Of a DNA stretch of 64,000 bases, positions 1 to 64,000 are shown piece after piece. Made by a program: the position numbers and the translations under genes. Every line of letters begins with the position of its first letter. Position 1 is the first letter of the stretch. The notes under the pieces were generated by a model. That model had not been told where the DNA came from. It saw nothing but the letters and a program-made list of their open reading frames with translations, and did no database searches. The stretch is from NCBI GenBank assembly GCA_963669155.1, contig CAVLGW020000044.1, forward strand, positions 1 through 64,000, in the 5' to 3' direction. Origin of the DNA: Arbacia lixula. Lineage: Eukaryota > Echinodermata > Echinoidea > Arbacioida > Arbaciidae.

Positions 1-384
1 TATTTTCTATCCTTATCTATGGCACGCGGAAGGGGAAATAAATAATTATATATAAACATACAAATATATACAACAAACATGACTTCTTTGCATTTATATG
101 AGACATATATATATTTAAAATACCAAATATATACAATATACATATTATATATACATATATTTTATATATAAATACATAAATATATATTATATGTGGAAAT
201 ATATAAATGTTACATATATATACACATACATATATTTATGAAATAAAATTATATATTTGCAAAGCAAAATATATTCAACTTACAAAATATAAAACGTTAC
301 AATATATATTTAGTTGCAAAATATTGGAAGACACATATAAAATGCGCAAATATATTTATAACTAAAAAAATATATATTTATAAC

Positions 385-615
385 TCATTTGGCTTGCCAT
401 AGATATATATATCCGTCGGCTTCCCATATATGCGATGGCGTAAAAATATATAAAGTTTTCGCAATATATATGTTACGCTTCACTGAGCGATTAACGAGGA
501 ATAGTCTTTCTTCAAGATACTTGTACGCGCCTTCCCCGCCGCCGCCGAAGACCCTTTGCAGTTCGTGAGGAACAAGCACAGTCTGATCAAGGGCGGATTC
601 CAGGAGGTGTTTCAT
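385..615 (-). pseudogene. Open frame in the TIR that shares a motif with the HECT first exon
   Basis: Read on -, the TIR codes for a short open frame (first ATG at 615) that includes HELQRVFGGGGEG. HECT exon 1 has NELQRVFGRGRG at the equivalent place, and the DNA under it ('caaagggtcttcggc') is also shared, so this is homology and not a chance protein match. After the motif the frame continues with AYKYLEERLF and then runs into AT-rich sequence. In the right TIR the frame is broken by a stop and a small deletion. I read it as a remnant of HECT coding sequence captured in the TIR, or of a first exon that once lay in the terminus. Element 2 carries the same inner part at 40569-40750. Confidence 0.5.
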
Positions 616-1095
616 CAACTAGAATCGATTCAAATCTTGGGAACAATTAAAATGATGGATGGTGGAATCAATTCTAGCCTTAAATCGATTCGAAGACGCT
701 GTTTTAAACACATTTGAAGCTAAAATTGATTTCAATTAAATTATCATATCCTTGCATCAAGGCTGTGTAGGGATTCGTGCAATTCAACTGAACTGCGCAC
801 AACTGAGAGGGGCAGATCTGCGATGAACGTAAGTAAATGTCGCATTTTTTCGTGATATAATTCATTTAGTTTAGAAGAGATTGCATTTATCCGTGGAACA
901 TATTCCACTAGTGATTTGATTGAATTCTCACACGATGAATATTCGTGTCCAATAACAGTATTGTATTATTACGTCGCCCAAAGGACCGTTGTTGCATGAA
1001 AACTTGTACTCGGCTGGGCTTCAGTCCCACTCGTACTGTTCTGTGCAAACATGAATTACAACAGTGAAGACTTCACTTGGTCTCGATTAGCCCAA

Positions 1096-1127
1096 CGCCG
1101 GACCCCGCGTGTCCGCGGGGTCCGGCG
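1096..1127. other. Perfect GC-rich hairpin inside the left TIR
   Basis: Fourteen bases, cgccggaccccgcg, pair with their perfect inverse across a four-base loop, in otherwise AT-rich DNA. It sits between two direct copies of 'ggtctcgat'. The right TIR keeps the structure at 39028-39059 with a small change in the loop, and element 2 has it at 41231-41262. A role in binding the integrase or in transcript folding is possible but not shown. Confidence 0.7.
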
Positions 1128-1351
1128 CAGGGTTAGGTCTCGATCAGCTCATTGGCTGAGGGTATGCCTGATATTAACACTAAGCAGAAAGCTCTGAGGA
1201 AGGAGAAGAAACTCGAGCATTTTCAAACATCTTTATCATTTATGCATGACTATGCTATGGGAACTAGCGTGCTGATGAATGTGTCACTGTCAATGTCAAT
1301 GAGCAATGTGTTAATACTGTTATTTTTTGGTCTCTATCCCTAACTTAGTAT

Positions 1352-1388
1352 GAGGAACCCCATGCCAAAGCCAAGTGTGGGGTTCCTC
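1352..1388. other. Second hairpin in the left TIR
   Basis: gaggaacccca at 1352-1362 pairs with its inverse at 1378-1388 around a 15-base loop. It is also kept in the right TIR (about 38.79-38.83 kb) and in element 2 (41487-41523). Confidence 0.6.
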
Positions 1389-1469
1389 GTACTTCTTGGG
1401 ACGTAGGGCTATATAGTGTTCCATGCTCAGCACCAACAATACATTTAGCTGATGTCAACTTGCAGGAAA

Positions 1470-2117
1470 CAAACGCGTACAACAAAATCTTTCTAATATA
1501 ATCTGAATACACTCATTCTGCTTTTAATAGTTTTATGCTTTGCCTTCAGAACCAATGGTACAGTAGGCGTATACGAGATGAGACAATGATAACCACTGGT
1601 ACATGTATGGGAGTTGTGAGTGCTGAGATTGCATCTGGCTTCTATTCGGAGGGGGTGGGGGTCCAAAAATGTAATTATTTTGATTAAAAAATCCCGAGAT
1701 GGTTATTCAAGTGGTTATTCATGTCTATATAATTAACCTTGCTGATGCCACATACAACTTGTACAAGCATCAAGGCATTGCCAAGTGTGAAGCTGCTAAT
1801 TGCTGAACTTTGCTTACATTTAATGAACGTATTGTCCCTGTCAGCGCACAATACAGGCATTGCTCACATTGGACATGCACACTGCACAACAGTCTCCAGT
1901 CACTAGGCTACATGTATACCGTAGCCAGGTTTTGGAAAACCTGCTAAAATCCCCTCAAAATCCAGAGATTGCTATATGTTTGCTTTTAAATAGTCAGTTT
2001 CTAGTGCTATTATTGGGAGGGAAGTTCTATTCCAGTATCTTCTTTCTTTTCTTCAGATTTTGTGTGCTATCTACATGACTGTCCGACCACAACAGATTTC
2101 CTGCTTGGTTTTATACA
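1470..2117. other. Region between the left TIR and the integrase start
   Basis: No recognisable gene. A possible splice acceptor ('tgccttcag' ending about 1549) is followed by an open stretch to about 1686 on + that begins with codons for NQWYSRRIRDE; it could be a leader exon but resembles nothing I know. The stretch 1735-1793 is a relic of inverted homology with the right side (37718-37762). A pyrimidine tract ending 'cttcag' just before 2060 could be an acceptor for a 5' untranslated exon. Confidence 0.35.
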
Positions 2118-2935
2118 ATGGAGCGTATCAATTTCAACCTTGTGTGTTTGTGCATTTTGTTTATTTGTACTAATGCCATGCCACAATCATTTGGAAGACG
2201 GAGGTCCATAGATGATTTAGCCAATTTTATTGAAAGACTGAGAGGGTACGTTGGAGAAGTTGGAGGAATTATACACATCCCAGAAAACACTGATCTACTG
2301 TTTGAAGTAATTACCAGTGGAGAAGCATATCTACAAAGTTTGAATATATTAAATAATTGGATATATGAGCTCCTTCACACTGGACACCATAATGTATCTC
2401 ACGCTTTGTATGACGAATTATTGGAAATTCAGTCTGAACTTACACACATGGTGGCATTACTAGAACAAGCTGTGAGATGTACAGAATTGCGGGGTTCTGA
2501 AGGCTTCAATGTACCAGAGGATGATGTAGTCGGGCAAGTCAGGCCGGTTGGGAGACCATTTATCAACATTCCACGTGATCAAATAGAAGCCCTATGTGGA
2601 CTTGGATTTTCCTGGGTTAGGATTGCTAATGTTTTAGGTGTGTCCCCTCGAACTCTACGTAATAGGAGACACGAACTCCAAATGCCATTTGGACAAGACA
2701 CATATGACGCTTTAAGTGACGGGGAAGTTGACGTAATTGTTGAAGAGGTGCTGCAACTTTCTCCAAGAGCTGGACAATCCATGATTTTTGGGGCTTTCCG
2801 GCAAAGAAGGCTTCATATTCAAAGATATCGCATCAGGGAAAGCATAACTCGGGTTAATCCAGTGGCAACTGCACTACGGAGGAGGTACCGCATCCAAAGA
2901 CGGCAGTACAATGTTGGTCTTCCAAATGCTCTCTG
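2118..2935 (+). CDS. IS3/rve-like integrase, exon 1 (N-terminal region and helix-turn-helix)
   Basis: First coding exon of the transposase, residues 1-272 plus two bases of codon 273. It starts at an ATG, and the first 20 residues are unusually hydrophobic (VCLCILFIC), which looks like a signal or membrane segment and is odd for a nuclear enzyme; Met21 could be the true start. Residues 30-120 are helical and charged. Residues 156-185 (LGFSWVRIANVLGVSPRTL) form a clear helix-turn-helix of the resolvase/IS3 type, followed by a basic stretch (ALRRRYRIQRRQ) leading to the catalytic core. Without splicing the frame stops at 2939. The donor CTCTG|GTAAG at 2935/2936 leaves phase 2 and joins exon 2 so that the conserved Trp-His of the integrase core is created across the junction. 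An identical exon lies at 42253-43070. Confidence 0.85.
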
Positions 2936-3963
2936 GTAAGCTAAGCAATTAGCATGGATAGATAACATATATCTAACCCCTTGTGTACCAACCAGATAAA
3001 ATGCTACTGTAAAGAGTACCGAAGGTGCCGAAGTGGTGCTGTCATATGATCATGTTGTGAAGACAATTGGTTCTAAACAAACTCCCTCCAGTGAGTTTAG
3101 GTTTGATATTGTCTATGGGGCTAGTGTCTGTCATTACCAATCACAGTCCCCGCTGTGATCACCACTTCTTGCTGTACTTGCACTGTTTATAATAATGCTC
3201 AACTGACGTCATACCTCGGTACTCTATGGGATTTATTTATAAATATTTCTTGAGAAAAAGGGACATGTGGAATGCAAAAGCTTAAGATTTCTGTAAGTAG
3301 AATGGCCTGATTATCAGTTTGATGTCTTATTACAATTCAGAGCGTATGACCATTGTTGTGTTCTGAATGAATTATCTGATACACACATATTTTTTTTTCA
3401 TCCAGATTTGTCCAAATGTGAAAAAGTCAAATATATTGACTTTGATGTCATGTCACAAGAAATTCCTTAAAAATTGATATCCCTTGACTTTGTGATATGT
3501 CAATTTCAGCTTGATTCAAGTTTTAATTTATTTTTAGTATTCAAAAGTGTCTAACATTTAGTACTAGGAGTTAAAACAAATAAATTACAAGACAAAATTG
3601 ATACATCAAAATGGCAAAGGATGTCAATTTTTTTCGAGGCAGGTTTAGGGTAAGGGTTAGTTAAAGTAATCCTATGAATAATGACTTTCTGATATTTGAA
3701 CAAATTTGGATAATTAAATATTTTCCTGAATTGAAACAAGTCTAATAAGCATATAGGTGCAGTATAACATGCACATTTCCATAAATAATTATTGGTTCTA
3801 AAAACCTCAATCTTTGAGCTTCATTTTGATACCAAATTTGTGAAGATTTTGAACATTTGAAAAATTGTATGGTTTTGTCAACTTTTTTGTGGAATTGCCC
3901 TTTGTGTGTCATTTTTTTCTAGCAATACTGAATAGTTATGCTCATTTCATTTTCCCCCAACAG
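2936..3963 (+). other. Intron of the integrase gene
   Basis: GTAAG donor and a pyrimidine-rich 'tttcattttcccccaacag' acceptor. AT-rich, with no repeat or ORF that I consider real. Its presence shows that the gene depends on the nuclear splicing machinery. Confidence 0.8.
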
Positions 3964-4735
3964 GCATTTGGATGGGAACCACAAGTTAATTCATTGGAGG
4001 ATGGTGGTACATGGTGGCATCGATGGCTACTCCAGAACTGTTGTGTTTCTTCAATGTAATGCCGACAACCGGGCATCTACTGTCTTGGACTGCTTTATGG
4101 AAGCCACTAATATATATGGATTGCCATCACGAATCAGAATCGACTATGGAATGGAGAATGTTGATGTTGCACGATTCATGTTGCAACACAGGGGTTTAGA
4201 AAGAGGTAGTGTGATAGCTGGACGGTCAGTTCACAATCAGCGTATTGAGCGGTTGTGGAGAGATGTAAATGTAGCAGTACTAGACACATTTAGAAACATT
4301 TTTTTCTCCTTAGAACACTCGGGTTTATTAGACAGGGATTCAGAAGTCCATTTGTTTGCACTCCGTTATGTGTTTATGCCTCGTATAAATAGAGCATTAA
4401 GAGAATTTGTTAGCATGTGGAATAATCACGTTCTTCGCACAGAAAGGAGGTCCCCCCTTCAAATGTTTTATTCTGGAATGATCCATTCCAGCATTTACGA
4501 AGATGTGCACCAAGCAAATGTTAGTCTGTATGGGGTAGAAGAAGAAGGTCTTCCTGGAGATATTCAAACAAATAATAATGTTACTATACCATTAAGCCAG
4601 CTTGATGTAAGTGATGTACTATTGAATCAATTACATGAATCTGTTAATGTCCTTGAAAATGATGGTTACAGTGGTGTTAACATTTATACACATGTTTTGA
4701 ATATTGTTCAAGAATGTTTTGAAAATACCACGTAA
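3964..4735 (+). CDS. IS3/rve-like integrase, exon 2 (D-D-E catalytic core)
   Basis: Second coding exon; acceptor 'cccccaacag' ends at 3963 after a 1,028-bp intron. The joined protein is 529 aa. The core has the three acidic residues expected of the RNase H-fold integrase family: Asp276 in HLDGNHK, Asp333 in RIRIDYGMEN and Glu368 in NQRIERLWRD, with spacing D-56-D-34-E. Further conserved-looking segments are VHGGIDGYSR after the first Asp and the LFALRYVFMPRIN region. Such enzymes cut transposon ends and join them to target DNA with divalent metal. The family is found in fish and invertebrates as 'integrase core domain' proteins and is related to bacterial IS3 and retroviral integrases; IS3EU is a possible superfamily name. 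No stop or frameshift is seen, so it may be active. An open frame from 3938 is intron read-through and not the real start. An identical exon lies at 44099-44870. Confidence 0.9.
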
Positions 4736-7017
4736 AACAATAGTGGTACAATGTATGTAAAAGGGAACTGAATCTTGAATCTTATGTGTGTTCAAGCAGA
4801 TTCCTAAAGATACTGCATCAAAATTCTGTGTAATTTGCATACATTTTTTCATTTGGGAAAATCATCACTATGAAGTGACTATCAAGTAACATTTCTTATG
4901 TGATGATACAGTTCAGGGCTCACACATCACGCTGCCTAACGGAAGAAAATAGCTTTCTGACAAATGGCCATTTCAAATTTCTTTATTTCTCTCTCGCTTG
5001 AAGTGTAATATCCGTAACATTTCAGATGTAAACATTTTTTTTAGCACACTATTTTCATCCAATTTTGTTATTAACTCAAAGTAACGCAAAGCTAAAATGT
5101 GCTATCCCGCAACATATCCAGTTATTTTTGTGAGAATCTGTATGATTCAATTTGATAAAGTGTTACGGACATTACACACTTATACATAGCTGTGCCTATC
5201 CATGGTAACGTGGTACAAAAATGTTTGATTGCCTGTAAGATCTCAAAGGACCGCTCATAAGGGATGGACTTGTAGCATAGGGCAGGCCTCACAAAAATTT
5301 CCAATATAAAATTTGTAATGGGCAGAGTCATTTGCAACAATTGTACTTGTTCTGTTACTAATGTTATATTGGAAATTTGTCATCATTGAGGGTTATTTTA
5401 CAAATATGAGTCAATGCTCATAACAAGTAAATAATTATTTACTGAGTTTGATCATGGTCTAATGATTGAATTTCATGTGGTTATATCATACTGTGAATAT
5501 TGCTCAGCTGCATTTGTTTGCAGGAAGTCCTTTGGATTCTACATTGCAATATTGCTATACATGAACAGGTATATTCACTATTTCACTAAGGTTTTGACTA
5601 ATGCTCTCAGCCAACTTTTCAACCAACTGTCAGAGTACAGGAAACTGCAAAATCAACAAAGATTCTTCAGTGCATACTTGTCCGTAATGTTGCCTTAATA
5701 TTGATTTTTTTTTACTTATTATGAGTTTGAATCATTTAAGATAGTCAAAAGCTGATCGACATATGTAAATTAAAGATTACTCTTCCATTGCAGACATGAA
5801 ATAGGTCTGTTAGATTACAATATGAAAAAAAAAAACAGTAAGCAAATTAAGTAGGGATCTGTACCAAACATGTAGTGCTTAAATTGGCAACTCCTTAAAT
5901 GCAAGATCTCTTGAAAGTGCTATGGTTTATTTTTAGATATGTCTACAACTACCATTCATGAGGAAAAATTTGAAAATTTTAATACAAACATGTGATTCCT
6001 CCTACTTAAAAAAAGTTGACAAATCTGTAATGTCCTAAATGCCACAAATATGGCTCTCAAGCAAACATGCTTCATGTTTTACTAATTTGGCTTTATTGTT
6101 ATAACAATTCCTCACCTTCCAATTAACAGGTAAATTGCTTTAACTATGTGCTTAAACTCACAGACTTTTCAATGATCGTCTGAAATGTAATGTCTGTAAC
6201 ACCGGAACTGCCCTTCTGTAATGTCCAAAATGTGTAGAGTAGGCTCTCACTGCAAGAAACTCCTGTGTTTAAATTAAATACAGTATATGAATAATTTTCC
6301 TATACGGTTTACATGGCTAATTTGATCATGTCAAATATACATGTACAGGTGAGGTGCACTAGATGAATGTAAAAAAAAAAATACATGTGATGTAACATCA
6401 TTTATAATGGGGTCAAAATAGTAATTTTTTACAATGTTCTTGTCATTCATAGTTACTTTTCTTTCTGGTAGATGACATCGATAGTTTGGATACTGATAAT
6501 TATGAATATTGAAGGCATACTGGTAATTCCTCTGTTGTTTTTGTATCGGGTCATGCTGGAGGCAAAAAAAAAAGCTTTCACACTTCCAACATTTGTTGTC
6601 CGCAAAAATCATGTTACATGTGAAACATAATACATATATGTACATGTAGTTCCTGGTAAAACCGATATCAAGTGGCATATTGCTGTACTTAAAATATACC
6701 CCCCCCCCCCCCCTCATATTCTGGCCAGAATAGGTTTAAAATACATTCTTTTTGATCAGGGTACAAGTTCAAAATTGATGGAGCAATTTGTTGATCTTAG
6801 AATCCTGATATTGCAAACTGTTATTACAATAGAGTAGTAATGCTTTTCCCAAGGAGTATGTTCTGATGAGAGTCCATTTTTATGTATTTCAGGTTGTCAA
6901 TTCTACATTGAACTTTTCCTGATGACTTTATAATCAATGCACAGAACTGACAAATGTACTCCATTTGCAAATTGAGCATCCTGTTTCTATTGTTGCTATA
7001 AAGCATATTTTGACTCC
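4736..7017. other. Non-coding stretch after the integrase gene
   Basis: AT-rich, with a C tract at 6700-6714 and simple A/T runs. The longest open frames (5462-5698 on +, 6331-6717 on -) have no motif and the composition of random AT-rich sequence. I see no gene here. The same stretch in copy 2 is 44871-47152. Confidence 0.6.
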
Positions 7018-7127
7018 AGGGCCCATATTCATGAAACCCTGCTAGCCTAGTTAGTTACTAAAATGCATGTAGATGAATGCACTTTAGCAACTAACTAGGC
7101 CCAGTAATGTTTCATGAATATGGCCCC
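7018..7127. repeat. Small foldback element
   Basis: Begins GGGCCCATATTCATGAAAC and ends with a near-perfect inverse (GTTTCATGAATATGGCCCC). Inner arms (tagttagttac / gcaactaacta) also pair, leaving a short loop. It has no coding capacity and looks like a non-autonomous foldback or MITE. Copy 2: 47153-47262. Confidence 0.7.
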
Positions 7128-7144
7128 AGGTCTCCATCAAAAAT

Positions 7145-7492
7145 AAACAAATTGAATGAAACGCCGGAGAAGAAAAATTATTCGAATTTTCGGTCATAGA
7201 CCTTTAACACGAATGAATGAACAATTTACACAAACACATGATTGCGTACGACAAGCGTATTTTAAACTGAAACTGTCAATCTGTGGATTTTACTCTAATA
7301 TAGGATACTTAACTTTACGCCTATCTTGTTTACTACATAACAATATGTAATAAGCGTCCCTAGTTTCAGTTCAAAATACACTCGTCGTATGCAATCATAT
7401 TTTTGTGTAAATTGTTGATTAATTCATTCTTGATGAAGGTCTATGACCGAAAATTTGAATAATTTTTTTTCGGCGTTTCACTAAATTTGTTT
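7145..7492. mobile_element. MITE with TIRs of about 130 bp
   Basis: The left arm (from AAACAAATTGAATGAAACGCC) and the right arm (ending GGCGTTTCACTAAATTTGTTT) are inverted repeats. They stay similar inward through 'ggtcatagacct' / 'aggtctatgacc' and 'gattgcgtacgac' / 'gtcgtatgcaatc'. The middle is unpaired and non-coding. The short open frame at 7156 is part of the arm, not a gene. Copy 2: 47280-47627. Confidence 0.75.
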
Positions 7493-7605
7493 GTCTTTAC
7501 CTAGATATTAGCGCCTTCGCAACGTATATTCTTCTTATACATACATGTATGTGTGAAATTGTACATACCCAACAGCTTTGGCAACTCTTTTATTTAATAT
7601 GTTAT

Positions 7606-7931
7606 GAAAGAAAATGGATAAAGAGAACAGTGGTTTTCCCTGTGGAAAAATTGGTGATGCCGAAAAAATGCCTCTGCCGGGTATCAAACCCAGGCCCCCA
7701 GGTTTGAACGCCGATGCCTTAACCACTAGATCGGGGTCGGGGTCACCTTAGCCACTAACCCGTCTCTGTAGTCTAGTGGTTAAGGCACCGGCGTTCAAAG
7801 CTGGGGGCCCGGGTTCGATTCCCGGCAGAGACATTTTTTCGGCATCACCAATTTCTCCAAAGGGTAGATAGCTCTGGGGAACCTTGATTTAAGCTACGCC
7901 TACCATTGTTCTCTTCATCCATTTCTTTCAC
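7606..7931. repeat. Head-to-head pair of tRNA-derived SINEs
   Basis: Two copies of one SINE face each other, one on - (about 7606-7738) and one on + (about 7762-7931). Each has a tRNA-like head followed by the same body ('ttttttcggcatcaccaatt') and then 'ggataaagagaac' or its variant 'ggatgaagagaac'. The + copy has a complete cloverleaf; the - copy is degenerate in the acceptor stem. A transcript through both would fold into a long hairpin. Copy 2: 47741-48066. Confidence 0.75.
7762..7832 (+). tRNA. tRNA-Glu(UUC)-like head of a SINE
   Basis: A 71-base cloverleaf can be drawn. The acceptor stem is GTCTCTG with CAGAGAC (7 bp), the A box is TAGTCTAGTGG, the anticodon stem CCGGC pairs with GCTGG (one G-U) around the loop GTTCAAA, giving anticodon TTC (Glu). 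The T arm is CCGGG-TTCGATT-CCCGG with B box GGTTCGATTCC. It carries the internal RNA polymerase III promoter and has no encoded CCA. Because it continues into a SINE body shared with the neighbouring inverted copy, I regard it as a SINE promoter rather than a working tRNA gene. Copy 2: 47897-47967. Confidence 0.6.
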
Positions 7932-8212
7932 AAGAAACCTCCTGCATGCACTTGTTACTCAGTGTACATAGAAATTGTCATTGGCAGTAACCCGATACAT
8001 GTATGTACAGCGGTGTACATGTTTATACATGTACATGTATGTATGCAATTTATGGAGTTCAAAATAAAGTTCATAAAGATAATAAAGTAATATAATTCTC
8101 TTCCTTCCCATGACTTAGTGGTTTTCAGGTTTGATTTGGGTGATTGCACAACTTTTCAACTGCAATGTCTTATTTAGGTCTCTCTGCAATCACAACTCAA
8201 ACAGGCAATGCC

Positions 8213-8460
8213 TTTAAAGGGAATATACTGTACTGGGAAGACATACAAGGCTTCACAATGTGATCATGAGCAATCTTCTTGCTAATGGTCTTAAATTCAT
8301 GTATTGTCCATTTTAGAAACTTGCTGAAAGTTATTTGCCCTCAAATGATCCACATTTGGCGTAAGTTTCTAAAATGGACAATACATGAAACTAAGACCAT
8401 TCACAAGAAGATTGCTCACAATCCCTTTTTTGTCTTCCCAGTACAGTTTATTCCCTTTAA
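8213..8460. repeat. Foldback element with arms of about 115 bp
   Basis: Begins TTTAAAGGGAATATACTGTACTG and ends with its inverse (CAGTACAGTTTATTCCCTTTAA). Inner pairs include 'gagcaatcttcttg' and 'catgtattgtccatttta' with their inverses around a short centre at about 8335. The 64-codon open frame within it is a by-product of the arms. Copy 2: 48348-48595. Confidence 0.75.
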
Positions 8461-8832
8461 TTTCAAAGCATAAGTAATAATACACCCTTTTTGTTTTAAT
8501 TTATACTTTAATATCAAGAAAACAGAAAAATAAATATATCACATGAAAACTTGATGGCAGGATAAAAAAAGTTTATGCATATATCTATTTGTCAGCATAG
8601 TTACTGGGCATTCTTCATCTGTCTGCACAAGCCACATTATTTTGTTTTGGAAGACAACAATGCATTTTGCAACCATTAGTTTTTGCTATGTAGGCAAGTT
8701 AATCCAGCCTTCTGGGTGTTACTGGTAAGTTTTGTGAAAGAAGTACATGAATGCATATTCAACTGCCAATAAACTTGTGAATTAGGAACTATATGTGTCA
8801 TGCACAAAAGGCATTGTGATGTTAAAATGAAG

Positions 8833-9420
8833 AGATACATGACATATATACAAGCAGTGGCTTTATGCAAGTTCATAAATGATAGACACCTTCTAAATTA
8901 CACTAACAACCTTGTAGTGTAGTTGCTTTCTACAGCACAGTATCAATTGTCTTGTAGATACATGACATATACAAGCAGTGGCTTTCTGCAAGTTCATGAA
9001 TGAAAGGCACCTAAATTATACTAACAACCTTGTAGTGTAGTTGCTTTCTACAGCACAGTAGCGATTGCTATGTAGATACATGGTACATATATATATACAA
9101 GCAGTGGCTTTCTGCAAGTTCATGAATGAAAGGCACCTAAATTACACTAACAACCTTGTAGTGTAGTTGCTTTCTACAGCACAGTATCAATTGTCTTGTA
9201 GATACATGACATATACCAGCAGTGGCTTTCTGCAAGTTCATGAATGAAAGACACCTAAATTAAACGAACAACATTGTAGTGTAGTTGCTTTCTACAGCAC
9301 AGTAGCGATTGCTATGTAGATACATGGTACATATATATATACAAGCAGTGGCTTTCTGCCTGTTAATAAATGAAAGACACATACATGTAGTTGCTTTCTA
9401 CAGCACATCATCAATTGTCA
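8833..9420. repeat. Minisatellite, five units of about 120 bp in an alternating A-B pattern
   Basis: Units start with 'agatacatg' at 8833, 8956, 9074, 9200 and 9318, spaced 123, 118, 126 and 118 bp. Each contains 'gcagtggctttctgc' (one variant in unit 1) and 'gtagtgtagttgctttctacagc', the last unit being partial. Unit ends alternate between 'tatcaattgtcttgt' and 'agcgattgctatgt', and the following starts alternate between 'gacatata' and 'ggtacatata', so the real repeat is a dimer of about 244 bp. Non-coding. Copy 2: 48968-49555. Confidence 0.8.
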
Positions 9421-9554
9421 CATAAGTATGAAGTGTTTTACCACAGGATTAAAGACAATATTTGGCACTGCATGTGGAATTTAAACAAAAAATGCTACAA
9501 TGTTACATGAGGATATTTTCCTTTCAGACATAATAATATGAACAAGGCGAATCA

Positions 9555-10146
9555 CAAGTCTCGCCTGACTTCGCTATCGATAAACAGTGCTAAGTTTTTT
9601 TTCTTCAAATATTTAAAATGGTGCCGAGATGACCTTTGACCTCAGCATCCTCACCAACACACGTGGTATTACCCAAGGATCATTTACCAAGTGTGATCAC
9701 AATAGATGCAGAAATAAAGAAACAAGAGCAAGTCAAACAAAAACTTTTGAGAAAAATGATGCACACGGCCTATCATTTGACCTTTTGTTCTCTAGATGGC
9801 CTTTGACCCCATCATCCTCATGAAGACAAGTTATATTACCCAAGGATCATTTGTACCAAGTGTGATCACAATTGATGCAGAAATAAAGAAATGAGAGCAA
9901 GTCAAACAAAAACATGGAGAAAAATGCACACGGCCTCATATCATTTGACCTTTTGACCCCTAGATGACCGTTGAACCCATCGTCCGCATGACGACATATG
10001 TGGTATCACCCAAGGATCATTTGTACCAAGTTTGATCACAATCGATGCAGAAATAAAGAAATGAGAGCAAGTTAAACAACAACTTTGTAACAGACTAACA
10101 GGAAAAGTGATTAATTGGTCTCTGCCGAACTTTTTTCAGGTGAGAC
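9555..10146. repeat. Element with three tandem units of about 170 bp, bounded by inverted termini
   Basis: Three units share 'acccaaggatcattt', 'gtgatcacaat' and 'gcagaaataaagaaa', at intervals of about 170 bp from 9625 to 10085, each with 'gacctttgacc'-type motifs. The block opens with 'gtctcgcctgacttcg' and closes with 'cgaacttttttcaggtgagac', which are inverted relatives. The same closing motif ends the repeat in the HECT intron at about 18230. Probably a dispersed invertebrate repeat family. Copy 2: 49690-50281. Confidence 0.6.
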
Positions 10147-11744
10147 AAAAACGTGTCCAACTGCGCACAAGCTAGAATTATCTTCTCAAAAAGAATCAAA
10201 CTTGTGTTCGCTTGTGTTTACAAGAACTTTGTGACAAAATTAAAAGTTCAGCAGCGAAAGCTGAAATGTACGCATGTATAGGAATGTATAATGGAATGTG
10301 GAATATATTCCATTATAATGGAATATAATAGGAATGTACGCATGTATATGTCCATTATAAAATCCAGGTGAACAAGATGCAATCGCGTATGCATCATATT
10401 GTTGAGAGTAGCTGCTACTATATTAAGTGGTGGAAGCAAGCCTTGTTCAAAGGGATGGATATCCATTTGTTTAAACATCCTTGCTCAAATACCAAGTAGC
10501 CTGGCTACTTCAATGAGTAGCCAACTAACTGTTATTCATGAAACTTCACAAAGAAAGTTGCTTCCTTCTTTCATGCTAGGACAATTAAGTAAAGGTACAA
10601 ACTGGATGTGTTATGACAATAATAATGTAACAGTTATGTATGCAGAATCATGTCCACCACTGCATGGAACCACAGCAGGAACATGGCCTCCTTGTACACA
10701 TGCACATGCTCATGTAACTAATGCACAGCCAAGTTTTTAACTTTCAAACATGTCCACCAAAAGACTAGCATAATTGCTATACAATGGAGTGAAAGGATAC
10801 AATCCAGTCTGTGAACATCTATGTATGACAATAAAATATAAGCCTTCTGCCCGGAGGCAGGGAAGAAGGCTTAGTCTTCTTTGCAACCAGACTTACGTTA
10901 ATTTACAGACACACTTGTGTCCACACACTCCATATCCTAGATAGTAGGCTATCAAAAGACAAATTATTCTTAAAGGTGATATTCATAGTAAATAAAATCA
11001 AATATAGTTTATTTTATAATTAAATGAGTTATTAAAGCAATTTATGCAGCTAACATGCCATGAAAGTGTTCAGTTTTGTGTTTAATGAAAGTAAAATTTT
11101 ACTAAATTGACTCTCTTCCTGACCTACAGAATCGCCTCAGGGAAAGTGGCGTTGTGTGTACGTCACAGCCGGGATACGCTTCACAATGACCATTGTGTAT
11201 CACACTTGTTAATCCACTAGCAGCTGCCATCACAGTTTCATTAACAATGCATGATGCTTCTGGCGGAAAAGAAGCTGCGGATTGGCATATTTGATGCACA
11301 ATAACGCCTCCCTTTTCTTACATCAGACCTAAAGGCCGTTTCGGATGACAGTAGGGCAAATTTGTCCCCGAGAATACGGTGATTGTTTGACCCTAATTTC
11401 GCTTTTTGGAAAGTGATATAATGTTTTAAATGTCATCCGAGCTCATTGTATAGCTTATAAGCTTTCTGTAGATGAATATCTTCATATTGTTGGATTTTCT
11501 ATGAATATCACCTTTAAAAAGTGAATGTTTTTGGCAGACAAGTATGACAAATTCAAAGATATTAATGCAAAGTAAAAGGATGCAAACACTAGCTACAAAA
11601 TCATAGTGAAGGTTAACTTTTATGAAAATACAGTACATGATAGCTTATACTGATGGACATTAGTTTTACAGATTAAGAAATTATAACCCTTTCGTGATAT
11701 GTTTACCATATTTTAAAGTGATTTTCACTGAACTTGCCACAGAT
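10147..11744. other. Non-coding stretch downstream of the HECT gene
   Basis: Holds a short cluster of 'ggaatgta/tacattcc' palindromes at 10280-10350, a small hairpin at about 10843-10876 (agccttct...agaaggct) and AT-rich DNA. An open frame at 10399-10740 on + begins at TTG and lacks a recognisable domain. A possible acceptor near 11130 on + is followed by 19 codons (NRLRESGVVCTSQ) that recall transposase helix-turn-helix linkers, but it is too short to call. Copy 2: 50282-51879. Confidence 0.4.
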
Positions 11745-11983
11745 TTAAACCTGACCAAAGCCAGGGCCATTTTTGATGGCAAAAACCATCCTGGCAGTGA
11801 ACTCCTCACTGGATGTGCACGTTCTCGGCACATCCAGTGAGAGTGCACAGGTCGATGAAATGGGCATCGACCTGCCATGGAACCCCATGGTTGGCTGCGG
11901 GTTAAAGCCACCCATGGGGATCCTGCAGGCCCCTGAAAAAAACAACAGGACGTCGGCTAATTCCAGGCCATCGGTCAAAGGAT
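11745..11983 (-). CDS. HECT ligase exon 12 (catalytic cysteine lobe)
   Basis: Last exon, residues 643-721, the C-lobe of the HECT domain. It contains LADVLLFFSGACRIPMGGF, then NPQPTMGF, then PISSTCALSLDVP with the catalytic Cys688 (codon TGT at 11849-11847), then EEFTARMVFAIKNGPGFGQV and a TAA stop. Spacing from the Cys to the end (33 residues) is normal for HECT enzymes. A perfect 14-bp inverted repeat lies in the codons just after the Cys. Copy 2: 51880-52118. Confidence 0.9.
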
Positions 11984-14900
11984 CTACAGAAACAAACAGA
12001 AATCATCAAAATTTAGACTTTTCACATTATTTAAGCTCACCAGTAATCGGGAGCCAACACTACAAAATTAAGTTATGTTCAAGTGTTTGAGCACTGCTAG
12101 ACAATCCCAAATATAACTTTACCAGCATTTACGGATGTTGATAGGGCAGTTAGTACCGCAGTATTAAATGGGTACGAACTACAGCAATTGACTGCCAAGC
12201 ATTTGATAAATACATGCCTCTGCTTTTTTGGTTACCTCCATGTGGTTGACATTGATAATATTCTCAGAAAACTTGTATGTTTGGTTGGCAATGAAACATT
12301 GAATTCCTATGTGAAATTAAACATTCAGGGATCAAGTCTGAAGTAAATCTGTTGAATGGTTCTAAAGATATTGCATGAAAAAAAGGACAACCCCAAAACA
12401 TAATGCATCCTTTGTGGCAGAGGCATAAAAAGTCATGAAATCTCGCAGCAATCTTACTTGCATTTTTGCTTTTCAGAATGATGAAATGTGGAGTCTTGAG
12501 GGGGCATTAGACGCCCCCCCCCCCCCCCCATTTTTACCCCTCTCTGATTATGGTTAACCTAAACCTTTGCAAACACTGAATGATATCTATCAAATAGGGT
12601 TAAAATTGAACCTTGCATCTTGGGGCTGTACATATTAATGCATCTTACAAGAAAATTTCACGTATCCATGGATATGTTACCTTGGGTGCCGCACTTCTCG
12701 AGAAACTCAATGAAAAACATCGTTGTGGCCTCCTCCTCCTCCCTTGCATTGCTCCCCTCTTCACTGTACTTGATATTGAAAAGCTCAAATATGGTGTTCG
12801 CATCAACTTTCTTCGTGGCCGCAAACATAGTTTGGACACATACTGAAATCAAGAAAGAATGAATTTGTATTTATTAAACTGAAATAGCTAGTCAAGTCAG
12901 TAAATTCTTGAGAGAATCTCAAAATAATGGTGCAATCAATAAGAAATGAAAATGATTTTGTTTACTTGTAAAAAGCACGGAGAGTGGAAGAAGATATGAG
13001 AACTTTCCCCAAAATAATAGAACTGGAAACTGACTTAAAAGCCAAATTATAGCACTTCATAGAATTTGAGTAGTTCTGTGCTTTTTCATCATGTAATTGT
13101 CCTCTTCTTAAAAAGGTATGTGGATTTTAACCGAATTTAATTGCGATCATCTACTGGTAAATGGAGAGGGGACTTAATGCTCTCATTAGAGAAATATGCG
13201 CGCAGATGACTGGTATGCCTCTGCCTTTCTTACGCACACACTGATGTATTTCCACAATCTCTAAGTAAATACAATGCTCACAAAACCCAAGTTATCAATT
13301 AAATATGGGTAGTGATATGTTAGGCATTTGACCTTGACATATGACCTTTGGCCTGTCTGACCAAAAATCAAATCAATTATTTGTCTTGTTGTACATTAAT
13401 CATTTAAACCAATTTGATGCAATTTAGTCTTCTACTTCCGGATAAGTGTGTATATTAGAGGGACATACAACTGACCTTTTGTGGCACGTTATCGTTTATA
13501 GAGGGCGCTGCAATCGACGGCTTTAGGCGTGGAGCGTGGCTCGGTTCGTTAAACATTCGGACTCTCCGTATAACTTCGGCAAACAAGCACACAATTGTAA
13601 TAATACTGGTGACTTTTCATGTGATATGTGTTCATTTTGTGTACATGCATCAAAGCGTGTCAAAGACTGTTGCTAATAGCACACACACATGAGATCAACG
13701 CTAACACAGTTTTGTAGATCTTGAGGGTGGGGTAGTGCCGGCACTGAGGTGGGGTTGATAAGACCTACACCGAACGCCGTCGATTGCAGCGCCCTCTATA
13801 AACGATATCGTGCCACAAAAGCTCAGTTGTACTCAGTTGTAAGTATGATAATTGAGGATTTGACCTTCATCTGTGATCTTTGATCTGTATGGCTTAAAAT
13901 CTATTAAGTTTATTGTCATATTTTATCATTAGACAATGTTTGAGGAAATTTGGTTCATTATTTCATGAGTTAACACATAAATGATATCAGGACTGATGTA
14001 CAGACAAACATACCAGTACTGCAATCCATCAACTTCATGCATGCACACAAATGTTCCTAGTACCCCATTAGACATGTGGGTCTCTTGTTTTTAAGTATCG
14101 GGACATTTTACCTGGGTGAAAACGGGCGAATTGCCTTATCCCGAAGAAGTCCATGCCCTTGATGAGGGCCGCAAGCTCACCATGTTGACGGTTGATGACA
14201 TAGTGCAGACATGCTGCTTTCACTATCTACAGACGGGGGGGTGGGGAAGCAACAATAGACAGCTGACTCTAATGCCTCATTAATTCTCCATATTTCCATA
14301 GGAGAATTAACCTGAAACATCCATATATACTCATTAAATGCAGAAGTTCCAAGTATTCATTACATTAAATATCCAATCAAATCTTCAATGATTAAAACAA
14401 TGATGCATAGTGATTATATTGATAAAGACATTAATATACACTAACATGAAAAACTAAAAACACTGACCAAAACACAAAACACACATGTCACTAGGTTTCC
14501 AGTAATAAATGAGGTTACGTCAAAGTCTGTTCCAACACCCAAAAAAGTTGGCCTCGTATTTTTTCATTTGATGTCAACAAACTTTTATGTAAATATCTCA
14601 AAAGTTATTGAAGTTCTTCTGAAAGGATGTTGGTAATTACAAATGGGGTTTCTTTGGCAATTGCCTGTTTCATGCACCCAGGAAGTGCATTTTGCTCATC
14701 TTCACTTCAAGATGACCATTCATTCTAGGAGTGTATTTGTATAAAACAGAAACAGTACTGGGGTATTCATATCACACCACTGTTATCTTTGTATAATACT
14801 GTAGTCAGTTGGAATCGGATCATTGAATTTGTATTCATTGTGTAAAGTGTGATTTTTTTAATGTCCTAAGCCTTTGATTTCACCTGAACTTTACACAGTT

Positions 14901-17900
14901 CATTGTTTCATAAATCACATACAGGTAATGAGATTGAATCAAAGCCACTGAATGCTGATCAAGATATTGCGTAAACGAATTTGGTGCAGACAGATGAACA
15001 GACATACAGGCAACCCATAAATATAAGGCCTACAGCCACTCTGGGGTGAAAACATCAAATTTGAACATTCAAAGATACAATTTTAAATTCTTCTTTTGCC
15101 CTACCCCAAACACATTACCTCATATTGAGTGCAATGAGACCCTACCAGCACGGGCAACTGTCATGAACAAATTTTATTCTGCATTTATTAGATAGGGTAT
15201 TCGTTTTGCAAATGGAAGAAAATATTGTATAAGAACATCCCTCCCCAAAATAGAACTGGCGACTGACTTTGAGCAGACTTTACCAATTGCCAGATTTTGA
15301 GTAGGTTTTGGATGATAAATCACCCACCTCGTGTTTGTTGCCCATATTGACAAGCCTCCTCCAGCCTACATCTGTGAGCACAGTGTGGTCCTCCTCGTCC
15401 AGGACCTCCTCAAGAGCAATCTCTGTGGGTGCATCCAGTATCTGTTCTTGACAAAAGATAGAATATGACTAGTTTATCCTTTCACCACTTGTGTTCTCCA
15501 CATAAAGATGGAAATTATGTAACTATGCCTTCTGAAATAGACAGTTTACATTTTAAACGCACCAACTATAGTCTATATTCATGATTATATCGTTCCTCTA
15601 TGCTCCCATTGAATGCATGCACTGTGGAGTATACTGGTGCGAACCATAGCCATGCCATAATTTTTTAATGAAATATGAATGAATATGAACATTGATTATC
15701 TATTTTGCATAAATTATCATTACAAACAAATTGAGGGTTTGTTTTCTCAAAGTTATATGCAGCCTTGCTCTTTGCATGTGCCTTGACAGCCATGCAAAAT
15801 TTTTGTTTTGATGAGATCTTCCATGGTAGAGATATGAGGGAGGGGTCAAAATGATCCCTTCCCCTCAGTCAAAATTTGCTCTCAAAAAGCCCAGTCAGAA
15901 TAGGGTTAAGCCAACCCATAAGTACCATTTGAATATCCTCTCCCTTTATGCCCATCATGACAATTCTACTCTTTGAAGAAGATAAAACTTACCAATTTCC
16001 CATTGTGGCCCCTTCCCAATTTGTGTTTAACAAACATTATTTTTTATATGTTGAGAAAACTTGACTGTATTTCATGTTTTTTTGCCTCATCCCCAAACTT
16101 GATAGATATCCTTCAAGGTATTGCATCATCTTCAATTTTTCTGCTGGTTTTATTTCTATTACTGTTTTGTTGGCTTTCTATTGACTACATTGTTTTTGTT
16201 CTCATGAATGATACCCAAGCATATCATTATTGAGTACATAAAGAAACTATATACATTACCCTCTGGATGACATCCCTCGTTGCAGCCTCTGGTATGAGAG
16301 CCACTGGGAGATCGAGATTAGTGGGGATGCTTCCTTCCACAATCAGACTTCCCAAGATAGGATTAAGGAAGTCTAGCCCCCTTCGCCCATGCAGCACTGC
16401 AGCCCCCAAAATCCTTCCCACAGTCTCCATTTGCCCAGAGGCAAGTGCTGCAGTACTTTGGGCAGGCACCATGAGTCCTGGAATTAGCAATGAAACTTAT
16501 CATTTAATATTTGCTATTTGAATAATGCATGCAATTTGTGCCATTATTTCAGACTCTCTAATGGCGCAGTAGGAAGAACAACATTTGTGCATCATGAGAG
16601 CTGGGTTTGAAATTGTTTGATAACCTATGGCCTTGGACCTCATCTGCCAAAAAGTTGTCTAGGGAACATTGTACACATAACCATGTCTGTACAAAGTTGC
16701 ACCCTTCACATGGTTAGTTTACTTTGACCACAAAATCGATTACACACGGATGACAAACAGACAGATGGACAGACAGATTGACAACCCTAAAAAGAAAAAC
16801 ACTTGAAAACATGTTCTCCTCCAGCCAGCTGGTGTCAAACTTCTGTATAAAATGAGCAATAGAGAAATACCAGGATAATTAGCTATGGAAGTACTCGAGA
16901 TGTATGAGCTGTATGGCTCATTGTTATATAATGCCAAAGAGCATGATATATAGAGGTAGGTGAAGATATCATATGTCATTCTTACCCTCGCTGCCAGTGA
17001 ACAGGCCGGAGTCCCTAACTTGTGGAATCACCAGGGAGAAAAGTTCCCGGGTTAGACCTCCAGTGTCTACCCCTGCCTCTGCCACGAACCTCACAGACAT
17101 GCTGCGTTCTGGCTTGATGGAGCTACCTTCATTGAAATATTTAGATATAATTGAATTAAGTTGATTTCATCTGCTAATAAGCAAAAATGGATGAAGGAAT
17201 GAGACATCATAACATTTCCACTTTTTTTTTACTTCTTCAAACATGTCACATTGTGGTGTGGTTAAACAGAAAATCTGTTTTAAACCAGAGCAATTTGACT
17301 GCCACACAGTCGATAAATATGCCTCCGCCTCTTTGCTAGCTCTATTTAGATTCTCAGAAAATGTGTATGTTTGGTGGGCAATGTACCATTGAATTCCTAT
17401 GTGAAATTTTTATTCATTTATTAAGTCTTCTTTAAACAGGGTAGCACCATCAGTGAGCTTGGCACTGTTCTCCCCGGAGGCCCTGTGTACAAATAACACA
17501 TATGATAGATACTGTAGTAACATGAACATAGATTACACAAACAAATGCTGTATGCCAAAATACAACATAGATCAACTGATGTGGAACGTAACAAAAGGAG
17601 AAGGTGGACTGATGCTTCCACATGCATCACACAAGTGAAACCTTGTAAATTGGTGACTAAATATTATGTGAAATGAAAATATTATATTCTGTTATCCATG
17701 TTTAGGCAAGTTTGGCAATGTTCATCGACCTTTGACCTCGTATATCTTTGACTTCCCATCTAACCAGTCTGTCTAAATCCATCCTTGTACAGTGTATCAA
17801 GTTTGTTTAAAATTAGCCAATTTTGGGTGAAGTTCATTGACCTTTGACCTTTCAGGAATTTTTACCACAACCTGTCACCAGTCTACCCCCAAGATTTGGA

Positions 17901-20900
17901 ATTGTTGTGAAAAAGGCAAATTTTGGGCAATTTTTACAAAGTTAATTGGCTTTTGTCATTTCACCTCCATCAGATTTGACCCCTATTTTACACACTTCAT
18001 TGGTTTCACCAAGTTTGAAGCAAATCTGGTTAACGGTTCTCAAGATATTGCCTAAACTAAATGGATTTGGGACGGAATTACGGACGGACGATTGGACAAC
18101 CCGAAATCATAATGCCTCCAGAAATGAGAGCAAGTTAAACAAAAACTTTAACATTTTTGTAACAGACCAACAGACTAACAGACTAACAGGAAAAGTGATT
18201 ACTAGGTCTCTGCCGAACTTTGTTCAGGCGAGACAAAAAAATGAAATGTTCTGTGTTCACAGTACATCACATCATTCCCTCTATACCTTTGAAATGTCTG
18301 AGGCAATCGTGGAGAAGATGCCTTCTTCGGACATATATGACATTCTTCTCCTCCGGCTCTGTGATCTGCATTGTCACCCATTGCTGTAGGTCAGCTTCCA
18401 TGTCCGTTTCATTCCTTGTAAATCAAGTCGCGATACAAATATAAATAACATTACTCTATTTTCATAATGCCAATTTATAATAAATGTAATTTTTTTTTTA
18501 GATCAAATCAAATTTAATAAAATTCATAGTTGGGGTTGCTTTTTCATGAAGCTTGTTAACCCCCCCCCCCCCAAAAAAAATAAAAATAAATGGGGGGGGG
18601 GGGGCCTAAAAGACCTAAAAGCGCCCCCCACCCCCACCCCCCGTACATAAACCGCGATTTCTTATCTGCACATAAAGCGATGCCCAGCCATACTTGCCAA
18701 GTTCAGTAATCTCAAGTATGTTAAATTCTTTTTTTTTTACACATTCCTTCAAACAGTGTCCATAAGCATTCATTTTAAGAGGGCAGTTTGAGAGGCATTT
18801 CTCCCTTCTTATCAAATATGGATATGTATTTTAGTATATATATATACAGCCAAATGTAATTACATGTATTCTGCATGTCTATCAGCAGTAAAACATCCTC
18901 TAAAGCACACATCACAGAATTTAAATTGGCAGTATTGAACATTGTTCAGAGGCAGCCATTGGAAACTTTCTAACTCAAGACCTCAAAAGCTCAACAGTAT
19001 TCACAACTCACCATTATACAAGATATGAAGTTGAATTGTTACTAAAATACACAGAATAGAAGTAGCAAATAAATCCTCAGTAATTAAGTTATCATCTTAA
19101 AGTCAGGTTTGTGAATGATTTCATGGGAATATGTGCATAGTGTCTGCTGTCATCTTTTAATCTATTTATGCTTGATATATGTTACCCTCATGTGCAATAG
19201 CAATATTTATGATACATACGAGTGGGTCAGGGCTGGCACATATTCAGGGATGTGAATGGCACATGTGTTTTCCTCCTCAGCGTCTTCCTCTGCATCTTCT
19301 GTGCCCATCAAGTTAGTGTAAGCTCTGCCAAGAGAAAAAAAAAAAGCCAAACAATAAATTGCATGAATTCGGAGTGATGAACTAGAAACTCATAGATATT
19401 ACATGTAATATAACTGTAATATTTGATCATGTGAATGATTGTTTTTCCAGTTCAAGACATACATACACATTAATTTTCCTCCAACAGCAAGAGCTACTTG
19501 GAATCAGACTTAGCCTTCACTGGAGGTAAATGACTGACACACAACCGCTACACATCATGACTTTTAATGACTTTTTTCTTCTGTGTCTCACAGCTTTTGA
19601 GACCAAGTTTGAAAATATTGGATACTCTGTTTGGAGGTTACGCAACATTATGTAATCACATGTCAGATCTTTTATGAAAAATCACAAAAGCATCTTTTAT
19701 ACCGATAAGTGTCAGAGCCTCCTGTGGCTCTGGACGTGGTTGCAGTTGTAGCGGCAGGGGATGTTGTAGCGGCAGGAGATGTTGTAGCGGCAGGGGATGT
19801 TGTAGTAGCTGGGGATGTTGTAGCAGCTGGGGATGTTGTAGCAGCTGGGGTTGTTGTAGCAGCTGGGGATGTTGCTGCGGCACTGGACGTGGTTGCAGTT
19901 GTTGCGGCAGGGGCAGAGTTTATGTCAGGAAGCTCATCATCACTGACATCCTAAAATGAATGAATGAATACATTGATATGAGTAAAAGATAAAACAAGGT
20001 CGAGCGTCATCTACTTGCAAGCGCCGCACAGGAATATGCACTCAGCTTGATCAGTCTCACTGGATGTTACAACATAATGACACAGATCATCCCTCATTAC
20101 TTGTGTGCGAAACGCCCCACTTTGTTACAGAACTACAGTGTACTTCTTTCAAGCTCTTATTGATGGGATTTGTGAACATATGGGCGTGCATAAACTAACA
20201 AGTTTGAATGGGCTCTCACAGTGCTGTGAAGAGTTATGAAATTGATCAAATGTGGACGACGATGGATTTAGGGTTCATTGCAAATAGGCATTTTGTATGT
20301 GAGGAGGTAATATGAGCAGTAGCTAGTTGTGCAGGTGGTTTATCATGCAAATATTCAAGGGGAGAATCATTGGTAGTCATTATGAGCAGGGAGTCTAATT
20401 ATTTGATCTTGGCCTGTGACTCTCGAAATCTGAACGAAATCATAATACCTAATAATTATGCCATCATATATTATTACCTTACAAAGTTTGATGAAATTCA
20501 GTGTTTTATTTGTCGAGTCATCATGTGAAATGTGACATTTAGGATGTGACCGTGACCTTTGTCCTACATGACCCAAAATCTAGTTTGTTAAATGTTCTGT
20601 CATTCATTATCATTGTTTTAAGTTTGATGACATTTGGTGAATTGTTTTTTTTAGTTAATAGACATAAATGAGATCTGAACAGATCGACGGACAGACAAAC
20701 CAGAAACATAATACCATCTGGCAACTGTGTTTCAGAGGCATAAAAAGAGGCTTTCCAGTAGAGACAGTAGTGACTTTAGTGGGAAAACCCCGCATACAAC
20801 TTCCCAGCAATTTATTTTTTTGTGTGATGTCCAATGTCTATCCTTTTTGATCTATTGGATTAGTTATAGCAATGCTCTCCACATGAATACATCTTCTGAT

Positions 20901-23900
20901 CTCCTGGTCTGATGATGATGCTCCAAACATAATCTGAAGTGCCAGCTAAACAGTTGAAAATTACATGGGACATGTATCATAAATGTTTAGCTCTCTAGAT
21001 TCTGCATAGATGATAAGTTGTAATTCTTCCAGAAATCCATGCTATTTGTTCTTTATTCATTTTGTTTGCACTTAATTCTTAACCGCTTTTTCCTGGTAGA
21101 CCGTTTTAATCATTTTTGAGCCATTCACAAATGTAGACAATACACTCAACTTGACCACTGAATGCACCAAGACCCCTTCCTATGCTCTAGCTGCAATATT
21201 TCATTTCAAAATGAGGTTGGCTCTTTCATTCTGGCAAGGCCCACTAAGCCACAGGACTACTATGCCAATTATGGATTGAGAAATGACATCACAGTTACAA
21301 TGGATGGGGACAGATGGCAATATAATGAACCTATAATAGAAGAGACCTTGTTTTCATGAACAATCACATGTACATGTACCATGATAACTTTCCCAGTTTT
21401 TATCAATTAGACAGCAATCATGTATTCTATACTATTGTGCACATTTACAGTACTGCAGAAGTCTTTAAATGTTTAAATATCAGCACTTCACAAATTCATA
21501 CCATTAACAAAGGGGCAGTGGACCTAATGTGCAAATCTCCCTGTCCAGCCAGGTGCTTCACTGCAGCCCCAGTCCACGTGTGACCATCTGTCACTACCGG
21601 CACGCTGACCCGGCGCCGATTGATTTTCACAAATTCAAACCTGAAGGAATATTTTTTAAAAGACAATATCAATACAATAAAGAGGACCAACATAGAGGGA
21701 TATAGCTCCTTAGACAAAGCCAAAGACAAAATGATCATAATAAACAGGTTTGTGAACCTGAAATTATTTCTACATCGCTAGGGAAGCATACATATTATGA
21801 GTGGTATTCCGAAATTCCTCCTAAGTCCCCAAGTACAGAGGTGCCTAGGAGGGCCAAAATTGGTATTCTAGAATGTCCTCCCAGAACACTCTTAATGCAA
21901 ATTAGCGAGGGTTTGACCACACACAAGTGTGCAGTTCCTAACCAATGGTGAGTAGAATTCTATTAATGAAAAGCCACAATCAAGAAATCTAATCAGGACT
22001 TTCCCGTAAGCTTTCTTCCTACATCTGTGGATGTGCTAATAACATAGGTGGGCGTACATCAATGATGTAAACAATTTAAAGGCAAATATGATTGCTACTT
22101 GGTTTTTCGCATGTGTTATGAATGGCTAGGACAGGGGGTGGCTCTACTTAATGTTCTCCTAAATCTCATGCATGCATTCAGGAATGCCAATCTTCATAAC
22201 TTTCTCATTTAGATAAGTTTCAAAAGAGTTAAGATACAACTCGGGATGGGAGTAAGGAGGAAGGTTATGAAAGAAAGCATTTTTATAATGCATGGTGTTA
22301 CCCTATGATTCACAAGAGATTATTCAGTGAAACTCGAACAAACCTGTCCGGTCTTTCATTTAATGAAATATTGTTCTGTTCTTTACTGAGCCTGCATACA
22401 GTATTTGGGTTTTATGTGTTTTTTCCACTTCATTGTAAGCAGCACGACTCTCATACAATCTGCTCTTCATGAAATAGATGACAGCCGTTGAATAAACAAA
22501 TATTTAACAGGACACAATTAAACCACATCCCTTTGGTTACTGCAGTTCCATATGAAATGTTGATAACCTATTCTGGACAACGGTTTACAAAGCAATAAAA
22601 TCTAACTCTATTGGGTAGCATGTTAAAAGAAATGATTGTCTATTCTTATGTTAAAGTTGGTGACAGTTATAAATAAACAAATATCGTATGAAGTTTAAAA
22701 AATTAAGTGATTAAAATTCAATCTCAAAATATATACATTTACATGTATATGTATATGAGGATATGAGCATGTAAAGTCACTTGATATAAATGTGTTGCTA
22801 TTTGGTTATGAAATACAAATTCATTGAGAGAGACCTGTCATATGTCATCATTGCACCACCTTTGGTGATATTTGGTCATATATTTCACAATTTAGTGCAT
22901 AAACAGCGTCATTTCAAAATTTGACCTTGACCTGACACCTATCTGACCCACATTATAATCACTTTATTGTCCTGTCATATGTCATGATTGTACAAAGTTT
23001 AATTAAATGTAGTGTATTACTCCTAAACTCATCACAAAAATCACATACATCAGGATTTGACCTTGACCTGTGACCCAAAAGTCATGGGGGAATCATATGT
23101 GCCAACATTTTTGTGCTTCATGCTTTCCTTTCCTGGCATCCCCCTCCCTGATATAGGAAGACTCCAAATAGCCTGGCCTTATTCAGGTTAATGTATAAAA
23201 TAGGTCTTATGAATGTACATGTATGGTGAGAGAGTACATTACCTTGGCCGTGGTATGTGACTTGTCAACCTTAAAAACACAGTCTCAAGGAGGGTGGTTA
23301 CATCCTCCTCACTCATATGCTTGTTGAGGCTAACTGAGGACACCACCCGCCCCTCAGCTTCGGCATCCTCTTTATTACCAGTTACGGTTGTGTTGACATC
23401 AAGGAGCACGACATCTTTCATAAATGGGGCTGAAAAGAGAACAATTACTTCACATCATTAATAATCATCGACACCTCTGTTTTATAGTTGAATGAAACCT
23501 TTAATGAGATTTCTCCAGAGGGGCATTTATCTTTCATCCAAAAAAAAGATTTGGTGGCTGCATGGGCACACCTTCCACACAAAGGGAGCAGGGTCCTATT
23601 ACTTTGACAAATTTCTGAGATTTTGTCAGTGACTGTTGCAGTATGGTTTGGTGATTAATTTAAAGTTTAATAATCCTCATGACACCCGGCACCCACGTCA
23701 ATCCATTTTCTTTCTGGCACCTACTGATTTGGGGAGACAGGAATAAAGAGAGGTGAAACATGGTGGTGATTAAAGCTGCCTAGAAGGAAAAACCACCTGT
23801 GAATAGTCCAGTTGAATTCCAACGAATTGAAATGGGATTTGATGTACCAGTGGGACCACTTATTTTGACCTGATGAATGGACCAGTTGGAAAATCAGATT

Positions 23901-26179
23901 AAAAATCAAGTCTGAAGTTTAATCCAACAATAATCCTGTCCTATGATTACTCTAACTTACCAGCTATGACTACATGCCAGCTAGAATTTAACCCAAGCAA
24001 GGGACGGTTCTCTCCTAAGCCAAATTTAATCTAACACTCCTCATATTTCAGCTACTTTTGACTGTTATACACATGTCCATAAAGTGCATGCATATAGTGC
24101 AGTTGTATATCAAACAAAAAGATGGTTAGTAAATGCAAATCGAGTAGTATTTCATTATTGCCCTGGTTCTTTGGAGTGAAATTCACTTTTGAGTGTTTAT
24201 ACACCTGTAAACATTTATTGAGATATAAGTTGTCACATCAAATACATTGGATCAAATTAAATGGTTGATTCATAAGTCCAAAATAATGCCAGTTTTATAA
24301 CTATGAATTTTCATGAGCACCCCAGGCAGCAATATGGGTGTCAACTGGAACAACTTAAACATCACATGGGTGAATTAGTGCTACTGTAGCTTAATAATAA
24401 TAATAATAATAATAATGATAATAATAATAATGATAATAATAATAGTAATAATAATACATCAAATTTATATGGCGCACTTTCCATCTTAACTAGATGCTCA
24501 AGGCTCTTCAGAGCAAATTAAAGAGAGAGAAAAAAATACAATACAGGTATGAACTTTTTTGTCAAAAAGCACCGTTATACAGGTATGTCTTTAGGTTGCC
24601 CTTGAAGGTGGTTACTGACGTCAGGGTTTTCAAACTCTGTGGAAGAGAATTCCACAGGGTTGGCCCTGCATGAGCAAAGGCCCGATCTCTTTGAAACCGG
24701 AACTTACAAAAGACTGGATGTGGAGGATCTTTAAAAGGTTTGTGGTGGTTGGTAGTTGTGAATTAAAGATTTATTGTAACTGGGGGAAGTTCCGTTGACA
24801 ATATGAAAGACTAAAAGAAGTATTTTAAAGGCAAGGCGTTCCCTCAGGGGCCACCAATGAAGACTTCAAGCTTGAATTCATAGTACATGTAAGTAGTTGG
24901 GGTTACCCGTAGGATATACTTAGGACTAGGTTTAATTAGGATTAGGTCTTATCAGTTCATATAGGAATATAATTCATTTTTTTTAAACTGGTGTTCTCAA
25001 CTGAGACCATTAAGCATTAACTGGAACCATGGACCCTAGTGTCCATGCTGGAACCAATTGATTCCTACTGGTTCTAGTTGATTTCAACTGGAACTAAATA
25101 CAACAAAAAAAGTAAGCCCCCCCCCCCCCCCCCCCCAGCAAAATAGCATAACTTTTTACCGAACAGGTTTCGGGCAAAATAATTTGTCAGGATTGTTACT
25201 TAAGATATTTACTAACTTCTGTGTGAAAATCACATTAATCCAATTATTCATGCAAGAGTGGGGAAATTTTAAAGGCAAAAATGTGACTTTTCAAAAGTCA
25301 CAAGGGTAATTTGGGGATTCTGTCATTTTTGCATTTTTGATCAATTACATTTCTGGTGCATAAATTGTGTCCTTTCATTGTTTATCATCAATCTCTCGAT
25401 GCACGAACAAGTAACACCTATCCCGACACTTAACCCATTGTTCTGGATGAGTGAGCACTTTTAAACAATTAATACTCATCCGTCTTTTTGTTTGAAACGT
25501 TTAAAAACCTGTTATTTTTGTGAAATAATAAAACTGGATATTTTGACAAGGATGTAACATGACAATTCAAGAAGTCATTTTCATATCATGGTTGAGTGAA
25601 TACACTTTAAAAATCGCACAAGAGATGCCAAACTGTACTATTAAAACCGCAAAAATAGTTATCCTTGTGTCTTGTGACTTTTGAAAAAGTGTAATTTTTG
25701 CCCACTCATGCATGACTAATTGGATTAATCTTTAATGCATCTTTACAATTATAATGGGTGGCTGTGGCGAAAAAAAATCCCTAGCGACTGATAAAAACCA
25801 GGAACAAACCTGAGGCTGGACGCCTGCTGCTGTAGGGGCTGAAGCTCTGTCTATGAGTTTGTCGGCCAGCTCTGCCCAGGCCTCGGCCACGGCCGAAGAC
25901 CCTTTGTAACTCATTCACATGGTTAACGCGTGGAGTACCGGTACTACTAGTCTGGCCGAGGCCTCCCGCAAGGCGAGGCCGAGGGGTGCCGGTGGGATCA
26001 GTCGATGACGATGACGCTGTCGCTGACCGTGACGTCGAGCCGCCACCACCTAGGCCTACGCCGCCCTCATTTAATCCGCGGCCATGGCTGTTGGTGAAGG
26101 TCCTCAGCAGCGAGGACAACGTCCGAACACTTGTTTGCAGCTCCTGCAGTATTTCCTCGGGTTGGTCGCCAGTAGCCAT
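11745..26179 (-). CDS. HECT-type E3 ubiquitin ligase, 12 exons, 721 aa (G2E3-like)
   Basis: Exons on -, 5' to 3': 26179-25810, 23429-23243, 21640-21502, 19950-19703, 19324-19220, 18414-18287, 17126-16986, 16477-16260, 15441-15328, 14226-14112, 12842-12681, 11983-11745. All introns are GT-AG and the phases agree at every junction, giving 2,166 bp with one ATG and one stop. Residues 1-123 are low-complexity and rich in Gly/Ser/Arg. Residues 124-232 hold MKDVVLLD and the GAAVKHLAGQGDL region, which I recall in G2E3-like proteins of fish and invertebrates. A Thr/Pro/Ala-rich linker follows, then an acidic stretch, then a full-length HECT domain (about 374-721). HECT enzymes accept ubiquitin from an E2 onto a catalytic cysteine, here Cys688 in SSTCALSLD, and pass it to a substrate. 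The protein ends GFGQV, near the usual HECT C-terminus. Its substrate is unknown. Being inside a transposon, it is cargo or an accessory protein. Confidence 0.88.
13467..13830. mobile_element. MITE in a HECT intron
   Basis: Inverted arms of about 55 bp: the left arm begins ACAACTGACCTTTTGTGGCAC and the right arm ends with the inverse (GTGCCACAAAAGCTCAGTTGT). Both contain 'tttatagagggcgctgcaatcgac' or its inverse. The middle is non-coding. It lies in the intron between exons 11 and 10. Copy 2: 53602-53965. Confidence 0.8.
17700..18238. repeat. Dispersed repeat with 'gacctttgacct' motifs in a HECT intron
   Basis: Contains several 'gacctttgacct' motifs and 'accaagtttgaagcaaatctggtt', and ends 'taacaggaaaagtgattactaggtctctgccgaactttgttcaggcgagac' in pieces shared with 10090-10146. 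It lies between exons 7 and 6 and stops about 50 bp short of exon 6. The open frames it contains are not real genes. Copy 2: 57835-58373. Confidence 0.55.
18556..18604. repeat. Poly-C / A-rich / poly-G foldback tract
   Basis: A run of about 14 C, then A-rich sequence, then about 14 G, able to fold into a C-G hairpin, with more C-rich sequence after it. It lies in the intron between exons 6 and 5. Length in this kind of tract is often wrong in assemblies. Copy 2: 58691-58739. Confidence 0.6.
19703..19950 (-). CDS. HECT ligase exon 4 (mucin-like Thr/Ser/Pro/Ala repeats)
   Basis: Codes for residues 233-314. After an acidic start (DVSDDELPDIN) come about seven imperfect six-residue repeats of the type ATTSPA, encoded by an 18-bp DNA repeat ('gctacaacatccccagct'). 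It is a flexible linker between the N-terminal region and the HECT domain, and its length is likely to vary between copies. The + strand of the same DNA is also open but is only the shadow of the repeat. Copy 2: 59838-60085, with the same repeat number. Confidence 0.8.
21793..23242. other. Intron sequence between HECT exons 3 and 2
   Basis: No gene seen. Around 22850-23090 there are two copies of a 'tttgaccttgacctg' repeat with 'gtcatatgtcat', again of the invertebrate dispersed type. The rest is unique AT-rich sequence. Copy 2: 61928-63377. Confidence 0.5.
23430..25809. other. First intron of the HECT gene
   Basis: Contains a (TAA)n tract (24391-24456) leading into a dispersed repeat that begins 'catcaaatttatatggcgcac' and extends to about 24880, then a C20 run at 25117-25136. 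A short self-similar motif ('cttttgaaaagtcac' type) occurs in both orientations near 25290 and 25680. No coding sequence seen. Confidence 0.5.
24391..24880. repeat. (TAA)n microsatellite and attached dispersed repeat
   Basis: About 22 trinucleotides with a few interruptions, followed by 'atatggcgcactttccatc' and 'gatgctcaaggctcttcagagc', a sequence type I recall from multicopy repeats of echinoderms and other marine invertebrates. It also contains 'gaattccacagggttggccc'. No intact ORF. Confidence 0.55.
25810..26179 (-). CDS. HECT ligase exon 1 (start exon, Gly/Ser/Arg-rich)
   Basis: Starts MATGDQPEEILQELQTSVRT, a predicted helix, followed by Gly- and Ser-rich tracts and NELQRVFGRGRGLGRAG. 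The donor CCTCAG|GTTTG leaves phase 1, and GCC (Ala) is completed by exon 2. GC content is clearly above that of the surrounding introns. The ELQRVFG motif also lies in the element's TIRs at about 555. The intron after it is long (25809-23430). Confidence 0.8.
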
Positions 26180-26291
26180 GCTCGCAAGTTATCAAACGCT
26201 ATCGCCTGTATCGGACCGGACAATGTGCACAGAGTATAGTACTAGACCAGGCCAGAGCTCAGTTCCAAGTGACAGTACTCTTGATGTATAC

Positions 26292-26786
26292 TGTTGTATA
26301 GTCATTTGTCATTACTCAACTCCCACCAATTGTGGAGAGGAAGTCATTACCCTTTCCCCCCATCCACTGTTTGATTTATACCAGTCTCTGTTTTGTCTCT
26401 CCTGCTCAGACCACATTATAAGTTTTCTAAACATCCTTTCACCCAAACCACACTTGACCCACATTCCATCTCTACAAACACTTCCAAGTACTTTCTTTTT
26501 GTCTCTTGGTCAAGCCACCAGGCAGAGGCCACACCCCTAGCTTCTCCTGTATCCTACATGTAAATGCTACCCACAAAAGTTAGACCACACCCCCAAATCC
26601 TGTTGTATCTCACGTGGCTCTGGTTGAGGAGAAAGCTTCGTGAAGGGAGAAGAGTGGAAACTACCAAGCGAAGACTTGTATTTTACATTATCTGTGTCTT
26701 GTGAATCTGAACTATGTGATTTGTTGTTTGCACATAATAAATGCATGCTCTCATGTTACTTAACTCTAATTTTGCAAGTCTCATGC
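26292..26786. promoter_or_regulatory. Promoter-like segment upstream of the HECT gene, duplicated 6 kb away
   Basis: This 495-bp segment starts 113 bp upstream of the HECT ATG. On - it has TATAAATC at 26380-26373, about 190 bp before the ATG, an E-box CACGTG at 26611-26616 and two CACCC-type boxes (about 26530 and 26590), an arrangement suited to a polymerase II promoter firing into the ligase gene. A copy about 95% identical lies at 32376-32817 in the same direction, lacking some 55 bp. An alternative reading is that the two are LTRs: they start TGTTGTA, there is an AATAAA on + at 26737, and a purine run lies just before the second copy. Confidence 0.5.
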
Positions 26787-28699
26787 GTAGAGATGTTGTA
26801 TTCTCCAGTTGATAAGGTTGTACAAGACACAAGATAGGCTTTTCATTGTTATGATTACTAAGGTGTTTTTTTACAAAACCTATAATAATGCACACAAACA
26901 CTCTCTCGAATGAGATTTTCACCAACTTATGCCCCGTTCAAACTTATTGAGATGGGTCTGGTGGTATAGACTAGCAGAGACTATGGCGCAAATCTGCTCA
27001 TCTTCCCCTTTGTTTTCAAATAAGTGCAATTCATCTTGAAGAGAAATTAATAGTCTCATTTTCATGAAAGGTGATGCAAAGGAAAAAAAAATTATTTCTG
27101 ACTTGTACTAAAATCAGTTTTGTGCATACTGTAGTCTCTTGAAATTGTATATTAGGCCTACTTCCTCCCAGCCCTTCATATATATACATTTTTTTTATGT
27201 AATAACACAAATTTGCATGGGTGGGACTAACTCTTGTTTTGGACTTAAAAAATAATGTACATATCATCATTGAAATTACAATATTCTTGAAAAGTTTTTT
27301 TTTTTAATGTCTATTACAGTAAAAACTGGTTTACTCACATTTGTAATGAGGGAAATGTCTGAAATAAATCATCTGGATCCGGAGGATGAAAATAGCTGTC
27401 TCTGCAATCCCACTACTTTCTCTGAAACTTCAGCGTGCATTTCAACTTTTGACCAATCAGACGCCAGCATTCATGGAATCAGGGGAATTCCCTGTTACAT
27501 TAGTCTATGAATGCAGACACATTCCCACACAGGTGGAGTTTTTAAAATTATGTAAATGAAGGCTAATTAAAAAGGATTCGTATCATCAGATTTTTTGGAG
27601 CATAGCCTAATTTTGATCCTCATACATATACAAAAGTCTGGTGAAAAAAATTATGCTTTTGTCCGGCCTGTCATGATCAAAGGTAGGCTTATAATTGTCA
27701 CTAAAGGTCACACAGGCTTCCATGTTGATTTCAGAGTGTACTTTATTCACACACACACACACACACGCACACACACAGAGTCATGCTGCAGTGTGTGTAC
27801 AGATCTCTATGCACAATGTGTATGTGTGTGTGTGTCTGTCTGTCTGTGTGTGTCTGTGTGTTGCGCGCGTGTTGGCGTATTAGGGTGTTAGTATGGGCTA
27901 GGTTGTGTGCGTGTGTTAGCGATGAGTGTTGAGCTGGTATGTGCGTGATGGGGATGTTGAGGTGGATGTGTGCAATATATGTGTGCGTAGCTGTGCATGG
28001 TGATTGTTGTGTTTGTGTGATTGTGTGTGTGTGTGGGGGGGGGGGGGGGCGTGTATGTGTACATTGTGTAGATGTGAAGTCGTGTATTTTTGTTGAGTAG
28101 TTAGCCAATGGGTTTTACATTGCCCTCTGTTTCATTGTTGTATAAATATAAGAAAAATTACACAATGACGATGGTCATCGGGCGTACTATGATATTGGTG
28201 TGATTACAAAAAAATGTCATGATGATGAGTGGTAATATAAATAAATGCCGAAATACGACCATGCTTATGATAGTGCCAATAAGGCAAAATGAAAATAATT
28301 GACAATGTTCAAGAGTAAAGACAGTGAGTCAGTTAAAGTCAAATTTCATTTTCTCCTAAGAATAATACGAAAACAGGGGAAACATTTTATGATTTGTTTG
28401 TTCTGGTATTGCGCCACTTTTATGTGTTAGAACTAAAAACTTGACTGTGTTAACTGAAAATATTGTCTGTTTCCACTGTACGTCTTTATTCTCTTAGAGC
28501 AGTATTTGTGTTAACTGCACGTACACCACACACACATACACAAAAACACACACGCACACACACATACCCCCATACAGGCAGAGACATTTACATCCATACA
28601 CTTACCAACCCACATACGAAAAAAGCGGAAATACCTAACTTGGTACGTGCGTGTGTTAGTGGGGTGGATGAGGTGAATAATTGTGCACTTTTGTCTGTT

Positions 28700-30110
28700 A
28701 GCACCAAATTTGGCACGCGTGTTCAAAATCATATTTGGGACAATATTAGATATAGAGGCATCTCAAAATATTTCCAGGGGCGCCTGGGGGCAGCCCCCAA
28801 AGTGGTCCAGGGGCCCTAATATGACTTCTTTTCAAAAGCGCAGGGCCCGACTTGTAAAAAAACTTGATAGGAATCATCCTTAGGTAAAAGGGACCTTACC
28901 TTGTTCAAATTTGTGGTTATATGTGGCAAGGGGGAAGGTGGATAGGCCCCCAAACGCCCCTGGGGGAATTTTTCTCTTATTTTGCGACATTTTCTCAATA
29001 ATAAATAACTGGATTGTAACCAAACTCTATAGGAATCATCCTTAGGTAAAAGGGACCCATGGGGTAACTTCCTCTTATTTTTTTACTTTCTCAGAAGAAT
29101 AAATAACTGGATTTTAACCAAACTTGATCATCCTAAGGTAATAGGGACCATTAGTTGTTGAACTTGGGGTACACAAGGGGCAAAGGGTGGGGGTGGGGGT
29201 AGCCCCCAAAACGCCCTAGGAGGAAAGAAACTTTAATTTTTTTTAAATACTTTTTTTTCCAGAAGAAATAACTGGAAACAGGTATAAGGGACCTTAAAGA
29301 TTGTCAGTCCCTTTTGCAAGCTTAAAATTTGAAATCATCTATCACGATCGTAAATTGAAGAAAGTGTGATTCAAGACCATTTCTAAGAATATAGCATGTT
29401 GAAGCTTTTTGTATATGTAAAAAATTTCAGCCGTTAAATTTCAAACCGACTTTTTTCGTACCACGAAAAAAGTACATGTATTAGTCTTTGTTACAGTATC
29501 TATGTGGTTATTATGCGTGTGTGAAATCCTAATTTTATGAGTAACTACCAAACTTTGGAGATGATTCCTTCTGAAGAACAATTTTTTTCATAATGCGTTT
29601 TATAATTTAATTAACAGATTAATCAATAAAGCAGATATTTCAACACAAGCTGCTAAGAACCTGGGGTAAAGACTATTAATCATACGTTGTTTACGTGCAT
29701 TATTTGAATTTTACACTACATATCAGTTTCAAATTGTGAATATAGAGCTTGCTGACACTTCTCTATATGTTTTGCCAATGTTTCGACGGTTTTGTGGTGA
29801 TCTGAAAAAGGGACTGGCTGTCTTTAAGCTGTTAGAATGGGGAAAACATAAGTGGCAAGGAACCAGGTGCAGCCCCCCCCCCCCCACCAAAGAAATTCCC
29901 CCAGTTCCTCTTATTTTTTTACTTTTTCTGAAGAATACATAATAAATCAATAATGATAGGGAGCTAAGTTATTAAAGTGATGGTACGCAAGTGGCAAGGA
30001 GGGGGGGGGGGGGGGGGGGCAAATGCCCCATGGGGCAAATTCCACTTATTTTGTTACTTTTTCTCAAAGGTAGATGACTGTCTTTTAACCAAGTTGAAAG
30101 AAGTCACCTC
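28700..30110. repeat. Degenerate tandem repeat with 'gaatcatccttaggtaaaaggga' units
   Basis: Several units combine 'ggaatcatccttaggtaaa', 'gggacc', a G-rich 'gcaaggggg' tract, 'gcccccaaacgcccc' and 'ttttctcagaagaataaataactgg'. Spacing is irregular, about 90-170 bp, and units decay towards 30110. Non-coding. Confidence 0.55.
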
Positions 30111-31376
30111 GGAAAAGAGGACCTACTTACTGGGGTTGTAAAAATGGGATACATATCTAAGAATGAATGTTAGATTTCATCAAAACTCGACAAATTATTC
30201 TGAGGCAATGGAAAACATTTGTTACAAATGGGGATCCCATCTGTCATGAACGAGCCACCCTCCCCCTTCTCCCTCGCTTTTATGTATTGGGTTAGGTACA
30301 TAAAGATAGTACACAAGACGCGAACAGAGAGCAAGAGTGACTTGTCTGCCCGATGTATAAACTACAAGTGTCTTTAATTCTGGAATACGTTTGCTTATAA
30401 TATACATGGGTATGATATTTCCACATGAGTCATCATTGGTACTGGTTGGTACAAAGATATTTGGGTGAGAGAAGTGAGGGAGTGGACAGTGGCAGGATGC
30501 TGTGGTCAAGTGAATACATAGATTGGAATGCGGGAATAAGAGGAGAACTGAGAGTTTGAGACAGTGCGAAGTACAAAGTAAAAGTGTTACATGCAAGGCA
30601 TGGTTGAAACTTAAAGGAGCACAACACAAAGGTACATGTAATATGGATGTGCAATTAATCTGATAGCAATCATGTAGTTCAATAAACTACACTCGCCAAG
30701 GTGGGGGAGACATGTTTTTCCCAAAGAAGTAACCGCTAAGCGGGAAGGGGGGGGGGGGGGGGGTGATAATTTTTGTTGGGGGTGTTTTTTCCATAATTGT
30801 TTTTATCCTGCCTAGTCTCTGAAAGTGGGTGGGGGGAGGGGGGGGGGTCAGGGTCGAAAATACTGGGGGTACAGGGGGGGGGGCGGGGAGCATTTGATAT
30901 TGTAAGGGTACAGGAACGAAAATGATATTGTGTTCCCCCCCCCCCCCCGGGATTTCCGCCCGTGTCCCTCGCCCACCACCTCAGAATCGCGCCTTGCGGT
31001 CCAAAATGTTAACAAGGAGGAGCCCCCCCCCCCCCCTCCACCCACCCTCGAAATAAACATAGCGCCTTCCATGTCAATTACTCTCTTGTTATCATGGGGG
31101 GACTTCGTTCCCTCCTTCAGTGAATGTCTTTAATATTTCAAGTGTTTTTCTTTCGTTCTGTTAATTTCTTTTCGACAAGCACCACATCTTGAACATACAT
31201 GTATGTTTATAATAGGCCTACTATCTGGAATGACATGAGGTATCGTTTTGAGGCATCTAAAAATGTTTTCAAGGTCGCCATTCTTCAGTATCATGACATA
31301 ATACATGTACTTACAAAGGTTTTAAGACTTTTTTTATAACCATAAGATAGTTAACAGTGAAAAAACATAACCCGCC

Positions 31377-31513
31377 CTCACACACTCACACACACACACA
31401 CACACTCACTCTCACACACACGCACACACACACGCACACACACATACACACACACACACACTCACACACACATGCACACACACGCACACATACATACACA
31501 TACACACACACTC
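31377..31513. repeat. (CA)n microsatellite
   Basis: About 137 bp of CA repeats with occasional TC, GC and TA interruptions. Confidence 0.85.
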
Positions 31514-32375
31514 TGCAAACTTGAACGTGACCTTTTATTTTGGTTTGTGTGCATTCATACACTTGAGTTATGTGTTGGTTTTCATGTATTGTGTTTGTTA
31601 GGAATTATTACATTACCCAAAATGTAAGCCCCTAATGGCCTAGAAGGCTTCAACATAATTGGATGTGTTTCGAGAGAGGCGACAATTTGTGCAGGGGGTG
31701 ACAATTTGTGGTGTCAGGGCTTTGCACAAATTGTCGCCAGCGACAATTTGTTAAGATTTGCATCTATGGATTTATCGCGATACCAATGTTCATACTGTGA
31801 TGACGATTTCTTGTTTGACTAGACTCATACGATTGATGTTCACTTGATAAAACATGCGTTTACATTCGTTCAGGTATTGTATATGAATGATAGTGCATAA
31901 GTTCTGCACATAATTTGCATGTGTTTTGTTGGTACAAAGTGAATACAGAATGTGAGTGCAAAAGTCTGCACAAATGTTAAAAGTTTCAATGAATAAAAGA
32001 TACATAAGTTGCACACATTGATTCTAATAAAAGTATTTAGTTGGAATATATGTAGACGTTAGTTATTCATGTAGCATATGCTATGACAAAATTATTGTAC
32101 AATATTATTTGGTTTCAGTTAAAACACACACACGTATTGTAATGTGTAAAATAATGTATATTGCAAGTTAACAAACAATTTAAGAAAAGTAAGCAATTCC
32201 TTTAACTACTATATGTATGTGAGAAAGAGAGAGACATGTGAAACAATAATAGAGTCATTGTATGTTGGTTTCACAAATCACAGTTGCTTCACACGTTCTA
32301 TTTTCCCCCCTTAATCATATTAATACCCCACAGGAATTTAAATTGTAGGAGAGCCTTATTTCCAAACAAAGGGGA

Positions 32376-32817
32376 TGTTGTAGAGTAGTCATTTGTCATT
32401 ACCCCACTCCCACCATTTGTGGAGAGGAAGTAATTATCCCCCCCCCCCCCCCATCCACTGTTTGATTTATACCAGTCTCTGTTTTGTCTCTCCTGCTCAG
32501 ACCACATTATAAGTTTTCTAAACATCCTTTCACCCAAACCACACTTGACCCACATTCCATCTCTACAAACACTTCCAAGTACTTTCTTTTTTTCTCTTGG
32601 TCAAGCCACCAGGCAGAGGCCACACCCCTAGCTTCTCCCGTATTCTACAACTACCCACAAAAGTTAGACCACACCCCCAAATCCTGTTGTATCTCACGTG
32701 GCTCTGGTTGAGGAGAAAGCATCTGTGTCTTGTGAATCTGAACTATGCGATTTGTTGTTTGCACATAATAAACGCATACTCTCATCATGCTTAACTCTAA
32801 TTTTACAAGTCTCATGC
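32376..32817. repeat. Second copy of the HECT upstream segment
   Basis: Direct repeat of 26292-26786 with few substitutions, a C16 expansion near 32435 and a deletion of about 55 bp corresponding to 26637-26692. The TATA motif, E-box and CACCC boxes are all kept. 'aaacaaagggga' lies directly before it. No HECT-like first exon follows on - (below 32376), so if it is a promoter it now drives nothing I can recognise. Confidence 0.7.
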
Positions 32818-33279
32818 TCGTTATTCATGTACCTCTCGACGCTGCAATAATTACAAACACACGCCGACCCCAAAACACGACAATATCTTGTCATGTCGAC
32901 ATCATGATGAAAATGAAGTAGCTCTACGATTATAACCATATTCACAGCAAAAAAAAAATCCATTATCGAAATGATTGCATGTACATGTACACAGAGGCGC
33001 ATTTTTAGATTTAATGGAAAGTTATGGCTCCTCATATAAAGTTTGGGGGCACGATACACTATTGTCTGGAACAGATTTCAAAACATACATTGATTAAATG
33101 TGTATACATGTGTTATGCCTAATTTTAAAAGGAAACATATTTCTACTATCGGAGATGTGATCTACAAAAGAAATTGTGCAATCTGTTCTCTTGTCCCTGT
33201 ATGCTTTGTTAATCATCGGTCTACCGCACCCCCTCCCCCGGCTCGCCCTCTAACCTCTACCTCCCCTCTTTGATTATGT

Positions 33280-33283
<4 letters not shown>

Positions 33284-33341
<58 letters not shown>

Positions 33342-33455
33342 CTCTCGCACTCTCCCTTTCTAATCATCCTTCCCCATTTTGTTTTATCGCTTATCTGCAC
33401 TCTCTCTTTGTTTTAATATTTGTTCCTTCTTTTCTCCCCGGTCTATTTTCTGCCA

Positions 33456-33509
<54 letters not shown>
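33284..33509. repeat. Two (CT)n microsatellites
   Basis: Pure CT runs at 33284-33336 and 33460-33509 separated by pyrimidine-rich sequence. The serine/leucine open frame across them is an artefact of the repeat. Confidence 0.85.
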
Positions 33510-33513
<4 letters not shown>

Positions 33514-35280
33514 TACCAGATAAGTTTATGGTTTATGGTACTGCTTAATACATTTTGGAAACAAAATGGAATACTATAATGTATACAGTCTATTAACTTT
33601 ATTTGAGCTTGGTCCAGAGTGGAATTATTTATCATTTGCTAATTTTCCTGCCAGAAACAAAGAACAATCAATCATTACAGGATATAAATGGAACAAATTA
33701 CATCTGGAAAGAATAATTCCTTGCATGTAAAGTTGTTTCAGCAACAACTCAATAATGACCAATTTAAGTCATCGCACAAGTGAATGCAGCATGAATATGC
33801 AGAAACATGTATTGTTTGCTGTGTAGGCTAGAAAGCTAGATTTTCGGTCAGCAAACTTCTAAATACATGTATATGTATGCGTATGTGTTATAAGTGCAAC
33901 ATTTCTGTAATCAAGTGCGATTATTTGTAAATTATTACTAGTGCAATCCAGTAAGGCCAATCGCAAATACCATTTAGATTCAGAACAAAAAACAAATATA
34001 CTAGTGCAGCGTATATAATATAATATGCATCCAGCACTAAGGTCTTGGAGCACAATTTCAAAATCTGTGGAACATATTTAAATTCACCTCAATACAATTC
34101 TTTATTTATTTAACAAACAAGCTAAACAATTTTTCATGTCCAATGAATACAAGGCATCACCAGAAAGCCTATGGCTTGTGAGGTGTGAACACTTTTAACA
34201 TGCAGTTCAATACACAGATGACAGGCAGTAAGATGAACTAAAGTACCCAAATTACATCAAAATATGAACTTCAAAAAAAATACATCAAAGAAAAACTCAT
34301 ACAAACATAAAACATACACATAAAACTAACAACTAAAAACATAAACAAATGGTGAACAGCCAAAACAATGGAGTCGACCACTTGTAATATCGAAATGTCA
34401 AATTTAATCCTATGCCGCTATGATTACTCCTCCCCACACCTCGTGGGCAACTCAAACTACAACAAAATATGTGGCTACACCAAGGAAAAAAATACACAGG
34501 GGCTCAGGGCAATTTTGCCCTCGAAATGCTTAAAAGAGCCCTGAAAAATGGTAAAAGACCCCTCAAATGCCCATAGACACAATGTTAAATTGAATCCAAA
34601 GCGGTCAATCTGCCAAAAAAGGAACCCCCTGAAAATGTATGATTTATTTTTTCCCTGGGCTACGCACCACCCAAGCAAGGTCAAAAAACCTCAGCGTGCT
34701 CTAATCATGCTAAGAGTATGAGAGAGATAATAGCTTGGTGGCAGAGGAAAATTACCTTACCACCTCCTAAAGTTATAGGCATAATCAAGCTACTTGCTCT
34801 TGGGTATGTCTCAGTATCATAGCTATCCACATTCTTGACTCTTTATTGTAAAGAGTGTGCTTCAAACAAAGCTCACAATAAGAAAGTCAAACTGTCAAAT
34901 TCATGTACATGTATATTGGAAACTTAATTATTAATCTTCATGAGAAAAAAAACATCTTACAAATGTGTGCACATCTACATGGTAATAAAATGCATTAACT
35001 GTACTGAAATCCCTTGAAGAAATGTTTGAGTAACAGAATGATTGAGAGTTATTTTACAACCCGCCTCCATGGAGAGTGAAAATGTGTTTGTGGCTATGAG
35101 TCGAGATTTGTTCAACATCACCCATCTTATATTGACCCCTATTTGACACACTTCATTGTTTTCATGCAATACACACATGTATCAAGTTTGAAGCAAATCT
35201 GGTTCACATGATTGTGTAAACGGATGCAGGACGTACGTACGGACAGACAGACAACCGAAAACATAATAATTTTAAGGCCC
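33510..35280. other. Non-coding stretch
   Basis: AT-rich, no recognisable gene. It contains another 'accaagtttgaagcaaatctggtt'-type fragment near 35180-35210, related to the repeat in the HECT intron at 18010, followed by 'ggacagacagacaaccg'. Confidence 0.45.
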
Positions 35281-35307
35281 AAGCTTAACCCTGTAAAACT
35301 ACAGGAG

Positions 35308-35378
35308 CTAGACAGAGAGTTCCCTCTGGAGCCAGCTGATGGTGTCATCATAGAGCTCCACTAGTCCATGAATGCCTT
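35308..35378 (-). pseudogene. Possible terminal exon or exon relic
   Basis: Read on -, codons give KCPQGIHGLVELYDDTISWL and then QRELSV before a TAG stop. The composition is protein-like, unlike the surroundings, but there is a stop just upstream and no good acceptor. It may be the last exon or a relic of a second gene on this strand. I do not recognise the family. Confidence 0.25.
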
Positions 35379-36382
35379 GGGGACATTTTCACGGTAACTG
35401 ACGTTCCACGGCACAATTTGACATACCTTTCAATGTGTGTATCTCTCTTGCTACAAATAACTAGTGTTTGTTATTGATTATGTCAATAAAGTTAACCTTG
35501 GTGTATAAACTGATGTTAAGATTTTCAACGCAACTGCATTTGTTACACTTCAGTGAGCAAAAATGTGTTGGTAACTGACGTTACACAAAAAGGACATGCA
35601 ATTTCAGGGTGTTCAGTAAAATTGAAATACCTCATGTCCCTGATTGGATAGAGTGATGAGTTCAATGTGTAAATATACCTTTGTTAATAGGTTAAGATAT
35701 ATCAAAATATTAAATAATTTGTTATTGTATTTTGAGGGCTATGATAGTTTTTTCATGACCATGTTGGTAACTGACGTTACACTTACTTTTGTCATTCGAT
35801 TTACATAGACAGCCATGGTAAGTTATCAGTTTGTAAGATCTCAAATCCCAGACTTATCAAAATTAATAATATCCAACTGAAAAAACAGCAAAATAAATTG
35901 TAATAACTAAGAGTTTCCCATATAATTGAATTTTGGTTATATGTTGTCCCACATATACCATTGCATGAGCTGTTCATATACTCATTAACAGAAACATCAC
36001 AGAAAGAAATAAAGGTGGTAAATGGTAGCCTTAGAGTTTCTGCATAATTCCTGATGCAGTGAACTTTGAAAACAAAATAAGTTTTGAAGTAGATCCATTT
36101 GAAAAATGAGAGGAATGTCCATCCGTCAAGAACTTGCCCATTGGGGGGACTTGCAGAGAGGACATTATGCTTTTTACACTGGCAAAAAATATATATGTGG
36201 GGCTAAGGGGCAGGGGTGCAAGTGGTAGTGAAAAAAGTCTCAAAATATAGTACATGTACGGGGCTAAGAAAACCCAATATAAAAAAGGGTATAGGTAATC
36301 TAAGGTCTGGGTCTTTCCAAAGACACAGTTAGTTATGGATCTGCACCAATTTTATGCAGGAAATATTGTGTTCGTCCTACAC

Positions 36383-36656
36383 CTGTTGTGATGCGCTTGA
36401 GGTTGAGCAAAGCTTTCCAGAGCTGTTTGGCTGGGCAGACGATATTGGGATATGCTCCTTCAGGTTTTGTGGTAGAGGAGTCCAATTGGTCTGTCCAATG
36501 GTTTGAGGGGGGTAGCTCAAGTGGCATCTCAACAACCTGCGTTGCAAAGTGTCTTCTTGGTAGGCGCTGTTCATCAAAGACAACAGTTGCAGGAATAAGA
36601 CTATTACCTTCATCACACTCCAGAGCAAGCTTGCTGATTTGCGCTTTCCTCCTCAA
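36383..36656 (-). CDS. Candidate internal exon of an unknown gene
   Basis: A 274-bp open stretch on - between an acceptor (CCTAG|TTGAGG) and a good donor (ACAACAG|GTGTAG). It codes for about 91 residues including RRKAQISKLALECDEGNSL and PSNHWTDQLDSSTTKPEGAY. GC content and amino-acid make-up resemble the HECT exons. The + strand is open too, but its product is less protein-like. I found no neighbouring exon with a matching phase, so the gene is partial, broken, or I have missed exons. No known domain. Confidence 0.35.
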
Positions 36657-37371
36657 CTAGGCTGGTGGTGTTCCAGCTAATACTGTATTGGGTGGTCATG
36701 GTATCTTTCGCGTCGTAGCCACTAGCTGTGGTTGCAGTGAGAAGGTTGCAAGAAGGTTAATGCTGCAGTGTACATAATCGTATGTCACTCCTGGTGAGCC
36801 AGATGCCCATGAGTGACTCTGCTGTTTCAAGTATAGGCCTATGCAGCTTCATTCCTGCATATAAATAGGCAATAAAAGAAGGAGATCATAGTACAGTAAA
36901 GAAATTACAAGATAAAGTCCCTTTTACAAACATCTGCAAACTTCATGAAAGTTTCAACAGCACATATCTTTGGGATACCAACTGTGAAATTTTAAGGTCA
37001 GAGGTACTATAACTCCTGAAGAATAAATGAAATCTAACTAGTTTTCACTAAGATTTTTACGAAAAAAGGAAGCTCGATCAATTATCGATTATTTCCTCAT
37101 TACCGAATATTACGCTTTTACAATTCCAGGGAAGGGTTATATACCCACTCTCGCTCAATTGATGACAAAGTCAGGAAACTGTAAGAATTACGTCAACAAA
37201 AGGGACGGGCTAGCTTTAGAGTCAAATAAATTACATACTCAACATGACAGTGGTCATACCTCTCTCAGAGCTGTACAATAACATTTCATCAATAAACATT
37301 TATTCAATTACTGTAATCAACATAATTTTGCTAATCTTACTGGGCGAGCACATCTGGCTACATGACGCTAC

Positions 37372-37438
37372 CTCTCTCCAGGCTCATCAGCTGTTCATTT
37401 TCGTAACGCTGCAACCTCATAAGAAACTGCCCCTTCAC
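37372..37438 (-). CDS. Candidate small exon of an unknown gene
   Basis: 67 bp on - between 'ttttacaattcag' and the donor GAGAG|GTAGCG, coding for VKGQFLMRLQRYENEQLMSL and ER. Only one of the three frames is open. Charged and helix-forming. It ends in phase 1, which does not fit the 36656 acceptor, so it cannot be joined directly to that exon. Confidence 0.25.
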
Positions 37439-37717
37439 CTGAATTGTAAAATGACATGGATCAAAATCAAGTTTACAGAGGTCATGCACATCAGATACCT
37501 TATTCTGAATACGATATTGCAACAGACAAAATTATTGAAAACCGTAATTTATTGTAATAGTAGACTGCTTTTTGTACGTTTTGACAATAAGCAGAAATTT
37601 CAATTAATATCAAAGCTGAAAATGCACCCCCTCATAATACATTTGCATAGTTTGATTTGCTAAAACAAGAGGTTTCTGAGTTAACTTCATCATACCCTGC
37701 CGCTGGATCTTTCAGGC

Positions 37718-37762
37718 TTCACACTTGGTAAAGCCTAGCAGCTCGTGGCATCAGCAAGGTTT
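37718..37762 (-). repeat. Relic of inner TIR homology
   Basis: On - it reads 'aaccttgctgatgccac' and 'ccaagtgtgaag', as does the left side at 1735-1793 on +. The TIRs therefore once reached further in, or a shared segment was copied; the right side has since gained about 700 bp between this point and the TIR, including a foldback. Confidence 0.5.
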
Positions 37763-38139
37763 ACTGTGCCCAGCCCACTCAGGCAGTGAGCCCGCTGCAT
37801 AGCGCAGAGCTTTGGAACAACATAATCGAGATTAAGTTTGTTGTTTTCAACAAAACTTCACCTTGGATTCAACTAGTACTACCCAGATTCATAGAGGATA
37901 CATACACACTGTACTTGAACTCAACCATGGTTCGTTTGAAGATTATTTTAATCCAGGTTGATTTTTTTTTAATTTTTTACAAACTAAGGTGATTCAGAAT
38001 TACACCACATCACCTGCGATGATATAAAGATTTAAGTTCCTGCACATGCGCCAGTTCTCATATTACAATGTGTATTACGTTCTTGGAACATAGACGTTGT
38101 TTGTTACATCATAGAAAGAGATGTGAATAGGAAATAAGT

Positions 38140-38289
38140 ACTAATACTGGCTATAGATCGAGACTTTATTATGAACTAGGACTTTATTATGAACTTTGGA
38201 CGTACCCCCGTGAGAGGAGCCAGAGTCAGAGACTGATTTTTCGGTCTATGTAATAGCCTGCTTCGTTTCGATCTATAGCCAGTATTAGT
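38140..38289. repeat. Small foldback near the right TIR
   Basis: Perfect 22-bp arms (actaatactggctatagatcga and its inverse) bound 150 bp. The interior has a duplicated 'actttattatgaact'. Non-coding; probably a small MITE inserted into the element. Confidence 0.7.
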
Positions 38290-38460
38290 AGACGAGAAGC
38301 TTTGTTGTTTTTTGTCAATTTGGGGGCAAATTTTAATTCAAGATAGTCAAGTCTGGGCAACACTGTACCCTACAGACTAATAATATTAATCTGGGGAGCT
38401 AGACCACGGTGGCGCTAAGTGCATCCATATAGTACTTTGGCACTTATTTTATGAATTTGA

Positions 38461-38510
38461 ACCCTAAACCTAACCCTGACCCCAACCCTAACCCTGACTC
38501 TAACCCTAGA
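38461..38510. repeat. Degenerate telomere-like repeat
   Basis: Imperfect CCCTAA-type units ('accctaaacctaaccctgac', then 'cccaaccctaaccctgactc'). Only about eight units and degenerate, so an interstitial repeat and not a telomere. Confidence 0.5.
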
Positions 38511-38708
38511 CAACTTCTTTGCAGTTGAATTCTTCCAAAAAGTGATTTCTAGGTCTGCATTAGCACCTGTTTACTTTAGCTAGGCCCTAGCCTAGCCGGC
38601 CTAGCCCCGGGACTGCTACGTGGCTAGCCAAAATGTAATTTCTATTAAAAATAAAGAATGCCCCGAATGAGACGTGTTATTTGTGTCTTTTTTAATATTT
38701 AATATTTA

Positions 38709-40146
38709 TTTCCTGCAAGTCAACATCAGCTAAATGTATTGTTGGTGCTGAGCATGGAGAACATCATAGCCCTACGAGGTACGACTACGAGGAACCCCAC
38801 ACCTGGCTTTGCCTTTGGCATGGGGTTCCTCATGCCATGGACATGGTAACTTAAGGATAGAGACCAAAAAATAACACATTGACATTGACACATTCATCAG
38901 CACGCTTTTTAGTCATGCATAGAGATGTTTGAAAATGCTCGAGTTTCTTCTCCTTCCTCAGAGCTTTCTGCTTAGTGTTAATATCAGGCATACCCTCAGC
39001 CAATGAGCTGATCGAGACCTAACCCTACGCCGGACCCCACGGACACGCGGGGTCCGGCGTTGGGCTAATCGAGACCAAGTGAAGTCTTGCCTGTTGTACT
39101 TCATCTTTGCACAGAACAGTACGAGTGGGACTGAAGCCCAGCCGAGTACAAGTTTTCATGCAACAACGGTCCTTCGGGCGACGTAATAATACAATGCTAT
39201 TATTGGACACGAATATTCATCGTATGAGAATTCAATCGAATCACTAGTGGAAGATGTTCCACGGATAAATGCAATCTCTTCTAAACTAAATGAATCATAT
39301 CACGAAAAAATGCGACATTTACTTACGTTCATCGCAGATCTGCCCCTCACAGTTGAGTTACGTTGCACGAATCCCTACACAGCCTTGATGCAAGGATATG
39401 ATAATTTATCGAAATCAAATTTAGCTTAAAATGTGTTTAATGAAACAGCGTCTTCGAATCGATTTAAGGCTAGAATTGATTCCATCATCCATCATTTAAA
39501 TTGTTCCCAAGATTTGAATTGATTCTAGTTGATGAAACACCTCCTGGAATCTGCCCTTGCTTGTTCCTCACGAATTGTAAAGGGTCTTCGGCGGCGGGTA
39601 GGGCGCGTGCAAACATCTTGAGGAAAGACTATTCCTCGTTAATCGCTCAGTGAAGCGTAACATATATATTGCGAAAAACTTTATATATTTTTACGTCGTA
39701 TATATGGGAAGCTGATTGTATATATGGGAAGCCGACGTATATATATATGTCAAGCCGAGTGAGTTATAAATATATTTTGTGTCATAAATATATTTGCACA
39801 TTTTATATATTCTGTGTCTTCCAATATTTTGTAACTAAATATATATTGTAACGTTTTATATTTTGTAAGTTAATATATTTTTAGTTTGAATATATTTTGC
39901 TTTGCAAATATATAATTTTATTTCATAAATATATGTATGTGTATATATATGTAACATTTATATATTTCCACATATGATATATATTTATGTATTTATATAT
40001 AAGATATATGTATATATAATATGTATATTGTATATATTTGGTATCTTAAATATATATATGTCTCATATAAATGCATAGAAGTCATGTTTGTTGTATATAT
40101 TGGTATGTTTATATATAATTATTTATTTCCCCTTCCGCGTGCCATA
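38709..40146 (-). repeat. Right terminal inverted repeat of element 1
   Basis: Inverted partner of 18-1469. It shares the two hairpins (38.8 kb and 39028-39059), the ELQRVFG-coding stretch near 39575 and the AT-rich outer block. Compared with the left TIR it has lost about 10 bases in the open frame near 39.56 kb and has a stop codon in the middle of the ELQRVFG motif, so that frame is broken here. A short 'tatatatgggaag' motif is duplicated near 39700-39725. It ends with CCGCGTGCCATA at 40146, the exact inverse of the left end. Confidence 0.85.
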
Positions 40147-40567
40147 CCATCGCATATATGGGAAGCCGACGGATATATATATCTATGGCAAGCCAAATGA
40201 GTTATAAATATATATTTTTTTAGTTATAAATATATTTGCGCATTTTATATGTGTCTTCCAATATTTTGCAACTAAATATATATTGTAACGTTTTATATTT
40301 TGTAAGTTGAATATATTTTGCTTTGCAAATATATAATTTTATTTCATAAATATATGTATGTGTATATATATGTAACATTTATATATTTCCACATATAATA
40401 TATATTTATGTATTTATATATAAAATATATGTATATATAATATGTATATTGTATATATTTGGTATTTTAAATATATATATGTCTCATATAAATGCAAAGA
40501 AGTCATGTTTGTTGTATATATTTGTATGTTTATATATAATTATTTATTTCCCCTTCCGCGTGCCATA
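40147..40567 (-). repeat. Inverted copy of the left outer TIR block at the tandem junction
   Basis: These 421 bases are the reverse complement of 18-438. They match the left block rather than the right one wherever the two differ, for example at the 'ataaaatat' versus 'ataagatat' site. Upstream is the normal right end of element 1, so two outer blocks lie in the same direction one after the other. Downstream, element 2 resumes at its base 433, so the six bases 'cgatgg' (433-438) occur both inside the inverted block, as 'ccatcg' at 40147, and again at 40568. The downstream boundary reads gccat-acg-atggc, a small perfect inverted repeat. Confidence 0.85.
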
Positions 40568-41604
40568 CGATGGCGTAAAAATATATAAAGTTTTCGCAAT
40601 ATATATGTTACGCTTCACTGAGCGATTAACGAGGAATAGTCTTTCTTCAAGATACTTGTACGCGCCTTCCCCGCCGCCGCCGAAGACCCTTTGCAGTTCG
40701 TGAGGAACAAGCACAGTCTGATCAAGGGCGGATTCCAGGAGGTGTTTCATCAACTAGAATCGATTCAAATCTTGGGAACAATTAAAATGATGGATGGTGG
40801 AATCAATTCTAGCCTTAAATCGATTCGAAGACGCTGTTTTAAACACATTTGAAGCTAAAATTGATTTCAATTAAATTATCATATCCTTGCATCAAGGCTG
40901 TGTAGGGATTCGTGCAATTCAACTGAACTGCGCACAACTGAGAGGGGCAGATCTGCGATGAACGTAAGTAAATGTCGCATTTTTTCGTGATATAATTCAT
41001 TTAGTTTAGAAGAGATTGCATTTATCCGTGGAACATATTCCACTAGTGATTTGATTGAATTCTCACACGATGAATATTCGTGTCCAATAACAGTATTGTA
41101 TTATTACGTCGCCCAAAGGACCGTTGTTGCATGAAAACTTGTACTCGGCTGGGCTTCAGTCCCACTCGTACTGTTCTGTGCAAACATGAATTACAACAGT
41201 GAAGACTTCACTTGGTCTCGATTAGCCCAACGCCGGACCCCGCGTGTCCGCGGGGTCCGGCGCAGGGTTAGGTCTCGATCAGCTCATTGGCTGAGGGTAT
41301 GCCTGATATTAACACTAAGCAGAAAGCTCTGAGGAAGGAGAAGAAACTCGAGCATTTTCAAACATCTTTATCATTTATGCATGACTATGCTATGGGAACT
41401 AGCGTGCTGATGAATGTGTCACTGTCAATGTCAATGAGCAATGTGTTAATACTGTTATTTTTTGGTCTCTATCCCTAACTTAGTATGAGGAACCCCATGC
41501 CAAAGCCAAGTGTGGGGTTCCTCGTACTTCTTGGGACGTAGGGCTATATAGTGTTCCATGCTCAGCACCAACAATACATTTAGCTGATGTCAACTTGCAG
41601 GAAA
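40568..41604 (+). repeat. Left TIR, inner zone, of element 2
   Basis: Copy of 433-1469 with the same two hairpins. It lacks the outer AT-rich block in normal orientation. With only its inverted block next to it, this end may not be recognised by the integrase in the usual way; that is inference. Confidence 0.8.
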
Positions 41605-42252
41605 CAAACGCGTACAACAAAATCTTTCTAATATAATCTGAATACACTCATTCTGCTTTTAATAGTTTTATGCTTTGCCTTCAGAACCAATGGTACAGTA
41701 GGCGTATACGAGATGAGACAATGATAACCACTGGTACATGTATGGGAGTTGTGAGTGCTGAGATTGCATCTGGCTTCTATTCGGAGGGGGTGGGGGTCCA
41801 AAAATGTAATTATTTTGATTAAAAAATCCCGAGATGGTTATTCAAGTGGTTATTCATGTCTATATAATTAACCTTGCTGATGCCACATACAACTTGTACA
41901 AGCATCAAGGCATTGCCAAGTGTGAAGCTGCTAATTGCTGAACTTTGCTTACATTTAATGAACGTATTGTCCCTGTCAGCGCACAATACAGGCATTGCTC
42001 ACATTGGACATGCACACTGCACAACAGTCTCCAGTCACTAGGCTACATGTATACCGTAGCCAGGTTTTGGAAAACCTGCTAAAATCCCCTCAAAATCCAG
42101 AGATTGCTATATGTTTGCTTTTAAATAGTCAGTTTCTAGTGCTATTATTGGGAGGGAAGTTCTATTCCAGTATCTTCTTTCTTTTCTTCAGATTTTGTGT
42201 GCTATCTACATGACTGTCCGACCACAACAGATTTCCTGCTTGGTTTTATACA

Positions 42253-43070
42253 ATGGAGCGTATCAATTTCAACCTTGTGTGTTTGTGCATTTTGTTTATT
42301 TGTACTAATGCCATGCCACAATCATTTGGAAGACGGAGGTCCATAGATGATTTAGCCAATTTTATTGAAAGACTGAGAGGGTACGTTGGAGAAGTTGGAG
42401 GAATTATACACATCCCAGAAAACACTGATCTACTGTTTGAAGTAATTACCAGTGGAGAAGCATATCTACAAAGTTTGAATATATTAAATAATTGGATATA
42501 TGAGCTCCTTCACACTGGACACCATAATGTATCTCACGCTTTGTATGACGAATTATTGGAAATTCAGTCTGAACTTACACACATGGTGGCATTACTAGAA
42601 CAAGCTGTGAGATGTACAGAATTGCGGGGTTCTGAAGGCTTCAATGTACCAGAGGATGATGTAGTCGGGCAAGTCAGGCCGGTTGGGAGACCATTTATCA
42701 ACATTCCACGTGATCAAATAGAAGCCCTATGTGGACTTGGATTTTCCTGGGTTAGGATTGCTAATGTTTTAGGTGTGTCCCCTCGAACTCTACGTAATAG
42801 GAGACACGAACTCCAAATGCCATTTGGACAAGACACATATGACGCTTTAAGTGACGGGGAAGTTGACGTAATTGTTGAAGAGGTGCTGCAACTTTCTCCA
42901 AGAGCTGGACAATCCATGATTTTTGGGGCTTTCCGGCAAAGAAGGCTTCATATTCAAAGATATCGCATCAGGGAAAGCATAACTCGGGTTAATCCAGTGG
43001 CAACTGCACTACGGAGGAGGTACCGCATCCAAAGACGGCAGTACAATGTTGGTCTTCCAAATGCTCTCTG
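42253..43070 (+). CDS. Integrase exon 1, copy 2
   Basis: Same as 2118-2935 in every codon: hydrophobic N-terminus, helical region, helix-turn-helix, and the GTAAG donor. Joined to 44099-44870 it gives the same 529-aa enzyme. Two intact transposase genes therefore lie 40 kb apart. Confidence 0.85.
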
Positions 43071-44098
43071 GTAAGCTAAGCAATTAGCATGGATAGATAA
43101 CATATATCTAACCCCTTGTGTACCAACCAGATAAAATGCTACTGTAAAGAGTACCGAAGGTGCCGAAGTGGTGCTGTCATATGATCATGTTGTGAAGACA
43201 ATTGGTTCTAAACAAACTCCCTCCAGTGAGTTTAGGTTTGATATTGTCTATGGGGCTAGTGTCTGTCATTACCAATCACAGTCCCCGCTGTGATCACCAC
43301 TTCTTGCTGTACTTGCACTGTTTATAATAATGCTCAACTGACGTCATACCTCGGTACTCTATGGGATTTATTTATAAATATTTCTTGAGAAAAAGGGACA
43401 TGTGGAATGCAAAAGCTTAAGATTTCTGTAAGTAGAATGGCCTGATTATCAGTTTGATGTCTTATTACAATTCAGAGCGTATGACCATTGTTGTGTTCTG
43501 AATGAATTATCTGATACACACATATTTTTTTTTCATCCAGATTTGTCCAAATGTGAAAAAGTCAAATATATTGACTTTGATGTCATGTCACAAGAAATTC
43601 CTTAAAAATTGATATCCCTTGACTTTGTGATATGTCAATTTCAGCTTGATTCAAGTTTTAATTTATTTTTAGTATTCAAAAGTGTCTAACATTTAGTACT
43701 AGGAGTTAAAACAAATAAATTACAAGACAAAATTGATACATCAAAATGGCAAAGGATGTCAATTTTTTTCGAGGCAGGTTTAGGGTAAGGGTTAGTTAAA
43801 GTAATCCTATGAATAATGACTTTCTGATATTTGAACAAATTTGGATAATTAAATATTTTCCTGAATTGAAACAAGTCTAATAAGCATATAGGTGCAGTAT
43901 AACATGCACATTTCCATAAATAATTATTGGTTCTAAAAACCTCAATCTTTGAGCTTCATTTTGATACCAAATTTGTGAAGATTTTGAACATTTGAAAAAT
44001 TGTATGGTTTTGTCAACTTTTTTGTGGAATTGCCCTTTGTGTGTCATTTTTTTCTAGCAATACTGAATAGTTATGCTCATTTCATTTTCCCCCAACAG

Positions 44099-44870
44099 GC
44101 ATTTGGATGGGAACCACAAGTTAATTCATTGGAGGATGGTGGTACATGGTGGCATCGATGGCTACTCCAGAACTGTTGTGTTTCTTCAATGTAATGCCGA
44201 CAACCGGGCATCTACTGTCTTGGACTGCTTTATGGAAGCCACTAATATATATGGATTGCCATCACGAATCAGAATCGACTATGGAATGGAGAATGTTGAT
44301 GTTGCACGATTCATGTTGCAACACAGGGGTTTAGAAAGAGGTAGTGTGATAGCTGGACGGTCAGTTCACAATCAGCGTATTGAGCGGTTGTGGAGAGATG
44401 TAAATGTAGCAGTACTAGACACATTTAGAAACATTTTTTTCTCCTTAGAACACTCGGGTTTATTAGACAGGGATTCAGAAGTCCATTTGTTTGCACTCCG
44501 TTATGTGTTTATGCCTCGTATAAATAGAGCATTAAGAGAATTTGTTAGCATGTGGAATAATCACGTTCTTCGCACAGAAAGGAGGTCCCCCCTTCAAATG
44601 TTTTATTCTGGAATGATCCATTCCAGCATTTACGAAGATGTGCACCAAGCAAATGTTAGTCTGTATGGGGTAGAAGAAGAAGGTCTTCCTGGAGATATTC
44701 AAACAAATAATAATGTTACTATACCATTAAGCCAGCTTGATGTAAGTGATGTACTATTGAATCAATTACATGAATCTGTTAATGTCCTTGAAAATGATGG
44801 TTACAGTGGTGTTAACATTTATACACATGTTTTGAATATTGTTCAAGAATGTTTTGAAAATACCACGTAA
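44099..44870 (+). CDS. Integrase exon 2, copy 2 (D-D-E core)
   Basis: Same as 3964-4735. All three acidic residues (Asp276, Asp333 and Glu368 in the joined protein) are present and there is no frameshift. Confidence 0.85.
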
Positions 44871-47152
44871 AACAATAGTGGTACAATGTATGTAAAAGGG
44901 AACTGAATCTTGAATCTTATGTGTGTTCAAGCAGATTCCTAAAGATACTGCATCAAAATTCTGTGTAATTTGCATACATTTTTTCATTTGGGAAAATCAT
45001 CACTATGAAGTGACTATCAAGTAACATTTCTTATGTGATGATACAGTTCAGGGCTCACACATCACGCTGCCTAACGGAAGAAAATAGCTTTCTGACAAAT
45101 GGCCATTTCAAATTTCTTTATTTCTCTCTCGCTTGAAGTGTAATATCCGTAACATTTCAGATGTAAACATTTTTTTTAGCACACTATTTTCATCCAATTT
45201 TGTTATTAACTCAAAGTAACGCAAAGCTAAAATGTGCTATCCCGCAACATATCCAGTTATTTTTGTGAGAATCTGTATGATTCAATTTGATAAAGTGTTA
45301 CGGACATTACACACTTATACATAGCTGTGCCTATCCATGGTAACGTGGTACAAAAATGTTTGATTGCCTGTAAGATCTCAAAGGACCGCTCATAAGGGAT
45401 GGACTTGTAGCATAGGGCAGGCCTCACAAAAATTTCCAATATAAAATTTGTAATGGGCAGAGTCATTTGCAACAATTGTACTTGTTCTGTTACTAATGTT
45501 ATATTGGAAATTTGTCATCATTGAGGGTTATTTTACAAATATGAGTCAATGCTCATAACAAGTAAATAATTATTTACTGAGTTTGATCATGGTCTAATGA
45601 TTGAATTTCATGTGGTTATATCATACTGTGAATATTGCTCAGCTGCATTTGTTTGCAGGAAGTCCTTTGGATTCTACATTGCAATATTGCTATACATGAA
45701 CAGGTATATTCACTATTTCACTAAGGTTTTGACTAATGCTCTCAGCCAACTTTTCAACCAACTGTCAGAGTACAGGAAACTGCAAAATCAACAAAGATTC
45801 TTCAGTGCATACTTGTCCGTAATGTTGCCTTAATATTGATTTTTTTTTACTTATTATGAGTTTGAATCATTTAAGATAGTCAAAAGCTGATCGACATATG
45901 TAAATTAAAGATTACTCTTCCATTGCAGACATGAAATAGGTCTGTTAGATTACAATATGAAAAAAAAAAACAGTAAGCAAATTAAGTAGGGATCTGTACC
46001 AAACATGTAGTGCTTAAATTGGCAACTCCTTAAATGCAAGATCTCTTGAAAGTGCTATGGTTTATTTTTAGATATGTCTACAACTACCATTCATGAGGAA
46101 AAATTTGAAAATTTTAATACAAACATGTGATTCCTCCTACTTAAAAAAAGTTGACAAATCTGTAATGTCCTAAATGCCACAAATATGGCTCTCAAGCAAA
46201 CATGCTTCATGTTTTACTAATTTGGCTTTATTGTTATAACAATTCCTCACCTTCCAATTAACAGGTAAATTGCTTTAACTATGTGCTTAAACTCACAGAC
46301 TTTTCAATGATCGTCTGAAATGTAATGTCTGTAACACCGGAACTGCCCTTCTGTAATGTCCAAAATGTGTAGAGTAGGCTCTCACTGCAAGAAACTCCTG
46401 TGTTTAAATTAAATACAGTATATGAATAATTTTCCTATACGGTTTACATGGCTAATTTGATCATGTCAAATATACATGTACAGGTGAGGTGCACTAGATG
46501 AATGTAAAAAAAAAAATACATGTGATGTAACATCATTTATAATGGGGTCAAAATAGTAATTTTTTACAATGTTCTTGTCATTCATAGTTACTTTTCTTTC
46601 TGGTAGATGACATCGATAGTTTGGATACTGATAATTATGAATATTGAAGGCATACTGGTAATTCCTCTGTTGTTTTTGTATCGGGTCATGCTGGAGGCAA
46701 AAAAAAAAGCTTTCACACTTCCAACATTTGTTGTCCGCAAAAATCATGTTACATGTGAAACATAATACATATATGTACATGTAGTTCCTGGTAAAACCGA
46801 TATCAAGTGGCATATTGCTGTACTTAAAATATACCCCCCCCCCCCCCCTCATATTCTGGCCAGAATAGGTTTAAAATACATTCTTTTTGATCAGGGTACA
46901 AGTTCAAAATTGATGGAGCAATTTGTTGATCTTAGAATCCTGATATTGCAAACTGTTATTACAATAGAGTAGTAATGCTTTTCCCAAGGAGTATGTTCTG
47001 ATGAGAGTCCATTTTTATGTATTTCAGGTTGTCAATTCTACATTGAACTTTTCCTGATGACTTTATAATCAATGCACAGAACTGACAAATGTACTCCATT
47101 TGCAAATTGAGCATCCTGTTTCTATTGTTGCTATAAAGCATATTTTGACTCC

Positions 47153-50100
47153 AGGGCCCATATTCATGAAACCCTGCTAGCCTAGTTAGTTACTAAAATG
47201 CATGTAGATGAATGCACTTTAGCAACTAACTAGGCCCAGTAATGTTTCATGAATATGGCCCCAGGTCTCCATCAAAAATAAACAAATTGAATGAAACGCC
47301 GGAGAAGAAAAATTATTCGAATTTTCGGTCATAGACCTTTAACACGAATGAATGAACAATTTACACAAACACATGATTGCGTACGACAAGCGTATTTTAA
47401 ACTGAAACTGTCAATCTGTGGATTTTACTCTAATATAGGATACTTAACTTTACGCCTATCTTGTTTACTACATAACAATATGTAATAAGCGTCCCTAGTT
47501 TCAGTTCAAAATACACTCGTCGTATGCAATCATATTTTTGTGTAAATTGTTGATTAATTCATTCTTGATGAAGGTCTATGACCGAAAATTTGAATAATTT
47601 TTTTTCGGCGTTTCACTAAATTTGTTTGTCTTTACCTAGATATTAGCGCCTTCGCAACGTATATTCTTCTTATACATACATGTATGTGTGAAATTGTACA
47701 TACCCAACAGCTTTGGCAACTCTTTTATTTAATATGTTATGAAAGAAAATGGATAAAGAGAACAGTGGTTTTCCCTGTGGAAAAATTGGTGATGCCGAAA
47801 AAATGCCTCTGCCGGGTATCAAACCCAGGCCCCCAGGTTTGAACGCCGATGCCTTAACCACTAGATCGGGGTCGGGGTCACCTTAGCCACTAACCCGTCT
47901 CTGTAGTCTAGTGGTTAAGGCACCGGCGTTCAAAGCTGGGGGCCCGGGTTCGATTCCCGGCAGAGACATTTTTTCGGCATCACCAATTTCTCCAAAGGGT
48001 AGATAGCTCTGGGGAACCTTGATTTAAGCTACGCCTACCATTGTTCTCTTCATCCATTTCTTTCACAAGAAACCTCCTGCATGCACTTGTTACTCAGTGT
48101 ACATAGAAATTGTCATTGGCAGTAACCCGATACATGTATGTACAGCGGTGTACATGTTTATACATGTACATGTATGTATGCAATTTATGGAGTTCAAAAT
48201 AAAGTTCATAAAGATAATAAAGTAATATAATTCTCTTCCTTCCCATGACTTAGTGGTTTTCAGGTTTGATTTGGGTGATTGCACAACTTTTCAACTGCAA
48301 TGTCTTATTTAGGTCTCTCTGCAATCACAACTCAAACAGGCAATGCCTTTAAAGGGAATATACTGTACTGGGAAGACATACAAGGCTTCACAATGTGATC
48401 ATGAGCAATCTTCTTGCTAATGGTCTTAAATTCATGTATTGTCCATTTTAGAAACTTGCTGAAAGTTATTTGCCCTCAAATGATCCACATTTGGCGTAAG
48501 TTTCTAAAATGGACAATACATGAAACTAAGACCATTCACAAGAAGATTGCTCACAATCCCTTTTTTGTCTTCCCAGTACAGTTTATTCCCTTTAATTTCA
48601 AAGCATAAGTAATAATACACCCTTTTTGTTTTAATTTATACTTTAATATCAAGAAAACAGAAAAATAAATATATCACATGAAAACTTGATGGCAGGATAA
48701 AAAAAGTTTATGCATATATCTATTTGTCAGCATAGTTACTGGGCATTCTTCATCTGTCTGCACAAGCCACATTATTTTGTTTTGGAAGACAACAATGCAT
48801 TTTGCAACCATTAGTTTTTGCTATGTAGGCAAGTTAATCCAGCCTTCTGGGTGTTACTGGTAAGTTTTGTGAAAGAAGTACATGAATGCATATTCAACTG
48901 CCAATAAACTTGTGAATTAGGAACTATATGTGTCATGCACAAAAGGCATTGTGATGTTAAAATGAAGAGATACATGACATATATACAAGCAGTGGCTTTA
49001 TGCAAGTTCATAAATGATAGACACCTTCTAAATTACACTAACAACCTTGTAGTGTAGTTGCTTTCTACAGCACAGTATCAATTGTCTTGTAGATACATGA
49101 CATATACAAGCAGTGGCTTTCTGCAAGTTCATGAATGAAAGGCACCTAAATTATACTAACAACCTTGTAGTGTAGTTGCTTTCTACAGCACAGTAGCGAT
49201 TGCTATGTAGATACATGGTACATATATATATACAAGCAGTGGCTTTCTGCAAGTTCATGAATGAAAGGCACCTAAATTACACTAACAACCTTGTAGTGTA
49301 GTTGCTTTCTACAGCACAGTATCAATTGTCTTGTAGATACATGACATATACCAGCAGTGGCTTTCTGCAAGTTCATGAATGAAAGACACCTAAATTAAAC
49401 GAACAACATTGTAGTGTAGTTGCTTTCTACAGCACAGTAGCGATTGCTATGTAGATACATGGTACATATATATATACAAGCAGTGGCTTTCTGCCTGTTA
49501 ATAAATGAAAGACACATACATGTAGTTGCTTTCTACAGCACATCATCAATTGTCACATAAGTATGAAGTGTTTTACCACAGGATTAAAGACAATATTTGG
49601 CACTGCATGTGGAATTTAAACAAAAAATGCTACAATGTTACATGAGGATATTTTCCTTTCAGACATAATAATATGAACAAGGCGAATCACAAGTCTCGCC
49701 TGACTTCGCTATCGATAAACAGTGCTAAGTTTTTTTTCTTCAAATATTTAAAATGGTGCCGAGATGACCTTTGACCTCAGCATCCTCACCAACACACGTG
49801 GTATTACCCAAGGATCATTTACCAAGTGTGATCACAATAGATGCAGAAATAAAGAAACAAGAGCAAGTCAAACAAAAACTTTTGAGAAAAATGATGCACA
49901 CGGCCTATCATTTGACCTTTTGTTCTCTAGATGGCCTTTGACCCCATCATCCTCATGAAGACAAGTTATATTACCCAAGGATCATTTGTACCAAGTGTGA
50001 TCACAATTGATGCAGAAATAAAGAAATGAGAGCAAGTCAAACAAAAACATGGAGAAAAATGCACACGGCCTCATATCATTTGACCTTTTGACCCCTAGAT

Positions 50101-50281
50101 GACCGTTGAACCCATCGTCCGCATGACGACATATGTGGTATCACCCAAGGATCATTTGTACCAAGTTTGATCACAATCGATGCAGAAATAAAGAAATGAG
50201 AGCAAGTTAAACAACAACTTTGTAACAGACTAACAGGAAAAGTGATTAATTGGTCTCTGCCGAACTTTTTTCAGGTGAGAC
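47153..50281. repeat. Nested repeats of copy 2 (foldbacks, MITE, SINE pair, minisatellite, tandem block)
   Basis: Carries the same series in the same order as 7018-10146: foldback 47153-47262, MITE 47280-47627, SINE pair 47741-48066, foldback 48348-48595, alternating minisatellite 48968-49555 and tandem block 49690-50281. Since even the minisatellite unit count and the poly-tract lengths agree, the duplication is younger than any of these insertions. Confidence 0.75.
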
Positions 50282-51879
50282 AAAAACGTGTCCAACTGCG
50301 CACAAGCTAGAATTATCTTCTCAAAAAGAATCAAACTTGTGTTCGCTTGTGTTTACAAGAACTTTGTGACAAAATTAAAAGTTCAGCAGCGAAAGCTGAA
50401 ATGTACGCATGTATAGGAATGTATAATGGAATGTGGAATATATTCCATTATAATGGAATATAATAGGAATGTACGCATGTATATGTCCATTATAAAATCC
50501 AGGTGAACAAGATGCAATCGCGTATGCATCATATTGTTGAGAGTAGCTGCTACTATATTAAGTGGTGGAAGCAAGCCTTGTTCAAAGGGATGGATATCCA
50601 TTTGTTTAAACATCCTTGCTCAAATACCAAGTAGCCTGGCTACTTCAATGAGTAGCCAACTAACTGTTATTCATGAAACTTCACAAAGAAAGTTGCTTCC
50701 TTCTTTCATGCTAGGACAATTAAGTAAAGGTACAAACTGGATGTGTTATGACAATAATAATGTAACAGTTATGTATGCAGAATCATGTCCACCACTGCAT
50801 GGAACCACAGCAGGAACATGGCCTCCTTGTACACATGCACATGCTCATGTAACTAATGCACAGCCAAGTTTTTAACTTTCAAACATGTCCACCAAAAGAC
50901 TAGCATAATTGCTATACAATGGAGTGAAAGGATACAATCCAGTCTGTGAACATCTATGTATGACAATAAAATATAAGCCTTCTGCCCGGAGGCAGGGAAG
51001 AAGGCTTAGTCTTCTTTGCAACCAGACTTACGTTAATTTACAGACACACTTGTGTCCACACACTCCATATCCTAGATAGTAGGCTATCAAAAGACAAATT
51101 ATTCTTAAAGGTGATATTCATAGTAAATAAAATCAAATATAGTTTATTTTATAATTAAATGAGTTATTAAAGCAATTTATGCAGCTAACATGCCATGAAA
51201 GTGTTCAGTTTTGTGTTTAATGAAAGTAAAATTTTACTAAATTGACTCTCTTCCTGACCTACAGAATCGCCTCAGGGAAAGTGGCGTTGTGTGTACGTCA
51301 CAGCCGGGATACGCTTCACAATGACCATTGTGTATCACACTTGTTAATCCACTAGCAGCTGCCATCACAGTTTCATTAACAATGCATGATGCTTCTGGCG
51401 GAAAAGAAGCTGCGGATTGGCATATTTGATGCACAATAACGCCTCCCTTTTCTTACATCAGACCTAAAGGCCGTTTCGGATGACAGTAGGGCAAATTTGT
51501 CCCCGAGAATACGGTGATTGTTTGACCCTAATTTCGCTTTTTGGAAAGTGATATAATGTTTTAAATGTCATCCGAGCTCATTGTATAGCTTATAAGCTTT
51601 CTGTAGATGAATATCTTCATATTGTTGGATTTTCTATGAATATCACCTTTAAAAAGTGAATGTTTTTGGCAGACAAGTATGACAAATTCAAAGATATTAA
51701 TGCAAAGTAAAAGGATGCAAACACTAGCTACAAAATCATAGTGAAGGTTAACTTTTATGAAAATACAGTACATGATAGCTTATACTGATGGACATTAGTT
51801 TTACAGATTAAGAAATTATAACCCTTTCGTGATATGTTTACCATATTTTAAAGTGATTTTCACTGAACTTGCCACAGAT

Positions 51880-54800
51880 TTAAACCTGACCAAAGCCAGG
51901 GCCATTTTTGATGGCAAAAACCATCCTGGCAGTGAACTCCTCACTGGATGTGCACGTTCTCGGCACATCCAGTGAGAGTGCACAGGTCGATGAAATGGGC
52001 ATCGACCTGCCATGGAACCCCATGGTTGGCTGCGGGTTAAAGCCACCCATGGGGATCCTGCAGGCCCCTGAAAAAAACAACAGGACGTCGGCTAATTCCA
52101 GGCCATCGGTCAAAGGATCTACAGAAACAAACAGAAATCATCAAAATTTAGACTTTTCACATTATTTAAGCTCACCAGTAATCGGGAGCCAACACTACAA
52201 AATTAAGTTATGTTCAAGTGTTTGAGCACTGCTAGACAATCCCAAATATAACTTTACCAGCATTTACGGATGTTGATAGGGCAGTTAGTACCGCAGTATT
52301 AAATGGGTACGAACTACAGCAATTGACTGCCAAGCATTTGATAAATACATGCCTCTGCTTTTTTGGTTACCTCCATGTGGTTGACATTGATAATATTCTC
52401 AGAAAACTTGTATGTTTGGTTGGCAATGAAACATTGAATTCCTATGTGAAATTAAACATTCAGGGATCAAGTCTGAAGTAAATCTGTTGAATGGTTCTAA
52501 AGATATTGCATGAAAAAAAGGACAACCCCAAAACATAATGCATCCTTTGTGGCAGAGGCATAAAAAGTCATGAAATCTCGCAGCAATCTTACTTGCATTT
52601 TTGCTTTTCAGAATGATGAAATGTGGAGTCTTGAGGGGGCATTAGACGCCCCCCCCCCCCCCCCATTTTTACCCCTCTCTGATTATGGTTAACCTAAACC
52701 TTTGCAAACACTGAATGATATCTATCAAATAGGGTTAAAATTGAACCTTGCATCTTGGGGCTGTACATATTAATGCATCTTACAAGAAAATTTCACGTAT
52801 CCATGGATATGTTACCTTGGGTGCCGCACTTCTCGAGAAACTCAATGAAAAACATCGTTGTGGCCTCCTCCTCCTCCCTTGCATTGCTCCCCTCTTCACT
52901 GTACTTGATATTGAAAAGCTCAAATATGGTGTTCGCATCAACTTTCTTCGTGGCCGCAAACATAGTTTGGACACATACTGAAATCAAGAAAGAATGAATT
53001 TGTATTTATTAAACTGAAATAGCTAGTCAAGTCAGTAAATTCTTGAGAGAATCTCAAAATAATGGTGCAATCAATAAGAAATGAAAATGATTTTGTTTAC
53101 TTGTAAAAAGCACGGAGAGTGGAAGAAGATATGAGAACTTTCCCCAAAATAATAGAACTGGAAACTGACTTAAAAGCCAAATTATAGCACTTCATAGAAT
53201 TTGAGTAGTTCTGTGCTTTTTCATCATGTAATTGTCCTCTTCTTAAAAAGGTATGTGGATTTTAACCGAATTTAATTGCGATCATCTACTGGTAAATGGA
53301 GAGGGGACTTAATGCTCTCATTAGAGAAATATGCGCGCAGATGACTGGTATGCCTCTGCCTTTCTTACGCACACACTGATGTATTTCCACAATCTCTAAG
53401 TAAATACAATGCTCACAAAACCCAAGTTATCAATTAAATATGGGTAGTGATATGTTAGGCATTTGACCTTGACATATGACCTTTGGCCTGTCTGACCAAA
53501 AATCAAATCAATTATTTGTCTTGTTGTACATTAATCATTTAAACCAATTTGATGCAATTTAGTCTTCTACTTCCGGATAAGTGTGTATATTAGAGGGACA
53601 TACAACTGACCTTTTGTGGCACGTTATCGTTTATAGAGGGCGCTGCAATCGACGGCTTTAGGCGTGGAGCGTGGCTCGGTTCGTTAAACATTCGGACTCT
53701 CCGTATAACTTCGGCAAACAAGCACACAATTGTAATAATACTGGTGACTTTTCATGTGATATGTGTTCATTTTGTGTACATGCATCAAAGCGTGTCAAAG
53801 ACTGTTGCTAATAGCACACACACATGAGATCAACGCTAACACAGTTTTGTAGATCTTGAGGGTGGGGTAGTGCCGGCACTGAGGTGGGGTTGATAAGACC
53901 TACACCGAACGCCGTCGATTGCAGCGCCCTCTATAAACGATATCGTGCCACAAAAGCTCAGTTGTACTCAGTTGTAAGTATGATAATTGAGGATTTGACC
54001 TTCATCTGTGATCTTTGATCTGTATGGCTTAAAATCTATTAAGTTTATTGTCATATTTTATCATTAGACAATGTTTGAGGAAATTTGGTTCATTATTTCA
54101 TGAGTTAACACATAAATGATATCAGGACTGATGTACAGACAAACATACCAGTACTGCAATCCATCAACTTCATGCATGCACACAAATGTTCCTAGTACCC
54201 CATTAGACATGTGGGTCTCTTGTTTTTAAGTATCGGGACATTTTACCTGGGTGAAAACGGGCGAATTGCCTTATCCCGAAGAAGTCCATGCCCTTGATGA
54301 GGGCCGCAAGCTCACCATGTTGACGGTTGATGACATAGTGCAGACATGCTGCTTTCACTATCTACAGACGGGGGGGTGGGGAAGCAACAATAGACAGCTG
54401 ACTCTAATGCCTCATTAATTCTCCATATTTCCATAGGAGAATTAACCTGAAACATCCATATATACTCATTAAATGCAGAAGTTCCAAGTATTCATTACAT
54501 TAAATATCCAATCAAATCTTCAATGATTAAAACAATGATGCATAGTGATTATATTGATAAAGACATTAATATACACTAACATGAAAAACTAAAAACACTG
54601 ACCAAAACACAAAACACACATGTCACTAGGTTTCCAGTAATAAATGAGGTTACGTCAAAGTCTGTTCCAACACCCAAAAAAGTTGGCCTCGTATTTTTTC
54701 ATTTGATGTCAACAAACTTTTATGTAAATATCTCAAAAGTTATTGAAGTTCTTCTGAAAGGATGTTGGTAATTACAAATGGGGTTTCTTTGGCAATTGCC

Positions 54801-57800
54801 TGTTTCATGCACCCAGGAAGTGCATTTTGCTCATCTTCACTTCAAGATGACCATTCATTCTAGGAGTGTATTTGTATAAAACAGAAACAGTACTGGGGTA
54901 TTCATATCACACCACTGTTATCTTTGTATAATACTGTAGTCAGTTGGAATCGGATCATTGAATTTGTATTCATTGTGTAAAGTGTGATTTTTTTAATGTC
55001 CTAAGCCTTTGATTTCACCTGAACTTTACACAGTTCATTGTTTCATAAATCACATACAGGTAATGAGATTGAATCAAAGCCACTGAATGCTGATCAAGAT
55101 ATTGCGTAAACGAATTTGGTGCAGACAGATGAACAGACATACAGGCAACCCATAAATATAAGGCCTACAGCCACTCTGGGGTGAAAACATCAAATTTGAA
55201 CATTCAAAGATACAATTTTAAATTCTTCTTTTGCCCTACCCCAAACACATTACCTCATATTGAGTGCAATGAGACCCTACCAGCACGGGCAACTGTCATG
55301 AACAAATTTTATTCTGCATTTATTAGATAGGGTATTCGTTTTGCAAATGGAAGAAAATATTGTATAAGAACATCCCTCCCCAAAATAGAACTGGCGACTG
55401 ACTTTGAGCAGACTTTACCAATTGCCAGATTTTGAGTAGGTTTTGGATGATAAATCACCCACCTCGTGTTTGTTGCCCATATTGACAAGCCTCCTCCAGC
55501 CTACATCTGTGAGCACAGTGTGGTCCTCCTCGTCCAGGACCTCCTCAAGAGCAATCTCTGTGGGTGCATCCAGTATCTGTTCTTGACAAAAGATAGAATA
55601 TGACTAGTTTATCCTTTCACCACTTGTGTTCTCCACATAAAGATGGAAATTATGTAACTATGCCTTCTGAAATAGACAGTTTACATTTTAAACGCACCAA
55701 CTATAGTCTATATTCATGATTATATCGTTCCTCTATGCTCCCATTGAATGCATGCACTGTGGAGTATACTGGTGCGAACCATAGCCATGCCATAATTTTT
55801 TAATGAAATATGAATGAATATGAACATTGATTATCTATTTTGCATAAATTATCATTACAAACAAATTGAGGGTTTGTTTTCTCAAAGTTATATGCAGCCT
55901 TGCTCTTTGCATGTGCCTTGACAGCCATGCAAAATTTTTGTTTTGATGAGATCTTCCATGGTAGAGATATGAGGGAGGGGTCAAAATGATCCCTTCCCCT
56001 CAGTCAAAATTTGCTCTCAAAAAGCCCAGTCAGAATAGGGTTAAGCCAACCCATAAGTACCATTTGAATATCCTCTCCCTTTATGCCCATCATGACAATT
56101 CTACTCTTTGAAGAAGATAAAACTTACCAATTTCCCATTGTGGCCCCTTCCCAATTTGTGTTTAACAAACATTATTTTTTATATGTTGAGAAAACTTGAC
56201 TGTATTTCATGTTTTTTTGCCTCATCCCCAAACTTGATAGATATCCTTCAAGGTATTGCATCATCTTCAATTTTTCTGCTGGTTTTATTTCTATTACTGT
56301 TTTGTTGGCTTTCTATTGACTACATTGTTTTTGTTCTCATGAATGATACCCAAGCATATCATTATTGAGTACATAAAGAAACTATATACATTACCCTCTG
56401 GATGACATCCCTCGTTGCAGCCTCTGGTATGAGAGCCACTGGGAGATCGAGATTAGTGGGGATGCTTCCTTCCACAATCAGACTTCCCAAGATAGGATTA
56501 AGGAAGTCTAGCCCCCTTCGCCCATGCAGCACTGCAGCCCCCAAAATCCTTCCCACAGTCTCCATTTGCCCAGAGGCAAGTGCTGCAGTACTTTGGGCAG
56601 GCACCATGAGTCCTGGAATTAGCAATGAAACTTATCATTTAATATTTGCTATTTGAATAATGCATGCAATTTGTGCCATTATTTCAGACTCTCTAATGGC
56701 GCAGTAGGAAGAACAACATTTGTGCATCATGAGAGCTGGGTTTGAAATTGTTTGATAACCTATGGCCTTGGACCTCATCTGCCAAAAAGTTGTCTAGGGA
56801 ACATTGTACACATAACCATGTCTGTACAAAGTTGCACCCTTCACATGGTTAGTTTACTTTGACCACAAAATCGATTACACACGGATGACAAACAGACAGA
56901 TGGACAGACAGATTGACAACCCTAAAAAGAAAAACACTTGAAAACATGTTCTCCTCCAGCCAGCTGGTGTCAAACTTCTGTATAAAATGAGCAATAGAGA
57001 AATACCAGGATAATTAGCTATGGAAGTACTCGAGATGTATGAGCTGTATGGCTCATTGTTATATAATGCCAAAGAGCATGATATATAGAGGTAGGTGAAG
57101 ATATCATATGTCATTCTTACCCTCGCTGCCAGTGAACAGGCCGGAGTCCCTAACTTGTGGAATCACCAGGGAGAAAAGTTCCCGGGTTAGACCTCCAGTG
57201 TCTACCCCTGCCTCTGCCACGAACCTCACAGACATGCTGCGTTCTGGCTTGATGGAGCTACCTTCATTGAAATATTTAGATATAATTGAATTAAGTTGAT
57301 TTCATCTGCTAATAAGCAAAAATGGATGAAGGAATGAGACATCATAACATTTCCACTTTTTTTTTACTTCTTCAAACATGTCACATTGTGGTGTGGTTAA
57401 ACAGAAAATCTGTTTTAAACCAGAGCAATTTGACTGCCACACAGTCGATAAATATGCCTCCGCCTCTTTGCTAGCTCTATTTAGATTCTCAGAAAATGTG
57501 TATGTTTGGTGGGCAATGTACCATTGAATTCCTATGTGAAATTTTTATTCATTTATTAAGTCTTCTTTAAACAGGGTAGCACCATCAGTGAGCTTGGCAC
57601 TGTTCTCCCCGGAGGCCCTGTGTACAAATAACACATATGATAGATACTGTAGTAACATGAACATAGATTACACAAACAAATGCTGTATGCCAAAATACAA
57701 CATAGATCAACTGATGTGGAACGTAACAAAAGGAGAAGGTGGACTGATGCTTCCACATGCATCACACAAGTGAAACCTTGTAAATTGGTGACTAAATATT

Positions 57801-60800
57801 ATGTGAAATGAAAATATTATATTCTGTTATCCATGTTTAGGCAAGTTTGGCAATGTTCATCGACCTTTGACCTCGTATATCTTTGACTTCCCATCTAACC
57901 AGTCTGTCTAAATCCATCCTTGTACAGTGTATCAAGTTTGTTTAAAATTAGCCAATTTTGGGTGAAGTTCATTGACCTTTGACCTTTCAGGAATTTTTAC
58001 CACAACCTGTCACCAGTCTACCCCCAAGATTTGGAATTGTTGTGAAAAAGGCAAATTTTGGGCAATTTTTACAAAGTTAATTGGCTTTTGTCATTTCACC
58101 TCCATCAGATTTGACCCCTATTTTACACACTTCATTGGTTTCACCAAGTTTGAAGCAAATCTGGTTAACGGTTCTCAAGATATTGCCTAAACTAAATGGA
58201 TTTGGGACGGAATTACGGACGGACGATTGGACAACCCGAAATCATAATGCCTCCAGAAATGAGAGCAAGTTAAACAAAAACTTTAACATTTTTGTAACAG
58301 ACCAACAGACTAACAGACTAACAGGAAAAGTGATTACTAGGTCTCTGCCGAACTTTGTTCAGGCGAGACAAAAAAATGAAATGTTCTGTGTTCACAGTAC
58401 ATCACATCATTCCCTCTATACCTTTGAAATGTCTGAGGCAATCGTGGAGAAGATGCCTTCTTCGGACATATATGACATTCTTCTCCTCCGGCTCTGTGAT
58501 CTGCATTGTCACCCATTGCTGTAGGTCAGCTTCCATGTCCGTTTCATTCCTTGTAAATCAAGTCGCGATACAAATATAAATAACATTACTCTATTTTCAT
58601 AATGCCAATTTATAATAAATGTAATTTTTTTTTTAGATCAAATCAAATTTAATAAAATTCATAGTTGGGGTTGCTTTTTCATGAAGCTTGTTAACCCCCC
58701 CCCCCCCAAAAAAAATAAAAATAAATGGGGGGGGGGGGGCCTAAAAGACCTAAAAGCGCCCCCCACCCCCACCCCCCGTACATAAACCGCGATTTCTTAT
58801 CTGCACATAAAGCGATGCCCAGCCATACTTGCCAAGTTCAGTAATCTCAAGTATGTTAAATTCTTTTTTTTTTACACATTCCTTCAAACAGTGTCCATAA
58901 GCATTCATTTTAAGAGGGCAGTTTGAGAGGCATTTCTCCCTTCTTATCAAATATGGATATGTATTTTAGTATATATATATACAGCCAAATGTAATTACAT
59001 GTATTCTGCATGTCTATCAGCAGTAAAACATCCTCTAAAGCACACATCACAGAATTTAAATTGGCAGTATTGAACATTGTTCAGAGGCAGCCATTGGAAA
59101 CTTTCTAACTCAAGACCTCAAAAGCTCAACAGTATTCACAACTCACCATTATACAAGATATGAAGTTGAATTGTTACTAAAATACACAGAATAGAAGTAG
59201 CAAATAAATCCTCAGTAATTAAGTTATCATCTTAAAGTCAGGTTTGTGAATGATTTCATGGGAATATGTGCATAGTGTCTGCTGTCATCTTTTAATCTAT
59301 TTATGCTTGATATATGTTACCCTCATGTGCAATAGCAATATTTATGATACATACGAGTGGGTCAGGGCTGGCACATATTCAGGGATGTGAATGGCACATG
59401 TGTTTTCCTCCTCAGCGTCTTCCTCTGCATCTTCTGTGCCCATCAAGTTAGTGTAAGCTCTGCCAAGAGAAAAAAAAAAAGCCAAACAATAAATTGCATG
59501 AATTCGGAGTGATGAACTAGAAACTCATAGATATTACATGTAATATAACTGTAATATTTGATCATGTGAATGATTGTTTTTCCAGTTCAAGACATACATA
59601 CACATTAATTTTCCTCCAACAGCAAGAGCTACTTGGAATCAGACTTAGCCTTCACTGGAGGTAAATGACTGACACACAACCGCTACACATCATGACTTTT
59701 AATGACTTTTTTCTTCTGTGTCTCACAGCTTTTGAGACCAAGTTTGAAAATATTGGATACTCTGTTTGGAGGTTACGCAACATTATGTAATCACATGTCA
59801 GATCTTTTATGAAAAATCACAAAAGCATCTTTTATACCGATAAGTGTCAGAGCCTCCTGTGGCTCTGGACGTGGTTGCAGTTGTAGCGGCAGGGGATGTT
59901 GTAGCGGCAGGAGATGTTGTAGCGGCAGGGGATGTTGTAGTAGCTGGGGATGTTGTAGCAGCTGGGGATGTTGTAGCAGCTGGGGTTGTTGTAGCAGCTG
60001 GGGATGTTGCTGCGGCACTGGACGTGGTTGCAGTTGTTGCGGCAGGGGCAGAGTTTATGTCAGGAAGCTCATCATCACTGACATCCTAAAATGAATGAAT
60101 GAATACATTGATATGAGTAAAAGATAAAACAAGGTCGAGCGTCATCTACTTGCAAGCGCCGCACAGGAATATGCACTCAGCTTGATCAGTCTCACTGGAT
60201 GTTACAACATAATGACACAGATCATCCCTCATTACTTGTGTGCGAAACGCCCCACTTTGTTACAGAACTACAGTGTACTTCTTTCAAGCTCTTATTGATG
60301 GGATTTGTGAACATATGGGCGTGCATAAACTAACAAGTTTGAATGGGCTCTCACAGTGCTGTGAAGAGTTATGAAATTGATCAAATGTGGACGACGATGG
60401 ATTTAGGGTTCATTGCAAATAGGCATTTTGTATGTGAGGAGGTAATATGAGCAGTAGCTAGTTGTGCAGGTGGTTTATCATGCAAATATTCAAGGGGAGA
60501 ATCATTGGTAGTCATTATGAGCAGGGAGTCTAATTATTTGATCTTGGCCTGTGACTCTCGAAATCTGAACGAAATCATAATACCTAATAATTATGCCATC
60601 ATATATTATTACCTTACAAAGTTTGATGAAATTCAGTGTTTTATTTGTCGAGTCATCATGTGAAATGTGACATTTAGGATGTGACCGTGACCTTTGTCCT
60701 ACATGACCCAAAATCTAGTTTGTTAAATGTTCTGTCATTCATTATCATTGTTTTAAGTTTGATGACATTTGGTGAATTGTTTTTTTTAGTTAATAGACAT

Positions 60801-63564
60801 AAATGAGATCTGAACAGATCGACGGACAGACAAACCAGAAACATAATACCATCTGGCAACTGTGTTTCAGAGGCATAAAAAGAGGCTTTCCAGTAGAGAC
60901 AGTAGTGACTTTAGTGGGAAAACCCCGCATACAACTTCCCAGCAATTTATTTTTTTGTGTGATGTCCAATGTCTATCCTTTTTGATCTATTGGATTAGTT
61001 ATAGCAATGCTCTCCACATGAATACATCTTCTGATCTCCTGGTCTGATGATGATGCTCCAAACATAATCTGAAGTGCCAGCTAAACAGTTGAAAATTACA
61101 TGGGACATGTATCATAAATGTTTAGCTCTCTAGATTCTGCATAGATGATAAGTTGTAATTCTTCCAGAAATCCATGCTATTTGTTCTTTATTCATTTTGT
61201 TTGCACTTAATTCTTAACCGCTTTTTCCTGGTAGACCGTTTTAATCATTTTTGAGCCATTCACAAATGTAGACAATACACTCAACTTGACCACTGAATGC
61301 ACCAAGACCCCTTCCTATGCTCTAGCTGCAATATTTCATTTCAAAATGAGGTTGGCTCTTTCATTCTGGCAAGGCCCACTAAGCCACAGGACTACTATGC
61401 CAATTATGGATTGAGAAATGACATCACAGTTACAATGGATGGGGACAGATGGCAATATAATGAACCTATAATAGAAGAGACCTTGTTTTCATGAACAATC
61501 ACATGTACATGTACCATGATAACTTTCCCAGTTTTTATCAATTAGACAGCAATCATGTATTCTATACTATTGTGCACATTTACAGTACTGCAGAAGTCTT
61601 TAAATGTTTAAATATCAGCACTTCACAAATTCATACCATTAACAAAGGGGCAGTGGACCTAATGTGCAAATCTCCCTGTCCAGCCAGGTGCTTCACTGCA
61701 GCCCCAGTCCACGTGTGACCATCTGTCACTACCGGCACGCTGACCCGGCGCCGATTGATTTTCACAAATTCAAACCTGAAGGAATATTTTTTAAAAGACA
61801 ATATCAATACAATAAAGAGGACCAACATAGAGGGATATAGCTCCTTAGACAAAGCCAAAGACAAAATGATCATAATAAACAGGTTTGTGAACCTGAAATT
61901 ATTTCTACATCGCTAGGGAAGCATACATATTATGAGTGGTATTCCGAAATTCCTCCTAAGTCCCCAAGTACAGAGGTGCCTAGGAGGGCCAAAATTGGTA
62001 TTCTAGAATGTCCTCCCAGAACACTCTTAATGCAAATTAGCGAGGGTTTGACCACACACAAGTGTGCAGTTCCTAACCAATGGTGAGTAGAATTCTATTA
62101 ATGAAAAGCCACAATCAAGAAATCTAATCAGGACTTTCCCGTAAGCTTTCTTCCTACATCTGTGGATGTGCTAATAACATAGGTGGGCGTACATCAATGA
62201 TGTAAACAATTTAAAGGCAAATATGATTGCTACTTGGTTTTTCGCATGTGTTATGAATGGCTAGGACAGGGGGTGGCTCTACTTAATGTTCTCCTAAATC
62301 TCATGCATGCATTCAGGAATGCCAATCTTCATAACTTTCTCATTTAGATAAGTTTCAAAAGAGTTAAGATACAACTCGGGATGGGAGTAAGGAGGAAGGT
62401 TATGAAAGAAAGCATTTTTATAATGCATGGTGTTACCCTATGATTCACAAGAGATTATTCAGTGAAACTCGAACAAACCTGTCCGGTCTTTCATTTAATG
62501 AAATATTGTTCTGTTCTTTACTGAGCCTGCATACAGTATTTGGGTTTTATGTGTTTTTTCCACTTCATTGTAAGCAGCACGACTCTCATACAATCTGCTC
62601 TTCATGAAATAGATGACAGCCGTTGAATAAACAAATATTTAACAGGACACAATTAAACCACATCCCTTTGGTTACTGCAGTTCCATATGAAATGTTGATA
62701 ACCTATTCTGGACAACGGTTTACAAAGCAATAAAATCTAACTCTATTGGGTAGCATGTTAAAAGAAATGATTGTCTATTCTTATGTTAAAGTTGGTGACA
62801 GTTATAAATAAACAAATATCGTATGAAGTTTAAAAAATTAAGTGATTAAAATTCAATCTCAAAATATATACATTTACATGTATATGTATATGAGGATATG
62901 AGCATGTAAAGTCACTTGATATAAATGTGTTGCTATTTGGTTATGAAATACAAATTCATTGAGAGAGACCTGTCATATGTCATCATTGCACCACCTTTGG
63001 TGATATTTGGTCATATATTTCACAATTTAGTGCATAAACAGCGTCATTTCAAAATTTGACCTTGACCTGACACCTATCTGACCCACATTATAATCACTTT
63101 ATTGTCCTGTCATATGTCATGATTGTACAAAGTTTAATTAAATGTAGTGTATTACTCCTAAACTCATCACAAAAATCACATACATCAGGATTTGACCTTG
63201 ACCTGTGACCCAAAAGTCATGGGGGAATCATATGTGCCAACATTTTTGTGCTTCATGCTTTCCTTTCCTGGCATCCCCCTCCCTGATATAGGAAGACTCC
63301 AAATAGCCTGGCCTTATTCAGGTTAATGTATAAAATAGGTCTTATGAATGTACATGTATGGTGAGAGAGTACATTACCTTGGCCGTGGTATGTGACTTGT
63401 CAACCTTAAAAACACAGTCTCAAGGAGGGTGGTTACATCCTCCTCACTCATATGCTTGTTGAGGCTAACTGAGGACACCACCCGCCCCTCAGCTTCGGCA
63501 TCCTCTTTATTACCAGTTACGGTTGTGTTGACATCAAGGAGCACGACATCTTTCATAAATGGGG
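51880..63564 (-). CDS. HECT E3 ubiquitin ligase, copy 2, exons 12 to 2 (exon 1 outside window)
   Basis: Exons on -, 5' to 3': 63564-63378, 61775-61637, 60085-59838, 59459-59355, 58549-58422, 57261-57121, 56612-56395, 55576-55463, 54361-54247, 52977-52816, 52118-51880. Each is the exact counterpart of the copy 1 exon 40,135 bp upstream, including the mucin-like repeat number and the catalytic cysteine in SSTCALSLD. The start exon and promoter would lie near 66 kb on this numbering and cannot be seen, so whether this copy is complete is unknown. Confidence 0.85.
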
Positions 63565-64000
63565 CTGAAAAGAGAACAATTACTTCACATCATTAATAAT
63601 CATCGACACCTCTGTTTTATAGTTGAATGAAACCTTTAATGAGATTTCTCCAGAGGGGCATTTATCTTTCATCCAAAAAAAAGATTTGGTGGCTGCATGG
63701 GCACACCTTCCACACAAAGGGAGCAGGGTCCTATTACTTTGACAAATTTCTGAGATTTTGTCAGTGACTGTTGCAGTATGGTTTGGTGATTAATTTAAAG
63801 TTTAATAATCCTCATGACACCCGGCACCCACGTCAATCCATTTTCTTTCTGGCACCTACTGATTTGGGGAGACAGGAATAAAGAGAGGTGAAACATGGTG
63901 GTGATTAAAGCTGCCTAGAAGGAAAAACCACCTGTGAATAGTCCAGTTGAATTCCAACGAATTGAAATGGGATTTGATGTACCAGTGGGACCACTTATTT

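Follow-up and report, generated by a model that had tools for sequence, protein, structure and literature searches.

A 40-kb IS3EU-like DNA transposon with a predicted HECT ubiquitin ligase gene in the sea urchin Arbacia lixula

The element and its two genes

The window analysed here, 64,000 nt in length, forms the first part of a scaffold of 80,302 nt (C66) of Arbacia lixula. It contains a complete element that is bounded by long terminal inverted repeats (TIRs), flanked on the left by a target site duplication (TSD), and occupied by a transposase gene and a HECT ubiquitin ligase gene.

12..17, + strand: left TSD, CTTATC; the right copy is at C66:80282-80287, beyond the window
18..40146, + strand: complete element, 40,129 bp, TATGG..CCATA; the second copy, on C4, is collinear
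18..1473, + strand: left TIR, 1,456 nt (blastn)
2118..2935, + strand: transposase exon 1, followed by a GT..AG intron
3964..4735, + strand: transposase exon 2, with the catalytic core D276, D333, E368 (Pfam rva_4)
11745..26179, - strand: HECT gene, 12 exons, 721 aa, convergent with the transposase
26179-25810, 23429-23243, 21640-21502, 19950-19703, 19324-19220, 18414-18287, - strand: HECT exons 1-6
17126-16986, 16477-16260, 15441-15328, 14226-14112, 12842-12681, 11983-11745, - strand: HECT exons 7-12
38705..40146, - strand: right TIR, 1,442 nt (blastn)

A first-pass annotation of this stretch had proposed TIRs of 1.45 kb, and the two arms indeed form a single blastn alignment with 86.7% identity counting indels; the element end that it placed at 40,146 is exact. 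IS3EU/GingerRoot elements have TA..TA termini, usually 6-bp TSDs and a DDE transposase related to those of IS3/IS481 (PMC10045372). The ends of the present element, TATGG..CCATA, agree with the IS3EU pattern TAYGG..CCRTA (TA..TA). Its TSD is 6 bp long, as are those of a second family (GGTCAA) and of all 11 shorter copies with the same TIRs that were read (ten of 2.0-2.3 kb and one of 6.9 kb), in which the duplication is perfect. The scaffold flanks of the element are just 17 and 21 nt, and when joined they resemble a dispersed repeat (54 sites at 1-3 mismatches vs 0 in the control). Judged from its ends, TSD size and match to Pfam rva_4, the element is an IS3EU-like DNA transposon, with at least 120 relatives among the matches listed, few of which are named. 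It shares termini, TSD size and a related transposase with IS3EU/GingerRoot, whereas its 40-kb length, 1.45-kb TIRs and 12-exon HECT gene set it apart; the published account makes no mention of HECT (PMC10045372).

Both genes had been read as intact in the first-pass annotation, and both readings stand. The transposase is encoded by two exons separated by a GT..AG intron, is 529 aa long without internal stops, and matches Pfam rva_4 with E=4e-81. In an alignment of 16 sequences D276 and E368 are present in 16/16 and D333 in 15/16, and the conserved D, D, E mark the protein as a predicted DDE transposase. The HECT gene retains the exon and residue counts given earlier, with a single terminal stop, matching phases and GT..AG at 11/11 introns. 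Its product matches the E6AP, NEDD4 and ITCH chains and covers positions 11-304 of the 306 in the Pfam HECT profile (E=5e-12), so that both the N-lobe and the C-lobe are predicted to be present. The putative catalytic cysteine of the C-lobe lies in an STC that is aligned to the HTC of E6AP, in a weak second stretch of the match, and this predicted residue is retained in the second family. Junctions 5/6 to 11/12 (7 of the 11) are backed by intronless, stop-bearing relatives at C14:2722009-2727053, which match straight across them; exon 7 has a weak acceptor relative to the consensus. The segment 14356-14180 was ruled out as an exon, since the join from 15328 to 14226 agrees with the relatives. 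The protein also has a low-complexity tract, and a protein search dominated by this tract returned one match. A six-frame Pfam scan for extra domain genes in the intervals 4.7-11.7 kb and 26.2-38.7 kb gave no family at the cut-off, the sole line being DUF3915 (E=0.051).

The terminal junction and the second lap

The periodicity of 40,135, the junction at 40,147-40,573 and the CTTATC duplication are features beyond those of the first-pass annotation. Those not listed above are as follows.

433..438, + strand: internal 6-bp target CGATGG, lying in the left TIR
40147..40573, + strand: autointegration junction, composed of CCATCG, then 18-432 as its reverse complement, then CGATGG
40574..64000, + strand: second lap, identical to 439-23865; the identity continues on the scaffold to 80281

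From 40,147 the right end of the element is followed by the opening 415 nt of the element in inverted form, after which positions 439 to 23,865 are repeated without a mismatch. The period of 40,135 is the value expected from a circle, and 439-64000 is recovered without any difference from a circle of 40,135 nt assembled from the parts. Two whole elements in simple head-to-tail tandem are excluded, since the outer 415 nt that open the second lap are inverted. Because the two ends of the element are attached to a single internal 6-bp site, which is itself duplicated as an inverted pair, 40,147-40,573 is, on this arrangement, an autointegration inversion product, the signature of an inversion circle. 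The suicidal autointegration described for Sleeping Beauty and piggyBac, to which larger elements are more susceptible, likewise yields an inversion product with both ends and the target duplications in a circle (PMC3952818). Those systems use TA or TTAA targets and were studied with small engineered elements in cell culture, whereas here the target is 6 bp and the element is a natural one of 40 kb (PMC3952818). An assembly or library artefact would be conceivable for a junction on an unplaced scaffold within an AT-rich repeat. However, the joins at 40,146/40,147 and 40,567/40,568 both coincide precisely with the last bases of the element, and the inverted 6-bp duplication has the TSD size of 11 other copies; neither is expected of a chimera, and an artefact is considered very improbable.

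If the junction arose by autointegration, the transposase would have excised the element as a 40-kb whole, either in the sequenced animal or not long before it, and the excised unit would then have attacked itself. The second lap may be a true chromosomal tandem, formed when the autointegration circle recombined into a chromosomal copy, or it may reflect an assembly path through a single insertion and free circles. The order flank-element-junction-element-flank with one TSD pair is the exact product of such a recombination, but the same path results if one assembly graph holds reads from free circles together with those from a single insertion, and the flanks of 17 and 21 nt give the chromosomal tandem little anchorage; we entertain it tentatively. 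A search for a single-lap version in 20 sampled scaffolds of 32.5-50 kb, by BLAST with the first 400 nt of each, found nothing beyond a shared repeat in one scaffold.

Other copies and related families

The first-pass annotation had proposed asking whether other copies carry the HECT gene in the same place and orientation. The copy on C4 (39,838 bp) carries both genes at the same places. Its flanks, AGCTGT/CTCATA, form no TSD, and a run of N ends 16 nt to the left. HECT exon 1 is disrupted in this copy, which makes a full-length ligase from it doubtful, and 15 of the 20 HECT changes between the two copies fall in this exon. Protein-altering changes account for 1/5 in the transposase and 1/5 in HECT exons 2-12, against a neutral expectation of 72-77% (P 0.012-0.025 for each gene, ~0.0003-0.001 jointly). 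Substitutions as such are not rarer in the HECT coding sequence (19/2,161) than in its introns (72/12,248; P=0.14).

A second family is represented on C21 by a 29,175-bp element with TSD GGTCAA, TATGG..CCATA ends, a transposase and a convergent HECT gene, the latter with a frame change within one exon. At 4/5 listed loci of this family (C21, C14, C10, C4) the HECT gene follows the transposase gene and is oriented towards it; the fifth, on C41, was not among the 62 of 142 HECT candidates scored. A third pair of transposase and HECT genes, again convergent and in this order, is present on C17. The two families are 45-57% identical in the transposase and 35-65%, by stretch, in HECT, and they have HECT exon ends in common. 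The divergence of the two genes thus appears to be of similar depth, as co-inheritance predicts. Among the same 62 of 142 scored candidates, none lay near the transposase relatives on C33, at C7:9861330 and elsewhere, and none was a close intron-bearing HECT gene beyond the transposon loci. The contrary pattern named by the first-pass annotation, HECT-less units together with an orthologue at a constant chromosomal position in the host, did not occur among them.

In viral contigs, 12 pattern matches for the transposase and 5 for HECT gave no confirmed relative. In the genome_contigs set, a transposase relative is encoded at 3/36 pattern matches, each on a contig of 3-4 kb from a single sponge-symbiont bin; these contigs are probably sponge DNA, and they carry no HECT at E 0.01.

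The ligase as partner of the transposase

The second 40-kb copy, the second family, the third locus and the lack of a close intron-bearing HECT gene elsewhere among the scored candidates suggest that ligase and transposase have been partners throughout the lineage and that the ligase is not a chance passenger. The earlier suggestion that the ligase is a functional component of the element gains support from this conservation. Alternatively, a host gene may have been trapped between the TIRs and carried without benefit to the element. GC3 is 0.54 in HECT vs 0.33 in the transposase, as for a captured host gene, the HECT introns contain dispersed repeats present elsewhere in the genome, and exon 1 is disrupted in the C4 copy. 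However, place and orientation are the same in two families with transposases that are about half identical, and again at a third locus, protein-changing differences between the copies are few, and no close intron-bearing host gene was among the candidates scored; a passenger is therefore unlikely. We favor, with a probability of roughly 0.85, a giant IS3EU-like cut-and-paste transposon in which a HECT E3 ligase is a standing component of the lineage.

In such a partnership, the ligase would be made in the same cells as the transposase and would ubiquitinate a protein that restrains or adjusts transposition, be it the transposase or a factor of the host. For DNA transposons of the cut-and-paste type a small size is expected, since size cuts efficiency and raises self-integration (PMC3952818; PMC6431247). 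There is perhaps an even chance that the transposase-HECT pair defines an animal IS3EU-like lineage of giants whose ligase serves specifically in transposition or against host defence and allows a unit of 29-40 kb to be excised and to spread in the face of autointegration and silencing by the host. The C66 element combines, in one 40-kb cut-and-paste unit, signs that it was recently active, a self-integration scar that can be read precisely, and a ubiquitin ligase retained over a long time. The element thereby makes testable the question of whether transposon-borne ubiquitin enzymes serve transposase turnover, repair or host defence.

Fungal IS3EU elements carry TET/JBP and alpha-kinase genes whose order is conserved, and one of these genes runs opposite to the transposase (PMC12730594). 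The TAYGG..CCRTA ends, the 6-bp TSD and ordered extra genes, one opposed, are common to both, whereas the fungal cargo consists of a kinase and a dioxygenase and that of the animal element of a HECT ligase (PMC12730594). Burro elements of planarians are also giant and have ubiquitin-related extra domains, in addition to apoptosis-related ones; however, they are LTR retrotransposons with RING, MATH and BIR motifs and, as far as the description extends, no HECT gene (PMC6431247). No publication combining IS3EU with HECT was found among the papers searched, nor, in a broad search judged by the titles listed, was a title about a transposon-borne HECT.

Fishes may have many similar HECT genes. Most coding stretches of Lytechinus pictus LOC135154678 (P0122) are 74-96% identical to the A. 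lixula family-2 HECT, and the last exon is 49% identical. The gene is annotated merely as an uncharacterized protein; by this relationship, HECT genes that sea-urchin annotations list as uncharacterized host genes may in some cases be transposon genes. The AlphaFold model of P0122 has a mean pLDDT of 35.

The element in C66 and its two genes

C66, the scaffold that begins with the window (its bases 1-64,000), is 80,302 nt long, in an assembly of 606,990,701 nt and 590 contigs. Among 59 stretches compared, the beginning of C66 alone agrees with that of the window. It holds the following features.

Features of the 40-kb element
18, +, element start, sequence TATGGCACGC
40,146, +, element end, sequence GCGTGCCATA; total length 40,129 bp
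2118-2935 and 3964-4735, +, exons of the transposase, 529 aa
26179 to 11745, -, HECT gene, 12 exons, 721 aa, every intron GT..AG

The terminal inverted repeats (TIRs), 1,456 nt (18-1473) and 1,442 nt (38705-40146), align at 86.7% counting indels. CTTATC at 12-17 recurs at C66 80,282-80,287 and represents a 6-bp target-site duplication (TSD). The flanks joined over a single CTTATC have no exact match in the genome (reversed control, 0 sites); they are dispersed-repeat-like, with 54 sites at 1-3 mismatches, two of them at 1. CpG observed/expected is ~1.1 in both TIRs versus 0.40-0.58 in the other parts measured, as if the TIRs had escaped methylation loss.

The transposase matches Pfam rva_4 (E=4e-81), with rve under its cut-off. 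When it was aligned with 15 of the 120 relatives listed (the best 120 of 933), D276 and E368 were present in 16/16 sequences and D333 in 15/16. Named relatives among those listed come from fishes, corals and other cnidarians, echinoderms, a hemichordate, an annelid, and Glomeromycota. The putative assignment of the transposon to IS3EU rests on ends, TSD, and family resemblance. A hydrophobic, signal-peptide-like stretch opens the transposase (2118-2190), as in some fish relatives (P0010 and P0018).

The predicted ligase covers 11-304 of the 306 positions of the HECT Pfam profile (E=5e-12). Its C-lobe STC aligns with HTC of E6AP, in a stretch that forms the weak second part of the match. With ~8,000 candidates scored per search, at least three protein relatives were found: Strongylocentrotus purpuratus LOC753173, Lytechinus pictus LOC135154678, and Patiria miniata LOC119733122. 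One source names the S. purpuratus protein (P0001) "embryonic histone H3"; by sequence, though, it is a HECT relative, truncated and ending in a short tail that resembles histone, and the gene model may be at fault.

IS3EU elements with such ends and TSDs are already known (PMC10045372, PMC12730594), and the second of these papers describes fungal IS3EU elements carrying alpha-kinase and TET genes. In the open-access literature we found neither IS3EU joined with HECT (a Repbase entry with such a gene may exist), nor IS3EU in a sea urchin, nor a transposon-encoded HECT E3 ubiquitin ligase or a HECT domain in a TIR DNA transposon with an integrase.

Several repeats lie within the element. Blocks directly upstream of the HECT start (26292-26786) recur ~6 kb on (32379-32817) at 83-99% identity, and dispersed repeats in other sampled genome stretches match portions of the HECT introns and the 26-38 kb region (25092-25729, 17337-17789, 29584-29782, and others). 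A tRNA-like match at 7762-7833 (+; Rfam 62 bits; tRNA-SeC, anticodon tca, by ARAGORN) adjoins a 93-nt inverted repeat (7638-7730 / 7772-7864) and is perhaps a tRNA-derived repeat.

The junction beyond position 40,146

Comparison of each position with that 40,135 nt further on gives zero mismatches over 439-23,865, and the identity continues to scaffold position 80,281; the outer left segment is the only part that differs between the first and second laps. Past 40,146 the order is CCATCG, the reverse complement of 18-432, CGATGG (also present at 433-438), and then 439 onward. A circle computed from the element and the junction parts is 40,135 nt long and reproduces 439-64,000 exactly. Judged by this arrangement, the junction is an inversion-form autointegration product: the two element ends would have attacked a single internal target, one on each strand with a 6-bp offset, and repair of the gaps would then have duplicated that target in inverted orientation. 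Inversion circles from autointegration are described for Sleeping Beauty and piggyBac (PMC3952818). The scar defines the two ends and the 6-bp stagger without recourse to the host insertion. The 100% identity of the laps points to a very recent event or a single molecule; the assembled sequence may represent a free circle or a chromosomal tandem.

Further copies of the same family

A search with the first 1,000 nt of the element gave at least 79 matches (40 of 213 candidates scored), and 12 copies with both ends were examined beyond that of the window. Perfect 6-bp TSDs flank all 11 shorter copies. Ten of these measure 2.0-2.3 kb; the eleventh, at C17:12784412-12791275, has 6,864 bp (6.9 kb), and its similarity to the window's element is confined to the TIRs, the interior having no match there. 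The remaining copy, on scaffold C4, is 39,838 bp long and collinear with the window's element, with transposase and HECT at the same places; its flanks, AGCTGT and CTCATA, show no duplication, and an N-run ends 16 nt to the left.

The C4 transposase keeps an open frame, with four silent changes and one replacement relative to the window's. In HECT, exons 2-12 are preserved together with their splice sites, again with four silent changes and one replacement, but in exon 1 a patch is replaced, the length is altered, and the reading meets stop codons. Against a neutral expectation of 72-77% replacements, the observed 1/5 per gene has P 0.012-0.025 each, and the pooled 2/10 has P 0.0003-0.001, the test covering exons 2-12 of HECT. 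Over the full HECT coding sequence, substitutions between C66 and C4 are not fewer than in the HECT introns.

Sister families and the origin of the gene pair

A second transposase family comprises five near-identical loci, 57% (exon 2) and 46% (exon 1) identical to the window's, with the same exon split.

Family-2 element
C21, 29,175 bp, ends TATGGCACGCC..CCATA, TSD GGTCAA

Its TIRs are ~0.85-1.07 kb at roughly 70-80% identity. A HECT gene lies downstream of, and convergent with, the transposase in C21 and likewise in C14 (96-98% identity in the main matches between the two loci), and among the matches listed HECT faces the transposase at four of the five loci (C21, C14, C10, and C4). With 62 of 142 HECT candidates scored, so that counts are minima, the matches listed include no HECT at the fifth locus, C41, or at the transposase relatives on C33 and C7:9861330, and none of those scored is a close intron-bearing host gene away from the transposase loci. 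The family-2 HECT is 35-65% identical by stretch to the window's and 74-96% to the L. pictus protein, except for a low-complexity stretch (61-67%) and the last exon (49%); this closeness to L. pictus makes a sea urchin or some other echinoderm the probable host. Six of its match ends fall within ~3 residues of exon ends in the window's HECT; the introns that separate exons 6 and 7 and exons 9 and 10 are absent. C17 carries a more divergent transposase (41-43%; 2160078-2163910, minus strand), faced by HECT stretches of 47-54% (2147560-2153323, plus strand).

The same pair in the same order accompanies transposases that share about half of their residues, and HECT intron positions are shared; the best explanation is a single old capture of a HECT gene with introns, retained since. 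GC3 (0.54 in HECT versus 0.33 in the transposase) fits a host origin of HECT. The putative ligase could remove restriction factors, tune the transposase, or help in chromatin or repair. Autointegration is reported to weigh more heavily on larger transposons (PMC3952818), and the scar shows that the 40-kb element bears this cost of size; a ligase shifting the autointegration balance would be an attractive putative role.

Among the matches listed, C14:2722009-2727053 holds a row of several relatives of the window's HECT (79-89%) that lack introns and contain stops; they are apparently retrocopies, tandemly repeated afterwards. Such intronless copies hint that the germ line once produced spliced HECT mRNA. 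The other HECT matches listed are a relative at 28% identity on C16 and one more, short, at C10:6535259.
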